NCBI RefSeq assembly: GCF_003991905.1
Contig: NZ_RSCL01000001.1
Span: 682,654 to 746,653, forward strand
Source of the DNA: Dulcicalothrix desertica PCC 7102
GTDB taxonomy: Bacteria > Cyanobacteriota > Cyanobacteriia > Cyanobacteriales > Nostocaceae
Direction: 5' to 3'
Length of the DNA: 64,000 nucleotides
The translations under genes were made by a program, and so were the position numbers. Of the stretch, positions 1 to 64,000 are shown piece by piece; the first letter of the stretch is position 1; each line of letters opens with the position of its first letter. The notes under the pieces were generated by a model that made no database searches, was not told the DNA's origin, and saw nothing but the letters and a program-made list of their open reading frames with translations.

Positions 1-1504
1 CTTTACCACCGCTCTGACGAATAAATTTTCCTTCGACTCTATTTACAGGCTTACGAATTGTTTCGCGATAAGCTACTTGCGGCGCCCCGACGTTTGCTTC
101 CACTTTAAATTCGCGTAGCATCCGGTCAACCAGAATTTCTAGGTGTAATTCACCCATCCCAGCAATTACGGTTTGGTTGGTTTCTTGGTCAACACTAACC
201 CTAAAAGTTGGGTCTTCTTCTGATAGCGACTGCAAAGCTTTTGATAGCTTATCCATATCGTTCTTGGTCTTGGGTTCTACCGCAACCGAGATCACAGGCT
301 CTGGAATATATAAAGATTCTAATATTACTGGTGAATTCTCATCCGTTATTGTATCGCCAGTTAATGTATCTTTTAATCCTAAAGCTGCTCCTAAATCGCC
401 CGCCCGCAATTCGTCTACGTCTTGCCGCTCGTCTGCCTTTAATATCACTAATCGCGATATTCTTTCTTTCTTGTTTTTAGTAGCATTTAATACATAACTA
501 CCTTTTTTCAAGATTCCTGAATAAACACGCACAAAGGTTAGGCGCCCATATGGGTCAGCCATAATTTTAAACGCAAGAGCTGACAACGGCTCTGAGTCAT
601 CCGCATGCCGTTCAACGGCTTCACCTGAAGGAAGTGTTCCTTGAATAGCTGGAACTTCTTCCGGTGATGGCAAATAATCTACAACTGCATCAAGCAGTAA
701 CTGTACACCTTTGTTTTTGAAAGCAGAACCACATAACATCGGTATTATCGTACCAGCCACAGTGCCTTTTCGCAAAGCTGTAGTAATTTCTTCTTCGGTT
801 AGTTCTTCACCATCGAAGTACTTCGCCATTAATTGGTCGCTGGTCTCAGAAACTGCTTCAATCAATTTTGTTCGATATTCAGCAGCTAATTCCTCCATCT
901 CTGCGGGAATATCTTCTTCTTTAATATCAGTACCTTTATCGTTGGTATAGATGTAAGAACGCATCTTAACCAAATCGACTATGCCCAAAAATTCGCTTTC
1001 AGCTCCTATTGGTAACTGAATGGGAACAGCATTCGCACGTAAACGGTCGCGCACTTGCTCGTAAACACGATAAAAATTGGCGCCTGTGCGATCCATTTTA
1101 TTGATAAATACAATCCGAGGTACTTTGTAGCGGTCAGCTTGGCGCCATACGGTTTCCGTTTGTGGTTGAACACCACCAACTGAACACAAAACCGTAATTA
1201 CACCATCAAGTACCCGCATCGAACGCTCAACTTCAATAGTAAAGTCTACGTGACCCGGAGTGTCAATAATATTAATTTGATGATCTTTCCAACTTGTACT
1301 AATTGCTGCGGCTGTAATCGTAATACCGCGTTCCCGTTCCTGTTCCATCCAGTCGGTGACGGCAGTACCTTCGTGAACCTCACCAATTTTATGAATAATC
1401 CCAGAGTAAAATAATATTCTCTCTGTTGTTGTTGTTTTGCCCGCGTCTATATGCGCCGCAATCCCTATATTGCGTACCTTTTCTAGCGGGATAGTACGTG
1501 CCAC
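1..1504 (-). CDS. fusA: Elongation factor G, N-terminal ~501 residues (partial)
   Basis: Translational GTPase that moves tRNA and mRNA through the ribosome in the cytoplasm. The frame starts at a GTG at 1504, 7 bases after GGAGG on the minus strand, and begins [20 protein letters not shown]. Visible G-domain motifs are the P-loop [11 protein letters not shown], the switch-II DTPGH and NKMD. Domain II ([14 protein letters not shown]) and the start of domain III ([14 protein letters not shown]) follow. The family is about 690 residues long, so roughly 190 residues lie beyond the left edge. It is the third gene of a str operon with rpsL and rpsG upstream on the same strand; tufA would be expected next, outside the window. 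Nothing looks damaged. Confidence 0.97.
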
Positions 1505-1594
1505 AGGAGCCTCCTAGAGTTTTCGCCTCATATATCTTGTATATTACACTTTGTTAAGTTTATATACCTTACGGAAAACCGCCACTTTTGAAGT

Positions 1595-1664
1595 ATTTTA
1601 GATTCTGGATTTTGGATTAAATCATTAGATTACAATCTAAAATCCCAAATCTAAAATCCAAAAT
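1595..1664. repeat. AT-rich inverted repeat between rpsG and fusA
   Basis: ATTTTGGATT at 1609-1618 is matched exactly by AATCCAAAAT at 1655-1664, and related TTTAGATT/AATCTAAA words lie on both sides. The structure could form a hairpin between rpsG and fusA. The low-complexity wording resembles dispersed intergenic repeats of filamentous cyanobacteria. There is no T-run that makes it a clear terminator; a role in differential expression inside the str operon is only inference. Confidence 0.55.
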
Positions 1665-1686
1665 CATTAAGGATTTAAACGTCTAA

Positions 1687-2157
1687 TTAATAACGATAGT
1701 GCGCGAAAGCTTTGTTAGCGTCTGCCATACGATGAGTTTCTTCACGCTTTTTGATTGCGCTTCCTGTTTCGTTTGCAGCATCCATTAATTCGTTAGCCAA
1801 TCTAGCAGCCATTGTTCGACCGGGACGCGCTCTAGAATATTGTACTAACCAGCGTAATGCTAGGGTTGTACCGCGTTCATTACGAACTTCCATTGGTACT
1901 TGATAAGTTGCACCACCGACACGACGCGCTTTTACTTCAACAAGTGGTGTTGCGTTGCGTACTGCTTTCTCAAATACTTCAAGAGGGTCGGCGCCTGTGC
2001 GGTCGCCAATCGTTTTCATTGCATCATAAACAATGCGTGCTGCTAGTGATTTTTTGCCGTGACGCATAATCCGGCGAATAATCATACTAACTAACCGACT
2101 ATTAAATACAGAATCAGGCGGAACAGGGCGCCTTTGAATAACACCACGACGAGACAT
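1687..2157 (-). CDS. rpsG: 30S ribosomal protein S7
   Basis: Primary 16S rRNA-binding protein of the 30S head. The 156-residue length is normal for the family. Diagnostic segments include [20 protein letters not shown] at the start, [20 protein letters not shown], and the conserved [12 protein letters not shown] and RALRWLV-like region. The C-terminus AHYRY is typical of bacterial S7. It lies between rpsL upstream and fusA downstream on the same strand, the standard str-operon order. The gap to fusA is about 180 bases and holds an inverted repeat. Confidence 0.98.
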
Positions 2158-2648
2158 TGACTTTACCCTTAAATAAAACCTTCAACACGAATACAATTCA
2201 TAGCTACGAAAATAGCGTGAAAATTTCACTATTAGCGCTTTAAATTCTCAGTTCTCACTACATATACGCAGCGACGCTGATTTTAAACTATCTTTCCTGA
2301 AAGACAGACAAAGCGACATTATAATACAATTTATGGAGAAATTAAACTGTGTGATGCCTGTATCAAACCACCTCGGTCAGTCAAACTGTGCCCAGGACTG
2401 CTTTTGCTTTACTAATTTAACAAACAATAAAGCAATTTGACAAATAACGATAAAACAAACCCCAAGTAGCAAATCTGAGAGGCAAAAGTCAAATTTATTA
2501 ACCTGCCCGCTCAGACTGCTGGGTAAAAGAAAAGGCATTCTATAAGGTTCATTTAAGCAATGCGAGCGTTCGATTTCCCAAAAGGATAAATTCAGCAATT
2601 TAAATTTCAAGCTTAATGAATAGCTTGAAAACGCATTGCTTACCTTAA
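2158..2648. other. rpsL-rpsG intergenic region, no convincing gene
   Basis: This is 491 bases between two str-operon genes, longer than usual for the operon. A 77-codon open frame lies on the minus strand (2377-2610), but it has no recognisable family, no clear Shine-Dalgarno site and mixed composition, so I do not call it. A short inverted AGCAATGCG-type word pair occurs near 2559 and 2630. The region could hold a second promoter for rpsG-fusA, but I see no unambiguous -35/-10 pair. Confidence 0.4.
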
Positions 2649-3035
2649 TTACTTAGCAGCAGCGGCTTTTGGACGCTTAGTTCCGTACTTGGAGCGACCT
2701 TGCTTACGGTCTTTGACTCCTGCTGTATCTAATGTGCCGCGAATGATGTGATATCTCACACCTGGTAAGTCTTTAACCCGACCACCACGAATCATGACAA
2801 CTGAGTGTTCTTGTAAGTTGTGCCCAATTCCTGGGATGTACGCTGTAACCTCAAAACCAGAAGTTAAACGTACCCGCGCCACTTTACGAAGCGCCGAATT
2901 AGGTTTTTTCGGGGTAGTCGTAAATACCCTAGTACAAACTCCCCGACGTTGCGGGCATTGTTTTAGGGCAGGTGACTTTGTTTTCTGACGCGCGAGTTCG
3001 CGTTCGTTTCTTATAAGCTGCTGTATTGTTGGCAT
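2649..3035 (-). CDS. rpsL: 30S ribosomal protein S12
   Basis: Decoding-centre protein of the 30S subunit. Its 128 residues start with [20 protein letters not shown] and contain the conserved core [18 protein letters not shown] and [12 protein letters not shown]. Lys42 and Lys87, the classic streptomycin-contact positions, lie in the conserved KKPNS and RVKDLPG contexts and look wild type. The alanine-rich tail KAAAAK is normal for cyanobacteria. It is the first gene of the str operon here; the upstream neighbour on the same strand is the iscA-like gene, about 100 bases away. Confidence 0.98.
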
Positions 3036-3134
3036 TAAGGATGAGCGTGTAAAGCTGCGTGTGGTCTTGTGCGTTTTAACAAATCCTGATTATATCTTTT
3101 TATTATTATTTCTGTCAATTATTTTTGGTGGAAA

Positions 3135-3497
3135 TCAGGAAACCACAAAAGAGTTACCGCAGCTACAGCTTGATGTTGCTTGGGGGTTATGGAAGCGAAA
3201 ACCGCCACCCATTAAGTCTTCTGAGTAATCAAGCGTTAACCCATTAATATAAGTTTCGCTTTGCCTATCAATAGCAACTTGAATTCCACTAACCTCGAAA
3301 GTTGTATCGTTGTGGTTTATATCTAGCTCGAACGACATATCATAAAATAATCCCGAACAACCACCAGCTTTAACGGCGACTCGAAACCAAAGCGGTTCTA
3401 GTTTTGATGTAATATCAAATGAAGGAAAGGCGCCTCGAAGAAAGTTCGACTTTAATCGTTTAACTTCAGATATAGCTGCTGGACTTAAGTGAATCAT
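3135..3497 (-). CDS. IscA/SufA/HesB-type iron-sulfur cluster assembly protein
   Basis: Small A-type Fe-S carrier that accepts or transfers clusters to apo-proteins. The 120-residue product starts at ATG 3497 (MIHLSPAAISEVKRL); an in-frame TTG nine codons upstream is possible but gives an N-terminus unlike the family. All three cysteines of the family are present: one in AGGCSGLFYD and the C-terminal pair in SSCSCGNSF. The final FVVS is short. The gene stands alone on the minus strand between rpsL and a cupin gene. Which paralogue it is (SufA, IscA or IscA2) cannot be decided from sequence alone. Confidence 0.92.
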   Translation of the reverse strand: MIHLSPAAISEVKRLKSNFLRGAFPSFDITSKLEPLWFRVAVKAGGCSGLFYDMSFELDINHNDTTFEVSGIQVAIDRQSETYINGLTLDYSEDLMGGGFRFHNPQATSSCSCGNSFVVS

Positions 3498-3589
3498 ACC
3501 TTTCAACTCAAAAACTAAACTCAAAAACCCATCTTTAATTCTAGATGGGTTCGAGGGAGAATTTAATTTAAAAACTGAAGTTTTTATTA

Positions 3590-4015
3590 CTACTGGTGGC
3601 TGGGCTTTTCGGTGCGTGAGTAGTCGTCTTGATAGCGAATAATATCGTCTTCGCCTAAATATTCTCCATTTTGCACTTCAATTAGCACCAAAGGTATAAC
3701 CCCAGGATTTTCTAAACGGTGTGCAGTACATTGAGGAACATAGGTAGATTGGTTATTGCTAAGTAAAATTTCTTCTGTTCCACAAACAACTCTAGCGGTA
3801 CCTGAAACAACAATCCAGTGTTCGCTACGGTGGTGGTGCATTTGCAAGCTGAGACGGTGACCAGGTTTGACTTCAATCCGCTTGATTTTGTAACCGCGAC
3901 CTTCTTCTAAAATTGTGAACGAACCCCAAGGACGTAACTCTGTAGCTGCCACACCTCGCGAGTTAACTGCTGGAGGTAAGGGTAGAGTATTGACTTGTGT
4001 TGCTTCAGTAGCCAT
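3590..4015 (-). CDS. Stand-alone cupin of the mannose-6-phosphate isomerase type II family
   Basis: The family interconverts mannose-6-phosphate and fructose-6-phosphate, or is the isomerase half of ManC-type GDP-mannose enzymes. The single cupin barrel shows RPWGSFTILEEG, the metal-site segment LSLQMHHHRSEHW and YVPQCTAHRLENPG, all typical. I choose ATG 4015 (MATEATQ) because AGAGG lies 5-6 bases upstream; in-frame ATG 4039 and TTG 4045 lack such a site. The guanylyltransferase domain of bifunctional ManC is absent, as in many cyanobacterial versions. A role in sugar-nucleotide supply for surface polysaccharides is inferred from the family. Confidence 0.88.
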   Translation of the reverse strand: MATEATQVNTLPLPPAVNSRGVAATELRPWGSFTILEEGRGYKIKRIEVKPGHRLSLQMHHHRSEHWIVVSGTARVVCGTEEILLSNNQSTYVPQCTAHRLENPGVIPLVLIEVQNGEYLGEDDIIRYQDDYSRTEKPSHQ

Positions 4016-4213
4016 AAAAACCTCTTTTTTAGGAGACATAGACAAAATTTTTACTTCCTAACCTATTGATGTAGAAATACGGTGCAATATCGCAACCGTA
4101 GAATTCAGCAATTCAGCCCCCTTGGTAAAGATAGCAAAACCTCAGCAGACGGTGTATTCAATCCGTTATATTTTTACGGTATCTACACTAATTCTTTATG
4201 AAGTTTCTAAGAA

Positions 4214-4241
4214 GTGAGTCGTGAGTCGTGAGTCGTGAGTC
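4214..4241. repeat. Short tandem repeat, four copies of GTGAGTC
   Basis: Four perfect heptamers GTGAGTC run head to tail and are followed by a partial fifth (GTG). Heptameric tandem repeats of this kind are known from filamentous heterocystous cyanobacteria. It lies in a non-coding stretch (4016-4497) between the cupin and glycosidase genes. Confidence 0.9.
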
Positions 4242-4277
4242 GTGCTGAGTAGGAAGAAGTTTTAAATGCTAATACTC

Positions 4278-4436
4278 CATGTCATAAAATTTGGGGAGTA
4301 GAAAGATTAGCAACGGATGATGAACGGATGTAACGGATAATTGATTTTAAATAATTAGACTTTATTTTATACCAATAACTCATCCGTTACATCCGTTACA
4401 TCCGTTGCCAGCCAACTCACCAAAATTAATGACATG
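4278..4436. repeat. Foldback repeat element with AACGGAT arms (MITE-like)
   Basis: The outer ends are imperfect inverted copies: CATGTCATAAAATTTGGGG at the left, and the complement of CCAAAATTAATGACATG at the right. Inner arms are CAACGGATGATGAACGGATG on the left and a run of CATCCGTTA units on the right. The middle is AT-rich. The whole could fold into one long hairpin. Related arms recur near 12.9, 14.2, 21.3 and 42.3 kb, so this is a dispersed family. No transposase is encoded. Confidence 0.75.
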
Positions 4437-4497
4437 AACCACTAACTCATAACTTTGCGCCTCCTAACTATACTCAGCACTCAGCACTTTCCACTCA

Positions 4498-6585
4498 TCA
4501 CTTATAAAAAATGCCTATCCCGTTGTGGACGCGCGCGGCAGTATTGGGGGGACGGTCGATAATTTGGCCTCCCAGGTAAATATTTGTGGAGCTACCTCCA
4601 TCTAAATTTAAGGCGTTTACGCATCCCAAAAGCTGCATTAGTTGAGCGTGTTCGGCTAATGTTGGACCTGCACCCAAAGCACGGTTACTAGTTGAAGTTA
4701 TCATTACTCTTCCGGTTGCTGTAGTACAAATTCCACTGCGAACTGCTTTCTCCGCAATAAACGCATTGCTAAATTTCTCAGCTAATGCATCGAGAACTAC
4801 TTGACGATTTTGTACGAGCAATGGTCCGGCGCCGATAATATTGGGAAAACGATTAAATTCGGGTGGTATTGTTGAACTAGTAATATTTAATGTGGCGCCT
4901 ACTGGTAAAAAGCTAAGATTACTCGATGCATTTCCACGTAAAGTCAGCAAATAACCATCAGCAGGTATTAGAACAGGTGTTTCACCAGCTTTTGGCGCCA
5001 AATATTGATTGGTAATTTGATTTTTTTGAACAACGATAATTATTTCGTTATCTATTATCGGAGTATACGTAGAACCCCAAGCCGGAGTGTAACGTGCTAT
5101 TCCTGCTTGTACATAACCACTATTCACAAAAAGTACTGGCAAACGTTGATTAGTACTAGTAGTTAATATTTCTTCTAAGGTAAGTCTACCTACGTAAAAT
5201 TGACCATAATTATTCCAAGCAATGGCGCCTCTATTTAATATGGGACTCGATAGCCATTGTCCATTGCTGCGAATTGCACCAAGGGGGTATCGATTATTAC
5301 GGTTAAAATAACCACCATTGATTCCAGCTACAGCTAAATAATTTTGGGCAGTTTGAATCAAAGGCGCCGTACCTATGAGTGTATTCGGGTTGGTAACTAT
5401 TGGTCTAATCTCAACATTGCGAGGATTTATTTCTAGAGAAACTATTGGAAATCTATCTTGCCCCAAGTTTACCCACTGCTGCCTCCATATTAACCCTGGC
5501 GCCCATGCTATGCTACGAGGCACTAATGCGTCAGGACGAATTTCAACAGTCAAGCTATTAGCTGCATTCGGTTGAATACGAGGTGCAAAACCAAAGGGAA
5601 CGTTTATACGAATTAAAGTTTGATTATTAATTACCTCAACTTGTTTGATTGTCGGTTCTGGTACAGGTGGTAATGTTGGTGGTGCAGGAACAGGTTTTGG
5701 TAATGGTAACTGTTTAAGAAATTGTATTGCTGGGTTTGGTACGGGTGCTGGAATAGAAACTGGTACTGGTGTATAGCGTTGAACTAAAGCAGGGTCTGCA
5801 ACACCATCTAAAATAATTGTCCACTCGCGACCTGGGGGTGCTGTTGGTTGAGGGTTAACTGCATCAGGGTCTACGACGCGCTTTTGTGGTGGTTCTTGTC
5901 TTAAAACCCAAGGTGTTGGACGGTCAAGGTTAATAGTAAGTGCTTTGCCGCTTATTGGTATATTTGGTTGTGGGTTAGTTGGGGGTTGTGGAAAGGCTAG
6001 TAGAGTTTCACGAATATCTGTTACTTTGGCGCCAGGGGTAACAATAGTTAGTATGTTACCTTGGGTATTAAGAAGCCATTTTGATGTAGAGGCTAATCGT
6101 GTAACATCTAAGTAACGATAATTTCCTATTAGCTTGGCGTTGAGAATTTGTGGTTTGGCGTAAGATGAAAACCATCCTATAGGTTGCTTGCTTGGGCTAT
6201 TTGTGTCTAACAAGTCTACGCCAATTAGTTGACGTAATGTTCCATCCGCGATATGCGTGGTAAATTGACTTTTACTTGCTGCCTTGGTAAACCAGATGCC
6301 TGATACAATTCGACCGTTGAGAGATATTTGATTGCCGTATGATGTCGCGCCTTTTACTGGTATTACTGGTATCGGGTTGGGTGGTACGGGTGTTGGTACA
6401 GGTGTCGGGGACGGTAATGTTATTTGTGACTGTGCTAAGGTGCCGCTACTGTTTGTTATTAAACATAGGACACTTGGAAGTATTACTAACATCGAACCCC
6501 AAAAAAGGTTGATAATAGCTTTATTTGAAGCTTTTATTACCACCGAATAATCCTTTTTAGCTAAGTAATTTTTCTGATTAAACAT
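4498..6585 (-). CDS. Secreted phosphodiester glycosidase-domain protein (NAGPA/DUF2233 type)
   Basis: A 695-residue exported protein. The N-terminus has a basic segment, a hydrophobic stretch (residues ~28-48) and an AQS-type cleavage site near residue 52, then a Pro/Val-rich spacer of PTPVPTPVP type. The middle half has AMIN-like beta-rich sequence with further proline linkers. The C-terminal ~300 residues carry the phosphodiester glycosidase fold marks: AGINGGYFNRNNRYPLG, IIGAGPLLV, and ALNLDGGSSTNIYLGG near the end. In animals the fold uncovers mannose-6-phosphate tags; in bacteria the substrate is mostly unknown and probably a cell-wall or exopolysaccharide phosphodiester. Confident on domain, not on substrate. 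Confidence 0.88.
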   Translation of the reverse strand: MFNQKNYLAKKDYSVVIKASNKAIINLFWGSMLVILPSVLCLITNSSGTLAQSQITLPSPTPVPTPVPPNPIPVIPVKGATSYGNQISLNGRIVSGIWFTKAASKSQFTTHIADGTLRQLIGVDLLDTNSPSKQPIGWFSSYAKPQILNAKLIGNYRYLDVTRLASTSKWLLNTQGNILTIVTPGAKVTDIRETLLAFPQPPTNPQPNIPISGKALTINLDRPTPWVLRQEPPQKRVVDPDAVNPQPTAPPGREWTIILDGVADPALVQRYTPVPVSIPAPVPNPAIQFLKQLPLPKPVPAPPTLPPVPEPTIKQVEVINNQTLIRINVPFGFAPRIQPNAANSLTVEIRPDALVPRSIAWAPGLIWRQQWVNLGQDRFPIVSLEINPRNVEIRPIVTNPNTLIGTAPLIQTAQNYLAVAGINGGYFNRNNRYPLGAIRSNGQWLSSPILNRGAIAWNNYGQFYVGRLTLEEILTTSTNQRLPVLFVNSGYVQAGIARYTPAWGSTYTPIIDNEIIIVVQKNQITNQYLAPKAGETPVLIPADGYLLTLRGNASSNLSFLPVGATLNITSSTIPPEFNRFPNIIGAGPLLVQNRQVVLDALAEKFSNAFIAEKAVRSGICTTATGRVMITSTSNRALGAGPTLAEHAQLMQLLGCVNALNLDGGSSTNIYLGGQIIDRPPNTAARVHNGIGIFYK

Positions 6586-7326
6586 TATCTTTTACTACTT
6601 GATATTTATTAATTCGGTTGAGACGAACTATGTTGCAAATTTTCGTTGTTTGTCAAAAAATTTTGACATTATTTTTTCCAATAACGTGATAATGTTAATA
6701 TGGGCTTTTATCTCTATAAGCCAAACCAGTAATTTTACTACCAGTACAGGTAAAGCGAAGCGCGTATCGAAGCCTTTGTAAAGCAGCAAGATGAAAATCT
6801 TGACTATCAATTGCTCTGATGGTTCTATCGAGAGTGATAGGCGCCTGTGCTATTTTAGGTAGTGTTGGTAGTATCAATCACACATCAGTAATGAATTCGT
6901 TGGAGTAATGAAAGATATAGTGAGTAATTGTCAAATGGGTATGTATTGTAATACGCTAAATTTTGTCCATATATAAGACTTTTTCCGTTTTACAACCAGT
7001 AAAGTATAAAATATGAGTTCTGCACAGTAAAGTCAAACACTATACTCTGTTGATTCATTGAAAACAAACGATTAGAAAACACATTTACTTTACTGCCATA
7101 AGCAAAAAACTACTATCAGGCAAACAAGTAGCTTGTCTAACTAAGTATGATGTAAAAAAAATAATGCGTATAATTTTAACACGGGTGAAAAATAATATTA
7201 AACCCGAAGTTAGAATTTTTTTTTCTAAATCTGAAGTGATTCTGTATTTCTCAGAAGTTCTGATTTAGGAAGATTCGTAAAGTAAAGGGCGTAAAAAATA
7301 ACAAAAACCTGTATCAGGGACAGTCT
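6586..7326. other. Long AT-rich upstream region of glutamate synthase
   Basis: 741 bases separate the divergent glycosidase and glutamate synthase genes and presumably hold both promoters. Overlapping short open frames at 6599-6877 on both strands have no family resemblance and are not called. I looked for the NtcA nitrogen-control site GTA-N8-TAC. I found only near misses: GTA-N6-TAC around 6943, and a GTA-N7-TAC pair near 6729. Direct NtcA control is therefore not shown. The gene's own ribosome site is AGGGA about 7 bases before ATG 7327. Confidence 0.45.
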
Positions 7327-10300
7327 ATGAGCAACGATGCAATTAATCAATCTGGCAGTATGGCAAATTCGGCTTTTTCGGGTAATTCAGAAACTCCGTC
7401 GAGGTGTACATACGAGGGACAAAGGTGGTTGGTAGAAGAACGTGATGCTTGTGGCGTGGGTTTTATTGCCCAACGTCAAAATTTTTCAAGTCACGAATTA
7501 GTGGAAAAAGCTCTGCAAGCTTTAACCTGTTTAGAACACCGTGGTGGATGCAGCGCAGACTCTGACTCTGGTGATGGCGCAGGTCTTTTGACCGCTATCC
7601 CTTGGGAATTGTTCCATTCGTTTAATTTGGAAGATACTAAAAAATGTGCCGTTGGAATGGTTTTCTTACCACAAGAAACTGAAACGGCTAAAGCTTCACG
7701 TGAAATTTTTGAAAAAATTGCATTAGAAGAAAAACTAACTGTACTGGGCTGGCGAGAAGTGCCAGTACAACCAGACTTACTTGGCATACAAGCACGCGAG
7801 AATCTTCCTCGTATCGAGCAAGTTGTATTAACTTCAGAATTTGACGGTAACGAATTAGAGCAACAGCTTTATATTGCTCGGCGCCGCATTTTTAAAGCTG
7901 TACAAAACAAAGCTGTACAAAACAAAGTTGTACAAAGTCTATCATCAGAAGACTTTTATATTGCTTCGTTGTCAAGTCGTACTATCGTGTACAAAGGGAT
8001 GGTACGTTCGGCGGTTTTGGGCGAATTCTATACCGATTTGAAACAAAGAGCTTACAAAAGTTCTTTCGCAGTATATCACCGTCGCTTTAGTACCAACACC
8101 ATGCCAAAATGGCCTTTAGCGCAGCCAATGCGTTTATTGGGGCATAACGGTGAAATCAATACTTTGTTAGGCAATATCAACTGGATGATGGCACGGGAAC
8201 AAAGTTTGAGTCATCCTGTTTGGGGTTCGCGTTTCGATGAACTCAAACCGTTTGTTCAAGTTGATAATAGCGACTCTGCGACTTTAGATAATGTCTTAGA
8301 AGTGTTGGTGCGTTCAGGACGCAGCCCGTTGGAAGCGTTGATGATAATGGTTCCAGAGGCGTATAATAATCAACCTTCTTTAAATGACTATCCAGAAATA
8401 GTTGATTTTTACGAATATTACAGTGGAATGCAGGAAGCTTGGGATGGTCCAGCGCTGCTAGTATTTGGTGATGGACGTAAAGTTGGTGCCACTCTCGACC
8501 GTAACGGTTTAAGACCTGCGCGTTACTGCATTACAAAAGATGACTATATTGTTGTTGCTTCCGAAGCTGGTGTAGTAAACTTCCCAGAAGAAAGTATCAT
8601 CGAAAAAGGTCGTTTGGGTCCAGGTCAAATGATTGCCGTTGACCTCGAAACGAATGAAATACTCAAAAATTGGGAAATTAAACAGCGCATTGCTCTTCGT
8701 AACCCTTATGGAGAGTGGTTAAATAATCACCGTCAAGATTTGAAGTCTTTAAAAGGCGCCTATTCGAGTAACGGCAACGGCAACGGGAATGGTAAGGGCA
8801 GCACGAGTGTTACTGAACAAAGTATAGACCGTGAAAGCTTATTAAGACAGCAAATAGCTTTTGGCTATACTACCGAAGATGTAGAAATGGTTATCCAGCC
8901 AATGGCACAGGAAGGAAAAGAAGCTACTTTCTGTATGGGTGATGATATTCCCTTAGCTATTCTTTCTTCTAAACCACACCTTTTATATGATTACTTCAAG
9001 CAGCGGTTCGCGCAGGTAACTAACCCGCCTATTGATCCTTTGCGCGAAAGTTTGGTAATGTCGCTAAAAGTCGAATTAGGTGCGCGTGGTAATTTGCTAG
9101 ACCCAAAACCCGAATATGCGCGTCGCTTAAAGTTAGACTCACCTATTCTCAAAAATGCTGAGTTAGAAGTTATTAAGCATTCTTCGTTCAAAACTGTTGA
9201 GTTATCAACGCTGTTTGAAATTGCATCTGGCCCAGATGGTTTAAAAGCAGCAGTTCATGATTTACAAATCAAAGCCGCAAAAGCTGTATTGAGTGGCGCC
9301 GAAATCGTAATACTCAGTGACCGAGAGCAAAATAACGTCGCTATTGGTACAAGTCATACTTATATACCGCCATTATTAGCGGTAGGCGCCGTTCATCACT
9401 ACTTAATTAGTCAAGGATTACGGACAAAAGCATCATTAGTAGTAAATACTGCTCAGTGTTGGAGTACACACCACTTTGCTTGTCTAATTGGCTACGGAGT
9501 CGATGCGGTTTGTCCTTATATGGCATTGCAGACAGTTCAAGATTGGTGGGCAGACCCTAAAACTCAACAATTTATGCAGCGCGGTAAAATTGCCGCAATG
9601 ACTTTAGAGAAAGCACAAAGTAATTTCTGTAAAGCGATTGAAGCTGGATTACTCAAAATTCTCTCGAAAATGGGAATTTCGTTGCTTTCAAGTTACCAAG
9701 CTGCACAAATCTTTGAGGCAATTGGTATTGGTGCAGATTTGTTAGAGTTAGGTTTCCGAGGCACAACTTCACGTATTGGTGGACTGAGTTTAAAAGAACT
9801 CGCTCAAGAAGTATTATCATTCCACTCCAAAGCCTTTCCTGAACTTAGCGTCAAGAAACTCGAAAATTTGGGCTTCGTTCAATATCGTCCAGGTGGTGAG
9901 TACCACATGAACAGCCCAGAACTTGCGAAAGCGCTGCACAAAGCAGTCGATGGCAAACAATATGACCACTACGAAGTTTACCAAAAGCACCTGCAAAACC
10001 GACCAATTGCAGCATTGCGCGATTTGTTAGACTTCCAAAGTGATAGACAGCCCATACCTATTGAAGAAGTTGAATCTGTTAGCGATATCGTCAAACGCTT
10101 CTGTACGGGTGGAATGTCGCTAGGCGCCTTATCTAGAGAAGCGCACGAAACACTCGCTATTGCCATGAACCGTATTGGTGGTAAGTCTAATTCGGGTGAA
10201 GGTGGAGAAGACCCAGTACGTTATAAAGTATTAGATGACGTTGATTCCAAGGGGTTATCGCCAACTTTACCTCACCTCAAAGGTTTACGTAATGGAGATA

Positions 10301-12042
10301 GAGCAACTAGTTCGATTAAACAAGTCGCATCAGGAAGATTTGGGGTAACACCTGAGTACTTAATGAGTGCCAAGCAAATCGAAATTAAAATAGCTCAAGG
10401 CGCCAAGCCAGGTGAAGGTGGACAATTACCTGGCCCCAAAGTTAGCCAATACATTGCGATGTTGCGACGCTCGAAACCGGGTGTAACTTTAATTTCTCCA
10501 CCACCGCATCACGATATTTATTCCATCGAAGATTTGGCGCAGTTAATTTTTGACTTGCACCAAATTAACCCCAAAGCACAAGTCTCTGTTAAATTAGTCG
10601 CCGAAATTGGTATTGGAACTATTGCTGCGGGTGTGGCAAAAGCAAATGCTGATATTATCCAAATTTCTGGACATGATGGAGGTACAGGCGCCTCACCATT
10701 AAGTTCGATTAAGCACGCTGGTTCACCGTGGGAACTCGGTTTAAGCGAAGTTCACCGTGTATTAATGCAAAATCAATTGCGCGACCGGGTTATTTTGCGT
10801 GTTGATGGTGGTTTAAAGAGCGGTTGGGATGTACTAATGGGTGCTTTGATGGGCGCCGAAGAATTTGGATTTGGCTCTATTGCGATGATTGCCGAAGGTT
10901 GTATAATGGCTCGAATTTGCCATACTAACAACTGTCCCGTTGGCGTCGCTTCGCAAAAAGAAGAACTGCGGAAGCGGTTTAATGGAATGCCTGAGCATGT
11001 TGTAAATTTCTTCTACTTTATCGCTGAAGAAGTTCGTAGTTTGTTAGCACGTTTGGGATATCGTTCGCTATTAGAAGTAGTTGGACGTGCGGACTTGTTA
11101 ACAACACGTACCGAAGCGCATTTAACCAAAACACAAGCGCTCAACCTCGACTGCTTAACAAATTTACCTGACGCACGTACAAACCGTGATTGGTTGCAAC
11201 ATGAAGAAGTTCATAGTAACGGTACAGTCGTAGATGATGAATTAATTGCCGATGCTGAAATTCAAGCTGCAATTAAGAATCAATCTGCCGTTACTAAAAC
11301 CATAAATATTGTCAATACCGACCGAACAGTTGGCGCCCGTTTAGCAGGAAGAATTGCATCACAGTACGGCGATAATGGTTTTGAAGGTCAAATTAACCTC
11401 AATTTAAATGGAAGCGTTGGTCAAAGCTTTGGTGCTTTTAACCTTCCTGGTATGATTCTGACTTTAGAAGGAGAAGCTAACGATTACGTTGGTAAAGGCA
11501 TGAACGGTGGGGAAATAATTATTAAACCCATGAGTAATGCTAATTATGACCCATCACAAAACGTGATTATTGGCAATACCTGTTTGTACGGCGCCACTGG
11601 TGGGTTTTTGTATGCTAACGGTTTAGCTGGTGAACGCTTTGCTGTTCGTAACTCTAGAGCTACAGCAGTTATTGAAGGCGCCGGGGATCACTGCTGTGAG
11701 TATATGACTGGTGGTGTTGTAGTTGTGCTGGGTAAAGTTGGACGTAACGTCGCGGCAGGTATGACTGGCGGTTTCGGATATTTCTTGGACGAATCTGGAA
11801 ATTTCCCTGAATTAGTTAATAAAGAAATCGTCAAAATTCAGCGAGTTACATCAAGTGCAGGTGAACAACAATTACGTGATTTAATTGCTGCACATGCACA
11901 GCGCACTAATTCACCATTAGCGCAAATGATTTTGGACAACTGGCAACAATATTTACCTAAGTTCTGGCAGTTGGTTCCTCCTTCTGAAGCTGATAGTCCT
12001 GAAGCTTCTCAAGAGCAAGAAAAACAACTCAGTTCTGTATAA
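7327..12042 (+). CDS. gltS: Ferredoxin-dependent glutamate synthase (Fd-GOGAT)
   Basis: Converts 2-oxoglutarate and glutamine to two glutamates, the second step of the GS-GOGAT ammonia assimilation cycle. The 1571 residues match the family. An N-terminal class-II amidotransferase domain follows a propeptide, with the likely catalytic Cys42 in [10 protein letters not shown]. The central domain is followed by the FMN-binding synthase domain ([37 protein letters not shown]). The 3Fe-4S motif [12 protein letters not shown] is intact, and the C-terminus is a GXGXG-type beta-helix. No small subunit (gltD) is adjacent, which favours the ferredoxin form. Oddities: a 15-base tandem duplication near 7897 gives [13 protein letters not shown], and an Asn-Gly run sits near residue 485. 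The gene holds eleven GGCGCC sites. Confidence 0.95.
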
Positions 12043-12049
12043 TCTTGTG

Positions 12050-12070
12050 GCACAGGCATCCTGCCTGTGC
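12050..12070. repeat. Palindromic repeat after glutamate synthase, possible terminator
   Basis: GCACAGGCA and TGCCTGTGC are perfect 9-base arms around a 3-base TCC loop, starting 8 bases after the glutamate synthase stop. It is followed by TTTC only, so it is a weak candidate for intrinsic termination. The same core (GGC-A-TCC-T-GCC) with different outer arms recurs at 19527, 21313 and 37304, which marks it as a dispersed palindrome family. Confidence 0.65.
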
Positions 12071-12302
12071 TTTCAACACTAGACTATTAGGACACAGAGA
12101 AGAGAGGCGCCTAGTGGTCTATGTCAAAAGTTTTGGTGAGATATATTTTTTACAGTTCTGATATTTACCCAACACTTTTAATACGAACTACTAGCCATTA
12201 AAATCATTAAATTAGAACATTTGTTTGCCTTGATTAGACTTTGCCACAAGTACGCTAGTATTTAGCTATATAAATATAGTTATCTTTAAGAGCGCAAAAA
12301 CT

Positions 12303-12566
12303 ATGGCTGAAGCACCAAAATTCAATTTACATGATGCTAAAGTTACAAACTTTGACAGTACAGAAAATAGAATAATTGACCTAACCTATGAAACAGAATT
12401 AAAACCTGGAGAGAAATTAACTTTACCGGAGTCATTGACAAATAATTTAAGTCCTGGGCACTGGGTAATTACAATTCGACGACAACCCTCTGAAATAACC
12501 CGAACCTACGACGCTTTTCTAAATAGCTACGCACCAGAAGACGAAGGGTTGTATGACGACTATTAA
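12303..12566 (+). CDS. Small acidic protein upstream of MazF-like toxin, candidate antitoxin
   Basis: An 87-residue protein starting MAEAPKFNLHDAKVTNFDST. Its composition is acidic, with no signal peptide and no membrane segment. It contains no recognisable MazE/AbrB, ribbon-helix-helix or Phd-type DNA-binding motif. The segment GHWVITIRRQPSEITRTYDA and the acidic tail APEDEGLYDDY are its most distinctive parts. The end overlaps the next gene by 14 bases, which implies coupled translation. The antitoxin role is inferred only from this position and overlap, since MazF-type toxins are normally preceded by a partner. I do not recognise the family. Confidence 0.7.
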   Translation: MAEAPKFNLHDAKVTNFDSTENRIIDLTYETELKPGEKLTLPESLTNNLSPGHWVITIRRQPSEITRTYDAFLNSYAPEDEGLYDDY

Positions 12567-12882
12567 AGCTGGTGATTTATGGATAGCAAATATTCAATTT
12601 AGCACTGGTACTGGTAGCAAGAAACGCCCAGTTTTAATACTATGGCTAGATGGAGATGATGTTATAACCGCAGCTATTACATCGGCTCAACCACGTACTC
12701 GAACCGACGTAATCTTAGATAATTGGTTTGAAAGTGGTTTGCGTGTAGAATCAACACTACGTTTATCTCGGTTAGTTTGTTTAGAAAAGTCTTTATTGCA
12801 AGCCAAAGTTGGTAAGATTTCTGAAACTGATGCACAGAATTTGAAAAATATCTGGGATATGTATATCAAACCGGAGTTTTAG
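12553..12882 (+). CDS. PemK/MazF-family toxin-like protein
   Basis: The 109-residue product starts inside the preceding gene. It has the family opening AGDLWIANIQFSTGTGSKKRPVLIL, in which the basic KKRPVLI segment corresponds to the KxRP(V/A)L motif of MazF-type mRNA interferases. It continues with ITAAITSAQPRTRTDVIL, the usual beta strand before the catalytic Ser/Thr region. The SRLVCLEKSLL and KVGKIS segments match the family C-terminal half (conserved L..DK...K.G.L). The gene is full length by eye. Known family activity is sequence-specific mRNA cleavage; activity here is not shown. See the upstream gene for the partner. Confidence 0.85.
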   Translation: MTTIKAGDLWIANIQFSTGTGSKKRPVLILWLDGDDVITAAITSAQPRTRTDVILDNWFESGLRVESTLRLSRLVCLEKSLLQAKVGKISETDAQNLKNIWDMYIKPEF

Positions 12883-12885
12883 TTG

Positions 12886-12945
12886 TTTATCCGTTACATT
12901 CGCGCTCCAAAGTTGCCAGCTAACTCATCAGAATTAAAATGATAA
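12886..12945. repeat. Partial copy of the AACGGAT foldback repeat
   Basis: TATCCGTTACATTCG, then TTGCCAGCTAACTCATCAGA and AATTAAAATGAT, resembles the right arm and right end of the element at 4278-4436. No matching left arm lies next to it. A weak left-end-like word (ATGTCAAAAGTTTTGGTGAG) occurs at 12121-12140, on the other side of the toxin pair. The copy starts four bases after the toxin gene. Confidence 0.5.
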
Positions 12946-13048
12946 AGGCGCCTTTATTCAATGGGCACCTCTATAATTTTTAATGATTATCGTTCTAAAT
13001 ACACAATGTATATGTTGGGTTACGCTTGCGCTCCACCCAACCTAGGAG

Positions 13049-13963
13049 TTATTTTGATGCGATTGCTAGTTGTTGATCTTCGAGTTCTAGCATTTCGGGT
13101 ATTGTTACGAAACGATAACCTTGTTGTTTGAATTTTTTAATCATTTCGGGCAATGCTTTGACTGTGCTGTCGCGAACTCCACCACCATCGTGCATTAAGA
13201 CAATACCACCAGGTTTGGAAAATCGCATTACGTTTCCAATTAACCTGGATGCGGCAGGACGTTTGTAGTCATTTGAGTCTGCTGACCACATAATTACTGA
13301 GTATTTCTTACTACGAGCATACGCAGCAGGCCCATTACCTAGAACTCCACCAGGTGGTCTGAATAAATTTGTTCTGACACCTGTGACTTTGTAAATAATT
13401 TCTTCGGTATCGTTAATTTCTTTGGCTGCAACGCTTGGATTTAGGCGATGATACCAATGGTGCCATGTATGGTTGGCAATGGTGTGACCATCAGTCACGA
13501 TGCGTTTGCCAACTACTGGTAGATTTTTCATATTGTTACCAATAACAAAGAAAGTCCCTTTGACGTTATTGGTTTTAAGAATATCTAATACCTGCTCTGT
13601 ATATTTAGGCCAGGGACCATCATCAAATGTTAAAGCGATAATTTTGTCTTTGTTATTTGGTTTGACTGCGTTTAGCGTCATACCTTGATAGCGTTTTGGA
13701 ATTTCTAGTATACCTTTAAGTTTGGCTTCCTCTTGCCAACTATCGAGCATTTGCGTTTTGAAACCTTCAATCTGCCCTTTAGTATCTATCGTTTTTAAAC
13801 TACTAGCGTTAACTGCTAGTTCAAGAGTATTTGCTGATGGTTTAAAGGGTATTATCATACCTATGCCAACAATCATGACTAAGGCAGCTACACCTAACCA
13901 AAAAAACTTTGTAATTCTAAAAGGCTTATTTTTAACTTTTCTAACTTTTATCTGTTTTTTCAT
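13049..13963 (-). CDS. Membrane-anchored polysaccharide deacetylase (NodB homology domain), copy 1
   Basis: Carbohydrate esterase family 4 type enzyme, expected to remove N-acetyl groups from peptidoglycan or chitin-like glycans outside the membrane. The 304 residues start at ATG 13963, with GAAGGAG about 7 bases upstream. One transmembrane or signal-anchor helix lies at residues ~20-40 after a very basic tail (KKQIKVRKVKNK). NodB motifs: TFDDGPW (motif 1, metal-binding Asp-Asp), HTIANHTWHH (motif 2, two metal His), RPPGG (motif 3), MWSADSNDY (motif 4) and IVLMHDGGG (motif 5). All look intact. The downstream neighbour on the plus-coordinate side is a close paralogue in the same orientation. 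Confidence 0.93.
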   Translation of the reverse strand: MKKQIKVRKVKNKPFRITKFFWLGVAALVMIVGIGMIIPFKPSANTLELAVNASSLKTIDTKGQIEGFKTQMLDSWQEEAKLKGILEIPKRYQGMTLNAVKPNNKDKIIALTFDDGPWPKYTEQVLDILKTNNVKGTFFVIGNNMKNLPVVGKRIVTDGHTIANHTWHHWYHRLNPSVAAKEINDTEEIIYKVTGVRTNLFRPPGGVLGNGPAAYARSKKYSVIMWSADSNDYKRPAASRLIGNVMRFSKPGGIVLMHDGGGVRDSTVKALPEMIKKFKQQGYRFVTIPEMLELEDQQLAIASK

Positions 13964-14212
13964 TGCATAACTCCTTCACCTGTAGATAGTACCTATCCAT
14001 AGATATATATAGATACATGTATATATATGGCGGCGCCGATTATCCGTCTCTCAAAATAATATTCATAGCTACTTTGAGCAAATCACTAAAATTTAACTAC
14101 AGGGTAACAGAAATTACTTTGAACAAAAAGATAAAACCAGCAAAATCCACTATAAAACTATAATCAAACTCAAATATTCTAAAATGGCTATATAGCCAAA
14201 TGAATAATATTT

Positions 14213-14314
14213 GCAACGGATAAAGCGGATGTAACGGATGAGTTATCTGTTACAAACAAAGATATGATTAATTAAAATTAATTATCAGTTACATCCGTTC
14301 ATTATCCGTTGCCA
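14213..14314. repeat. Foldback repeat with AACGGAT arms between the two deacetylases
   Basis: The left arm CAACGGATAAAGCGGATG-TAACGGATGAG is the inverted partner of the right arm, which reads TCAGTTACATCCGTTCATTATCCGTTG. About 40 AT-rich bases lie in the middle. It ends directly before the stop codon of the second deacetylase on the minus strand, so it could act as the transcript's 3' hairpin. It belongs to the same family as 4278-4436. Confidence 0.75.
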
Positions 14315-14315
14315 A

Positions 14316-15212
14316 CTACTTCTTAGTGGCAATTTGCAACTGTTTATCCTGCATTTCTAAAAGTTCAGGTACTGTTACAAAACGATAACCTTGCTTTCTA
14401 AAGTTATCAATAATTTGGGGTAAAGCTGCTACCGTGTTCGAGCGGTTTCCACCACCATCGTGCATTAACACAATTCCACCGGGTTTTGCTTCCCGCATAA
14501 CATTACTTATAAGTTTTGGGACACTAGGTCGTGCATAGTCGGATGAATCAGAAGACCACATGATAGTGGCATACTTTTGATTCTTTGCGTAAGCGTATGG
14601 ACCATTTGTTTTAATTCCACCAGGTGGTCGGAACAAACTTGTTTTCACACCTGTAACTTGATAAATCAAATTGCTTGTGTTGTCGATTTCAAAAGCAGCA
14701 GCTTGCGGATTCATATAATGGTACCAATGGTGCCATGTATGATTTGCAATTACATGTCCTTCGGCAACAACACGTTTACCCATGTCGGGATGCTCTTTCA
14801 GCATTTGCCCAACGATAAAAAATGTTCCTTTTATATTATTTTTTTTAAGAATATCAAGTACGGCAGGTGTGCTTTGCGGCCAGGGTCCATCATCAAATGT
14901 TAATGCTATCACTTTCTCGCTCGGCGCCAGATTCGCTGACTCTATTGTTGCACCGCGAAACCTAGCAGGAACTTCACTTAAACCCTTTTTCACTGCTTCA
15001 AGTTGCCAACTTGTAACAATTGATGACTTTAAATTTTCTATTCGCTCTTCGGTCATCGGTTTGAGCGTTAATTCTTTAATATTAATCGTCTGCGTACTTT
15101 TTCCGTTATTTGGCATAACGGGTAACATTAAACCTAAAGTTAGACACCCTCCTAACCCTAGTAACGCAATTAATGCACCTTGCGACCAACCAAAAGACTT
15201 GTTGTTCTCCAC
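14316..15212 (-). CDS. Membrane-anchored polysaccharide deacetylase (NodB homology domain), copy 2
   Basis: Paralogue of the neighbouring gene with the same layout. The start is GTG 15212 with AAGGAG 10 bases upstream, followed by a hydrophobic N-terminal helix (ALIALLGLGGCLTLGLMLPV). The NodB domain has LTFDDGPWP, HVIANHTWHH, RPPGG, MWSSDSSDYARP and IVLMHDGGG. The two proteins are alike over nearly their whole length, down to the C-terminal QGYRFVT(I/V)PE(M/L)LE, so a tandem duplication is the simplest origin. Upstream lies a long AT-rich region that may hold the promoter. The substrate is not known. Confidence 0.93.
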   Translation of the reverse strand: MENNKSFGWSQGALIALLGLGGCLTLGLMLPVMPNNGKSTQTINIKELTLKPMTEERIENLKSSIVTSWQLEAVKKGLSEVPARFRGATIESANLAPSEKVIALTFDDGPWPQSTPAVLDILKKNNIKGTFFIVGQMLKEHPDMGKRVVAEGHVIANHTWHHWYHYMNPQAAAFEIDNTSNLIYQVTGVKTSLFRPPGGIKTNGPYAYAKNQKYATIMWSSDSSDYARPSVPKLISNVMREAKPGGIVLMHDGGGNRSNTVAALPQIIDNFRKQGYRFVTVPELLEMQDKQLQIATKK

Positions 15213-16082
15213 TTCACAGCTCCTTCACGGCACAACCTGCAATTACCGAAACACGGTTTTTCATAACACTAATACTTTAATTAAATAAACTCATTCTTGG
15301 CATCTAAGAACTAATAATTACACTCGTAATCTTTATTTAGTTAGGATTTTTAGCAGTATAGAATATCTCTTTTAACCTCAGCTAACCTCGAAAAATTTCG
15401 GTATCGCTTTTGATTTGCTTTTAATTATCTACTTAGCACCCTTGCTGTGTAATTACTATCCTTCCCATTAACTAATTACTTAGTCTAATATTTAACTATA
15501 TACCCAACGATGTATTTACTATCGCTCAGTATTATGAATGAATCTTATTCTTAGCTAAAGTATATTTTATCTCTTATAATTTTCCATTCATTGAAAGAAA
15601 ACTTTAAGTTTTTTAATACTTACTGCTTAATTCTGTAAATACTGAACATTAGACGCAATTTCTTTATGCATAGTTTCTCCCAATTTAATACATTTATTTT
15701 TTTACACATGAATTAAAGCTGTTTACTTAGCTAAATACAAATATATTTTTAGCGATTTGTCGAAAATACAAATAATAAACCAGCAAACTGACACCCATAA
15801 TTAAATATACCACTAACTACATTAATACTATAAAATAATACTAATGCTAACCGTAAAAACACTGGTTTAGTGTATTTTAGACCATTCACTTTGCTATATC
15901 TTATTCAATAAATGCGAATTTAAGTAATATTTAAGCATTTTATCCCACAGTAAAGAGTAATATTCAATACTTAATATACTCAATTGATTTAGTCAAGACA
16001 AGTATAAATTACAACTAAATTACAACTTAATGTTAATTAAATAATAATCATATTCAGCTACTTACGCAGAAAGTATTTTAAT
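15213..16082. other. Long AT-rich non-coding region
   Basis: 870 bases without a convincing open frame, tRNA or strong hairpin, between the 5' end of a deacetylase gene and the 3' end of the glycan-module transferase gene. The sequence is strongly AT-rich. It probably contains the deacetylase promoter, but I cannot point to one. Unlike most of the window it contains no GGCGCC. Confidence 0.4.
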
Positions 16083-17327
16083 TTATGCCAACCATAAATC
16101 TTGAGCAAAGCGAACGCAATAAAGGGTAAGAATAAAACCGCAAAATGCCATAACAGCATAACCCCATCGCGGATAGAAAGCAAATAAAAATCCGCAAGCG
16201 ATAAATACAGGTGCTATAGCATATACATACCTGTCAACAGACATGGTTAGTCCTGTGTTCAAGGCAATTGCATATGAGAAAAAAGCATAGATAGCTGCAA
16301 CCAAGGGTAAGGATGAGCGATAGTGCCAAAGTAAATATAAACCGCCAAAAATCCAAACGATTTGGATTAATGGGTCATTAGCCAACATCCACAAGGCAAT
16401 CCACGAAGCAAAAAATCCGTAGCGTGTAAGCTCGTGACCAATTAAGTTTCGGAGCCGATATAACAACGAACCGCTCATTATCACAATAGCAAACTTTATC
16501 GGATGAAGGTAGTCTTGAATATAACCTACTTGTGTATTCTTAACGCCAATAACGATTTGTTTGAGCAGCAACAGCCAACCAGAAAGCGTAAACCCAGCAG
16601 AACTTCGCCACCCACGTTGAGCATGAAGAAATGCTAAGGCATCGCCAAACTTAAGAGCGCAGTACAAACTGTAAAGTCCCACTCCACTCAGCACGGCAAT
16701 ACTTGTAATATAAGCTATTGGTGGGCGCCGTTGTCTCCATGCAGTCAAAAAGAAAGCTGGTAAAAGTGCTATTCCTGTAATTCTGGTTGCGGTAGATAAT
16801 CCGGACCATAGTCCAGCCCAAATATACTCTTTTCGATCAAATGCGCGTAGAGCAGATATACTAGACAGCAAAAATAACCCTTCGGTGTAAATTACTGTTC
16901 CATATAAAGAATAAGGACACCATGCAAGTGCAGCAGTTGCCCAGCGAGCAGAATCTTCACTCCCAATTTCAGATACCCAAACATAAAATATAATTAAGGC
17001 GCCTAAAAAAGAGAAGTTATTGATAAGCAAACCAGCAACGGGGAACGATAACCCAAGCTGCATTAATATCCAACTTAGTAAAGGATATAACGGGAAAAAA
17101 GCTACAGCATATTGGTTATTCACCACGTCGGGGCCGTAGTTGTAACCGCTTGTGGCTATTTTGTAGTACCATACGCTGTCCCATGCGAATAATACATCCC
17201 ACCAACCATATTTATTAATTACGATATTTGATGTTTTGGCAATGACCGGCATCACAGCAAACATCATAAATATAATTAGTAGCCGACTTGATAGCCACAT
17301 TAATATTGGAAACTTATATTTGCTCAC
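16083..17327 (-). CDS. PIG-V-like multi-pass mannosyltransferase (GT-C type)
   Basis: Integral-membrane glycosyltransferase that probably uses a polyprenyl-phosphate sugar on the outer face of the membrane. Around ten hydrophobic segments are visible. Family marks are the first-loop acidic motif FAWDSVWYYKIATSGY, then AVAFFPLYPLLSWI and VIYTEGLFLLSSISAL. These fit the GPI-mannosyltransferase 2 (PIG-V)-like group seen in bacteria. I choose GTG 17327 as start, because GTGA overlaps the stop of the upstream carrier gene by 4 bases; an in-frame TTG at 17357 would add ten residues inside that gene. The acceptor glycan or protein is unknown. Confidence 0.83.
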   Translation of the reverse strand: MSKYKFPILMWLSSRLLIIFMMFAVMPVIAKTSNIVINKYGWWDVLFAWDSVWYYKIATSGYNYGPDVVNNQYAVAFFPLYPLLSWILMQLGLSFPVAGLLINNFSFLGALIIFYVWVSEIGSEDSARWATAALAWCPYSLYGTVIYTEGLFLLSSISALRAFDRKEYIWAGLWSGLSTATRITGIALLPAFFLTAWRQRRPPIAYITSIAVLSGVGLYSLYCALKFGDALAFLHAQRGWRSSAGFTLSGWLLLLKQIVIGVKNTQVGYIQDYLHPIKFAIVIMSGSLLYRLRNLIGHELTRYGFFASWIALWMLANDPLIQIVWIFGGLYLLWHYRSSLPLVAAIYAFFSYAIALNTGLTMSVDRYVYAIAPVFIACGFLFAFYPRWGYAVMAFCGFILTLYCVRFAQDLWLA

Positions 17328-17692
17328 TTGTTCCAAACGACTAAAATAACACCGCAAACTATAAAGCCAAGTCCGAACAAACGTCCTATAGGTATTGATT
17401 CTTTGAATACAAATAAACCAAGTAGAACGGAAAATACATAAACTAGTGAAGCCGCAGGACCCGCTACACTTAAGTTGACGCGGGTTAAGACTAGGATGTA
17501 AGCGATGGCGCCTACACCATAACAGGATAATCCGATTAGTAATTCAGGTATACTAATAATCGAGATAATTTGATTGAGTGCGTTGGACAGATCTACTTTA
17601 CCTAGTTTTGCGGCACCCATTTTTAGGAACAACTGCCCTGCTACACTCGAAAGGATAGACAGCAACAGTAAAGCGAATTCTTTTAGATTCAC
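17324..17692 (-). CDS. Small EamA/SMR-type membrane protein, candidate lipid-sugar flippase
   Basis: A 122-residue protein with four hydrophobic helices (LLLLSILSSVAGQLFLKMG, IGLSCYGVGAIAYILVL, LVYVFSVLLGLFVFKE and LGFIVCGVILVVW). The layout resembles the SMR/EamA half-size carriers such as ArnE/ArnF, which flip undecaprenyl-phosphate aminoarabinose. It starts with GTG 17692, eight bases after the stop of the GT2 gene, and its stop overlaps the GT-C gene's GTG start. This places it exactly between a lipid-sugar synthase and a lipid-sugar user. The flippase role is therefore inferred from context and fold, not shown. Confidence 0.8.
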   Translation of the reverse strand: MNLKEFALLLLSILSSVAGQLFLKMGAAKLGKVDLSNALNQIISIISIPELLIGLSCYGVGAIAYILVLTRVNLSVAGPAASLVYVFSVLLGLFVFKESIPIGRLFGLGFIVCGVILVVWNK

Positions 17693-17700
17693 GAGAGTAA

Positions 17701-18675
17701 TTACCCAGATTTATGCATTGAGACAGTTTGTTGTGATGTTACACCACTAACTTCTTTAACTGTATATATTGGGCGCCCTTTGACTTCTTCGTAGATGCGA
17801 CCGATGTATTCTCCTAAAATTCCAATACAAAACAATTGTACAGAACCTAAGAAAAATAGAGCAACAGCGATTAATGTATAACCTACCAAAGGTGTAGCGC
17901 GGTCAGATAGGCGCCAGTAAACAATGAGTAGCATCATCAGTACAGCAATAACTGCCGATAACATTCCTAAGTAAGTAGCTACACGCAGAGGGACTCTTGA
18001 AAATGAGACAATACCGTTAATGGCTAGTGCAAACGATTTACCAAAGGTGTATTTTTCTTTACCAGCAAACCGGGGATCACGTTCAAATTTCACAGAAGTT
18101 TGACGATAACCTACCCACGCACGCAGTCCACGAATATAACGGTTGCGTTCTGGCATTGCGTTGAGAACGTTAACGACTTGTTTATCCATTAAGCAAAAAT
18201 CACCAGTATCCGAAGGAATATCAACATCAGCTAGTTTTCGGAGGATACGGTAAAAAGCATAAGCCGTAAATTTTTTTACAATAGATTCTTTTTTACGTGA
18301 AGTGCGCTGTGCGTAAACAACGTGATATCCTTGGTGCCATTTTTCAATCATGCCCAAAATTAATTCGGGTGGGTCTTGCAAGTCAGCATCCATAACCACA
18401 ATAGCGCCTTCTGCACGCACAAAGTTTAATCCTGCCGTGACAGCAACTTGATGCCCAAAATTGCGTGCAAAGCTAATATAGCGAACTCGACTATCACACA
18501 TTTGAAGTTCGCGAATAGCGCTTAGTGAACTATCTCTACTACCATCATCGACTAATATTAATTCACAATCACCATCCAACTGTTGCATTACACCAGTTAG
18601 GCGCCGATACATCTCGTGAATATTTTCTTCTTCGTTGAAGATGGGGATCACTATTGAGTAAGTTGGTTGAGTCAC
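17701..18675 (-). CDS. Family 2 glycosyltransferase, polyprenyl-phosphate sugar synthase (GtrB/DPM type)
   Basis: Transfers a sugar from a nucleotide donor to undecaprenyl phosphate on the cytoplasmic face. The 324 residues start at GTG 18675. The GT-A domain shows [25 protein letters not shown] and [13 protein letters not shown] (the metal-binding DxD region is DADLQD), with YAQRTSRK downstream. Two C-terminal helices ([19 protein letters not shown] and [20 protein letters not shown]) precede [17 protein letters not shown], the standard GtrB/ArnC ending. It is the first gene of a tight three-gene unit with the small carrier and the GT-C transferase. Sugar identity cannot be read from the sequence. 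Confidence 0.92.
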
Positions 18676-18760
18676 GGTAAAACCAAAATATATGTACTAT
18701 TATTCAACTGGTTTTTGCAATCACTATCACTATATATATAAATAATTAAGATTTGCTTTC

Positions 18761-19501
18761 TTATATTTTGTGCCCTACCAGTAACGCCGATACACCGAAT
18801 GGTAAACGAAACTTATTGATTAAATGACCTTCAGTAGCAAATAGAAAAGTCAAAAATTTATTTACAGGTGCCGACGGCAACGTTAAATCACTGCTAATCT
18901 GAGATTTATGATCAATTCTTAACAATTTTTGGGCATTGCGTACTGCTGCAACGACAGGGAACAAAAAGGTATTAAAATAGGTACTGTAATGCACGGCAAA
19001 ATCAGCTTTACGGACAACTTGCTGTAAACCTTTCAAATGATAACGGCGCCGATGATGGTTAATATCATCGTGGTGACTCCATAAAAATTGGAATGCTGGA
19101 ACAGTTAGTACTAACCAACCACCAGGTTTTAGATGAGTTCGCAAAGCTTCGAGTGCAGCCACATCATCATCGATATGTTCGATAACATCAAACGCGACAA
19201 TTAAATCATATTTTTCGTTCTCAAAAGGAATTTTATCAGGTAAGCTTCCCGCTTTAACTGTAGTTATTTGACGCTGGTTGGCAAATGTACGCGCAGTCTC
19301 TTCTAACTCCATCGCTTCAACTTGCCCGTGACGCGCTAACATTTGTAAGTTACCACCAGTCCCACAACCTGCTTCCAAAATTTTAGCATTGCTGGGTAAG
19401 TTAAGTTGCCGAATTACCTTGTCGAGTATACGACGGCGCCCGATAAACCACCAATGTTTATCTTCCATTGCCGCATATTGAAAATAAAAGTCTTTTTCCA
19501 T
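18761..19501 (-). CDS. Class I SAM-dependent methyltransferase
   Basis: The Rossmann-fold methyltransferase has motif I ILEAGCGTGGNLQML, motif II VEAMELEE, and DLIVAFDVIEHIDDD followed by HLKPGGWLVLTVPAFQFLWS. An HHRRRYH segment follows. The C-terminal part has hydrophobic stretches (YFNTFLFPVVAAVRN, FGVSALLVGHKI). I start at ATG 19501 (MEKDFYFQYAA), because the in-frame ATG at 19534 lies inside a dispersed palindromic repeat. The substrate is unknown. The position upstream of the glycan module (gap 85 bases) suggests sugar or lipid-linked glycan methylation, which is inference. Confidence 0.85.
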   Translation of the reverse strand: MEKDFYFQYAAMEDKHWWFIGRRRILDKVIRQLNLPSNAKILEAGCGTGGNLQMLARHGQVEAMELEETARTFANQRQITTVKAGSLPDKIPFENEKYDLIVAFDVIEHIDDDVAALEALRTHLKPGGWLVLTVPAFQFLWSHHDDINHHRRRYHLKGLQQVVRKADFAVHYSTYFNTFLFPVVAAVRNAQKLLRIDHKSQISSDLTLPSAPVNKFLTFLFATEGHLINKFRLPFGVSALLVGHKI

Positions 19502-19526
19502 ATCTATAAAATGCTTTTCTTGTGGA

Positions 19527-19544
19527 ACGGGCATCCCTGCCCGT
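19527..19544. repeat. Dispersed palindrome ACGGGC-ATCCCT-GCCCGT
   Basis: Six-base arms ACGGGC and GCCCGT enclose ATCCCT. It belongs to the same GGC-ATCC-GCC palindrome family as 12050, 21313 and 37304. It lies across the upstream in-frame ATG of the methyltransferase gene, which is one reason to prefer the later start. A word of the type GACACAGAGGGCACAGAGG, another common intergenic repeat, follows at ~19590. Confidence 0.7.
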
Positions 19545-19614
19545 CAATATACTAATAAACTTGAAAAATATTTGTATTTATTACCACAGAGACACAGAGG
19601 GCACAGAGGAGAGG

Positions 19615-20475
19615 TCAACGTAAAATTTGGGAAATCATGCGATTTGCCTGCGACTCGTAGCTACCACCGAATAAATTAAAATGATTAACGATATGGTACA
19701 GATTGTAAAGTACCTTTCTCTTCTCGTACCCCTCATCTAAAGGAAACACTTCATTGTAACCACGATAAAACCCAGGTGAGAACCCTCCAAATAATTCAGT
19801 CATGGCAATATCGACTTCTCTATCCCCATAATATGTAGCTGGGTCAAAGATAACAGGTGTACCATCGCTTGTACATCCTGCGTTTCCTCCCCATAAGTCA
19901 CCGTGGACTAATGATGGTTGTACTTCGTGACCTGCCAATAGTTCAGGAATAGCAGCAAGTAACTCTTCTGAACTTTGAAAATGTCCACCTTTTCGGCGCC
20001 CTAATTTAAATTGATATCCTAAACGATGCTCAGTGTAAAATTCTACCCAACTATCTGTCCAGGTATTTATTTGTGGAGTTGAACCAATAGTATTATTCAT
20101 ATCCCAGCCAAATCTATTTTGTTTGACTTTGTGCATTGCTGCAAGATGGCGCCCCATTTCTTCCCAAGCTTTATTACCTCCACCACCAATTTCTAACCAC
20201 TCTAATACTAGGTAACAGTTATTACCAGCAGTTCCATAACATATTGGTTTAGGAACACGAATTGTGGCTGTATCATACATTTGTTGTAAACCTAAAGCCT
20301 CCGCCGAAAACATGCTACTATATGAGGCTTGGTTTATTTTGACAAAGTAGGTATCCTGACCATTAGAAACAGCATAACCTTGATTGATACAACCGCCACC
20401 AATCGAGCGTTTTGTTGCTGTTTGAAATTTTGTACCTGTTACCTGGCTAATATGGGTATCTATTTCAGTCCACAT
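19615..20475 (-). CDS. Fructosamine kinase family protein
   Basis: Aminoglycoside-phosphotransferase-like fold. Bacterial members phosphorylate protein-bound ketosamines such as ribulosamine, leading to deglycation. Of 286 residues, the ATP-site region is SIGGGCINQGYAV and VKINQASY. The catalytic loop is LVHGDLWGGNAG and the metal-binding Asp is in VIFDPATYYGDREVDIA. The ending LYNLYHIVNHFNLFGGSY is typical. The length is normal. The gene runs divergently from the LOG-family gene with a 53-base gap, so both promoters must be compact. Confidence 0.92.
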   Translation of the reverse strand: MWTEIDTHISQVTGTKFQTATKRSIGGGCINQGYAVSNGQDTYFVKINQASYSSMFSAEALGLQQMYDTATIRVPKPICYGTAGNNCYLVLEWLEIGGGGNKAWEEMGRHLAAMHKVKQNRFGWDMNNTIGSTPQINTWTDSWVEFYTEHRLGYQFKLGRRKGGHFQSSEELLAAIPELLAGHEVQPSLVHGDLWGGNAGCTSDGTPVIFDPATYYGDREVDIAMTELFGGFSPGFYRGYNEVFPLDEGYEKRKVLYNLYHIVNHFNLFGGSYESQANRMISQILR

Positions 20476-20528
20476 AATTTATAAATTTATTTTGTTACGA
20501 TTTATTATCTAATATCTAAAATTCAATT

Positions 20529-21272
20529 ATGACTAATGACGAAAACCTAAATGGATACAGCGTACCCAAAGTATCAGGCAACACAAGTATATATAATGCG
20601 GATAGCAGCTATAAAGTAATAGAAGAATCTATATTAGGACTTTGGCAAGTATTAAATAATTTAACTAGCATCCAGCCTCCACGTTGTGAACGTTACCGCG
20701 TGACTATATTTGGTTCTGCGCGCTTACAGTCAGATAGCCCACTATATAATGGTGTGAAATATTTTGCTAGTGAACTCACAAAAATGGGTTGCGATATTGT
20801 AACAGGTGGTGGGCCTGGTTTAATGCAAGCAGCAAATGAAGGTAGCTTTTTAGCCAATGAAAACCGCTCTACAAATTCTATTGGCATTCGTATAAACTTA
20901 GACTTCGAGCAAAGCGCAAATCCCTTTGTCGAACAAATGTATCAACACCAAACATTTTTCACGCGCTTACATCACTTTGTTTTGCTATCTAATGCATTTG
21001 TAGTAGTACCTGGTGGTATTGGGACTACCTTGGAAGCTTTAATGATTTGGCAATTACTTCAAGTACGTAAATTAAATAATATGCCTTTTATTTTAGTTGG
21101 GGAAATGTGGTCAGAATTAGTAGACTGGGCAGATAAATATATGGTCAATGTTGTAGATCAACTTGCCAGTCCTAAAGATATGCAAATTCCTTACTGTGTA
21201 AATAACTTTGCTGAGGCTACATCTGTACTGAGAAAACACCACTCTCAGTGGTTACAAGGTTGTGAAATTTAG
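20529..21272 (+). CDS. LOG family protein (TIGR00730/lysine decarboxylase-like fold)
   Basis: Rossmann-like fold; plant LOG enzymes release cytokinin bases from their nucleotides, and several bacterial members are nucleotide phosphoribohydrolases. In 247 residues the marks are VTIFGSARLQSD, DIVTGGGPGLMQAANEG and the catalytic motif VVPGGIGTTLEALMIWQLL (PGGxGTxxE). The N-terminal ~50 residues form a variable leader. The gene converges on acsF; the 137-base gap holds AACGGATGT repeats and a hairpin. The physiological substrate is not determined. Confidence 0.9.
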   Translation: MTNDENLNGYSVPKVSGNTSIYNADSSYKVIEESILGLWQVLNNLTSIQPPRCERYRVTIFGSARLQSDSPLYNGVKYFASELTKMGCDIVTGGGPGLMQAANEGSFLANENRSTNSIGIRINLDFEQSANPFVEQMYQHQTFFTRLHHFVLLSNAFVVVPGGIGTTLEALMIWQLLQVRKLNNMPFILVGEMWSELVDWADKYMVNVVDQLASPKDMQIPYCVNNFAEATSVLRKHHSQWLQGCEI

Positions 21273-21334
21273 CAACGGATGTAACGGATGTAACGGATGT
21301 AAAACTCTTGTGGGATGGGCATCCTTGCCCGTCC
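21273..21334. repeat. AACGGATGT tandem units plus palindrome between convergent genes
   Basis: Three nine-base units (CAACGGAT, GTAACGGAT, GTAACGGAT) start two bases after the LOG-gene stop. A hairpin GGATGGGC...GCCCGTCC at 21313-21334 follows, with one G-T pair and then TATAATAAT. The hairpin lies between two converging genes and may serve as a bidirectional terminator, though the T-tract is poor. Both words recur elsewhere in the window. Confidence 0.7.
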
Positions 21335-21409
21335 TATAATAATAAAAATAGGTATTAAAAGAAAATCTACGCAGAGAATCTTAATATAACAAATGACAGG
21401 CGCCTATCT

Positions 21410-22501
21410 TTAATGAACTTGTTGACGTGTAGCTTCAGTGTCAATTGGTTTAATAATGAATAGTCGTAGCATATACCAAGTGACGCCTATCATTAGGGGC
21501 AGTTTGTGGAAGAATTTGAAGACGCTAAATATAGCAGGTCTATTGCTGTATTTAATATCTAGCAGTTTTAACTGTAGGTTGAAGTTGGAACAACGTTCCA
21601 TTGCTGACATAAATGCTGGGTGTTGGGTGTCTAGGATGACGGGGAACGCGCGTGCTGAGGTTTTGTTTGTTTCTTCGATAACTTGAATATTATATTGTCG
21701 CGCGTCGATACCAAGCGATTTATAAAAGTTTGCCCGTTCAAGTACTGTGAGTGTGTGGGTGGCAAATACTGTTACTAAGAAGAAACGTGCCCATAACCGT
21801 GCTTTCCAGTTATCCCAAAGTTGAGGTTGAGAACGTAGTAGTGCTTTAAAAAAGTCTCCGTGACGGTTTTCGTCTTGACACCAGTTCTCGAAGTAACGGA
21901 ACAAAGGATAATATTGATAGTCTGGACGCTTTTCTAGATGTCGAAACATTATAATGTAGCGCCAGTAACCTATTTTCTCAGATAGATAAACGGTGTATAT
22001 TATCCACTCTGGTGGGAAAAAGGTGTAGGTTCTATTTTTGGTTAAGTAACCTAAGTCGAGTGACAAGTTAAAATCCGCCATTGCTTTATTGATAAACCCT
22101 GCATGACGTGCTTCATCGCGCGCTAGGTATTCAAATGCTTCTGATAATAACGGACTTTTGTTTTTAAGGCGCCGTGTTAGCTCCTTGAACAGCAAAAATC
22201 CTGAAAATTCAGAAGTGCATGAACGCTCTAAAAAGTCAATAAATGCGAGTCGTGTTTGTCCATCGATGTGTTCCCAACTTTGTTTAAACTCCTCATCACG
22301 GATAAAGTGGTGACGATTGTAATCTGCTTTTAACTCTTGAATGACTGCCCGCAATTCCTTATCGTCTGCCGACAAGTCCATTTGCGCCACTTTATCAAAA
22401 TCAGTAGTGTAAAACCGAGGTGTTAATAGTGTCTCTTGAACTGGCGCCTTTACACCTGATTTTAACTTTCCTGTTTGTGAAACTGGGTTTGCCTGAACCA
22501 T
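21410..22501 (-). CDS. acsF: Mg-protoporphyrin IX monomethyl ester oxidative cyclase
   Basis: Diiron enzyme that forms the fifth (E) ring of chlorophyll from Mg-protoporphyrin monomethyl ester using O2. Its 363 residues are of normal size. The core shows SCTSEFSGFLLFKEL, the diiron motif EYLARDEARHAGF, then FFPPEWIIYTVYLSEKIGYW and a second motif FENWCQDENRHGDFF. It is transcribed away from the heme oxygenase-hemN pair. In Synechocystis, the low-oxygen cyclase isoform chlAII is grouped with ho2 and hemN under the activator ChlR. The neighbourhood hints at the same class, but the sequence alone does not prove which isoform this is. Confidence 0.95.
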   Translation of the reverse strand: MVQANPVSQTGKLKSGVKAPVQETLLTPRFYTTDFDKVAQMDLSADDKELRAVIQELKADYNRHHFIRDEEFKQSWEHIDGQTRLAFIDFLERSCTSEFSGFLLFKELTRRLKNKSPLLSEAFEYLARDEARHAGFINKAMADFNLSLDLGYLTKNRTYTFFPPEWIIYTVYLSEKIGYWRYIIMFRHLEKRPDYQYYPLFRYFENWCQDENRHGDFFKALLRSQPQLWDNWKARLWARFFLVTVFATHTLTVLERANFYKSLGIDARQYNIQVIEETNKTSARAFPVILDTQHPAFMSAMERCSNFNLQLKLLDIKYSNRPAIFSVFKFFHKLPLMIGVTWYMLRLFIIKPIDTEATRQQVH

Positions 22502-22877
22502 ATAAAACCTTCACTCTTATAGATTGCCACATAGCCATCTAATCATATTCAATTGTTTATTTCTATAATTTGTCAAATAAATTTGAAAATTGATTTTACG
22601 TACATTTGTATGGTGGGCAATGCCCACCCTACTATAGGCGCCAAACATGTAAATATTTATGAAAAACTATATGAATAGTTGTTTGAGTGTGCATGTAGAA
22701 ATATTTTAGAATTTTTGGTAAAACTAAGCAATGGCTGGAATCTGTGTGAGTGGTCAGGCGCCATAATACAGAATATCTCTCTCTTCACTCCGTTTTGGTT
22801 CGTTGGGAATATTTGTGTAAGTTCTTGCATGTTTTAGGCGTTTCTAGCAATGCATCAGAATTATTAAGGTATTTAAC
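22502..22877. promoter_or_regulatory. Divergent control region between acsF and heme oxygenase
   Basis: 376 bases must contain the start sites of acsF (minus strand) and the heme oxygenase-hemN unit (plus strand). It holds a perfect palindrome GGTGGGCA-A-TGCCCACC at 22612-22628 and two GGCGCC sites. The palindrome could be an operator, but it also resembles the dispersed intergenic palindromes of this genome. No clear -10/-35 pair is assigned. An oxygen-responsive factor such as ChlR would be expected here if the Synechocystis model applies. Confidence 0.5.
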
Positions 22878-23594
22878 ATGAGTAGCAATCTCGCTATTAA
22901 GCTTCGTGCTGGAACACAAAAAGCACATACAACAGCGGAAAATGCTGGTTTTACAAAATGTTTTCTCAAAGGTGTTGTAGACAGAGGATGTTTTGCGAAG
23001 TTCTTGGGTAACTTATATTTTGTATACAGTACACTCGAAGCAGCGTTGCAGCAACATCGTGAACATCCATTTATCAAACCGCTTTATTTTCCAGAGTTAA
23101 ACCGTACAGCTAATTTAGAGAAAGACTTGGAATTTTATTACGGTAAAGACTGGAAGAAACAAATCGCGCTATTACCAGCTGCACAAACTTATATCAACCG
23201 AATTCGAGAAATTGCTTTCTCAGAACCAGTATTGTTACTAGCGCATTGTTACACTCGCTATATGGGAGACCTTTCGGGTGGTCAAATGTTTCAAAAAATT
23301 GCTCAAAATGCTTTGAAATTAGAAGGTTATCAAGGAACTTCATTTTATCAGTTTGAGCAAATACCCGATAAAAATGCGTTCAAAGATAAATACCGTCAAG
23401 CGTTGAATGCGCTACCACTTGATGATGCGACTGCTGATAGAGTTGTCGCAGAAGCAAACTACGCTTTCCATTTAAATAATCTCGCAGCGCAAGATATGGA
23501 AGGTAGTTTGATTCAAGCAATTGGTCAAGTTATGTACAATTCACTCATTCGTTCTCATAACCAAGGTAGCACTGAGGTGGCGCCTGTTAAGTAA
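22878..23594 (+). CDS. Heme oxygenase (biliverdin-producing)
   Basis: Opens heme to biliverdin IX-alpha with ferredoxin and O2, the first step towards phycobilin chromophores. In 238 residues, the proximal ligand His17 sits in LRAGTQKAHTTAEN. The distal helix reads YTRYMGDLSGGQMFQKIA with the flexible GDLSGG. Substrate-side segments NLYFVYSTLEAAL and FPELNRTANLEKDL are family-like. The length matches cyanobacterial HO1/HO2. It precedes hemN by 64 bases on the same strand, so the two are probably cotranscribed. The short GC-rich inverted repeat CCCCCAACCTGGGGG lies between them. Confidence 0.95.
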   Translation: MSSNLAIKLRAGTQKAHTTAENAGFTKCFLKGVVDRGCFAKFLGNLYFVYSTLEAALQQHREHPFIKPLYFPELNRTANLEKDLEFYYGKDWKKQIALLPAAQTYINRIREIAFSEPVLLLAHCYTRYMGDLSGGQMFQKIAQNALKLEGYQGTSFYQFEQIPDKNAFKDKYRQALNALPLDDATADRVVAEANYAFHLNNLAAQDMEGSLIQAIGQVMYNSLIRSHNQGSTEVAPVK

Positions 23595-23658
23595 TTTAAA
23601 ACCTCTCCCCCAACCTGGGGGTTAGGTTTCTTGTTCCCATTACCTTGTAACTAATAAA

Positions 23659-25041
23659 ATGGTCTCTCAATTACCTGGTGTGAAGTTTGATTTAAATTTA
23701 ATCAAAAAATACGATACACCTACACCTCGATACACTAGTTATCCTCCTGCTACTGAGTTAACAGAAAGCTTTACTGAGCAAGATTTTAAAGACGCTATTG
23801 CACTTTCAAATTCTCGTAAAACTCCGCTTTCTTTGTATTTTCATATACCTTTTTGTCTAAGCGCTTGTTATTACTGTGGTTGCAATATTGTTGTTTCTGG
23901 GAATAAGAATATTGCAGTACCTTATGTAGAGTATTTAACGCGCGATATCAAACAAACTGCGAAGTTAATAGACACAGACCGTCCCGTTGTACAAATACAT
24001 TGGGGTGGTGGTACTCCTAATTATTTAAGTACTGAGCAAGTCGGGTATATTTGGAAGCATATTGAGAATAACTTCAAGATTGATTCTAATGCGGAAGTTT
24101 CAATTGAAATAAATCCTCGTGAAATCAATCGAGATTATTTATTTTTCCTGCGGGAGCTAGGATTTAATCGCATTAGCTTCGGTCTTCAAGATTTTGACCC
24201 AAAAGTTCAAGTAGCTGTTAACCGCATTCAACCAGAAGACATGCTATTTAATGTGATGGGTTGGATTCGCGAAGCTGAATTTGCAAGTGTCAATGTTGAC
24301 TTAATTTACGGTTTACCCCATCAAAACTTAAAGACCTTTAAGCAAACGGTTCAAAAAACGATTGAATTAGACCCAGATAGAATCGCTGTATTCAACTTTG
24401 CTTATGTACCTTGGGTAAAACCTGTACAAAAGAACATTGATGAAAAGGCTTTACCGGCGCCATCTGAAAAGTTAGAAATCCTGCAAATGACAATTGAGGA
24501 GCTAACGAGCAGCAAGTATCTGTTTATTGGCATGGACCACTTTGCCAAACCAAACGATGAACTAGCGATAGCACAAAGCGAAAACGCGCTCAAACGTAAC
24601 TTCCAAGGTTACACAACACATCAAGAAGCTGAATTATTTGGATTTGGCGCCACATCAGTTAGTATGCTGCAAGAAGCTTATGCTCAAAACCATAAGCAAC
24701 TCAAAGACTACTATCAAGCCATAGAAGCAGGTAACTTACCAACCTGTAAAGGCTATAAACTAACTTGGGATGACATGCTTCGTCGTGATGTTGTCATGAC
24801 TATCATGTCAGGTATGCAAGTTAATAAACAAGAAATAGAGCATAAATACAATATCGTATTTGATGAGTATTTTGCTCAAGAAGTCCAGCAGTTACATTTG
24901 TTAGAAGATGATGGACTGGTTAATTTATCAAAACAATATATAGGGGTGACGGAGATAGGTAGATTACTTGTTCGTAATATTGCCGTGATTTTTGACGCGC
25001 ATAAAGCTACGCGCGAAAGGAAATTATCACGTGCGATTTGA
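23659..25041 (+). CDS. hemN: Oxygen-independent coproporphyrinogen III oxidase (radical SAM)
   Basis: Converts coproporphyrinogen III to protoporphyrinogen IX without O2, feeding both heme and chlorophyll. The 460 residues have the HemN N-terminal signature TPRYTSYPPATEL. The radical-SAM cluster motif FHIPFCLSACYYCGC carries Cys66, Cys70, Cys73 and the extra Cys75. SAM-site segments include IHWGGGTPNYL, SIEINPREI and NVDLIYGLPHQ. The HemN-specific C-terminal domain (DDMLRRDVVMTIMSG) is complete, which separates it from HemW-like proteins. Together with heme oxygenase and acsF it makes a tetrapyrrole cluster. Its presence suggests adaptation to low-oxygen periods. Confidence 0.95.
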   Translation: MVSQLPGVKFDLNLIKKYDTPTPRYTSYPPATELTESFTEQDFKDAIALSNSRKTPLSLYFHIPFCLSACYYCGCNIVVSGNKNIAVPYVEYLTRDIKQTAKLIDTDRPVVQIHWGGGTPNYLSTEQVGYIWKHIENNFKIDSNAEVSIEINPREINRDYLFFLRELGFNRISFGLQDFDPKVQVAVNRIQPEDMLFNVMGWIREAEFASVNVDLIYGLPHQNLKTFKQTVQKTIELDPDRIAVFNFAYVPWVKPVQKNIDEKALPAPSEKLEILQMTIEELTSSKYLFIGMDHFAKPNDELAIAQSENALKRNFQGYTTHQEAELFGFGATSVSMLQEAYAQNHKQLKDYYQAIEAGNLPTCKGYKLTWDDMLRRDVVMTIMSGMQVNKQEIEHKYNIVFDEYFAQEVQQLHLLEDDGLVNLSKQYIGVTEIGRLLVRNIAVIFDAHKATRERKLSRAI

Positions 25042-25450
25042 TCCCCCTTCTACGCGCTACGGTGTATATATAAGTGGTTGCATTTACCCTTAATCCTTCA
25101 AACCCCACCCCCTAACCCCCTCCCCGTACACGGGGAGGGGGAAAAATTAATTCTTGATCTGCACTATTGCAGACGAGAAAGAATTCATAATTATTTTACA
25201 CACGCTTTCTCTTTATTATAAAAGAATCAAGATATTACTGAGTTAAAAATTGTGGGTTAATTATTTAAACAGTATTGAATAAAAGGAGCGCTTTAATAGG
25301 CAAAAAACAAGCATGATCATAAAACATATTTTTTACATGTGACACTTAAAATAGTGGCATCTGATCTATTTACAAGCAACGGGTAGTACTTTTTTATCTA
25401 AACATAATGAGAAAACAGCCAGGGCAGTGTCAGAAGAGATAAAATAAGTT
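25042..25450. other. Gap after hemN with GC-rich hairpin (25116-25141)
   Basis: CCCCCTCCCCG and CGGGGAGGGGG form perfect 11-base arms around a TACA loop at 25116-25141. The run GAAAAATT follows, so on the plus strand it lacks a T-tract. It belongs to a widespread cyanobacterial intergenic hairpin type and may terminate hemN transcription. The remaining ~300 bases are AT-rich with no gene. They include the upstream region of the RNase gene, whose ribosome site is poor. Confidence 0.6.
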
Positions 25451-25729
25451 ATGGGTATACCACAGGTTGGCATCAGTCAATTACCTCCTGAAGTTCAAAC
25501 GACCGTAAATTTAATAGCGAAAGGCGGTTCATTCACTTACGCGAAAGATGGTACTGAATTTAAAAATCGTGAAGGATTATTACCAGTACAACCTCCAGGA
25601 TACTACCGAGAGTATACAGTCGATACTCCAGGAGTCTCTGATAGAGGTAGTCGGCGCCTTATAACTGGAAAGAGTGGAGAAATATACTACACACCTGACC
25701 ATTACAATAGTTTTCAAGAAATTATTTGA
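25451..25729 (+). CDS. Leaderless guanyl-specific ribonuclease of the RNase Sa/barnase family
   Basis: The 92 residues align in memory with Streptomyces RNase Sa: SQLPPEVQTTVNLIAKGG, NREGLLP, YYREYTVDTPG, RGSRRLITG and YYTPDHYNSF. The catalytic triad falls at Glu54, Arg68/69 and His84, matching RNase Sa Glu54, Arg69 and His85. Family members cleave RNA after guanosine and are normally secreted. Here an in-frame TAA at 25445-25447, just before the ATG, rules out a signal peptide. There is no cysteine, so the usual disulfide is missing. The ribosome site is weak (AAGAGA some 11 bases away). The barstar-type inhibitor gene follows. Confidence 0.9.
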   Translation: MGIPQVGISQLPPEVQTTVNLIAKGGSFTYAKDGTEFKNREGLLPVQPPGYYREYTVDTPGVSDRGSRRLITGKSGEIYYTPDHYNSFQEII

Positions 25730-25756
25730 ATCGGTTTAAATAAAAGGGGTCTTTAA

Positions 25757-26158
25757 ATGAACCAACACGTAGCTTTTATGACATCTCAACCAAGCCCTGT
25801 TGTTGCAGCTAACCGACAACCAACAGTAGAAAAAGTTATTGAAGCTTTGTCTGGGCAAGGCATTCAAGTTTTTTACCTTGATGGTAGAGAAATTTATAAT
25901 AAAGAAACATTTTTAACCAAAGCTGCTACAGCAATGAACTTTCCTTCTTACTTCGGTGGCAACTGGGATGCTTTTGAGGAATGTATTACTGATTTAACAT
26001 GGTATCCTGCTGAAAAATACGTAGTGATATACGAACGTCCGGATATATTGGCACAAGCTGACCCTACTGCTTGGCAAACAGCGCTGGATATTTTGCGCGC
26101 GGCTGAAGAGTATTGGCAAGCAAAAAATATACCGCTAAATGTTTTTCTACTAAATTAA
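25757..26158 (+). CDS. Barstar-type ribonuclease inhibitor
   Basis: A 133-residue barstar-fold protein that should bind the active site of the adjacent RNase. The core VFYLDGREIYNKETFLTKAA and FPSYFGGNWDAFEECITDL corresponds to barstar's YYGENLDALWDCL segment, which supplies the acidic contacts. Here these are Asp in NWD and Glu in FEE. The C-terminal strand NIPLNVFLL is typical. Its ribosome site AAGGGG is about 7 bases before ATG 25757 and is clearly stronger than that of the toxin gene, which would favour excess inhibitor. The gap between the genes is 27 bases. A ~25-residue N-terminal extension (MTSQPSPVVAANRQ) is not part of the barstar fold. Confidence 0.9.
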   Translation: MNQHVAFMTSQPSPVVAANRQPTVEKVIEALSGQGIQVFYLDGREIYNKETFLTKAATAMNFPSYFGGNWDAFEECITDLTWYPAEKYVVIYERPDILAQADPTAWQTALDILRAAEEYWQAKNIPLNVFLLN

Positions 26159-26270
26159 GTGTAAATTTTGGTGCCAACGAGGGGAAGTATATAAAATATA
26201 TATACGCATACCCCCTGTATATCTCTTTTAACAGAAGCACTTAATCAGATAGAAACTTGGTTTGTGAGAA

Positions 26271-26522
26271 ATGTTTCCTTTTGACAGAGCAAGACGAGTT
26301 ACACCAGAAGAAAACCAAAAATTTAGAGATGCGATAGCACATCAGTTTGGAATTACGCCAAGGAAGCGCGGACGACCAAAATCGGATGAAGAGGAAAAGT
26401 ATGAACCGATTTCTATCAGATTTCATCCTAAAATCATAGCCTGGGCGAAGGAAGAAGCGGAAAAACGAGGCGTAGGCTACCAAACGGTTATCAATGAAGC
26501 ACTATTGGAGAAAATAGGCTGA
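26271..26522 (+). CDS. BrnA-like antitoxin (DUF4415), orphan
   Basis: An 83-residue protein. A basic N-terminal region (GITPRKRGRPKSDEEEK) is followed by the ribbon-helix-helix part PISIRFHPKIIAWAKEEAEKRGVGYQTVINEALLEKI. This matches the BrnA/DUF4415 pattern in which a beta strand and two helices bind DNA. BrnA normally follows its toxin gene brnT, but the 112 bases upstream hold no BrnT frame. It could therefore be an orphan antitoxin or a stand-alone regulator. The GRPRK-like hook resembles an AT-hook. Confidence 0.75.
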   Translation: MFPFDRARRVTPEENQKFRDAIAHQFGITPRKRGRPKSDEEEKYEPISIRFHPKIIAWAKEEAEKRGVGYQTVINEALLEKIG

Positions 26523-26569
26523 TAGTAGGACTTAAGCAATTTTGAAACCCAAACTCAACAAAAGTTCAA

Positions 26570-26863
26570 ATGACAAATTTAGAAGCAGTAGAAGTGCAAC
26601 AAAGGTTTGCAGAAGTACTTGCCCTTGTAGGTGAAGGTCAAAAACGTGTAGTTATTGAGTCAGATGGTCAGCAAGTTGCAGCAGTTATTAGCTACGCGGA
26701 CTTAAAACGTTTGGAAGCGTTAGAAGATGCAAAAGATTTATTAAATTTTCAACGCGCGGTAGCAGAAAGTGATGGGGAGTCTTATTCTGTAGAAGAAGTA
26801 ATTGCTCACTACAACAAAATTAATAATACTGACTTTACAAAAGAAAAGATTCTTAATGACTGA
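26570..26863 (+). CDS. Phd/YefM-family antitoxin
   Basis: The 97 residues open with LEAVEVQQRFAEVLALV and continue RVVIESDGQQVAAVISYADLKRLEALED, the classic Phd/YefM DNA-binding domain. The acidic C-terminal tail (FQRAVAESDGESYSVEEVIAHY) would wrap a RelE/ParE or Doc-type toxin. An ATG at 26856 overlaps its last 8 bases, as expected for the toxin start, but that frame ends after 14 codons (see next feature). The antitoxin gene itself looks intact. Confidence 0.85.
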   Translation: MTNLEAVEVQQRFAEVLALVGEGQKRVVIESDGQQVAAVISYADLKRLEALEDAKDLLNFQRAVAESDGESYSVEEVIAHYNKINNTDFTKEKILND

Positions 26864-26943
26864 ATATCAACTACTTGCTTTGCTTAATATCCGCTCGTAA
26901 AGCAACTAGAAGAGAACGTCAGCAGTATGAGGAAGAGGAATAA
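26856..26943 (+). pseudogene. Deletion scar joining a RelE/ParE toxin start to a BrnT toxin end
   Basis: The frame from ATG 26856 reads MTEYQLLALLNIRS then stops; an MTEYQL-type start right after a Phd gene is normal for a RelE-type toxin. In another frame, from about 26887, the sequence reads ISARKATRRERQQYEEEE and stops at 26941-26943, four bases before the next antitoxin. That ending is what BrnT toxins carry (ISARKATxRE...). The body of both toxins is missing, so one deletion between two toxin-antitoxin pairs, with the break near 26878-26890, explains it. It leaves Phd and BrnA as orphans. Confidence 0.75.
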
Positions 26944-26946
26944 ATC

Positions 26947-27210
26947 ATGGATACTGAGTATGATTTTAGTCAAGGTAAGCGCGGAGCTATTGAGCCTACA
27001 ATTGAAGGCAAAACAAGGATTACAATTCGTTTAGATGATGATATTCTGACGTGGTTTCGCGAACAAGTTCATCTTGCTGGTGGTGGAAACTATCAGACTT
27101 TGATAAATAATGCCTTGCGTGAATACGTGCAACAGCGTCGGGAACATGAGCGAGGAAATTTTACGGCGAGTTGTGCGCGAGGAATTGAGCCAGATAAATA
27201 TGCGGATTAA
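26947..27210 (+). CDS. BrnA-family antitoxin (DUF4415), orphan
   Basis: An 87-residue protein: acidic start MDTEYDFSQGKRGAIEP, then TRITIRLDDDILTWFREQVHLAGGGNYQTLINNALREYV. This is the BrnA ribbon-helix-helix domain with the usual GKRG(A/P) leader. The gene begins four bases after the tail end of a deleted brnT toxin. The native brnT-brnA order is therefore preserved although the toxin is gone. Its C-terminal RRE HERGNF region is basic. It may persist as a repressor or as an anti-addiction relic. Confidence 0.85.
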   Translation: MDTEYDFSQGKRGAIEPTIEGKTRITIRLDDDILTWFREQVHLAGGGNYQTLINNALREYVQQRREHERGNFTASCARGIEPDKYAD

Positions 27211-27258
27211 TGAGTAGGATAATTTCATTTTTCCCAACATTACAAATGCGTAGTGTGG

Positions 27259-30200
27259 CTATTTATTGTCAGGGCAAATTTCTTTTCGCAAATCAGGACG
27301 GGAAGCGAGGTATTTTTTTAAATGGTTGCAACCTCGCGCTAGTGAGCTATCTAAACTTTGAACCCAACGTAACTGCACAAAATTAGAATCTACTACAATG
27401 GCAATTAACTTACTATCCGGGCTAAATGCTGCACCCCTACCTTGATATTCAGCAAATTGCTGCCAAGAACCATCTTTTACCTCAGTCCATAGACGCACAA
27501 TTTCATCTCGTGAAGTGGTGCGAATAGTCTTACTGTCAGGGCTAAATACTGCACTCATCACCCAATCATCATGTTTGAAAGCAGCAATCTCCTTACCTTG
27601 AAGATTCCATAGCTTGGCTGTGTTATCCTGCGAATGAGTAACAACAGTCTTACCATCAGGACTAAATCTTACGTAGTTGCGCTCACCACCATATTTGAGA
27701 GTAACAATTTCCCTTCCTTGAAGGTTCCACAACTTGGCACTACCATCCCATGAAGCAGTGGCAATTGTCTTACCATCGGGGCTAAATACTACATTGCTGA
27801 CATCACCATTATGTTTGAGGGTAGCAATTTCCCGTCCTTGCAGGTTCCATAACTTGGCAGTACCATCCCATGAAGCAGTAGCAATTATTTTATCGTCAGG
27901 ACTAAATACTACATTATTGACCTTTTTGTTATGTTTGAGGGTAGCAATTTCCTGTCCTTGAAGGTTCCATAGCTTGGCTGTATTTTCATGCGAAAAAGTT
28001 ACAATAGTCTTACCATCATGGCTAAATACAAGCTCCTCTCCTCCACTATTATATTTGAGAGTAAGAATTTCCTGTCCTTGCAGGTTCCATAACTTGGCAG
28101 CATCATATGAAAAAGTAGCAATAGTCTTACCGTCGGGGCTAAGTACTATATCCCTAATATCACCATTATGTTTGAAGGTAGCAATTTCCCGTCCTTGCAG
28201 GTTCCATAGCTTGGCAGTACCATCCAATGAAGCAGTGGCAATTGTCTTACCATCGGCACTAAACACTAGCCATAGAACACGACGATTATGTTCGAGAGTG
28301 GTAATTTCACCATTTTGCTGGTTCCACAGCTTGGCAGTACCATCCCATGAAGCAGTGGCAACAGTCTTACCGTCAGGACTAAATTTTACACTACTGACAT
28401 AATCATTATGTTGAAGGGTAGGAATTTCTGTACTTAGTTTCCATAACCTGACAGTACCATCCTGTGAAGCAGTAGTAACCGTTTTCCCGTCAGGGCTAAA
28501 TACTGCGTTTTGAACCGCATCATTATGCTTGAGAGTAGCAATTAACTCACCTTGCAGATTCCATAATTTGGCTGTGTTGTCGTATGAAAAAGCAGTGGCA
28601 ACAGTTTTACCATCAGGGCTGAATGCTACATCGTTGCACGTATTGTAATCATTGAAAGGCTTCACATCATTATGCTTGAGAGTGGCAATTAACCCACCTT
28701 GCAGATTCCATAGCTTTGCAGTACCACCCCATGAACCAGTAGCAATAGTTTGACTGTCAGGGCTAAATACTATTTTCGTGACGTAATGATTATGTTTGAG
28801 AGTGGCGATTTCCGCACCCTGGAGATTCCACAATTTAGCAGTCTTGTCATTTGAAGCAGTAGCAACAGTTTGACTATTGGGGCTAAATACTACCTTCTCA
28901 ACTGCACTACCATGCTTGAGAGTGGCAATTTCCTTTCCTTGTAGGTTCCAAAGTTTGACAAGCATTGTAGTCTGAACCGATGAGGTAGTGGCAACTGAGG
29001 TAGTGGCAACAGTCTTACCATCAGGACTAAATACGCAGTTTATCACACCGTTATATTTGAGAGTAGTAACTTCCCCACTCTGTAGATTCCACAATCTAAC
29101 AGCACCGTATACACTACTGGCAAGAGTTTTACCATCAGGACTAAATACTACATTTTCGACTGGGCTGTCAATTTTAAGAGTAGCTATTTTCTCTCCTTGG
29201 AGGTTCCACAACTTGGTATCCCATGAAGCAGTAGCAACAGTTTTACCATCGGGGCTAAATGCTACATCTCGGACAGACAAGTCATGTTTGAGAGTAGCTA
29301 TTTCTCCACCTTGTAGATTCCACAACTTAGCAGTATTGTCATCCGAAGCAGTAGCAACAGTTTTACCATCGGGGCTAAATGCTACATTGTTGACCTTTTC
29401 GTTATGTTTGAGAGTGATAATTGTCCCTGTTTGCAAGTTCAGTAACTTGGTAGTACCGTCAAATGAAAGACTCACAACGATTTTGCTATCAGGGCTAAAT
29501 ACTTGCTTACCAAATACTTGCCTATTTAGACTGTCATCTTTTAATTGATTTATTTCGCGGTTATTGTCTAAAGTATTGTGCAAGGCTAATATGGGGCTAA
29601 CAGTTGGGTAATCTTTTAGCTGATTGCCATTTTTAACTAACTGTTTTAATTGCTTTACAGACCTCATTGCCTCAACTAAATTATCCAATCCCACATTTCC
29701 ACGCAAGCGTAATAAACCAGCCGATGAGCGCTCTAAATCTGTGACAATTTGGGCTTGTTTTCGTTCTATGTTTGCACTGATCGCCCCAATTGCTGCTATT
29801 ATTGCCCCAACAACAAATAAGGCTAAAATACCTCCACCAATGCGAATCTGTCGCTTTATTTTTCTCTCCACATCCGTCAAACGCTGATTTGCTTTCCTCT
29901 CTTCTTCTAAAATAACTTCGGTATTCTTTTGCGATTCTAGCAAACGCTGATTATTTATCCTCTCTTCCTCTAAAATAATTTCGGTATTTCTTTGTGCTTC
30001 TAATAAACGTTGATTAACTTTTTCCTCTTCCTGTCGTGCTGCCAATAAACGCTGACTAGCTTGTTTCTCTTCTTCTAAAGCTATTTCCGCTTGCTGTCTA
30101 GCTTCGAGTAAAAATTCATTAGCTTCTTCTTGCGCTTTCAACTTACGCTGTATTGACTTTTTCTCTAATTCCCGACTAGCATCTAAAAACTTATAATCAT

Positions 30201-31458
30201 CGTTACTTAATCTTTTACCCTCAGCCCAATTAAGTGCTTCTTCTAAAGCCTTCCCTCGCAATAAACGCGACTCATCTTGATAATTACTCTCTATCCAAGC
30301 GTTAAAACTTTCAGAATATGTTCGGAGTTTTTCTAATTCTTTACCTACCCACTCTAAATTAAAAACAAACTGATAAATCAAATTATAAACTTTTAACTGA
30401 TGATTTTCCTCTACTACCAATCCACTTAAACGTAATTGGATTTGTTCTGGACTTTCATCAATGGCAATTATGCCGTACTTTAAAATTTGTTGATATAAAC
30501 CCAATAAACCACCAGCAAATCTATCATCAAATACAACCCTTTGCTGGATTGTTTTTAAATGTTGTGGATTATCTAATGATTCCCAATTATTAATTATTTT
30601 TTCTCTGACTACTTTCATTACCCACTCTAAAGCGCTAGTTTCTGGGGTATAGCGTTTGGAATATGTAGATAATTCTTGCAGCAGAAGCATACAAACTTTT
30701 TGAGTCAAAAAAGGTTGTCCACCCGTCCAACCTAAAACCCCTTTCATTACTTCTTGAATATTGCTTACCTTCCCCCTCAATCCTTTCGCCAATGGTTTGA
30801 CTTCATCTTCCTTAAAACCATTGAGTTGAATTGCGCGACCAATATTAAACGGCGTTCGTCTTTTATCCTCAATTAAATCGCTAGGAGTGGCAACCCCAAG
30901 CAAAGCAAAAGTTAAGCGGTTATACTCTGCATTTAAACTGCGCTTTTCATAACAACTTCTAATCAACGCAAAAAAATCATTTGAGCGAAATTTTAAACTG
31001 AGAATACTATCGATTTCATCAATAAAAATAATGATATTACTCTTGACTTTTGGTAGCATTAGCTGCTCTATGAATAAGCCAAATCGCTGCACGGGAGATA
31101 ATTGGATGCGTTCATCCCACCAAATAAATAATTCTTCGGGCGGAGATAAAACTTGTAGTTGATTCACCAAGACGTAAGCAATACCCGTATACCATTTGTC
31201 GAGGTTGCTTTCCAGACTGCCTTCATCACTACCAATTTCGGTTAAATCAATCTTTGCACAAGCAAACCCTTCTGTTTGCAATCGCTTCATTGTCCGATTC
31301 AGCAAACTGGTTTTACCCATTTGTCGGGAGTTAAAAACAAAACAAAACTCCCCCGCCTTCAACCACTGATAAAATTCCGTGTCAGCTTTCCTAAATACAT
31401 AACTGGGGTCATTTTCTGGTAAACCACCACCAAGCTTGTACTCATAATCTCCTGTCAT
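27259..31458 (-). CDS. AAA-like NTPase with coiled coil, membrane segment and ~18 WD40 repeats
   Basis: A 1399-residue STAND-like protein. Residues ~1-380 form an AAA_35-type NTPase domain with P-loop FNSRQMGKTSLL (GKTS at 48-51) and Walker B IIIFIDEIDSIL near residue 145. A Glu/Gln-rich coiled coil with repeated QRLLEAQ/EEERKANQRL units follows. One transmembrane helix lies at ~538-562 (GGGILALFVVGAIIAAIGAI). From ~650 to the end are about 18 WD40 units of the form FSPDGKTVATAS...AKLWNLQG, likely two propellers or more. The repeats are nearly identical to each other, also at the DNA level. Partners are unknown. It diverges from a second AAA-type gene. Confidence 0.9.
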   Translation of the reverse strand: MTGDYEYKLGGGLPENDPSYVFRKADTEFYQWLKAGEFCFVFNSRQMGKTSLLNRTMKRLQTEGFACAKIDLTEIGSDEGSLESNLDKWYTGIAYVLVNQLQVLSPPEELFIWWDERIQLSPVQRFGLFIEQLMLPKVKSNIIIFIDEIDSILSLKFRSNDFFALIRSCYEKRSLNAEYNRLTFALLGVATPSDLIEDKRRTPFNIGRAIQLNGFKEDEVKPLAKGLRGKVSNIQEVMKGVLGWTGGQPFLTQKVCMLLLQELSTYSKRYTPETSALEWVMKVVREKIINNWESLDNPQHLKTIQQRVVFDDRFAGGLLGLYQQILKYGIIAIDESPEQIQLRLSGLVVEENHQLKVYNLIYQFVFNLEWVGKELEKLRTYSESFNAWIESNYQDESRLLRGKALEEALNWAEGKRLSNDDYKFLDASRELEKKSIQRKLKAQEEANEFLLEARQQAEIALEEEKQASQRLLAARQEEEKVNQRLLEAQRNTEIILEEERINNQRLLESQKNTEVILEEERKANQRLTDVERKIKRQIRIGGGILALFVVGAIIAAIGAISANIERKQAQIVTDLERSSAGLLRLRGNVGLDNLVEAMRSVKQLKQLVKNGNQLKDYPTVSPILALHNTLDNNREINQLKDDSLNRQVFGKQVFSPDSKIVVSLSFDGTTKLLNLQTGTIITLKHNEKVNNVAFSPDGKTVATASDDNTAKLWNLQGGEIATLKHDLSVRDVAFSPDGKTVATASWDTKLWNLQGEKIATLKIDSPVENVVFSPDGKTLASSVYGAVRLWNLQSGEVTTLKYNGVINCVFSPDGKTVATTSVATTSSVQTTMLVKLWNLQGKEIATLKHGSAVEKVVFSPNSQTVATASNDKTAKLWNLQGAEIATLKHNHYVTKIVFSPDSQTIATGSWGGTAKLWNLQGGLIATLKHNDVKPFNDYNTCNDVAFSPDGKTVATAFSYDNTAKLWNLQGELIATLKHNDAVQNAVFSPDGKTVTTASQDGTVRLWKLSTEIPTLQHNDYVSSVKFSPDGKTVATASWDGTAKLWNQQNGEITTLEHNRRVLWLVFSADGKTIATASLDGTAKLWNLQGREIATFKHNGDIRDIVLSPDGKTIATFSYDAAKLWNLQGQEILTLKYNSGGEELVFSHDGKTIVTFSHENTAKLWNLQGQEIATLKHNKKVNNVVFSPDDKIIATASWDGTAKLWNLQGREIATLKHNGDVSNVVFSPDGKTIATASWDGSAKLWNLQGREIVTLKYGGERNYVRFSPDGKTVVTHSQDNTAKLWNLQGKEIAAFKHDDWVMSAVFSPDSKTIRTTSRDEIVRLWTEVKDGSWQQFAEYQGRGAAFSPDSKLIAIVVDSNFVQLRWVQSLDSSLARGCNHLKKYLASRPDLRKEICPDNK

Positions 31459-31633
31459 AATTTATTCGTCCAAAGAATAAAAATAGAGTGAGTTTTTATT
31501 AAACAGCCATACCACCTGAGTTAAGCCAAGAGAATATCGAGTACCGATTGACTTATCATCGACTTGTTATTGACTTTACAACAAAAAGCCTTTTCCTTTA
31601 AGCTAAATTACGTAGCTATTGTCACCATCTGCC

Positions 31634-33046
31634 ATGCCTCGCTCAACACGCTCAGTAGTACTACGCGATGAAGAATGCCAACAAAAGGTTTTACAACGTT
31701 TCGACGGGCAATACGGTAGTCAGACAGAATTAGCTGAGTACATATATGATGAGTACAAAGAATCAATGGTTCAAAGTACGGTCAGTAAGTTTTTCAGTAT
31801 GCAACCTGTTGACCGTAAAAAATTTATCCAGATTTGTGCAGCTTTGGGTATAGAAGATTGGCGAAGTGTTGGTATCCCCTACAGAAAGCTAGCAGATACA
31901 ACAGACAATAGCGACTATGAGGATTTAGAAGAATTACAAGAAGTAGAGGAATCAGAGAAACAAGAAAAAATTCCCACCTTATTCACCCCATTACCTATGA
32001 GCGCTCTAGAATATCCAGACGGAGAACAACTAGCACTAAACTCCCGTTTTTACGTTGAGCGTCCCCCCGTAGAACAGCAATGTTTTGAAGAAATTAGCAA
32101 ACCTGCTGCACTAATTTGTATTAAAGCTCCCCAAAAAATGGGTAAATCTTCCCTGCTAGCGCGGATTATTCAACAAGCGAAAAATCAAGGTGATGCGACG
32201 GTAATTATGAACTTCGAGCTAGGGGAAAAGGAATTTTTCAGCGATTTGAGTACATTTTTACGCTGGGTTTGCGATCGCATCATCCTAGAATTGACTAAAG
32301 AGAACCTCGAATTAGCCACCGAACTATTTGAAAAATTAGACGAGCATTGGAAATTGGCTCCCCGCATTGGTAGTAAACTGGCTGTCAAATATTATCTAGA
32401 GCGATATCTACTTCCCAAAATCAATCAACCCCTCACCCTAGCACTGGAAGAAGTAGATAGATTATTTGAGTATCCAGGTATTTACAAAGATTTTTTTGGA
32501 CTATTGCGTTCTCTCCATCAAGAGGGAAGACAACAAGAAATCTGGAAAAAACTCCGTTTAGTGATAGTACATTCCACCGAAGCGTATGTACCAATGGATA
32601 TCAACCAATCCCCCTTTAACGTTGGTTTACCCATAGAATTACCAGAATTTACCCCCGCACAAATCCTAGATTTAGCCCAGCGTCACCAACTGGAATGGAG
32701 TAATACAGAAGTTGAGCAATTGAGAGACATGATTGGCGGACATCCTTATTTAGTGCGTCTGGCTTTGTATAAAATAGCTTGTGGTGAGATAACCTTATCT
32801 CGTTTTCTGGAAACAGCATCCACCCCATCAGGGATTTTCAGCAATCATTTGCGTCATCTTAGCTTAATTTTGACAGAGCAACAGGAATTAGGCGCAGCGA
32901 TGAAAGAAATTATAAATACTAACAAACCAGGAAAATTCAGCGATGCAGTCAGGTATAAATTAATAGCTCTGGGTTTAGTAAATCTTTTAAATGACGAAGT
33001 GATAATACGTTGCAAGCTATATTACCAATATTTTCAGAATTTTTAG
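31634..33046 (+). CDS. AAA-like NTPase (AAA_35 type) with N-terminal helical domain
   Basis: I start at ATG 31634 (MPRSTRSVVLRDEECQQKV); an in-frame TTG lies five codons earlier. The first ~85 residues form a helical, possibly HTH-like domain with LAEYIYDEYKESMVQSTVSKFF. An acidic linker follows. The NTPase domain begins near residue 145 with PAALICIKAPQKMGKSSLLARI, the same GKSS P-loop as the divergent neighbour. It continues with LTLALEEVDRLFEY (Walker B-like, with Glu-Glu-Val-Asp) and IGGHPYLVRLALY near the end. There are no WD40 repeats. The shared AAA_35 core suggests the two genes act together or descend from one. The gene contains the window's only HIP1 site. Confidence 0.87.
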   Translation: MPRSTRSVVLRDEECQQKVLQRFDGQYGSQTELAEYIYDEYKESMVQSTVSKFFSMQPVDRKKFIQICAALGIEDWRSVGIPYRKLADTTDNSDYEDLEELQEVEESEKQEKIPTLFTPLPMSALEYPDGEQLALNSRFYVERPPVEQQCFEEISKPAALICIKAPQKMGKSSLLARIIQQAKNQGDATVIMNFELGEKEFFSDLSTFLRWVCDRIILELTKENLELATELFEKLDEHWKLAPRIGSKLAVKYYLERYLLPKINQPLTLALEEVDRLFEYPGIYKDFFGLLRSLHQEGRQQEIWKKLRLVIVHSTEAYVPMDINQSPFNVGLPIELPEFTPAQILDLAQRHQLEWSNTEVEQLRDMIGGHPYLVRLALYKIACGEITLSRFLETASTPSGIFSNHLRHLSLILTEQQELGAAMKEIINTNKPGKFSDAVRYKLIALGLVNLLNDEVIIRCKLYYQYFQNF

Positions 33047-33154
33047 GAAGTTATTATAGATACTAAATAAAAGTCGATAATCGCACGATTTTCTTTGGGT
33101 ATAACTCAGATACAGCTAAGGATACTAGGATTGTCGAGTTCAAGCAACAATCTT

Positions 33155-33760
33155 ATGTTACGAACAATCAGCAAATTCAACACATTACTTCTAGCAGCTT
33201 TGGTTTTGGTATCAGCAGCAACATTCAATAGTTCCAAAGTTGATGCCAGAAGTAGCCAAAATATAAACATAACCCAATTGCCCACATCAAATCAGGTCGC
33301 AGCAGCACCAGAATGGAAGATATTTTCTCCAGATGAAGGTAAATTCTCTATTCTCATGCCAAGTGAAGAAATTTCGGAGATGGCGCCAGATAAAGGTGAG
33401 ATGCATTCGGGTGTTAAGTCCACAAAAATGTATATGAGTATTCATGAACAAAATGTGTTCATGGTTAGCTATGCTGACTTTAAAACTGATTTGACTCAGG
33501 TTTCCTCAAGCAAATTATTGGACTCTGCGGTACAAGGATTGTTAGAAGATGATAAAAAATTATTAAGTCAGCAAAATATTACTTTAGGTGGGTATCCAGG
33601 TAGAGAAATTAAACTGTGGGATGAAAAAGAGGGAATGACTTTGACGGGTAGAGTTTTTATTGTTAACCAACGGATGTATATGCTCTTAGTTGGAGGCAAG
33701 GAAAATTCTCAACTTAGTGATACTAGAAAGTTTTTTAACTCCTTCCGGTTGATGCCATAA
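33155..33760 (+). CDS. Secreted protein of unknown function
   Basis: I do not recognise a characterised family. The start at ATG 33155 gives a clear signal peptide: MLRTISKFNTLLLAALVLVSAATF, with a likely cleavage after KVDA. The mature part is ~165 residues. WKIFSPDEGKFSILMPSEEIS and GYPGREIKLWDEKEGMTLTGRVFIVNQRMYML resemble small periplasmic proteins found widely in cyanobacteria. The open frame could begin at a TTG 60 bases upstream, but that would bury the signal. It is the first of two exported proteins following the AAA gene on the same strand. Confidence 0.75.
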   Translation: MLRTISKFNTLLLAALVLVSAATFNSSKVDARSSQNINITQLPTSNQVAAAPEWKIFSPDEGKFSILMPSEEISEMAPDKGEMHSGVKSTKMYMSIHEQNVFMVSYADFKTDLTQVSSSKLLDSAVQGLLEDDKKLLSQQNITLGGYPGREIKLWDEKEGMTLTGRVFIVNQRMYMLLVGGKENSQLSDTRKFFNSFRLMP

Positions 33761-33966
33761 TCATCAAATAAATAACTTGAGTAGTAATTTTTGTAGAAAC
33801 GCACTCAAAATAGTTCTTAAGCATGAGAATATATTGCGTTTCTACATTATTCCTTGAGTTCAAGATTCTCAATCAAGGCAACCGAATAAATTTAATCGCT
33901 TCACCAATTTGAAATCAAGCTAAAAGACCATTTGACGAATACATAGAATATTAAGGAAATAATATC

Positions 33967-35043
33967 ATGCTGCCCAAAATACAGAATCAATTCAAATCTC
34001 TCGTAATTATCTCTGCTTTACTTTCCGCTACATTACCTATCTCACCAGCCAAATCTCAAACAACTAATATTTCCCAGCAACCTTTAGAAATAAATTTGAA
34101 TCAACCGAAAAAACTATCACAAGCCAACTTAGTCGCAGAAGATGTTAAACCATCGGTAGTTCGAGTTGTTGTTGGTTGTAAAGCCAAAGTTTATTCACCA
34201 ATAAATGGCAAAATCTATGATTTAGAAACAATAACAGGTCACGGTTCTGGCTTTTTTGTTAACCCTAACGGTTATATTGCCACCAATGCCCATGTTACCG
34301 ATACAGATGATTGTCAGCAAATTTTTCAGAAAGATTTAGCAGCAAAACTGGAAGCTGACGGACAAACACTAGAAAATGTCGAAGCAGAATTAAAGTGGAT
34401 TGAAACCAAACCAATTCAGTTGGTATACTTACCAAATCAAGAACAGCTACCTTTTGAGATAATTAATTCAGGCGCCGTTGCGGGTGAAGGTAAGGATGTT
34501 TCCATTATCAAAGTTAATCTTATCAATGCCCCTACCCTCAAACTTGCAGAATCTAACCAGGTGAAACTTTTAGACTCAGTAACGGTAGTAGGGTATCCAG
34601 GGTTAGTGGAAGATTTACCCTTATTTAGCGAAAAATCGTTTTATGAAGCTAGCTTTACTAGCGGTCAAGTTTCTGCCAAGAAAAATCTAAAAGACGGCAC
34701 ACCTGTTATACAAATTACCGCTCCTGTACCTAAAGGAAATTCCGGCGGTCCCGTTCTCAATGAGCAAGGCGAAGTTATCGGTTTAGTAACCTTTGGTCCC
34801 GACGATAATTTTACCTTTATTTTTACTAGCGATACAATTCAAGAATTTCTAGACTCTGCGAACATTACCAACAAACAAGGACTAGTTAACCAGGAATATC
34901 GCAAAGGATTACAACTTTATAGCCAAGGTCATTACATACAAGCCTTGCAAAAATTCCAGTTAGTTAAACAGTTATTTCCTCAACATTCTGAGGTCGAGAA
35001 TTTTTTAACTAAATGTCAGCAAGTCATCACTAATGGTAATTAA
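33967..35043 (+). CDS. Exported trypsin-like serine protease with C-terminal repeat-like tail
   Basis: An HtrA-like (S1C/S1 clan PA) serine protease. The signal peptide spans residues ~1-30 (LVIISALLSATLPISPAKSQ). The catalytic triad is His109 in GYIATNAHVTDT, Asp177 in GKDVSIIKVNL and Ser259 in VPKGNSGGPVLNEQG, all intact. No PDZ domain follows; instead the last ~50 residues (KGLQLYSQGHYIQALQKF) look like a TPR unit. A cysteine pair (Cys58, Cys104-type DDC) may bond. The ribosome site AAGGAAA lies well placed upstream. Its location behind the AAA-like NTPase and a secreted unknown suggests a functional set, but that is inference. Confidence 0.9.
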   Translation: MLPKIQNQFKSLVIISALLSATLPISPAKSQTTNISQQPLEINLNQPKKLSQANLVAEDVKPSVVRVVVGCKAKVYSPINGKIYDLETITGHGSGFFVNPNGYIATNAHVTDTDDCQQIFQKDLAAKLEADGQTLENVEAELKWIETKPIQLVYLPNQEQLPFEIINSGAVAGEGKDVSIIKVNLINAPTLKLAESNQVKLLDSVTVVGYPGLVEDLPLFSEKSFYEASFTSGQVSAKKNLKDGTPVIQITAPVPKGNSGGPVLNEQGEVIGLVTFGPDDNFTFIFTSDTIQEFLDSANITNKQGLVNQEYRKGLQLYSQGHYIQALQKFQLVKQLFPQHSEVENFLTKCQQVITNGN

Positions 35044-35188
35044 ATAGTTGTACCAATAGTGAGTAGTTTGTAAAATAACCTACTTAAATCATACGTAGAT
35101 TATTATTTGATTTTTATGGCGCTTAAATCCTTACGCGCCAATTTGTATTAATACATTTCATCTCTGAGTCGAAAATTAGTGTAGGGTT

Positions 35189-35794
35189 CTATAAAGTACT
35201 CGCAGCTACAGTTTTTGACATACAAGCTTCTATAGCCTTCAAAATTAATTCTTGAATATCTTGAACGGTTTCTGTCGCACTGAATTGCTTTAATTCAGGA
35301 ATAAATTCTGACCATTGCGTTAAACCAACGCTTCTAACTGCTGCGAAACGAACTTCTGGATCAGAATGTCTAAGTCCACTTTGCAAAATTTCATATGTAG
35401 TACGTGAGAACGTTTCTCCAGTACCTAAAGCAAGTAAGATAAGAGATTTTGGGTCACGAGCCATATTTTTTTGAGCAATTTCTTGGAGTTCAGCCAACGA
35501 AATAATAGGAAGATTAGCTTGTATATGACCCATGATTTTATTTGCGTCTTCTGCTCTAGGACTGCCAAAAATTAAATATCTCGCAGGTACAGTATAATCA
35601 TCCACTAAACGTACCATACCCCGTTCTCTGGCTTCCACCCATACCTGAATTTGAATGTAGTCGTTGATCTGCTTACTTTCAGAGTAGAAAAAAACTAGAT
35701 TTTCTGACTCTAAGCGGTCAAGTACATCTTCTAATTGGTCTATAAACTGATCGTCGTCGGGACTACTTCGAGTAATCAAGTAATGGCGATCCAT
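35189..35794 (-). CDS. Unknown protein with HEAT-like C-terminal part
   Basis: I start at ATG 35794 (MDRHYLITRSSPDDDQF), because AGGAGG lies 9 bases upstream, one of the best ribosome sites in the window. Longer in-frame starts overlap the preceding gene. The first ~95 residues have an alpha/beta look (ENLVFFYSES, IQIQVWVEARERGMVRLVDDYTVPARYLIFG). The rest, ILQSGLRHSDPEVRFAAVRSVGLTQWSEFIPEL, reads as HEAT-type helical repeats. No catalytic motif is evident. It follows the 313-residue unknown gene by 19 bases, so the two are likely cotranscribed. Function is unknown. Confidence 0.75.
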   Translation of the reverse strand: MDRHYLITRSSPDDDQFIDQLEDVLDRLESENLVFFYSESKQINDYIQIQVWVEARERGMVRLVDDYTVPARYLIFGSPRAEDANKIMGHIQANLPIISLAELQEIAQKNMARDPKSLILLALGTGETFSRTTYEILQSGLRHSDPEVRFAAVRSVGLTQWSEFIPELKQFSATETVQDIQELILKAIEACMSKTVAASTL

Positions 35795-35813
35795 ATAAAT
35801 AATCCTCCTGCCG

Positions 35814-36755
35814 TTATCTATCATGATAGCTCTGTAATAACAACTCGACCTCAGATATAAGGATTGCTTCAAAACTCTTCAACGCCTCTGTATTTTCTTC
35901 AACAGTAAATTTCTCAGTCTTCCAAGCTCGTACAGCATCAGCTAACCGTTTGAGATTATAACTGCTTTGCTTAACAAAAATGTCAGTATGAAGAGTTTGT
36001 GCTAAAAGATGGGCAAAGATATTGCCAATTCGTCTGTGTCTATAAACTTCTGCGGTTCTCGTTTTTAGATTATCTTGCTTGCTACTTGCACCTACTGGTG
36101 TCATCGGCGCCCATTTACCACTACGACCCATAATATCTTTCAAATTACCATCGCCTTGCTCAACAAATGTAAACGCTAGAGCATGAGCAGTTGCAACACC
36201 TGGTCTACGAATCGGTTCTATCGCTTGAGTTAGTGTTGCAGTTCCCATTAACAACTTGCGTGTTTCTCGGACATCAAGAAGATCACGTTTATCAAGCGCT
36301 ACTTTGTTTTTTAGCTCAATTAGCTTGCTTGCCAGAGAACTGCTGTCTTTACTGCTCAAAAGTGAACAAACCTCTGCATCGCTAAGACCTGTTTGTCGTT
36401 GTAGTCGCTGCAAACTCCTTAATAGACGTGGATAGGTTGTGTTTTGGTTCATATGCACTTTTAATTCAGCAGGGTTTGAAGGATTACCAATTTGAACCCA
36501 ATTTCCTTCATTCAAACGAACACCTTGCTTCTCCCTTGCCCAGCTTTCAGCAGAGCCAAACAGTAGTCGTTGCTCATCATTAGGTAAAAATCCAACTTCC
36601 TCCTTCTTGGCAATTTTTTGTTGAGCTTCTTCTTGTCTTGCTGCAACAAATGCATTATCTTGTAATTTACTTAAATAGTTTTGCTCGGCAGCTTTTAGAA
36701 GTGGCTCAAGTATTCGTCCAAATTCACTCGATTTTAGCTTTTTCTCATTAGTCAC
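35814..36755 (-). CDS. Unknown 313-residue protein, possibly 5'-truncated
   Basis: I do not recognise the family. The first standard start in frame is GTG 36755 (VTNEKKLKSSEFGRILEPLL), but no ribosome site precedes it. The frame remains open for about 36 codons upstream to a TAA at 36864-36866, with protein-like sequence (DLESIFNGKHQIWASSGKIE) and no ATG, GTG or TTG. The protein is helical and polar, with TYPRLLRSLQRLQRQTGLSDAEV and KTRTAEVYRHRRIGNIFAHLLAQTLH as conspicuous parts, and no signal or membrane segment. It is paired with the HEAT-like gene downstream. The upstream side borders a pseudogene region, which fits truncation by rearrangement. Confidence 0.7.
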   Translation of the reverse strand: MTNEKKLKSSEFGRILEPLLKAAEQNYLSKLQDNAFVAARQEEAQQKIAKKEEVGFLPNDEQRLLFGSAESWAREKQGVRLNEGNWVQIGNPSNPAELKVHMNQNTTYPRLLRSLQRLQRQTGLSDAEVCSLLSSKDSSSLASKLIELKNKVALDKRDLLDVRETRKLLMGTATLTQAIEPIRRPGVATAHALAFTFVEQGDGNLKDIMGRSGKWAPMTPVGASSKQDNLKTRTAEVYRHRRIGNIFAHLLAQTLHTDIFVKQSSYNLKRLADAVRAWKTEKFTVEENTEALKSFEAILISEVELLLQSYHDR

Positions 36756-37337
36756 AACTTTATTGAAATTAACAGTTTGTTCAATTTTCCCACTTGATGC
36801 CCAAATTTGATGCTTGCCATTAAAGATTGATTCTAGGTCAGAGATGTAAACGTCAAAGATAAATTAAAGTCGCGCAGAGCGCACTATCGATAACCAGCCT
36901 CATATTTGCTGCATAAGTTGTTTCTAGTTCGTCTTGTCGTCAGATTTACACAATTCAATATTGATAATGGGCAACGAGTTTATTTTGCCAATCTATCGGG
37001 AGTGGTAAATACATTAATGCGCCTTACAAGTGGTCAAGCTTCTAATATTTTAGGAACATTGGGTGTTGATGGCGCCTGTTACTACAGCAACCGCACGCTC
37101 TGTTGTACCCAGTTGTAACACAGGTGTCTCGCCTGTGCAATGACGTAATTATCTTTACCACTCTAGACGCTTTTAACACAGAGAAGGGATTTAGAGAGGG
37201 TCAAGTTACAATATTAGTAAGCGAGAGTCTATTCCTAACACCCTTGATAATTCAGCTTGGTCTAGGTATTAAAAAGACTTAAGTATTAAATTTAGATACA
37301 TGGGCAGCCTTCCAGGCTGCTCCACAAGAGGAGATTT
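36756..37337. other. Rearranged non-coding region with gene remnants and palindromes
   Basis: 582 bases without an intact gene. It holds the open upstream extension of the 313-residue gene, a plus-strand remnant of a secreted exoprotein (36945-37076) and two dispersed palindromes. One is CACAGGTGTCTCGCCTGTG at 37119-37137. The other is GCAGCCT-TCC-AGGCTGC at 37304-37320, which lies directly after the stop side of the DUF4336-like gene and may end its transcript. The sequence mix suggests past deletion events. Confidence 0.6.
36945..37076 (+). pseudogene. Remnant of a two-partner-secretion (haemagglutinin-like) exoprotein
   Basis: The 44 codons read FTQFNIDNGQRVYFAN, then LSGVVNTLMRLTSGQASNIL and GTLGVDGA. 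Cyanobacterial TpsA/filamentous haemagglutinin N-terminal domains carry this pattern (FxxFNVxxGQRVYFANP..I.NILTRVTG..ASNILGTLGV.G). Intact members continue into LFLLNPNGIIFG and hundreds more residues, but here similarity stops abruptly at a GGCGCC site. No signal peptide, TpsB partner or continuation is present. I therefore call it a decayed fragment. Confidence 0.75.
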
Positions 37338-38156
37338 TTATTTGTGGGTGTTTAATCTTGCGGCTGCTTCATGTAATTTTTGGGTACAATTGGTTACTAT
37401 TGGCTCACCGTGTGCAACTGAGATTACTTGTAAGTCAGTAATATTATTTGCTAAAGATTCTAGCCACTGGCGATAGGCATTTCTATCTGTCATGTAAAAC
37501 ATTTTTCCTAATTTGGTAATGCCGAAGAATCCATAGGCGCCTAGTATATTCAATGGTAATTTGGTTGTAGGGGTATATTTATCTAAATAAGACTCAGTTA
37601 AATTAAATAAAATATCGGTAAAAATTAATGCTTTCCCTGTTGGTAGTTGTAATTCATATGTTAATTCTTGGGGACGAATGCCAGTTGGTTGATGGCAAAC
37701 TATACCGTATTGAGGTAAAAATTCTTCTGCGGTTGCATCTACTGGAACAACTTGCTCAACATAAGGTATGGCAGCAGCGGGAGCAACTACTATTAATTCA
37801 GGATAACGCTGTTTGAATACGCGCGCGTCGAGTCGATGAATGCGATTAGGTACTATCATTATTTTGGGTGTACCTAATGATTCTAGTTGTATCATGGTTG
37901 CTTCATCTAATACAATGCCGCTATGAATTAATAGTGTAGAATCGGGTAGTTTATAAAGTATCATTTCCCTTGGTGGGTGTCCGCTAGCTGGTAAAATACC
38001 TGTAACGTGCCAGAGATTTGGCGCCAGTTCTTGGATAGGACTGTGGGGTAATACATGTGATTGCCATTCTGAGTTAGCATTTTGAACTTTACGAGGTTTG
38101 ACTAGCGAAAATAACGAATAAAATATTTCTGATGGTAATGATTTTTCTTGGTTCAT
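37338..38156 (-). CDS. DUF4336-like / metallo-beta-lactamase-fold protein
   Basis: The 272-residue product contains IQELAPNLWHVTGILPASGH, then LIHSGIVLDEATMIQLESLG and MIVPNRIHRLDARVFKQRYPEL. This layout matches the DUF4336 branch of the MBL-like fold, in which the HxHxDH zinc site is not kept (here IHRLDAR). Late segments ALIFTDILFNL and VISVAHGEPIV correspond to the other metal-site positions with partial residues. It is probably cytoplasmic. The reaction is unknown. It lies downstream of the AraC-type regulator on the same strand, with a 172-base gap containing a hairpin. Confidence 0.75.
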   Translation of the reverse strand: MNQEKSLPSEIFYSLFSLVKPRKVQNANSEWQSHVLPHSPIQELAPNLWHVTGILPASGHPPREMILYKLPDSTLLIHSGIVLDEATMIQLESLGTPKIMIVPNRIHRLDARVFKQRYPELIVVAPAAAIPYVEQVVPVDATAEEFLPQYGIVCHQPTGIRPQELTYELQLPTGKALIFTDILFNLTESYLDKYTPTTKLPLNILGAYGFFGITKLGKMFYMTDRNAYRQWLESLANNITDLQVISVAHGEPIVTNCTQKLHEAAARLNTHK

Positions 38157-38204
38157 GGTAGTAATTTAAGTAATACTCTTTCTTTCCTTTGCGTTCTTAG
38201 CGTC

Positions 38205-38235
38205 CTTTGCGGTTTTACTTAAATGAACCACAAAG
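38205..38235. repeat. Hairpin between AraC regulator and DUF4336-like gene
   Basis: CTTTGCGGTT and AACCACAAAG are ten-base arms with a single G-T pair and an 11-base loop. The wording (CCTTTGCG..., CACAAAGACACAAAGG) is a common cyanobacterial intergenic repeat. It may end the AraC-type regulator transcript. A similar pair, CTCTGTGGT/ACCACAGAG, lies at 39211-39245 just upstream of the regulator. Confidence 0.6.
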
Positions 38236-38328
38236 ACACAAAGGTCACAAAGAAGAGGAGGATTTAATTTTTAATATAAGGTTTTAGTTATTATGGGTCT
38301 TCTAAGTTTTTCCGATTTTTTGTAAGTT

Positions 38329-39180
38329 CTACCGATTTTTTAATATTTGTTTGGGTGTGGCGCCAAACTGTCGTACAAAGTGTAAGTTCAAATGGCTTTG
38401 GTTTGCAAAACCTACTTGTTGAGCAACTTGAGATATAGACTCACCTTTTTGCAATAGTTCTTTCGCGCGGGTGACTCGACAGGTAATTACATATTTATGT
38501 GGTGGTACACCTGTTGCTTGTTTGAAAAGCTGTGAGAAGTAATGTGGGCTTGTTTGTGTGAGTGCGCTGAGTTCGTTTAAACTTAAATTCTGGTCTAGAT
38601 GCTCGTTTATATACTCGATTACTAACTTTAGCTGACTTGGTGATAAACCACTTTGGTAGTTTTGTATAATAGGCTTTTTGGTTGCGTAATGCTGCATTAA
38701 ATGAACTGCAACAGCATTTACCATTGTTTCAGCATACAACCGACTTCCTGTCAACTCATTTGTTAATACGGTTTTCATTGCTAACGCTATTTGGTGTAAC
38801 AATGCGTCTCTTCTAGCAAAATGAGGTACTAATTCAGATTTAAAATAGGTTGGCGCCATTACCAAAGCAAAAAATTCAGCTTCATCATACGCGCGTACTC
38901 CATGCCCAACTCCTTGAGGAATAATTATTACATCCCCTTCTTGAACGGGGTCATCGCGTAATTTACCATCCAGCTTACGTTCGGCATGAACTCGCTTGTT
39001 TATATGTGTAAAAATTAGTACTGCATGTCCGTTAATAATACTAACTTCATCATTGTCTCCTGGTGGTTGACAATGATGCTCAAACACAAACTCATCCCAG
39101 CGTGCGGGGTAAGTAGAGAGAATAGGGGGACGAGGTAAAAGTAACTCGCTAGGGTTGTGCTTTTTGAAGTCAATTAGCAA
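38329..39180 (-). CDS. AraC-family transcriptional regulator with N-terminal cupin
   Basis: In 283 residues, the N-terminal cupin-like sensor carries VSIINGHAVLIFTHINKRVH and EGDVIIIPQGVGHGVRAYDE. The C-terminal ~100 residues form two helix-turn-helix units: NLSLNELSALTQTSPHYFSQ, then ESISQVAQQVGFANQSHLNL with FGATPKQ. The start is TTG 39180, with GGGAGAGA directly upstream; no ATG fits. It is divergent from the exporter genes starting at 39342, 161 bases apart, so it may control them or the DUF4336-like gene downstream. Ligand unknown. A 9-base inverted repeat sits in the shared upstream region. Confidence 0.92.
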   Translation of the reverse strand: MLIDFKKHNPSELLLPRPPILSTYPARWDEFVFEHHCQPPGDNDEVSIINGHAVLIFTHINKRVHAERKLDGKLRDDPVQEGDVIIIPQGVGHGVRAYDEAEFFALVMAPTYFKSELVPHFARRDALLHQIALAMKTVLTNELTGSRLYAETMVNAVAVHLMQHYATKKPIIQNYQSGLSPSQLKLVIEYINEHLDQNLSLNELSALTQTSPHYFSQLFKQATGVPPHKYVITCRVTRAKELLQKGESISQVAQQVGFANQSHLNLHFVRQFGATPKQILKNR

Positions 39181-39341
39181 AATCTCTCCCTCTCTGTGTT
39201 CTCTCGTGGTCTCTGTGGTAAAATTTTTTCTTTATCACCACAGAGGCTATTAGGGCACAGAGGAAATACAACTAATCTAAGATTATTACGAAAAATTACA
39301 TAAATACGAAAAATCTAAATAACCTATTGTATAGCCCATGT

Positions 39342-41078
39342 ATGACTTCAACACAGATTGTCAAAAGTAAAAAGAGGCTAAAAACCGGACTGAAACTACT
39401 CTTAGGTTCAGGACTTTTAGCTTTGCTAGGTGGTGGTGCATGGTGGTTTTACATTTTAAATTCCGGTAAATCATCAAATGCTGTCGCTTTACCTATAATG
39501 ACCGCAGACCGAGAAAACATCGAAATTACAATTAATGAAAGTGGTGCTATGCAACTCGGAGGACAACGAGACTTGAAGTCTCCAGGGGAGGTTACGGTAG
39601 ATAAAGTGTTAGTCAAAGTCGGGGATACAGTCCAAGCTGGACAACGGTTATTAGTTCTCCGTAACAAAGAGCAGCAAAGTACTGTTGCAAATCAAGATTT
39701 GGCTATTCGTAAACAAAAGCAAACTCTCGCGCGCAGTCAAGAAAAAGTTACAGAAGCCAAGGATAAGCTAGCGGTAGTACAACAAGAACTCAGACAACCT
39801 ATTAAACAAGAGTTTGATATTCGTAAGGCAGAGTTAGAACTTACACGCAGTCGCGAAAAAATTATCGAAGCAAGACAAAAGCTTGCGACTGCAAAGGAAG
39901 AAGCGCTATCTCCAGCGAAACAAGTATTTGATATTCAGAAGGCAGAGTTAGATTTAGCGCGCGGTCGTGAGAAAATAATAGAAGTTAAAGAAAAGCTCGC
40001 TGCTGCACGAAGAGAACTTCAAAATTTGGAAGTTTTATCAAAAAAAGGGTTTATCCCTGGTGATGACTTGGTAAGACAACAAGCATCTGTTCGCGATGCA
40101 CAAGTTACTGTAAGAGATGCGGAGTTTGATGTTCGCACTAAAACTATTGACCTTCAACGTCAAATTTTAGAGGCTAAACGCGCCACAGAACCTCAAACAA
40201 AGGTATTAGAGGCACAAACAGCATTGAAAGACGCTCAGTCAGACTTAAATTCTAAAACCTTGGAATTTCAACGTTTGAAAATTGAAAATAAACGACAGAC
40301 TGAGCTTCAAGAAAAACTTTTAAGCGCGCGTGCAGAAGTTAGGAATGCTGAGTCAGATGTTGAAACTCAAATTAGCGAACTCCAAAAGTTAGCACTCGAC
40401 CGCAAAAATTTAGAGACGCAAGTTCAAAATAATTTTGTTACGGCGCCTATTACAGGAAAAATACTTAATGTCAAAGCTAAAAATGGTGACGGTATTAAGT
40501 CAGGTGATATTTTAATTACTTTAGGCAACCCCTCACAAGAACTCGTAAATTTACAAATTGGAACGCTTGATGCAGCTAAGGTCAAGGTTGGCCAATTAGC
40601 AAAGATAAAAGTTATTGGACCTAACTCTCAAGAATATACGGGTAAAGTCCAAGATGTAGAACCCCAAGCAATTAGTGGAGAAGGTGGAAGTGGGACTTCT
40701 CTAGGTGGTGGTTCATCAAGCCAAGCAAAAGTTCCAGCAACTGTACTACTCGATAAACCAACTCGTACTTTAATACCTGGTAGTCAAGTTAGTGTCGAAA
40801 TTATTGTTGAGCAACGAAAAAATGTTGTTGCTGTAAATTTAGAAGCTGTGCAACGTGATGAAGGTGAGCCGTTTGTTTGGATACGCGATAACCAAGGCAA
40901 AGCACAGAAGCAAAAAGTCACTCTTGGACTCGAAGCTACTACCAAGGTTGAAATCAAATCTGGTTTAAAAGCTGGTGACAAAATTATCCTCCCTGGCGCC
41001 GACACAACCTTAGAGCCAGGAAAAGCAGTTAAAGAGGCGCCACCAGATGCACCACAACCAACACCAGAAAAATTATAG
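39342..41078 (+). CDS. HlyD/MacA-type periplasmic adaptor of an efflux pump
   Basis: A membrane fusion protein that bridges an inner-membrane permease and an outer-membrane channel. I start at ATG 39342 (MTSTQIVKSKKRLKTG), five codons after an in-frame TTG. One N-terminal helix (LLLGSGLLALLGGGAWWFYIL) anchors it. The biotinyl-lipoyl halves are VDKVLVKVGDTVQAGQRLLV and TAPITGKILNVKAKNGDGIK. Between them is an unusually long coiled-coil hairpin with repeated ELxxxREKIIExxxKLAxA units (~100-350). Beta-barrel and tail GLKAGDKIILPG complete it. The length of 578 exceeds typical MacA (~370), mainly because of the hairpin. The permease follows by 24 bases. Confidence 0.92.
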   Translation: MTSTQIVKSKKRLKTGLKLLLGSGLLALLGGGAWWFYILNSGKSSNAVALPIMTADRENIEITINESGAMQLGGQRDLKSPGEVTVDKVLVKVGDTVQAGQRLLVLRNKEQQSTVANQDLAIRKQKQTLARSQEKVTEAKDKLAVVQQELRQPIKQEFDIRKAELELTRSREKIIEARQKLATAKEEALSPAKQVFDIQKAELDLARGREKIIEVKEKLAAARRELQNLEVLSKKGFIPGDDLVRQQASVRDAQVTVRDAEFDVRTKTIDLQRQILEAKRATEPQTKVLEAQTALKDAQSDLNSKTLEFQRLKIENKRQTELQEKLLSARAEVRNAESDVETQISELQKLALDRKNLETQVQNNFVTAPITGKILNVKAKNGDGIKSGDILITLGNPSQELVNLQIGTLDAAKVKVGQLAKIKVIGPNSQEYTGKVQDVEPQAISGEGGSGTSLGGGSSSQAKVPATVLLDKPTRTLIPGSQVSVEIIVEQRKNVVAVNLEAVQRDEGEPFVWIRDNQGKAQKQKVTLGLEATTKVEIKSGLKAGDKIILPGADTTLEPGKAVKEAPPDAPQPTPEKL

Positions 41079-41102
41079 TATTTTTTAAATTTATATAATT
41101 TT

Positions 41103-42278
41103 ATGTCTCTTTCACCTCAAGACTTAATTATTGTTACCTGTAAATCATTAACAGGAAATTGGGTGCGCTCTGCATTGACTAGTTTAGGCGTATTTATGGG
41201 TGTAGCAGCAGTAAATGCCACACTTCAAGTTGGAGATATTAGTCGCGCGTTAATTAAGCAGCAACTTTCCAAACGAGACGCACCTCAAGTTAGTCTTAGT
41301 GTTTTTTCAAGAGAAGGTAGGGAACCAAAATTAGAAGATTTAGAGTTTTTGCGCCGACGCTTGAAGAATTATCAGTTAATTAGTGCTTCTAACTATGTCG
41401 GTTTTTCTGAGTCAGTAATTTATCAAGGTGAAGAAGGTAAACCAATGATGCTGGCTGTAACTCAAGATTATTTACCAGCTACAGGTAGAAGATTAATTAA
41501 AGGGAGATATTTTAATGCAGCAGATTTGGAAAATTATCGACCCGTTGTAGTAATTGATAAATTTCTCTCCGATAAGCTTTTTAAAAAAGAAGAACCTTTA
41601 GGCAAATCAATTTTTAGCTCAAATAGACCTTATCAAGTTATTGGAATTATAGAAACGAAACAAAGCTTTGGTGAAGAACCAAAAGGTCAATTAGTTATGC
41701 CAATGTCCACATATAGTGCATTAACAGGAAGTCAAGATTTTCAATCTATTTGGATACGTCCTCGCAAAGAGGAAGATATGAATCAATTGAAAGAAGATGC
41801 TGAAAAATTATTAAAGTCACGCTTTCCTGGCGCCGAAGTATATGGGTATAGCAATATAGAAGATATTCTAATGCAAAAACAATCTTTTGAGTTAGCTTCG
41901 CGCGGACTGAATGTTGTGGGAATTATTGCTCTATTAATTGGAGGTGTTGGAATTACTAATATTACCATTGCTTCGGTTATTGAACGCACTGCTGAAATTG
42001 GTTTACGCAGGGCACTTGGCGCCACTAAATCTGAGATTTTACTGCAATTTATTCTCGAAGCTGCGCTTTTAAGTTTAGTTGGGGGAACGTTAGCTATTAT
42101 ATCAGTTAATTGTGTGACTATAGTCGTTACTCAAATATTTAGTTTTCCTTATCAATTAGAAGTTCAAACAGCAGTTTTATCTTTAGGTGCTGCTTTATTA
42201 GTAGGTGTTGGAGCTTGCTATTTTCCTGCTGTACGCGCGTCGCAACTTGACCCTGTTAAAGCTTTGCGTGAAGGTTAG
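41103..42278 (+). CDS. MacB/DevC-type ABC transporter permease
   Basis: The 391-residue inner-membrane protein has the MacB fold: an N-terminal helix (LTSLGVFMGVAAVNATLQVG), a ~220-residue periplasmic domain and three C-terminal helices. The FtsX-like signature is VGIIALLIGGVGITNITIASVIERTAEIGLRRALGATKSEIL, with an AVRASQLDPVKALREG ending. There is no ATPase domain and none is encoded next to it. The stop overlaps the next open frame by one base. It probably needs an ATPase encoded elsewhere. DevC-type exporters move envelope glycolipids in heterocystous species; the substrate here is not known. Confidence 0.92.
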   Translation: MSLSPQDLIIVTCKSLTGNWVRSALTSLGVFMGVAAVNATLQVGDISRALIKQQLSKRDAPQVSLSVFSREGREPKLEDLEFLRRRLKNYQLISASNYVGFSESVIYQGEEGKPMMLAVTQDYLPATGRRLIKGRYFNAADLENYRPVVVIDKFLSDKLFKKEEPLGKSIFSSNRPYQVIGIIETKQSFGEEPKGQLVMPMSTYSALTGSQDFQSIWIRPRKEEDMNQLKEDAEKLLKSRFPGAEVYGYSNIEDILMQKQSFELASRGLNVVGIIALLIGGVGITNITIASVIERTAEIGLRRALGATKSEILLQFILEAALLSLVGGTLAIISVNCVTIVVTQIFSFPYQLEVQTAVLSLGAALLVGVGACYFPAVRASQLDPVKALREG

Positions 42279-42281
42279 TGG

Positions 42282-42308
42282 CAACGGATACAACGGATGT
42301 AACGGATG
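42282..42308. repeat. AACGGAT tandem units at the start of the outer-membrane channel gene
   Basis: Three units CAACGGATA, CAACGGATG and TAACGGATG run between the permease stop and ATG 42314. They are in frame with the channel gene from GTG 42278 and would encode ATDTTDVTDEF. This is the same word family as at 4278, 14213 and 21273. Confidence 0.85.
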
Positions 42309-42313
42309 AATTT

Positions 42314-43837
42314 ATGCAGTATTTAATTCAAATTGGATTTGTGCAAGTTGTTATTATACTTTTTGGGGTTGGATTTTCGACAGGCGCCGGAGCGAATAAT
42401 CAGTTTCCACGTACTTTTGAAACTGTACCGATTAAACCTACAGTTCAACCTATAGAAACATCGGTACCAAAAAAACCACAGCTTAAACTTGCTTTGGCAA
42501 ATGTTGTGTATTTAGTGATTGAGAATAATACAAGTATTAAGAATGCTTATTTAGATAGAATTGCTCAGAAAGGTGATTTAGCTGTTGCAGAAGATAAATT
42601 TGTGCCAGATTTTACTCCTACAGTATCAGTCAATTTGAATGAACTAGGTAGAAATGGAATTACTTCAGGTTCGTTAACTACTAATCTTGGCGCCAAAGTT
42701 GTGATGAGAATTCCTACGGGTGCAGAAGTGACTTTTAATTGGACAGCAGATGCTCAAACTTCTAACTTAAACTCCAATCTAAATAACATTGGAAGCATCA
42801 ATGATAGTAGCTTACGGCAAAATATGGAACTTAGATTAAGCCAACCATTATTGAAGAATGCTGGGACACGAATTAATCAAGCTTCTATAGACTTGGCACG
42901 CATTAGCGAAAAATTTAATATAGAAAATTTAAAGTCTACTTTGAATAATACTATTACAGAAGCTATTATTGCCTATCGAGAATTAATCCGCGCCCAAGAA
43001 CGAGTCAATATTGAACAGTTATCACTAAAAAATGCCCAAGATTCTCTCGAAATTAACCAAGCGTTGATTCAAGCAGGTAGACTGGCGCCTGTAGAGATTA
43101 TTCAAAATCAAACTGATATAGCTAACCGTCAAGTATCTTTATTATCTGCTCAAAACGATTTAGAATCAAAAAGATTAGCATTATTAGCAATTTTAGATAT
43201 TGACAAAAACACAAATATTGAAGCCGAAACCATTCCTTCAGTCAAACCAGTAGCTTTAGATATTGAGAAACTGAGAAATATTGCGCTTTCTACTCGACCT
43301 GAATATTTACAAGCACAATTTAGTTTAGACCAAAATAAATTAAATTTAATGTTAGCAGAAGATGGTAAACGTTGGAATTTAAATTTAGATGCTACTTTGC
43401 TAAATAATTTAAATCAAGCTGTAGATGCTAGACTAGGTTTAAGTTTAGGTCATACCTTTGGAGATTTAAGTTTAGAACAAACATTTAAGCGCGCGCAAGT
43501 TGAGTTACGAAAGTCAGAAAACACATTAAAGAATATACAAACAAAATTAGAGATAGACTTACAAGACCGAGTACGAAACGCCAATTTAAGTTATAATCAA
43601 CTAGAACTTGCTAGACGAGCAACTCAATTATCGCAACAGCAACTTGAAATTGAACAGGAAAAATTAAAACTAGGTAGAGGATCTGGAGTTTTTCAGCTGA
43701 TTAGATTGCAAAACGAACTCGCTCAAGCAAGAAACACAGAACTTGATGCTACAATTCAATATCTTAACGCTTTAACTAATTTAGACCAGTTTCTTGGTAC
43801 AACTTTACAAACTTGGCAAGTCAAAATTGAAAATTGA
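42314..43837 (+). CDS. TolC-like outer membrane efflux protein
   Basis: Forms the outer-membrane duct for the adaptor and permease encoded just upstream. ATG 42314 gives a plausible signal peptide (MQYLIQIGFVQVVIILFGVGF). A GTG at 42278 would add 12 residues encoded by repeat units and seems less likely. Marks of the OEP family: ELRLSQPLLKNAGTRINQASIDLARI, then NNTITEAIIAYRELIRAQERV and QALIQAGRLAPVEIIQNQTDIANRQ in the first half. The second half, RRATQLSQQQLEIEQEKLKLGRG, repeats the pattern. The ending LGTTLQTW is normal. The ribosome site for ATG 42314 is weak, so translation may be coupled to the permease. Confidence 0.92.
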   Translation: MQYLIQIGFVQVVIILFGVGFSTGAGANNQFPRTFETVPIKPTVQPIETSVPKKPQLKLALANVVYLVIENNTSIKNAYLDRIAQKGDLAVAEDKFVPDFTPTVSVNLNELGRNGITSGSLTTNLGAKVVMRIPTGAEVTFNWTADAQTSNLNSNLNNIGSINDSSLRQNMELRLSQPLLKNAGTRINQASIDLARISEKFNIENLKSTLNNTITEAIIAYRELIRAQERVNIEQLSLKNAQDSLEINQALIQAGRLAPVEIIQNQTDIANRQVSLLSAQNDLESKRLALLAILDIDKNTNIEAETIPSVKPVALDIEKLRNIALSTRPEYLQAQFSLDQNKLNLMLAEDGKRWNLNLDATLLNNLNQAVDARLGLSLGHTFGDLSLEQTFKRAQVELRKSENTLKNIQTKLEIDLQDRVRNANLSYNQLELARRATQLSQQQLEIEQEKLKLGRGSGVFQLIRLQNELAQARNTELDATIQYLNALTNLDQFLGTTLQTWQVKIEN

Positions 43838-43956
43838 TCGCCCTAACCCCCTTAAAAATGGGGACTAAAAAGCGCCTATTTACGTTTTTGTTCTTATCTA
43901 GACTTGACATCATTATGGGTTAAATTTTTAAATTTTGAGTGTGATATCTTCAGAAG

Positions 43957-44139
43957 CTAGAGCGCCAGTCCAGTAGAAGTGGTTGACAGAAAAATCTAAT
44001 TATGCGTGTTGCTTTAATCGAGCATTTAGGCGCCTTGGTATGATGCGAAGGATAAATAATTTAATCGGAAAATAAGCGTTTTACCTCGACGCATAAATTT
44101 ACGCTTCCGTCAATATATATTACTGGACTGGCGCTCTAG
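43957..44139. mobile_element. 183-bp element with 19-base terminal inverted repeats (MITE-like)
   Basis: CTAGAGCGCCAGTCCAGTA at 43957-43975 is the exact reverse complement of TACTGGACTGGCGCTCTAG at 44121-44139. Between them lie ~145 bases with no complete gene. The right end runs into the 3' end of the response regulator gene and supplies its last codons and stop. A related word CTAGAGCGCTAGT occurs at ~47451. I see no clear target duplication, and no transposase in the window carries matching ends. Confidence 0.7.
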
Positions 44140-44529
44140 TAACCTCTGATTTAAATAATTTTTGTAAGCAGAATTAATGGTTTTCATAAATTCCGCAATG
44201 TCAAATGGTTTGTGGAGATAATAAGCAATACCCAAACGATAGGCAATTTTCTTTAACTCACTGTTTGCGGAAATCAATACAACTGCTGGTTTAATCTCAT
44301 ATAATTGGAGATGCTCATAAACTTCGACTCCTGTTAATTTTGGCATTTGGTAATCTAAAATTAATAAATCTGGTTGCCATTTCAAAACTTTTTCTATTGC
44401 TTCTATACCATCTTGTGCTTGGTTCACTTCCCAACCTTCTTGCTCAAGTAGAAAAGTAAGACAGAGGCGATTGTTGCCTTCATCATCTGCTATTATTGCT
44501 TTAGGTTTTTCTAAATTTTTATACTTCAT
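44110..44529 (-). CDS. Single-domain response regulator
   Basis: A 139-residue CheY-like receiver. The acidic pair is in AIIADDEGNN (Asp15, Asp16). The phosphoacceptor is Asp59 in DLLILDYQMPKLTG, the switch Ser is in VVLISANSE and the Lys is in YLHKPFDIAEF. All are intact. There is no output domain. The last ten residues (LERQSSNIY) are encoded by the right end of the adjacent inverted-repeat element and differ from the tail of the paralogue at 44994. The first ~10 residues (MKYKNLEK) are shared with that paralogue. Its kinase may be one of those downstream. Confidence 0.92.
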   Translation of the reverse strand: MKYKNLEKPKAIIADDEGNNRLCLTFLLEQEGWEVNQAQDGIEAIEKVLKWQPDLLILDYQMPKLTGVEVYEHLQLYEIKPAVVLISANSELKKIAYRLGIAYYLHKPFDIAEFMKTINSAYKNYLNQRLLERQSSNIY

Positions 44530-44993
44530 AGCTTATCCTTGTGTGTTATAAAATAATATGACCAGACCCAAAACTTGCCAGGGTCTGAAAACATAAGCTA
44601 GAATTCAGTGTTTTAAACCCTTATTGCTACGTTAGAAATTTGCGAATAATTCCTAATAAGGAACCATAATTTGTCTTTTGACTAAAAATGGAAGCATAAA
44701 GCGATACGTGAATCCTTAAAGAAAGCACTCTTTAAACCTGATAAAAAAGTTTAGAACTAAATTACTATTTTGTGAAAATTTTACCCAGCTTAAATTTAAG
44801 CCTTGAAAGCATAATTTGTCCGGAACATGATTGGAAGGATATAGTGTCTTTTTCTGTCAAGTAATCGTTCCAGTTACATAATTGACCATAAAATCTTAAA
44901 AAAAGAACGTAATTACGTGCTGAAAAAATAGAAGTATAACTTCGCCAAAGTCAATTGGAAGCTATTGCTAGCCGAAACGGCAATATTATGGTT
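44530..44993. other. Non-coding gap between two receiver genes
   Basis: 464 AT-rich bases. I see no gene, tRNA or strong hairpin. A short word pair (CAGACCC near 44552 and GGGTCTG near 44581) could make a small stem. The gap presumably contains the promoter of the single-domain receiver at 44110-44529 on the minus strand. Confidence 0.4.
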
Positions 44994-45407
44994 TCACTGA
45001 CAGACAGCTTGGCTATATCTACGCCAATTTAAATAATTTTCGTAAGCAGAATTAATCGTTTTCAGAAATTCTGCAATGTCAAATGGTTTGTAGAGATAAT
45101 AAGCAATAGCAAAACAAGAGGCTATTTTCTCTAAGTCGCTGTCTGAGGAAATTAATAAAACTGCTGGTTTAATCCCATGTAACGGGAGAAGCTGAGAAAT
45201 ATCGACTTTTGTTAATTCTAGCATATGGTAATCTAAAATCAATAAATCTGGTCGCCATTCCAAAACTTTTTCTATTGTTTCTTGACCTTCTTGTACTTGA
45301 CTCACTTCCCAACCTTCTTGCTCAAGTGCAAAAGTAAGGCAGAGTTGATTGTTGCCTTCATTATCTGCTATTATTGCTTTAGCTTTTTCTAAATTTTTAT
45401 ACTTCAT
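44994..45407 (-). CDS. Degenerate single-domain response regulator
   Basis: A 137-residue paralogue of the receiver at 44110, about two-thirds identical by eye. Asp59 is kept (LLILDYHML) and Lys is kept (YLYKPFD). The first acidic pair has become Asp-Asn (AIIADNEGNN), and the conserved MPxxxG after the acceptor is now MLELTKV. Metal binding and phosphorylation may therefore be impaired. It looks like a relaxed or repurposed duplicate. Same strand and same MKYKNLEK start as its paralogue. Confidence 0.88.
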   Translation of the reverse strand: MKYKNLEKAKAIIADNEGNNQLCLTFALEQEGWEVSQVQEGQETIEKVLEWRPDLLILDYHMLELTKVDISQLLPLHGIKPAVLLISSDSDLEKIASCFAIAYYLYKPFDIAEFLKTINSAYENYLNWRRYSQAVCQ

Positions 45408-45579
45408 AACTTATCCTTGTTCGGCAACTTACTTAATTGCTAATAAATTTGGTAGATTGGCTTAAACTCCAACGTCTTCAATGTATAGAAGGAAAATAAA
45501 GAACTGATAAAGAACAGAAAGATTGTAATAAATTGAAATAAAATAAATTAATAAATCTAAAGTACTAGTAAAAAAATGC

Positions 45580-47322
45580 TCAATCTTCTATTGAGATGGG
45601 GATTTTACTAACAAACGAACGATTACGTCCCTGTGCTTTGGCTTGGTAAAGAGCTTGGTCTGCTGCTTCAATCAAATTCAATGGAACCATAGTAGATGTA
45701 GGAATGAGGGTGGTAATCCCTATGCTCAATGTGACATAAGGTTTTACATCTGATGCATTGTGGGGAATACTCAAATGTTGAATGGCTTGATGAATTTCTT
45801 GGGCAACCTGCGTGGCGCCTTCACTATCAGTATTTGGTAAGATAACTGCAAATTCTTCTCCGCCATAACGAGCGGCTAAATCCGTAGAGCGTTTGACAGT
45901 TTGTTGAAAAGCTTGGGCAACAAGTCGCAAACAATCATCTCCGGCAGCGTGACCATAAGTATCGTTATAGCGTTTGAAATAATCGATGTCGCATAACAGT
46001 AGTGAGACACAACCTTGTTCGCGTAAGAAATGTCGCCATACATAATCAAGCTTGCTATCAAAACATCGGCGATTGGCAATCTGGGTTAATTGATCTACCA
46101 TCGCTAAATTTTGCAATTTTTGGTTGGCAAGCTGTAATTGCTGATAAAGTTCTGATTGCTGGATAGCAATCGCTAATTGTGTTGCAAGTTGTTGCAGCAG
46201 TTCGCTCTCCCAAGGTTGCCATTCACGCTCTGCGCGGCAATGATGAACAACTAACAGACCCCAAAGCTTATTACCTTGTAAAATTGTTACAACTAGCTTG
46301 GCTCTGACTTGCAATTGTTGGAGTAATTCTAAATGACTTGGGGTAAGTCCGGCGGTGTAGATGTCGGAAATAGCTTTTGCACCCTGTTGATAAAACTGTC
46401 CTTGGGTTTCTACAAAATAATTGTCTGTAATTTCCATATTTAGGAGCGATTGCCAACCGGATGCCACAGACTCAGTAACAACTACACCACTGCAATCAGG
46501 ATTAAAGCGGTAGATGATGACGCGATCGGTTTGCAGAAATTCCCTGACTTCAGCAACAGTTGTATTTAAAATTTTGTCCAAATCTAATGTTTGACGGATG
46601 CGTTGAGCGATTGTATACACCATCCGTTCCTGTTCCAACTGCTTTCGTAGTGCTTGTTGAGCTAGTTTGCGGTCTGTGATATCTGTAAATGATGTTACTA
46701 CCGCATACGGTATTAATTCATCTGGTTGAAATAATGGTTGGGAGTTAATCGAAATCCAGGTCAAGTTGCCATCAGGTTTGTGAACTCCCATGATAACATT
46801 AAATTGCGGTTGTCCAGTTTGTAAGGTGACAATTGCAGGATGAGTTTCGCCAGGAAAAGGAGAACCATCTTCATGAATAGCTCGCCATCGCCCATCAGTA
46901 GAAGTGCGTCCCATCATTTGATCAGTTGTTAACCCTAAAATTCTTTCTGCACTCTCGTTACACGCAGTAATGCTACCATCAGCTTGCTGTAGGACAATGC
47001 CTTCCGCCATTGCTGCAATTACTGAACGATAGCGTTGTTCACTTGAGCGCAACTCGTCCTCCGCACGTTGGCGTTCTAACACAGCGGTTTGTTCTTTGGT
47101 AACATCCTTTTCATTTACTAGGATCATTGTGTTACCAGTGATTGGATCAAAAGCCCTCAAGTCTGCTACTGATATTTTATTTGCAGATACTGTTTTTTCG
47201 GCAATGACCTCCGGTCGGTCGCAGGTCGTCACCTTTCTACGATTTTTGTTAAAATTCGTTTTTGTTAACTTAAATTTGTGCTTTGGCTGAAATGATGCAC
47301 CGAAAGAGTGATTGAAGGCCAT
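45580..47322 (-). CDS. PAS-GAF-GGDEF diguanylate cyclase
   Basis: Makes cyclic di-GMP. ATG 47322 ([10 protein letters not shown]) is preferred over the TTG two codons earlier. Residues ~85-220 are a PAS domain with PAC ([30 protein letters not shown]). Residues ~240-390 form a cyanobacterial-type GAF ([19 protein letters not shown]) with a Cys-His-type HHCRAEREW tail as in chromophore-binding GAFs. The GGDEF domain has [12 protein letters not shown] and active-site [13 protein letters not shown] near residue 485. An RxxD product-inhibition site (RSTD) lies five residues before it. All catalytic residues are present. It sits at the 3' end of a signalling cluster. Confidence 0.93.
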
Positions 47323-47624
47323 AGACAAAAAATTCGATTTAATTATTTAAGAAAAAATTCCGATTAAATACTTATTTTCAGGCTTTTTTTGCCCTTTGTG
47401 GATGCAAAACTGAAACACCAAACCTATTATCTTTAATTTGCCCTAGAGCGCTAGTATGGAATGGCAACAAAGTAAATTTTATTGGTTCTTCAAATCGTTC
47501 AACTTGACAAGTGTTCATATTCTCTTTCTTGTGATAGTAGAAACTATTTATCTTTAAATAAAAAAGATAAATTAGAAAAGTAAAGAACTAATAAAGAATC
47601 AAAATTATTGACAAAACTTAATAA

Positions 47625-47756
47625 TTAGTCTTCCCACCCAAGAATATGAGCTATTTGCTCGGAAATAGTCGTAGGTTCAAAAGGTTTAGTGATTACTCCG
47701 GTAATTCCCATTTGGGCAAAGTGAGCGTAAGACAATAATTGTGGATAAAATCGCAT
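47625..47756 (-). pseudogene. 43-codon remnant of a response regulator C-terminus
   Basis: The minus-strand frame from ATG 47756 reads MRFYPQLLSYAHFAQMGITG then VITKPFEPTTISEQIAHILG and WED before the stop. It closely matches the last ~40 residues of the intact receiver at 53082 (FAQMGVRGVISKPIQPATLVAEVAEILGWEE), including the switch Lys-Pro. The acidic pocket and phosphoacceptor half are gone. The surrounding intergenic region (47323-47777) holds nothing else convincing. Confidence 0.82.
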
Positions 47757-47777
47757 AATTCTTGTCTCTCCCTAGCC

Positions 47778-49667
47778 CTATGTTTGTACTATATTTAGTT
47801 TTGGACTGTGACGCGCGCGTGTTCTTTCAATGCGGCTCATTACCCGTGTCACGAGTTCCGGGCCTAGCACTGGTTTGTTGATAAAATCATCGGCTCCAGC
47901 GGCAAAGGCTTGTTGAAGCGATTGAGCATCAGTATGGGCTGTCACCACCAAAATCGGTAAATCTCCCCAGTGAGCATCTTGGCGCAAAACTTGACACAAC
48001 TCTAAGCCATTAACTATTGGCATCTCTAAATCTAGCAACACTAAATTTGGTGAGGTTGCGATTAATATTTCCCAAAATTGTTGTGGTTGAGATAAGGTGA
48101 TTACTTCTAACCCCCAAGGAGTAAGTAACTGCGATAATCCAGCTAGGATTACAGGGTCATCGTCAACTATTAAGACCTTGGCTACTGATGGTTTGGTTTG
48201 AGGTAGGACACGACTTATCGCCCCAAAAATCTGCTCAATTGTTGAAGGTTTATGTAAAAATTGCCGCGCGCCTAAGCGTGATACTACCAATCTATCAGCA
48301 AGGCTATCTCGTGCAGTGAAAACAACAATTGGCAGATTCGGGTTGCTTTCTACCAGTTCCTCTAGTAGCGTTAATCCATCTTCTTGACTACCGGGAAAGC
48401 TCAAATCTAGTAAAACTGCATCAGGAGTTGCCAAGGCTAGGCGTTCACGAGCAGTGATTAAATCGGGAGCAATTTTCATTCGCATTCCCCAAGCCCCAGC
48501 AAGAGCCAATAACTGCTCCGTCAAAGTAGTGTCATCATCAATTACTAGTATACGATGAGTTTGCTGCAAAGGGGCAGGTTGAGCAGTAAGGGTAAGAGGT
48601 GGTTTTGCCAACTCGTGTTGCAATGCTGTTACCAGTTGGGAAAACTCGGTAATTTCATTCGCATTCAGCGTGCGTTCTCTTCCGAGTAAATCCTCTAATT
48701 CTCGCGCCAGTTTAGAACCTTCTGGATATCCAAACGTTCCCATTGAACCTGCTAACTTGTGTGCTTCATGCAATGCTTGCTGCTTTCTTTGCGCTTGTAA
48801 GTCCCCTGCTAAGAGCGCAGTTTTTGCTTGCTCTAGCACCGTCACCTGTTGACTAAACGAATTGCGGAATCGTTCTAATACCCGATTTACAGAAGCTAAA
48901 TCTTTCGCGCGGGGTTTTTTGTGAATATCCTGTTGTTGCGAAGTTGTCACATAATTAGTATGGTCTGGGACAAGATTTAAGCGATAGCCCATTCCATATA
49001 CAGTTTCTAAAATTTCTTGAGTCAATCCTCCTGCTTTCAACTTCTTGCGTAGGTCTTTAATATGAGTTGTCACTGCATTTTCAACCGGTGCATCATCAAA
49101 ACCCCAAAGCCGATCTAATATTAATTTCCGGCTAAAGATGCGATTGGGATTTTGTAAAAACAATTCCAGCAGTTTATATTCGTTCGCGGTGAGGGAAATT
49201 ATCTGCTCCCCACAAGTTACTTTGCCAGAGTTTTGATCTAAAGTGAGATTTCCCCAACTTAATGTGGATGATGCGACTATCCCACTTCGACGTAACCAAG
49301 ACCGAATTTTTGCCAACAATGCTTCTGGGTTGTATGGTTTAATAACGTAATCATCTGCTCCAGCATCTAATCCGGCAATAATGTTTGTATCACTATTAAA
49401 AGCAGTTAATAGCAGGATTGGTTTGCAGTAGCCTTGCAATCGCAGTTGCCGACACAAGCTAATAGCATCCGCTTTGGGAATGAGCCAGTTTAACAAAATT
49501 AAATCATACTCAGCCGACATCACTAGGTCTAACCCTGTTTCGCCATCATTGGCTAAGTCAATACTGTAATGATTTGCTCTAAGTAACTCTACCAGTGCCG
49601 TACTGAGTGATATGTCATGTTCTACCAACAGAATTTTCATAAGCGGCATAATCGCGAAGATTTGCAT
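47778..49667 (-). CDS. Multi-domain response regulator REC-wHTH-HPt-REC-REC, first receiver lacks its Asp
   Basis: A 629-residue phosphorelay regulator. REC1 (residues ~10-125) has Asn60 where the acceptor Asp should be (DLILLNWLIPKAD) and VEHD in place of an acidic pair. An OmpR-type winged helix follows (LTANEYKLLELFLQNPNRIF, HIKDLRKKLKAG, VYGMGYRL). The HPt helix bundle carries His in EAHKLAGSMGTFG. REC2 (LVIDDDTTL, AVLLDLSFPGSQ) and REC3 (LIVDDDPVI, LVLLDLEMPIVNG, FINKPVLGPE) look intact. Homology begins at Met10, so ATG 49640 may be the true start. The paralogue at 55791 has an intact REC1. It lies downstream of a hybrid kinase. Confidence 0.92.
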   Translation of the reverse strand: MQIFAIMPLMKILLVEHDISLSTALVELLRANHYSIDLANDGETGLDLVMSAEYDLILLNWLIPKADAISLCRQLRLQGYCKPILLLTAFNSDTNIIAGLDAGADDYVIKPYNPEALLAKIRSWLRRSGIVASSTLSWGNLTLDQNSGKVTCGEQIISLTANEYKLLELFLQNPNRIFSRKLILDRLWGFDDAPVENAVTTHIKDLRKKLKAGGLTQEILETVYGMGYRLNLVPDHTNYVTTSQQQDIHKKPRAKDLASVNRVLERFRNSFSQQVTVLEQAKTALLAGDLQAQRKQQALHEAHKLAGSMGTFGYPEGSKLARELEDLLGRERTLNANEITEFSQLVTALQHELAKPPLTLTAQPAPLQQTHRILVIDDDTTLTEQLLALAGAWGMRMKIAPDLITARERLALATPDAVLLDLSFPGSQEDGLTLLEELVESNPNLPIVVFTARDSLADRLVVSRLGARQFLHKPSTIEQIFGAISRVLPQTKPSVAKVLIVDDDPVILAGLSQLLTPWGLEVITLSQPQQFWEILIATSPNLVLLDLEMPIVNGLELCQVLRQDAHWGDLPILVVTAHTDAQSLQQAFAAGADDFINKPVLGPELVTRVMSRIERTRARHSPKLNIVQT

Positions 49668-49720
49668 TACACCTAGCTCAAAAATTTATTACGAAAGGTC
49701 AACAATCAACTTCGTTATAG

Positions 49721-51907
49721 CTAGGGACAATGCTCAAAATTTTTGTTCAACAAAACTAGCATGTCTTTAATAGTATAGGGCTTTAACAGAAAATTGGTAA
49801 TGCCGACTTCTCGAACTAGCTCTTCGTTCATACTGAGTCCACTCACAACAATGATTTTGACGTGGGGATTTAATTGCTTTAAGGCACGAATCGTAGTAAT
49901 ACCATCCATTCCAGGCATCATCATGTCAATGACCACGACTTTAATTTCGGCTTGATGTTGGGCATAAACTGCGAGGGCATTAATACCGTCACAAGCGGTT
50001 AGCACCTGGTAGTAGTATGTTTCTAAAGCTGTTTTAGACACCGAGCGAATATGTGCTTCATCATCGACTACGAGAATCGTTTCTCCATGTCCTGTGGGAA
50101 GCGTTGCTGCTTCAATAGGTGCGCGTTTTGTCCGTTGCAAAGCAGGAATAAACACTTTCATTTGGGTACCGCGACCGACTTCACTATATACATTTACAAA
50201 TCCGCCATGACTTTTAATAATTCCGATCACCGTAGATAACCCTAGTCCGGTTCCTTTGCCTACTTCTTTCGTGGTAAAAAACGGCTCAAAAATACGATTG
50301 AGTATTTCTTTTGCAATGCCCATTCCTGTATCAGCAACCGTAATTGCAACAAAGTCACCCACTTTTGCATCTAGATTCATGCGCGTATAATACTTATCAA
50401 TTGTTATATTTTGAGCAGTGAGAACGAGGGTTCCCCCCTGTGGCATTGCATCGCGAGCATTGATCGTTAGATTCATTAGTACTTGATGCAATTGGGTGAC
50501 ATCGGCATTCACAGTCCAGAGGTTTGGCTCAAGATCAAGCGAAATATCAATTGATTTGGGAAAAGTTTGTTTAACTACTTGCCTAATTTCTGCCAGTAGA
50601 TGTTTGACTTCTAAATCTGTACGCTTACCTTCCATGCCACGTGCAAATAATAACACTTGCTTGACTAGATCTGCACCGCGTTTGGCATTGGTTTCGAGAA
50701 TTTGGAACCACTGTTGCTGCTTGGGGTCGGCGCCAGGAAATTTTAGCGGCAGTAATTGAGCCGTTGCTAAAATGGGGGTAAGAATGTTGTTGAGATCGTG
50801 AGCAATGCCACTGGCAAGCGTGCCTAAACTTTCGAGCCGTTGGGCACGTAGAAATTGCGCTTCGAGTTGTTTTTTCTCGGTTATGTCAGTGTTGACGACA
50901 AGGATAGATTTGGGATTAAGAGCTTCATCGTTGATTAAAGTCCAATGGCTTTCTACTACAATATTTTTGCCGTCCTGGGTGATTTGGTGTAATTCTCCTT
51001 CCCACTCTCCTTGCTCATTGAGGACTGCTTGGATTGATTCAAGTTGGAATTCAGAGTCTCCCACTTTGTAGAGCAAATCTGCTGCATATTTGCCTCGCAC
51101 GTCGGTTGCCTTCCAACCATATAGTCGTTCAGCCCGTTGATTCCAAAACAAAATGCGATGCTCTAAATCGTAAACGGCGATTGCATCCTTGCAAATATCA
51201 AGCAATGCCGCTTGTTCACGAATCGTTTGTTCGGCGACTTTGCGTTCTTCTAGTTCGGTTTGCAATTGTTGATAGAGTTCAGCTTGTTGAATAGCAATGC
51301 CCAGGTGCGTTGCCAGTTGCTTGAGCAGGTCAATTTCGATGGTCTGCCATTGTCTTTGTTGGGAGCAATGATGGGCAGACAGCAATCCCCACAGATGCTC
51401 ACCTTGCAAAATCGGAACGACGAGATTGGCTTTAACTTGAAATTTTGTCAGCAACTCCAGATGGCACGGGGTTAGCCCAGCAGTATAAACATTGGCTTTG
51501 GCAGTAACTAGCCCGTGTCGGAAAGGTTCAATATATCCTTCTACAAAACAAGGTTCATCAATGGTGGTCGAGCGAATAGAAAGCCAATCTGAACCCACCG
51601 ATTCTACCTCTACAGTGCCCGTCCAATCGGGATGAAAACGAAAAATCACGACGCGATCTGTGTTTAAAAATTGGCGCACTTCATCCACGGTGGTTTGCAG
51701 CATCGTGTTAAGATCAAGTGATTGTCGAATTCGCAGTGCAATATCGTATAGCAGTCGATCTCTATCTCGTAGCTGCCATACAGTGGTATTAGTTAACATA
51801 GACGGCGCCTGAAATTGTATCGTTGTTGGTGTGGAATTAAGCGCATTGTTGTGGTTAAAAGACAACGTGGTTTGGTTTTGACGCAGAGATAATGCTTTAA
51901 CAACCAT
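49721..51907 (-). CDS. Hybrid histidine kinase GAF-PAS-HisKA-HATPase-REC
   Basis: A 728-residue kinase without membrane segments. The GAF domain (residues ~45-210) resembles phytochrome-like GAF of cyanobacteria (LRIRQSLDLNTMLQTTV, LSAHHCSQQRQW). The PAS domain with PAC lies at ~225-350 (AIAVYDLEHRILFWNQRAERLYGW). HisKA has the His in LASGIAHDLNNILTP near residue 370. HATPase shows NLTINARDAMP, DTGMGIAKE and GKGTGLGLSTV. The C-terminal REC shows LVVDDEAH, VVVIDMMMPGMDG and LLKPY. It is followed by the REC-wHTH-HPt-REC-REC gene at 47778, so a multistep relay is plausible. HHCS may be a chromophore site. Confidence 0.94.
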   Translation of the reverse strand: MVVKALSLRQNQTTLSFNHNNALNSTPTTIQFQAPSMLTNTTVWQLRDRDRLLYDIALRIRQSLDLNTMLQTTVDEVRQFLNTDRVVIFRFHPDWTGTVEVESVGSDWLSIRSTTIDEPCFVEGYIEPFRHGLVTAKANVYTAGLTPCHLELLTKFQVKANLVVPILQGEHLWGLLSAHHCSQQRQWQTIEIDLLKQLATHLGIAIQQAELYQQLQTELEERKVAEQTIREQAALLDICKDAIAVYDLEHRILFWNQRAERLYGWKATDVRGKYAADLLYKVGDSEFQLESIQAVLNEQGEWEGELHQITQDGKNIVVESHWTLINDEALNPKSILVVNTDITEKKQLEAQFLRAQRLESLGTLASGIAHDLNNILTPILATAQLLPLKFPGADPKQQQWFQILETNAKRGADLVKQVLLFARGMEGKRTDLEVKHLLAEIRQVVKQTFPKSIDISLDLEPNLWTVNADVTQLHQVLMNLTINARDAMPQGGTLVLTAQNITIDKYYTRMNLDAKVGDFVAITVADTGMGIAKEILNRIFEPFFTTKEVGKGTGLGLSTVIGIIKSHGGFVNVYSEVGRGTQMKVFIPALQRTKRAPIEAATLPTGHGETILVVDDEAHIRSVSKTALETYYYQVLTACDGINALAVYAQHQAEIKVVVIDMMMPGMDGITTIRALKQLNPHVKIIVVSGLSMNEELVREVGITNFLLKPYTIKDMLVLLNKNFEHCP

Positions 51908-51948
51908 TGATCAAATACTTTCATGAATAAGGTGTAAAATTTCAATTT

Positions 51949-52131
51949 TTAGCGACTGGCGCTCAATCCCAAAACTCTCTGCGGCGCCAGGAAGAGTTCT
52001 AAACTAAGGTGTGAAGCTGATTTTTCCTGTATATTGGGCATATCTTGCCAACAGCTACGACAGAACCAAGACACCTGGCGATTGCGAACATGGCGCAGCA
52101 TTCGATTGGAACAACAAGGGCAAGTAGCCAT
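51949..52131 (-). CDS. Small zinc-ribbon-like protein
   Basis: A 60-residue protein, MATCPCCSNRMLRHVRNRQV, then SWFCRSCWQDMPNIQE. Two Cys pairs (CPCC and CRSC, about 18 residues apart) make a probable zinc ribbon. The tail LSLELFLAPQRVLGLSASR is helical. It lies just upstream of the hybrid kinase in the same direction (gap 41 bases). Similar small Cys-pair proteins sit beside signalling genes in other cyanobacteria, as far as I recall. No function known. The paired cysteines and codon pattern support a real gene. Confidence 0.75.
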   Translation of the reverse strand: MATCPCCSNRMLRHVRNRQVSWFCRSCWQDMPNIQEKSASHLSLELFLAPQRVLGLSASR

Positions 52132-52388
52132 AAAACTTTTTCCTTAAAACAATGTGGTTGATAAAACACAGACAATACTTAGACTTAGACAAGAATTTAA
52201 TTTGTCAATGACCAATAACTTGACTGTAAGCAGTGAAAGTAAAGACTTAGTAAAGATTACCAATTGTTAATAAATCGTTTTATATTGAAATATTTTTCAG
52301 AAAACCAGTAAATTTAAAGAAATGTATCAATTTCGTAACAATTGCAAGACTTAAAAAGCTTGTATAACTTACATCTTGCACCAGTCCG

Positions 52389-52456
52389 AGAAACCGGGCT
52401 TCTTGAGAAAAATTTTGCTATAAACCCTTATTTTGTCGTAAAGAAGCCCGGTTTCT
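52389..52456. repeat. Inverted repeat AGAAACCGGGCTTCTT / AAGAAGCCCGGTTTCT
   Basis: Perfect 16-base arms at 52389-52404 and 52441-52456 with a 36-base AT-rich loop. It lies in the 406-base gap (52132-52537) between the zinc-ribbon gene and the pseudo-receiver. The motif AGAAACCGGG...TTCTT is a common dispersed repeat in filamentous cyanobacteria. No gene is visible in the rest of the gap. Confidence 0.8.
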
Positions 52457-52537
52457 TTGAGCTTGTTGAGAATGGTGCAATATATTAAGATAACCATTTT
52501 TCTGGACTAATTGGATTGTTTCAATTTATTAAAGCGT

Positions 52538-52963
52538 CTAGCTCCCATTCCCAATTGAAGGCGCCTTTAGGTTCAGCAACTTTGTAATCTGATTGGAAAG
52601 CAAGCTTGGATCAGCAGCGTAATCTATTGCCCCGACCGCTTGAAACTGCTGAAGCCTTTTTGAGTCAAGCCACTTGGCGCCAGTGGTTAAGATGACCACA
52701 GGAATGGTTTGAGTTTCAGGCTGTGTCCTGAGTTTCTGCAAAAATGTGAAATAATCGCTATCGGATGAAGAGAGTGCTAGTAAGATCGCATCCGGTTGTT
52801 CTTGAATAGCACGTTGTAATCCTTCTAACAAAGAACCCGCACGAAAGACCTCCAATCCGCAAAAGTCAGTCAAACTCAGGTACAGAATCTCTCGGACATT
52901 GGGTTCGTTATTAATTAATAAAATTGTTTTAGCGGTCATAGCCGTTGCAGGCAAACCTTTCAT
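52538..52963 (-). CDS. Pseudo-receiver protein (response-regulator fold, no acceptor Asp)
   Basis: A receiver-like protein of ~140 residues. TILLINNEPNVREILYLSL is the beta1 region, with the acidic pair replaced by Asn-Glu. The acceptor segment DAILLALSSSDSDY has Ala where Asp belongs. The segment GAIDYAADP replaces the Lys-Pro. It cannot be phosphorylated in the normal way. The start is uncertain: ATG 52963 (MKGLPATAM) or ATG 52939 (MTAKTILL), neither with a good ribosome site. It lies in the same direction between an intact receiver and the zinc-ribbon gene. A binding or decoy role is a guess. Confidence 0.82.
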   Translation of the reverse strand: MKGLPATAMTAKTILLINNEPNVREILYLSLTDFCGLEVFRAGSLLEGLQRAIQEQPDAILLALSSSDSDYFTFLQKLRTQPETQTIPVVILTTGAKWLDSKRLQQFQAVGAIDYAADPSLLSNQITKLLNLKAPSIGNGS

Positions 52964-53081
52964 AACTTTTACATTTAACAATTGGTTTAAGGTCTTTTAT
53001 ACCTATACACAAATAAGCTAAATTATAAAAATGGAGATTTAGTAAAGATGACAGTTACGTTACAAAGGTTAAATTATTAAA

Positions 53082-53462
53082 TTATTCTTCCCATCCTAAA
53101 ATTTCTGCCACTTCTGCCACCAAAGTAGCGGGTTGGATCGGTTTGGAAATCACGCCCCTCACGCCCATTTGAGCAAACTTGGCACGGTCGCTGGGCAAAA
53201 CTTTTGCTGTTAGCAGAATTATAGGAATTGAGCGTGTGTCTGAATTCGCCTGAAGCCTCTCATGCACAGCAATTCCATCCATTCCAGGCATGGACACATC
53301 CAACAAAATGGCATTTACCGATTCTGTCTGTAAAATTTGTAAACATTCTTCTCCACAGGCTGCCGTCAGCGTCTCCCACCCTGCTAGGTCTTCCAGACAC
53401 GCTTGCACTAATTCTCGAAGGCGTTCCTCATCATCGACGACTAAAATTTTTCTATCTGTCAT
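53082..53462 (-). CDS. Single-domain response regulator
   Basis: A 126-residue CheY-like receiver with ILVVDDEERLRELVQ (acidic pair), phosphoacceptor Asp in NAILLDVSMPGMDG, Thr in IILLTAKVL and Lys in GVISKPIQP. All residues are present. It starts 14 bases downstream of the PAS kinase stop (53477) on the same strand, so it is the likely direct target of that kinase. The remnant at 47625 is related. No output domain. Confidence 0.94.
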   Translation of the reverse strand: MTDRKILVVDDEERLRELVQACLEDLAGWETLTAACGEECLQILQTESVNAILLDVSMPGMDGIAVHERLQANSDTRSIPIILLTAKVLPSDRAKFAQMGVRGVISKPIQPATLVAEVAEILGWEE

Positions 53463-53476
53463 AAATTATTTTTATT

Positions 53477-55804
53477 TTATATTGGAACAGGTAAGGTGAA
53501 GAAAAATTTACTGCCAGTGCCCAAGGTACTTTCTGCCCAAATCTTACCACCATGCCGTTCAATAATACTGCGACAGATGGGCAACCCTAATCCAGTTCCT
53601 CCTTTTGAACGTGCATCACTAGCATCGACCTGTTGAAATCGCCCAAAGATTGTTTCTAACTTGTCAGCGGGAATACCTCGTCCAGTATCGCTGACGTGGA
53701 ATAACACGTGATCTATTTGTTGTTCGGCGCCTAAATGAATGACTGAGGAGGTATGGGAGAACTTAATTGCATTGCTTAACAAGTTGGTCAGGGTTTGGAC
53801 GATTGTATCGCCTGCTGCCCAAACGCTTGCGTGAGTTGGCGCCATCACAAGCGTAATATTTTGCCCACTTGCGAGCGCTTGTACTCCGTCTACCGCTTGC
53901 TGCATTAACTCATAAGCTTGGCAAACCGTTTTTTCTAAAACTACACGACCCGATTCTAACCGTTCTAAATCTAAAATGTCGTTAACTAAGTTAACCAGGC
54001 GGTTAGTATCAATCGAGGCAATCTCGATCATGCGTTGAGCTTTCTCTGGCTTATTGGCGTAAATTCCTGTTTTGAGTAATCCTAACGACATCTGAATTGC
54101 CATGAGCGGTGTTCGTAATTCATGGCTAACAATGCTAATAAACTCATTCTTGATTTCTTCAACTCGTTGCCGCTCAGTAATATCTTCGGCGATGCCAGCC
54201 GTGCGAATGATTTCTCCAACTTCATTTTTGATGGGAAAGGCGCGATCACGAATGTAACGAATCGAACCATCGGGATGTATCACCCGATACTCATGATCCA
54301 AATAGCCCTGCGGCGCCTTCTCCCGTAAGGTTTGCTCCACACGCGGGCGATCCTCCGGATGAATCGCATTGAGCCACTCGCCAAAATTGTGATACAGCGA
54401 CTCACACCTCTGTCCCCACAGCGTTTCATAAGCAGGACTAACATAGAAAATTTGCTGATTGGCGATATCCGCGATCCAAAATACATCTTGAATATTTTCG
54501 GCAAGCTGGCGAAACTTTTCTTCGCTATGGCTTAAAGCAGCTTCAGCGCGTTTGCGTTCGTCGATGTCAAAAAGGGTGCTGCGGCTGATGATAAAGTTTC
54601 CCTTAGCGTCCTTAATTCCGGTTGCATTCAGGTTGAACCAACGGGTTGAGCCGTCTTTGGCAACCATCTGAAACTCCAAATTATGAATGCAACCCTGCTG
54701 CTTGAAGTTGGGAAAATTTTCGTAAAAAACCTGTTTGCTTTCAGGAGTAAGGAAATCAACAAATCTCTGGTGCAAAATTTCAGCGCGGGTATACCCTAAC
54801 CATTGGAGTTCGGTATCATTAATGCGAATAAATTTTCCATCTGCATCAAGCGAGTGATAACCACACGGAGAATTATTGTAAAGGTCTTCAATTTCCTGTT
54901 TTGCCTGTTGTTGTTCAATTAATGCTAGTTGCAAGTGATCGTTAACGGTGGTAAGTTCTGCGGTGCGCTCTCTTACTCGTTGTTCAAGTTCGAGTTTGGC
55001 TCGTACTTGTTCAATTTCAGCTTGCTTGCGAAGAGTGATGTCTCGTGTTACTGCTAAAACTAAAGCCTCAGTTTGATCCGAGACTTGTAACGGCACCGCA
55101 TGGGATTCTAACCAACGCCGAGTCCCTTTAAGTCCAATTATTTCAAACTCTAAGATGGCGGTTTTGCCTTGCGCTACTTGTTGTGTAAGGTCTAAAAACG
55201 CTTGCTGATACGGTGTTTCGATCAGCGGACAAACACATTGCCCAAGCACTGCTTCTAAACTATCGGCTTCAATCATTGCAAGTCCGGCTGGATTCATGTT
55301 TTGCAGCATCCCATCAGCCGTCACTACCTTGACACATTCGGGTTCAGCTTCAAAAATCGCGCGAAATTGTTGCTCGCTCTGCTTTAAGGCACTCTCTAAA
55401 CGCTTGCGGTCATCGATGGACATCACCGTTCCTAACATCCGCACGGCTTCCCCAAGCTCGTCATAAAACGCTTGCCCTCGTCCTTCGATCCAATGAATGC
55501 TACCATCTGCCCAAATTACCCGAAATTCGTGCTGATAAGGAATGCGAGCGCGCAATGAGTCGGCAACTACGACCCTCAAAGCGTCTCGATCATCGGGATG
55601 CAGGCAAGCATCAAAAGTTTCATACCTACCATTAAACGAGCCAGGAGGTAAACCAAACAACTGCTCATGTTCTGGAGACCACTTAATATCCCCCGTGATT
55701 AGGTTCCAATCCCACATTCCCATCTGAGCCGCATTTAAGGCAATTCTTAAACGCTCCGCATCGTCTTTAACAAATTGTTGGTTTAGTTGTTCAATCCTTT
55801 TCAT
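53477..55804 (-). CDS. Multi-PAS histidine kinase
   Basis: A soluble sensor kinase of about 775 residues. ATG 55804 (MKRIEQLNQQFVKDD) is chosen. AAAGGAAG lies ~10 bases upstream, and the 14-base overlap with the upstream regulator gene suggests coupling. It has four PAS/PAC units (MGMWDWNLITGDIKWS, AIFEAEPECVKVV, NNSPCGYHSLDADGKF, EKFRQLAENIQDVFWIAD) with a coiled coil between units 2 and 3. HisKA has His561 or close by in ISIVSHELRTPLMA. HATPase shows NLLSNAIKFSH, DTGRGIPADK and GGTGLGLPIC. There is no receiver domain; the separate receiver at 53082 follows immediately. Confidence 0.94.
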   Translation of the reverse strand: MKRIEQLNQQFVKDDAERLRIALNAAQMGMWDWNLITGDIKWSPEHEQLFGLPPGSFNGRYETFDACLHPDDRDALRVVVADSLRARIPYQHEFRVIWADGSIHWIEGRGQAFYDELGEAVRMLGTVMSIDDRKRLESALKQSEQQFRAIFEAEPECVKVVTADGMLQNMNPAGLAMIEADSLEAVLGQCVCPLIETPYQQAFLDLTQQVAQGKTAILEFEIIGLKGTRRWLESHAVPLQVSDQTEALVLAVTRDITLRKQAEIEQVRAKLELEQRVRERTAELTTVNDHLQLALIEQQQAKQEIEDLYNNSPCGYHSLDADGKFIRINDTELQWLGYTRAEILHQRFVDFLTPESKQVFYENFPNFKQQGCIHNLEFQMVAKDGSTRWFNLNATGIKDAKGNFIISRSTLFDIDERKRAEAALSHSEEKFRQLAENIQDVFWIADIANQQIFYVSPAYETLWGQRCESLYHNFGEWLNAIHPEDRPRVEQTLREKAPQGYLDHEYRVIHPDGSIRYIRDRAFPIKNEVGEIIRTAGIAEDITERQRVEEIKNEFISIVSHELRTPLMAIQMSLGLLKTGIYANKPEKAQRMIEIASIDTNRLVNLVNDILDLERLESGRVVLEKTVCQAYELMQQAVDGVQALASGQNITLVMAPTHASVWAAGDTIVQTLTNLLSNAIKFSHTSSVIHLGAEQQIDHVLFHVSDTGRGIPADKLETIFGRFQQVDASDARSKGGTGLGLPICRSIIERHGGKIWAESTLGTGSKFFFTLPVPI

Positions 55805-57665
55805 AGCTCGATTCTTCCTTTCTGCTGGTGTCCGTAGCTCCGATACTTTGATGTAGGCGAGTTCTTTCAATTCGGCTGAGAATTCGGGTCACGAGTTCTG
55901 GTCCCAAAACTGGTTTTGTGATGAAATCATCAGCACCAGCGGCGAACGCACCAACAAGCGAGTCGGCATCCGTGTGAGCCGTCACAACAAGGATAGGTAA
56001 ATTACCCCATTGGGAATCTTGCCGCACGACCTGACATAGCTCTAATCCGCTAACATTAGGCATTTCCAAGTCTAGCAAAACTAGGTTAGGCAATGTTGAG
56101 ACTAAAACCTCCCAAAAGTTTTGGGGTTGGCTGAGGGTAACAACGTCTAACCCCCAAGGAGTCAGTATACTTGACAATAGAGTTAATGCCGCTGGATCAT
56201 CGTCAACAATTAAGACTTTGGCTCTTGATGCTTTATAAGGGGATAAAACTTGAGTAATCGTGCGAAATATTTGCTCAGTAGTTGCAGGTTTATGCAAAAA
56301 TTGTCGTGCCCCTAACCGAGAGACTGCTAATCGATCTGTGAGACTATCTCTGCCTGTAAAGATAATTACCGGGAGATTTGGCGTTCGCTTTTTTATCTCT
56401 TGCAGCAGCGTGAATCCATCTAACTCTGTATCAGGAAAACTCAAATCCAGCAGAACCAGGTCAGGAGGCGCCTGTTTGAGACTCAAACGAGCATCGGTAA
56501 GATTAAATACAACCTTCAACCGTATCCCCCAAGCTTCGGATTCTGCCTTTAATTGCTCGGTCAATGCCACATCGTCATCGATCACTAGCACTTTATAGGC
56601 TGGGGTGGTAGAAATTGGAGAAGTTGTCTGGGTAATAGGTGCTTTTGCTAACGCTTGCTGTAATGCTGTAACAAGTTCACAGTAGCGCTCAATTTCAACA
56701 AGCGTAAAAGGCGAGTCCTTCATTAATAAATGCTCCAGCGATCTCGCCAACTTTGACCCATCTGGATACCCAAAGGTCGCTAACGAGCCTGCTAACTTAT
56801 GCGCTTCAAGCTTTGCCGCTTGCAACTCTTTTGTTTGTCCTGCCAGCAAGACGTTCTTTGCTTGTTCCAATACGGCGACTTGTTCATTCAAAGTATCGCG
56901 AAATCGTTCTAAAACTCGGTTAATCGCGGACTGCGTTTTGCTAGCTTGATTATTGTCTAAACAGTTCGAGTCGGGAGCAGGCTTCAATCGGTAGCCCATG
57001 CCATAAATAGTTTCAAGTAAGTCTTCAACTAACCCGCTTGCTTTCAGTTTCTTTCGTAAATCTTTAATATGAGTAATAATAGCACGATCAGTAGGCGCCT
57101 CATCAAAACCCCATAGCTTGTCTAAAATGGCACTGCGGCTAAAAATACGATTAGGGTTTCGCAAAAACAATTCCAGCAAATTATATTCGGTTGCGGTGAG
57201 AGCAACGATAAGGTCATCCACTGTTACCCGGCCGGAATCTGGATTTAAACAAAGCTTACCCCACGTCAAAGTCGTTGGATTTAAAGCACCCTTGGCAGCA
57301 AGAGCACCACTGCGTCGCAGTAAGGTTCGCATCTTGGCTAACAGTACTTCTGGAGCAAAAGGTTTACTTATGTAATCATCAGCGCCAGCATTAAAAAGAG
57401 CTACCACATTTTCATCGTCATCATTGGCGATCATGAGCAAGATCGGTTTTAAGTAGCCTTGCTCGCGCAACTTCCCACACAGACTCATTCCATTTAAGGA
57501 AGGCAGATGCACATCCAGCAGAATCAAGTCATACTCCACATCTGTTGCTAGGTTTAGTCCGGCTTGTACATCTAAAGCCTTGTCGAGCATGTAGCGATTC
57601 GCCAACAACACCTTAGTCAGTGTGGCACTCAGCAATCCATCATCTGAGACTAATAAAATTTTCAT
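55791..57665 (-). CDS. Multi-domain response regulator REC-wHTH-HPt-REC-REC, first receiver intact
   Basis: A 624-residue paralogue of the gene at 47778. REC1 is complete (Asp8-Asp9, acceptor Asp51 in DLILLDVHLPSLNG, Lys in YISKPFAPE). The winged helix shows ALTATEYNLLELFLRNPNRIF and IYGMGYRLKP. HPt has His in EAHKLAGSLATFGYP. REC2 shows VIDDDVALTEQL and LVLLDLSFPDTELDG; REC3 shows LIVDDDPAAL and LVLLDLEMPNVSG. It would be the DNA-binding output of a relay that includes the PAS kinase downstream, whose start it overlaps. Its promoter should lie in the 20-base gap to the MFS gene or further upstream, so cotranscription with the MFS gene is possible. Confidence 0.94.
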   Translation of the reverse strand: MKILLVSDDGLLSATLTKVLLANRYMLDKALDVQAGLNLATDVEYDLILLDVHLPSLNGMSLCGKLREQGYLKPILLMIANDDDENVVALFNAGADDYISKPFAPEVLLAKMRTLLRRSGALAAKGALNPTTLTWGKLCLNPDSGRVTVDDLIVALTATEYNLLELFLRNPNRIFSRSAILDKLWGFDEAPTDRAIITHIKDLRKKLKASGLVEDLLETIYGMGYRLKPAPDSNCLDNNQASKTQSAINRVLERFRDTLNEQVAVLEQAKNVLLAGQTKELQAAKLEAHKLAGSLATFGYPDGSKLARSLEHLLMKDSPFTLVEIERYCELVTALQQALAKAPITQTTSPISTTPAYKVLVIDDDVALTEQLKAESEAWGIRLKVVFNLTDARLSLKQAPPDLVLLDLSFPDTELDGFTLLQEIKKRTPNLPVIIFTGRDSLTDRLAVSRLGARQFLHKPATTEQIFRTITQVLSPYKASRAKVLIVDDDPAALTLLSSILTPWGLDVVTLSQPQNFWEVLVSTLPNLVLLDLEMPNVSGLELCQVVRQDSQWGNLPILVVTAHTDADSLVGAFAAGADDFITKPVLGPELVTRILSRIERTRLHQSIGATDTSRKEESSYEKD

Positions 57666-57685
57666 GGGTACGTTCTAGATGTGGT

Positions 57686-58843
57686 CTAACGTAATAATCG
57701 ATGTAAAATTAACATTACAATTGCTAAAGGCAACAGTAGCACAGGAATAATACCCAACCCAAACCGCGCGGCAAACCATCCCAGTGCAGTTGGAATACCA
57801 GCGGCGCCTAAAGAAGCGACACTTGTAATAAACCCAATCGCTGCGGGTACTATTTGCGGTGATACTCTAGAAGGCATTAACCATATTATCATTGGGAAAA
57901 TTGCAGCTAGAGATAAACCCATTAACGGTAAGCTAATTAATTGCTGGGGCAACAACCACCAAGCAACTACGCTGATTACTAATAATATTAAAGATAAATC
58001 AAGCGTGCGGGTGGCGCCGAGATATTTTACAGCACGTCCTGTTAATAGTCTTCCTATAGTCAACCCAAACCAATAAGCGCTAACACTGTAACCAGCAACA
58101 GTTACTGGTGTATTTCTAACTTTACTTTGAACACTAAAAGCCCAGTTACCTATTGATGCTTCAACACCTACATATACAAATAGTAATAAACCTGCTATTA
58201 ATACTTTTGGTGTTTTTAAAGCTACAGTTAAATTCTGTCTACCGTTAGTATTTGATGCTGATGATTTCTTATTTAAAGGCTTATAGTTATTTACTACTGC
58301 CCACAGCATTCCAAGTATTGTGATACTTACTACAAGAGCAATAACTAAATAAACTTGGCGCCAGTTTAAATTTAAAGCCAGCAAAGTAGTTGCCACCCCA
58401 GGTCCAAGTAATGCTCCCACACCGTAAAAAGCATGGAGAATTCCCATTAAATCAGCATTGTCTTGTTGTGCTATATAAGTATTAATGCCAGCATCAATTA
58501 TCCCAATTCCTAACCCAAGTAATGTACCAGCAGCAACCATTACTAACCAATATGGTGAAAGTGCGTAGATAATTAGCGCTAGAGTCAAAGTCGTAGAAGC
58601 TAACAATAACATGCGCGCGAGTCCAAAACGACTACTTAGTAGACTACTGGAAAAAGCAGCTATTACATAACCTGTAACCTGACTAATGAAAAGTAGTGTA
58701 ATTGTTGCAGCACTTAAGTTATACGTTGCTTGAATAGAAGGAATAAGAACACCTAACCCTCCTTCAGCAATACCAATTGCTATAAAAGCATAGAACGAAA
58801 GAGCAATACCTATCCAGGCTTGATTTTTGATATGAGATGCCAT
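57686..58843 (-). CDS. Major facilitator superfamily transporter
   Basis: A 385-residue membrane protein with about twelve hydrophobic segments and no large loops. The first half shows FIAIGIAEGGLGVLIPSIQA and the cytoplasmic loop motif SSRFGLARMLLLA (a variant of the GxxaDRxGRR signature). The segment between helices 6 and 7 has NNYKPLNKKSSASNTNG, a polar hinge. Similar to sugar or fucose/efflux-like MFS of the FucP/YbjJ type, but the substrate cannot be read. It is 20 bases upstream of the large response regulator in the same direction. Confidence 0.88.
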   Translation of the reverse strand: MASHIKNQAWIGIALSFYAFIAIGIAEGGLGVLIPSIQATYNLSAATITLLFISQVTGYVIAAFSSSLLSSRFGLARMLLLASTTLTLALIIYALSPYWLVMVAAGTLLGLGIGIIDAGINTYIAQQDNADLMGILHAFYGVGALLGPGVATTLLALNLNWRQVYLVIALVVSITILGMLWAVVNNYKPLNKKSSASNTNGRQNLTVALKTPKVLIAGLLLFVYVGVEASIGNWAFSVQSKVRNTPVTVAGYSVSAYWFGLTIGRLLTGRAVKYLGATRTLDLSLILLVISVVAWWLLPQQLISLPLMGLSLAAIFPMIIWLMPSRVSPQIVPAAIGFITSVASLGAAGIPTALGWFAARFGLGIIPVLLLPLAIVMLILHRLLR

Positions 58844-58927
58844 TACTAGCTGCGTTTATTTAACAGATAACTATATTACTAATTAGATTTAGCAAAGCAT
58901 CGACCCAAAGGTACAAAAACGTATTTA

Positions 58928-61900
58928 TCAATACGGGAGTAAAATTGTAAACTCTGTACCAACACCCAACTCAGATAAACAAACTAACTGTCCCTGATGC
59001 TGTTGTACTATTTGATGGCTTATCGATAACCCTAAACCAGTACCTTGACCCACGGGTTTTGTTGTAAAAAATGGGTCAAAGATTTTTGGTTTTATTTCTG
59101 GTTTTATCCCAGTACCATTGTCAATTATGCTAATTGCAATTTGATTATTTTCTTTTAAAGCAGTACTTATTCTAATTGTTGGGTCTTTTTTTGTTGTGGT
59201 GAATAGTGCATCAATTGCGTTGTTTAATAAATTTATAAATACCTGGTTGAGTTCTCCAGGAAAGCAATATATTTCTGGTAAGTTTGCATATTCTTTAATT
59301 ACTTGAATATTGCCTAATCTTTGATGAAGAATCATTAAAGTATTATCTATTCCTTCGTGGATATTTACTTTTTTACTTTCGGCTTCATCAAGACGGGCAA
59401 AATTTCTTAATGATAAAACTATATTTTTAATACGTCCGGCGCCGTTCTTCATCGAATCTAATAGTTTAGGCAAGTCATTTTGAATAAAGTCTAAATCAAT
59501 TTCTTCTGTAGTATCAATGACTTCGGGTAAAGGATTAGGATAGTTTTGCTGATATACTTTGAGTAAGTCAAAGAGTGATTGAGTATACTCATGAGTATGA
59601 GTTAAATTTCCATAGATAAAATTAATTGGATTGTTAATTTCATGAGCTACACCTCCAACTAACTGCCCTAAGCTTGACATTTTCTCACTTTGAATGAGCT
59701 TGATTTGAGTTTGACGTAATTTCTCTAATGCCGTTTGTAGTTCTTGTGTACGTTCGACGACGCGGTTTTCTAGATTTGTATAAAAGCGCGCGTTTTCTAT
59801 AGATATAGCTGCTTGTGCTGCAATTACACTTAGTAGTTCAATTCTATCTTGTGTAAACGCAGCTTTAGTGAGGTTGTTTTCTAGATATAAAATTCCTTGA
59901 AGCTTACTTTGATGAATAATTGGAAATACTAAAATAGATAATGCTTTATTTAACTCTATATAAATATCTTTCTTAAAATCTGATTGAATGGCTTTATCTA
60001 ATACTAAATGTCTAAGAGTACGTTGCACATAAGCAATTAATGATAATGGTAAAATATTACACTCATCAATCGGTTGTGACTGTAATACTTTTACCTCATT
60101 ATCTTCTGTCAGAACCGCTTCTAGAAATAACTGTTCACCAATATTCGCAATAAAGCATACTTTTTGGGCACCTGCATTTTCGCGTAATAAATGCATAAGT
60201 TTGGCAAGTAAATTGTTAATAACTATTTCGCTAGAAATAGTTTGAGATGCTTTAATTACGGTTGCCAAATCAAGAGATAAAAAATGATTAAAAGTTCGGG
60301 TGTTGGTTGTATTAGTTAGGGTTGAAGAGGTTGATTCGCTTTTACGAATGGTAAGATAAGGATAACGTGATTCCAAATCTTTAACTTTAGCTGTTGCCCC
60401 CCATTGCTGATATGCGTAATAAGCATCAGTCAAATAGATTTTAGCAAATTTATTATTCCCAGACGCTAAATAAAACTCACTTGCTAACTCTGAAGCTATT
60501 GCTTTTTCTTGTATGTATCCATTTTCCGATGCTAGTTCTATCGCACTATTATATAATTGTGTTGCTTCCCAATATTGACCTAAGACACGACATCTTTCGG
60601 CTTCCACGAGGTCATATTTATGCTGGTTGTTAGCAGCACAATAAAAACTCCATATTTTCATTTTATTTTGGTTCGCTGTAACAGTAGCCAAATATTGTTC
60701 TTGCTGTTGCGTGGAAACATTTGGATAATTTTTCAGTAGTGCTAATGAATAATAAAAGTTATGCTGTATAATCACCATCGTTGCACCGGCACCTGCTGCA
60801 TACTTTTTTGCTAAACGTGAATACTCAATTGCTTGCTCATATTGTTGAAATAAATAAGCTAGCATTGACTTAGAAAAATAAATATCAAAGATTAAAGTAA
60901 TTTGATTTGACTCAATTAACATTGGCAACACTTCATCTTCATTAAAACTATCTCCGATTAAACAATAATTATTTTCATTAGAGTTTTGTAAGTTCAAAGC
61001 AAGCTGGCGCCATAACTGATTACAATGAGTAAAGAACTCCTGCTTTACATATTTAATATAATCAAAATACTTTAGATATTTTTCATCTACAACAGAAAGT
61101 GTCTCAGCAGTAAAAAAGCTGTAAATACAATAGTACATACTAGCAATACATGCATATTCTATATCTCCAGTCTCTACGCCTATGTTAAAAGCTTCTAAAA
61201 GTGGATTAATAGTTAATTTACTATGTTCTTTCCAATGACGAACAGAACTGTTATAGCTCATTAAAACCTTAGCTGCAAAAGTTTTAGCATTAAATTTATC
61301 TAATATTAAGAGCGATAATAAACCATATTCATATCCCAAATCAATCTCGCCCATTACTCCACAAATTAAACTACAACATGCATAGACAAAAGCCGCAATT
61401 TCAGAGTTACCATACCTAATACAAATATCCACCATTGTAAATACAAGTTTTACATATAAATCGGGGTTTGTTTGATAAGCTGGAAAAGTTAGATTATTTA
61501 GTATTTGTAATGCTGCTATTTGATATTTATCTTGAATTCGCGGTAGATTATTCAATTGCTCAAAATCAATATCTTTAGGTAATTGTTCAATAAGTGTTAC
61601 TCCCAGCTTATTTAGTACATCAAGACCAATGTCAATTGCTAATTGTGCCTGAAGTTGAGAATTACAATACTGAATTTTTAATTCGTATACTTTAATTGTA
61701 TCTAAAATGTTGTGGGTATGAGTTAAGACGATTTCGCATAACTGTTGCAAACGCTCAAAGTTAGTATTTAAGTACTCAATTTCAAGTAATTCTACGTATA
61801 AATTGAGCGTCAAGTCATAATGAGTTTGCCAACTGTTATCTGGCAGTAATTGTAATCCTATATTTAAATACTGAGCAGATGCAATAGGAGAATTTGCTAT

Positions 61901-64000
61901 TTTGGCTTTTCGACTCGCTAATAAATTAAGGAAAGCAAGTTTTTCCTTTTCTACTTGATTCGTGAGTAAATTGGCTCCAATGTTTAATTGGTTAACAATA
62001 TCTATACTATGAGCTTCTATATCTGATGAAAAATAATTATGTAAAAGCTTACCAATTTTTAAATGTGTAATTTGTTTTTGTTGTTTTGGAATAAGAGAAT
62101 AGGCAGCTTGTTGAACTTGGTCGTGTAAAAATTTAAATTCTAACTCTTTTTCGTCGAAACCAAATTTTTGCAGTTCCTCATTGGAATTTAGTTGTAACTG
62201 TTCTGTGGGCGCCTGGTAATTATCGTTTAATGGTAAAATTAATCCCTGTTGGATTGCAGTCCACAATAATTTAATGATATCGGATGCCGATTTTTCGGTT
62301 ATTGTCGCTAATATATCTAATTTAAACGTGGCGCCAATACAAGCAGCTAATTGCAATACTTCTTGAGCAGCAGTAGGCAATTTACTGATATTGCTTGCCA
62401 TTAATTCTACTATACTTAGGTTAGTGATGCCAAAACTTTGAATTTGTGTTGTATTCCATTTCCAGCATTTTGAAGTAAAATCATACTTGAGTAATTGCTC
62501 TTGATAAAATTTCTTTAATAACTGCGTTAGAAAGAAAGGATTACCCGATGTTTGATTAAATAGTAATGATGTTAATTTAGTGATAGAGTCATCAGTAATA
62601 TGAAGTGTATCATTTACTAATTGCTGTACTTGCAATATATTTAAATTTTGTAAACTGATTTGATTAACTGTGGCGCCAGTTTTTTTAATTTCTTCAACAG
62701 TTTGGATAAATGGATGTGTTGGACTAACTTCGTTATCACGATAAGCAGTAATTAACAATAAATACTGACTACTACTACTAGCAGTCATTAATCGCTGCAT
62801 TAACTTGAGTGAAGCAATATCTGCCCATTGCAAATCATCTAAAAATATAACTAAAGGATGTTCTTGCTGCGTAAAAACGCTAACAAATGTACAGAATACT
62901 TGATTAAAACGATTTTGTCTTTCCATTGCACCCAACTCAACAACAGGTGGTTGGACTCCTATAATTAATTCCAATTCTGGAATTACATCAATAATTACCT
63001 GACCGTTGTTACCTAGCGCTTTAGTTAATTTTTCTTTCCAGCTAAATAGTTGTGTGGCATTTTCGACTAATAACTGCCGCATCAAAGACTGAAATGCCTG
63101 AATTAACGATGAATAAGGGACTGCACGCTGAAACTGGTCAAATTTTCCACTTATGAAATATCCGCGTTGCCGTACAATTGGCTTATGGACTTCATGTACT
63201 AATGAAGATTTGCCAATTCCAGAGTAACCTGCAACTAGCATCAATTGACTTTCCCCTTGACTAACCGAGTCAAAAGCAGTTAGTAGCGTTTCAACTTCTT
63301 TTTCCCTTCCATACAGCTTTTGGGGAATATTTAATTGGGAAATACGGTCACTTTCCCCTGGCAAAAACTCAGTAATTTTACCTGTATTCTTCAACTCATC
63401 TAAACAACGCTCCAAATCAGCTAACAACCCTGCTGCGCTTTGATAGCGGTCTTCGGCATTTTTTGCCATCAACTTAGTAATAATCGCAGCTATTACTGAT
63501 GGTATATTTGGATTAAAATCCAAAATACATGGCGCCTGTTTAGCAATATGAGAATGAATAATGGACAAAGCATCATCGCTGTTAAACGGTAACTGCCCAG
63601 TCAACATTTCATAGAAACTAACACCCAGAGAGTAAAAATCACTGCGATAATCTACTGTGCGGTTCATTCGTCCGGTTTGCTCAGGGGAAATATATGCTAA
63701 CGTTCCCTCTAACTTAGTCAAACTTACTAACTGTACAGTTGAGTGACGATTACGTGAAGCGATGCTAAAGTCGGTGAGTTTAACAATTCCGCTTTCTGGG
63801 TTAATAATTATATTTGAAGGTTTAATATCTTTATGGATTATCTGGTGGGTATGCAGTGACATCAAGGATTTAGTAAGTTGTACAGCTATGCTGAGAAATG
63901 AGACGAGAGATAATCGTTCGTTGCTAAGAAACTTTTGCAGACTGATACCACCAAAATCTTCTGACACTAATATATAGTGACATGCTTGAGCTTCTAAACG
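58928..64000 (-). CDS. Giant Ser/Thr kinase-AAA-TPR-GAF-histidine kinase (5' end missing)
   Basis: The frame is open from the right edge, so the N-terminus is outside; about 1690 residues are present. The Ser/Thr kinase part has IIHKDIKPSNIII (catalytic loop), LTDFSIASRN (DFS instead of DFG) and LEGTLAYISPEQTGRMN. An AAA ATPase of the PknB-associated type has P-loop GYSGIGKSSLVHEV near window residue ~258. A long helical repeat region follows, then a GAF domain at ~1230-1390 (ENAGAQKVCFIANIGEQLF). HisKA has LVGGVAHEINNPINF near residue 1450, and HATPase shows DNGTGIKPE and GQGTGLGLSIS. This architecture is typical of filamentous cyanobacteria (HstK-like). Ligand unknown. Confidence 0.93.
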   Translation of the reverse strand, partial: RLEAQACHYILVSEDFGGISLQKFLSNERLSLVSFLSIAVQLTKSLMSLHTHQIIHKDIKPSNIIINPESGIVKLTDFSIASRNRHSTVQLVSLTKLEGTLAYISPEQTGRMNRTVDYRSDFYSLGVSFYEMLTGQLPFNSDDALSIIHSHIAKQAPCILDFNPNIPSVIAAIITKLMAKNAEDRYQSAAGLLADLERCLDELKNTGKITEFLPGESDRISQLNIPQKLYGREKEVETLLTAFDSVSQGESQLMLVAGYSGIGKSSLVHEVHKPIVRQRGYFISGKFDQFQRAVPYSSLIQAFQSLMRQLLVENATQLFSWKEKLTKALGNNGQVIIDVIPELELIIGVQPPVVELGAMERQNRFNQVFCTFVSVFTQQEHPLVIFLDDLQWADIASLKLMQRLMTASSSSQYLLLITAYRDNEVSPTHPFIQTVEEIKKTGATVNQISLQNLNILQVQQLVNDTLHITDDSITKLTSLLFNQTSGNPFFLTQLLKKFYQEQLLKYDFTSKCWKWNTTQIQSFGITNLSIVELMASNISKLPTAAQEVLQLAACIGATFKLDILATITEKSASDIIKLLWTAIQQGLILPLNDNYQAPTEQLQLNSNEELQKFGFDEKELEFKFLHDQVQQAAYSLIPKQQKQITHLKIGKLLHNYFSSDIEAHSIDIVNQLNIGANLLTNQVEKEKLAFLNLLASRKAKIANSPIASAQYLNIGLQLLPDNSWQTHYDLTLNLYVELLEIEYLNTNFERLQQLCEIVLTHTHNILDTIKVYELKIQYCNSQLQAQLAIDIGLDVLNKLGVTLIEQLPKDIDFEQLNNLPRIQDKYQIAALQILNNLTFPAYQTNPDLYVKLVFTMVDICIRYGNSEIAAFVYACCSLICGVMGEIDLGYEYGLLSLLILDKFNAKTFAAKVLMSYNSSVRHWKEHSKLTINPLLEAFNIGVETGDIEYACIASMYYCIYSFFTAETLSVVDEKYLKYFDYIKYVKQEFFTHCNQLWRQLALNLQNSNENNYCLIGDSFNEDEVLPMLIESNQITLIFDIYFSKSMLAYLFQQYEQAIEYSRLAKKYAAGAGATMVIIQHNFYYSLALLKNYPNVSTQQQEQYLATVTANQNKMKIWSFYCAANNQHKYDLVEAERCRVLGQYWEATQLYNSAIELASENGYIQEKAIASELASEFYLASGNNKFAKIYLTDAYYAYQQWGATAKVKDLESRYPYLTIRKSESTSSTLTNTTNTRTFNHFLSLDLATVIKASQTISSEIVINNLLAKLMHLLRENAGAQKVCFIANIGEQLFLEAVLTEDNEVKVLQSQPIDECNILPLSLIAYVQRTLRHLVLDKAIQSDFKKDIYIELNKALSILVFPIIHQSKLQGILYLENNLTKAAFTQDRIELLSVIAAQAAISIENARFYTNLENRVVERTQELQTALEKLRQTQIKLIQSEKMSSLGQLVGGVAHEINNPINFIYGNLTHTHEYTQSLFDLLKVYQQNYPNPLPEVIDTTEEIDLDFIQNDLPKLLDSMKNGAGRIKNIVLSLRNFARLDEAESKKVNIHEGIDNTLMILHQRLGNIQVIKEYANLPEIYCFPGELNQVFINLLNNAIDALFTTTKKDPTIRISTALKENNQIAISIIDNGTGIKPEIKPKIFDPFFTTKPVGQGTGLGLSISHQIVQQHQGQLVCLSELGVGTEFTILLPY

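Follow-up and report, generated by a model that had tools for sequence, protein, structure and literature searches.

Why highly iterated palindromes (HIPs) exist is an open question, for which the genus studied here offers a natural experiment. In its sections on alternate HIPs, Elhai (2015, PMC4390886) describes motifs of about 1,000-2,000 copies per Mb, mostly G+C, that lie far above expectation and occur only where HIP1 (GCGATCGC) is low; methylation of the motif in the cell, and a methyltransferase with a recognition site that takes in the motif, also belong to the definition of the class. GGCGCC is given there as the alternate HIP of Calothrix PCC 7103, another genome of the same genus as the strain analysed here. 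The same sections regard alternate HIPs as sporadic, suggest that a second methyltransferase copy in PCC 7103 may have been critical, and propose a ratchet of GmC-directed mismatch repair. This model has methylation at the internal C, drives every one-step neighbour to the site, protects existing sites and predicts that gaps longer than about 1 kb are the first to be filled. The core idea is already published; what is new here is the sharing across the genus, the nuclease loss of the orphan enzyme and the pattern of restoration.

The window, meaning the whole stretch of 64,000 bases that was analysed, contains the following features:

81..63536 (first copy at 81, last at 63531), no strand: 86 copies of GGCGCC, by motif count
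7327..12042, + strand: ORF of 1571 aa for the large subunit of glutamate synthase, holding 11 GGCGCC, by motif count and Pfam
32271..32278, no strand: the sole HIP1 of the window, by motif search
25659..33381, no strand: 7.7-kb stretch free of GGCGCC, with the HIP1 copy and WD40/AAA_35 ORFs
45820..50728, no strand: 4.9-kb stretch free of GGCGCC, with signal-transduction ORFs

At 39.0% GC, base composition predicts 3.5 copies in the window, in line with the original prediction that a GC-only hexamer should occur there only a few times. The eleven positions which it gave for the glutamate synthase gene are all correct and inside the ORF; its single HIP1 at 32271 is confirmed too. This ORF carries the Pfam domains GATase_2, Glu_syn_central, Glu_synthase and GXGXG, and was the anchor for finding the syntenic region in relatives, with matches at 72-95% identity in all 10 genomes searched. 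GGCGCC is spread unevenly, with two gaps above 4.5 kb (25653-33382 and 45814-50729); the first of these stretches is possibly newer DNA in which the motif would not yet be filled in.

Genome-wide the pattern holds. The hexamer, 100% GC, occurs 19,393 times in 11,419,637 bases (1,698 per Mb), where composition predicts about 570, an excess of approximately thirtyfold. CCGCGG, the same letters read backwards and used as a control, is present once. HIP1 has 58 copies against 62 for its backwards control, which is chance level, so it is not equally abundant elsewhere in the genome. The proposal that GGCGCC stands in place of HIP1 as an alternate HIP is borne out by these two densities. A sample of 444,148 bases in 21 stretches, non-random in that about half were centred on methyltransferase genes and two were chosen for HIP1, yielded 704 copies against 22.2 expected from base composition, 35.3 from a first-order and 32.3 from a second-order Markov model. 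Within this sample, no other palindromic hexamer reaches the ratio to composition of GGCGCC, and relative to the first-order model it ranks first of all the hexamers kept. A maximal-order model (overlapping 5-mers) expects 364 copies, with the 5-mers themselves inflated by GGCGCC. GATC is strongly avoided in the same sample (241 vs 1,552 expected).

This abundance is very unlikely to be a product of ordinary composition, of codon usage or of a dispersed repeat element. The Gly-Ala frame does hold 346 of the 595 coding copies, as a codon-based explanation would have it, but enrichment over base composition is 28-fold in coding and about 40-fold in non-coding DNA, and the latter rules out codon usage alone. 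Other GC-only palindromes in the 444-kb sample are scarce or absent except CGCGCG and GCGCGC, which are enriched. At aligned window sites, four genomes from outside the genus have GGCGCC at 0/23, 0/16, 0/21 and 1/22 positions. A repeat element is contradicted by the flanks in the 444-kb sample, which are not conserved: neighbouring bases are near background, apart from a rarity of G before the site (8.2%), and no extension of the motif was found there, contrary to the suggestion that it is perhaps extended. Regular spacing was looked for and not found. Gaps are near-geometric, with 181 above 1,000 bases (190.6 expected) and 21 above 2,000 bases (31.0 expected). Above 2 kb the shortfall is mild at best, and the gap filling beyond about 1 kb that the published ratchet would bring is not seen. 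In a separate set of six GGCGCC gaps, three fall in the two stretches chosen for HIP1.

All seven genomes sampled from the genus are rich in GGCGCC (7,475-20,380 copies each). Among 210 other genomes of the family the maximum is 1,053 and the median 24.5, with 168 of them below 100. In this Calothrix lineage GGCGCC is the alternate HIP throughout the sampled genus, which extends it beyond the single published sister strain. The division between 7/7 genus genomes and 0/210 of the rest of the family speaks against the view of such motifs as sporadic. Among 385 other genomes in the order sample, a single one, G273, is likewise dense in GGCGCC (9,489 copies in 3.8 Mb, control 2,450) and may be an independent case. 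Raised counts were seen in G224, G327 and G399 as well. In G377, which is GC-rich and HIP1-rich, a 14-kb stretch holds about as many GGCGCC as expected (5 vs 3.9).

The best candidate for the enzyme acting on GGCGCC is a C5 (m5C) methyltransferase (PF00145, L018:7231-8172), here called methyltransferase B, an orphan predicted from its relatives to be of GRCGYC type. It is present in 7/7 genus genomes (best copies 81-100% identical), with dN/dS of 0.05-0.16 in six pairs and the four catalytic strings in 6 of the 7 copies examined. At E<=1e-40 this genome has one copy and PCC 7103 (G060) has two, so the second copy is not needed for upkeep of the motif here. Outside the genus, relatives of methyltransferase B adjoin RE_HindVP in 9 of the 10 loci scanned (out of 19). 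Because these relatives are of HindVP type, its predicted recognition site is GRCGYC, which includes GGCGCC and by homology provides the covering methyltransferase of an alternate HIP. The original prediction of an orphan methyltransferase thus found its candidate, although the predicted site is broader than the strict GGCGCC specificity it had named.

Avoidance of the GRCGYC sites was counted around 16 of the 19 extra-genus loci. GGCGCC occurs there once against 34.1 expected, GACGTC 3 times against 48.3, and GACGCC+GGCGTC 4 times against 79.7, while the most depleted palindrome is GTGCAC, not GGCGCC. The three loci left out were L117 (partial, 32%), and L109 and L110, whose enzymes are about 54% identical and which lack avoidance (GGCGCC 2 vs 1.9 and 10 vs 10.3). 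The HindVP nuclease was found in 0/7 genus genomes. It has matches, some only in pieces, in 43 of the 210 other family genomes, whose median is 5 GGCGCC per genome. Elsewhere in the family, thirteen genomes with a full-length methyltransferase relative and no HindVP match contain only 2-277 GGCGCC; an orphan relative of methyltransferase B is therefore not sufficient.

Other methyltransferases were considered. Eco29kI-type pairs (C62, C4:342899) were first taken for Elhai's two 'GRCGYC' enzymes, but they carry RE_Eco29kI and were dropped. RE_Eco29kI has CCGCGG specificity, which fits the near absence of that hexamer. Three other C5 enzymes adjoin TdeIII, Bpu10I or BsuBI/PstI-type nucleases, and enzymes of 384, 440 and 658 aa were also among those considered. 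A 370-aa enzyme near recO, seemingly in 7/7 genus genomes judging by frame size, is a possible contributor.

Aligned relatives reveal how sites change. Inner C-to-T (GGTGCC/GGCACC) makes up 47 of 65 single-step polarised losses. Protein-changing inner C-to-T was counted 13 times against 248 kept, compared with 18 against 3,161 in control CG hexamers (odds ratio 9.2, p=1e-7). These counts make the inner C of GGCGCC a hot spot for C-to-T change, which methylation there would bring about; the orphan enzyme probably methylates this cytosine (GG-mC-GCC). Taken raw, silent inner C-to-T on the tips runs at only 1.75x the rate of CG controls and 1.25x that of NGCGCN; the larger hot-spot figures stem from protein-changing sites and model fits.

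Polarised losses outnumber gains 70 to 6 (65 to 1 by a strict count). The excess was first read as decay of the motif, but a similar load on short and long branches speaks against it; a recent common loss of motif upkeep in all lineages is possible. Single tips show 46 silent inner C-to-T changes and the outgroup path, approximately fivefold longer, shows 15, a ratio of 1.3, against 7.0 in control CG hexamers (p=5e-9) and 3.45 in the closest control, NGCGCN (p=0.03). Only one such change is fixed in all four ingroup genomes, compared with 456 in CG controls (p=9e-20). The silent share of one-step neighbours common to five genomes is 6/45 vs 1,160/3,337 in the control. Every class of loss is short-lived, not inner C-to-T alone. 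In two-state fits, reversion relative to control GCGC hexamers is x19.7 for inner C-to-T, x19.4 for other transitions and x17.9 for transversions; free fits put loss at x0.15-0.19 in two classes. The fits used only positions with GGCGCC plus one single variant, or either alone, and those for other transitions and transversions rest on 14 and 19 patterns besides site-in-all-five-genomes. One-step losses that do not accumulate with time point to a restoring force at the level of the site (biased repair, conversion or selection), and the similar multiplier in three mutation classes indicates that this force is not T:G-only repair.

Dcm/Vsr of E. coli produces a C-to-T hot spot at the methylated C together with a pull back to the site. 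A similar very-short-patch repair that overcorrects T to C at GGTGCC, and so makes and keeps sites, would suit the dominance of inner C-to-T losses and their fast reversion (1.03 per tip unit vs 0.107 in CG controls). It is nevertheless improbable: a PF03852 search for Vsr found it in 0/7 genus genomes (5 of 14 control genomes match), and losses that do not derive from T:G revert with the same multiplier. DUF559-type Vsr-like proteins, distinct from the PF03852 target, are described in Caulobacter in the relevant part of PMC12907096.

With about even odds (roughly 0.5), the abundance and distribution of GGCGCC, the gene content, the absent nuclease and the pattern of change are explained by an orphan methyltransferase combined with restoration directed by the methylated strand. 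The order of events that we infer starts from an ancestral restriction-modification system of HindVP type (GRCGYC), of which the nuclease was then lost and the m5C methyltransferase retained, HIP1 being already gone from the GATC-avoiding genome. The orphan enzyme would methylate the inner cytosine, creating the deamination hot spot, and a directional process favouring the methylated strand, e.g. GmC-directed mismatch repair at replication or in recombination heteroduplexes, would restore GGCGCC from one-step neighbours at about twenty times the normal rate and protect existing sites. GGCGCC would thereby form almost everywhere that a silent single change allows. It is also conceivable, if rather doubtful, that GGCGCC is a self-propagating state without service to the cell, in which the site is marked by the orphan methyltransferase left from a lost restriction system, and one-step neighbours on the other strand or allele are then converted by strand-directed repair, a drive at nearly every reachable silent position.

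Natural selection for functional GGCGCC (in repair, nucleoid or recombination) is a serious possibility, although we lean against it. Losses would then arise at normal or methylation-raised rates and be purged later, single-genome losses being young and partly unfixed, and all classes would be short-lived, as observed. Xu et al. (2018) reportedly argued for selection on HIP1. One-parameter fits weaken the explanation by methylated-strand-directed restoration, since selection beats back-conversion alone for other transitions (lnL -77.4 vs -81.5; S 4.1) and for transversions (-126.6 vs -144.9; S 4.4), two classes out of three. Only inner C-to-T favours back-conversion (-264.9 vs -320.1). The preferred explanation needs faster gain plus a five- to sevenfold slower loss. 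Gain of x18-20 with slowed loss fits a ratchet acting on all neighbours, but selection predicts the same direction. Selection on fixed differences, however, predicts gain of about x4 and loss of about x0.06, whereas the free fits give gain x18-19 and the milder slowing of loss noted above. Compared with the free two-parameter fit it is worse by 5.5 and 7.7 log units, and by 57 for inner C-to-T without extra mutability; freeing mutability narrows the difference to 0.3-3.7 log units, but only when mutability reaches the limit of the search (8,103-fold). Unfixed within-species variants could remove this objection.

These findings predict which C is methylated, and suggest that lost sites are restored at rates measurable in culture. 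They weaken two supports of the published account, the sporadic occurrence and the second enzyme copy. Family genomes in which relatives of the methyltransferase still come with the nuclease avoid the site almost totally, while a HIP1-free genome with the orphan form has copies in the many thousands.

Of the known systems, the closest is PCC 7103 as described in the sections of Elhai (2015) cited above, which shares the genus, the hexamer, a near absence of HIP1, a GRCGYC-type methyltransferase, and scarcity of GACGTC and GACGCC, but has two methyltransferase copies where there is one here. HIP1, in those sections (PMC4390886), is likewise palindromic and rich in GC, occurs about once per kb and is linked to orphan methyltransferases; the HIP1 of other cyanobacteria differs from GGCGCC in sequence and enzyme. 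Methyltransferase B is homologous to the m5C methyltransferase of HindVP-type GRCGYC systems, but the genus has no such nuclease in any of the seven genomes and GGCGCC is hugely enriched rather than avoided. Unlike Dcm/Vsr, the genus is without Vsr by PF03852, and the pull at GGCGCC is not limited to T.

GGCGCC is present 86 times in the window (64,000 bases, 39.0% GC), and the eleven copies originally placed in the glutamate synthase gene (ORF 7327-12042, assigned by Pfam) are all at correct positions. The whole Dulcicalothrix desertica PCC 7102 genome (11.42 Mb, 109 contigs) contains 19,393 copies and a single copy of the control CCGCGG, the same letters backwards. HIP1, the usual highly iterated palindrome of cyanobacteria, is found 58 times versus 62 for its own backwards control, which bears out the original prediction that GGCGCC and not HIP1 is abundant genome-wide. 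Markov and composition tests, conducted on 444 kb of the genome in 21 stretches, agree: GGCGCC reached 31.7 times the base-composition expectation and 19.9 times that of a first-order model. In this sample most hexamers one step away fall to 0.20-0.53 of the first-order expectation, the exceptions being GGTGCC (0.97) and GTCGCC (0.91). Other members of GRCGYC are also scarce (counting both strands, GACGCC 18 vs 71 expected, GACGTC 2 vs 72). Coding DNA carries 1.93 GGCGCC per kb and non-coding DNA 1.02, and the spacing of the motif is approximately random, with too few intervals below 25 bases (12 vs 51.9). The same sample has no or almost no TGCGCA, GTGCAC, GTCGAC, CGTACG, CCATGG, AGGCCT, TTCGAA or GCATGC; CGCGCG and GCGCGC are clustered, at 6-8 times base composition.

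Among 217 family genomes, all seven genus members possess 7,475-20,380 copies of GGCGCC each (1,150-1,711 per Mb, from rounded genome sizes). None of the 210 others exceeds 1,053 copies (about 111 per Mb in that genome, with a control count of 1,270), and 168 have fewer than 100. The pattern is thus one of persistence within a clade. Among 388 genomes sampled across the order (3 of the genus, 385 others), one of the others, G273, has a comparable density, and its control count is also high. A 14-kb piece of G273 (L229; about 56% GC) has 35 GGCGCC vs 6.9 expected and no GCGCGC, CGCGCG or HIP1, and G273 is an outlier among its listed congeners. G377, second by count among the others, looks unremarkable for its GC content over 14 kb.

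Gene neighbours of 13 C5-methyltransferase matches in D. desertica were examined. Two of these (77% identical; contigs C62 and C4) adjoin Eco29kI-type nucleases (87% identical to each other) and were rejected. The genome thus carries two Eco29kI-type methyltransferase-nuclease pairs, with CCGCGG occurring once in 11.4 Mb. A TdeIII-linked C5 methyltransferase is truncated with a stop (L022:8805-9356, contig C1, about 9 kb past the window end), and its full form is on contig C77. Two enzyme types seem to be common to all seven members of the genus: one of 370 aa encoded near recO, recognized by frame size, and the 313-aa protein B (L018:7231-8172). B is the best candidate, on homology to HindVP-type systems, for the orphan methyltransferase that had been predicted to cover GGCGCC. 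The best genus copies of B are 81-100% identical, D. desertica has one copy and PCC 7103, a different species of the genus, two, and dN/dS of 0.05-0.16 in six pairs indicates purifying selection. The examined copy in G061, another genus member, lacks two motif strings; further pieces with 94-95% identity lie at contig ends.

B is found in 63 of the 217 family genomes, namely all seven of the genus and 56 of the 210 outside it (the latter at most 73% identical, some as pieces only). In 9 of 10 non-genus loci scanned, the upstream ORF is RE_HindVP. HindVP cuts GRCGYC. DNA around 16 of 19 non-genus B loci is almost devoid of any GRCGYC form, and GGCGCC is the second lowest of 64 palindromes there, after GTGCAC; two distant loci, neither showing avoidance, were omitted from this count. 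The median GGCGCC count in the non-genus family is 6.5 with B (n=56) vs 36.5 without it (n=154; p=1e-4). The HindVP nuclease was found in none of the seven genus genomes, and in D. desertica its place beside B is taken by the gene for a RuBisCO-like protein (L018:8268-9461). B without HindVP is not sufficient, because 13 such family genomes outside the genus have only 2-277 GGCGCC; three of four examined loci of this kind carry HIP1.

The fate of sites was followed in an alignment of up to 384 kb of D. desertica with PCC 7103, G064 and PCC 7716 (matching it at 95.5-96.3% of shared columns, nearly star-like) and the outgroup NIES-4105 (87-88%). Single tips show 65 losses by one step, 47 of them at the inner C of one strand or the other. 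Given the state of the other genomes, 3.9-13.4% of sites now read GGTGCC/GGCACC in the four closely related genomes, compared with 5.7% in the outgroup; other one-step variants make up 2.2-4.7% and 4.4%. PCC 7103 has the highest GGTGCC/GGCACC share (13.4% vs 3.9-8.0% in its three close relatives). In control CG hexamers the inner C-to-T share rises from 3.2-4.6% to 10.9%, and other one-step variants from 5.4-8.2% to 23.2%. Changes of at least two letters in the outgroup amount to 14.3% and 15.2%. One-step GGCGCC losses therefore do not pile up with time, unlike those in the controls. Silent inner C-to-T changes gave the same picture: 46 on tips, 15 on the outgroup path and 154 kept at GGCGCC, vs 231, 404 and 1,349 in the CG control (p=5e-9) and 22, 19 and 92 in the NGCGCN control (p=0.03). 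Fixation throughout the four-genome ingroup was seen once, against 456 times for the CG hexamers (p=9e-20). Silent transitions of other kinds numbered 10 on tips and 2 on the outgroup path, transversions 10 and 4. The raw silent tip rate of inner C-to-T is 1.75 times the CG control; the protein-changing rate, 9.2 times the control (p=1e-7), was taken as an estimate of the inner-C hot spot.

In a three-state fit, return from GGTGCC/GGCACC proceeds at 1.03 per tip unit vs 0.107 in CG controls, and holding it at 0.1 was 32 log units worse. Two-state fits (silent positions, GCGC-core controls, no site-to-site rate variation, units from pairwise identities) gave gain multipliers of 19.7 for inner C-to-T, 19.4 for other transitions and 17.9 for transversions, with loss multipliers of 1.35, 0.19 and 0.15. 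The ratio of losses between classes, 7-9, agrees with the hot-spot estimate, and two alternative stem/outgroup length splits, applied to two of the classes, had little effect. Back-conversion alone is the best one-parameter fit for inner C-to-T, but selection on fixed differences does better for other transitions and transversions. Both fall below the two-parameter fit; letting mutability vary brings selection close to it, but only with that parameter at the limit of the search. Xu et al. 2018 reportedly dealt with selection for HIP1. Variants unfixed within species could mimic restoration. Conversion would be silent for 6 of the 45 genic one-step neighbours that the five genomes share, compared with 1,160 of 3,337 for the GCGC-core controls (p=0.002), so the silent supply of such neighbours is largely spent.

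HIP1 is present in four of six GGCGCC-free gaps longer than 4.5 kb, three of the four being in stretches chosen for HIP1. The GGCGCC-poor stretches with HIP1 are:

window:25659-33381
D. desertica contig C7, 23-36 kb (chosen for HIP1)
D. desertica contig C25, 93-105 kb (chosen for HIP1)

Imported DNA in which motif filling is incomplete would account for HIP1 in such gaps, and GGCGCC content may serve as a marker of recently imported DNA.

The observation and its reading as an alternate HIP were both right; the kind is already known and this genome is a new member. The accessible part of Elhai (2015; PMC4390886) reports GGCGCC replacing HIP1 in Calothrix PCC 7103, which has two GrCGyC methyltransferases, as well as in 19 kb from Calothrix D253, puts forward a model of GmC-directed mismatch repair, and states that which base is methylated has not been established for any enzyme of GrCGyC specificity. 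Avoidance of GATC in D. desertica (241 vs 1,552 expected) fits the account of HIP1 loss in that text. A full-text literature search, its wider results judged by title and start of abstract, showed no other paper on GGCGCC as an alternate HIP among the matches listed; the persistence across the clade, the loss of the nuclease and what becomes of lost sites are, as far as found, additions to the published record. Exceptional HIPs are described in the same part of Elhai (2015) as sporadic and non-persistent, whereas here GGCGCC is common to all seven genomes of the genus.
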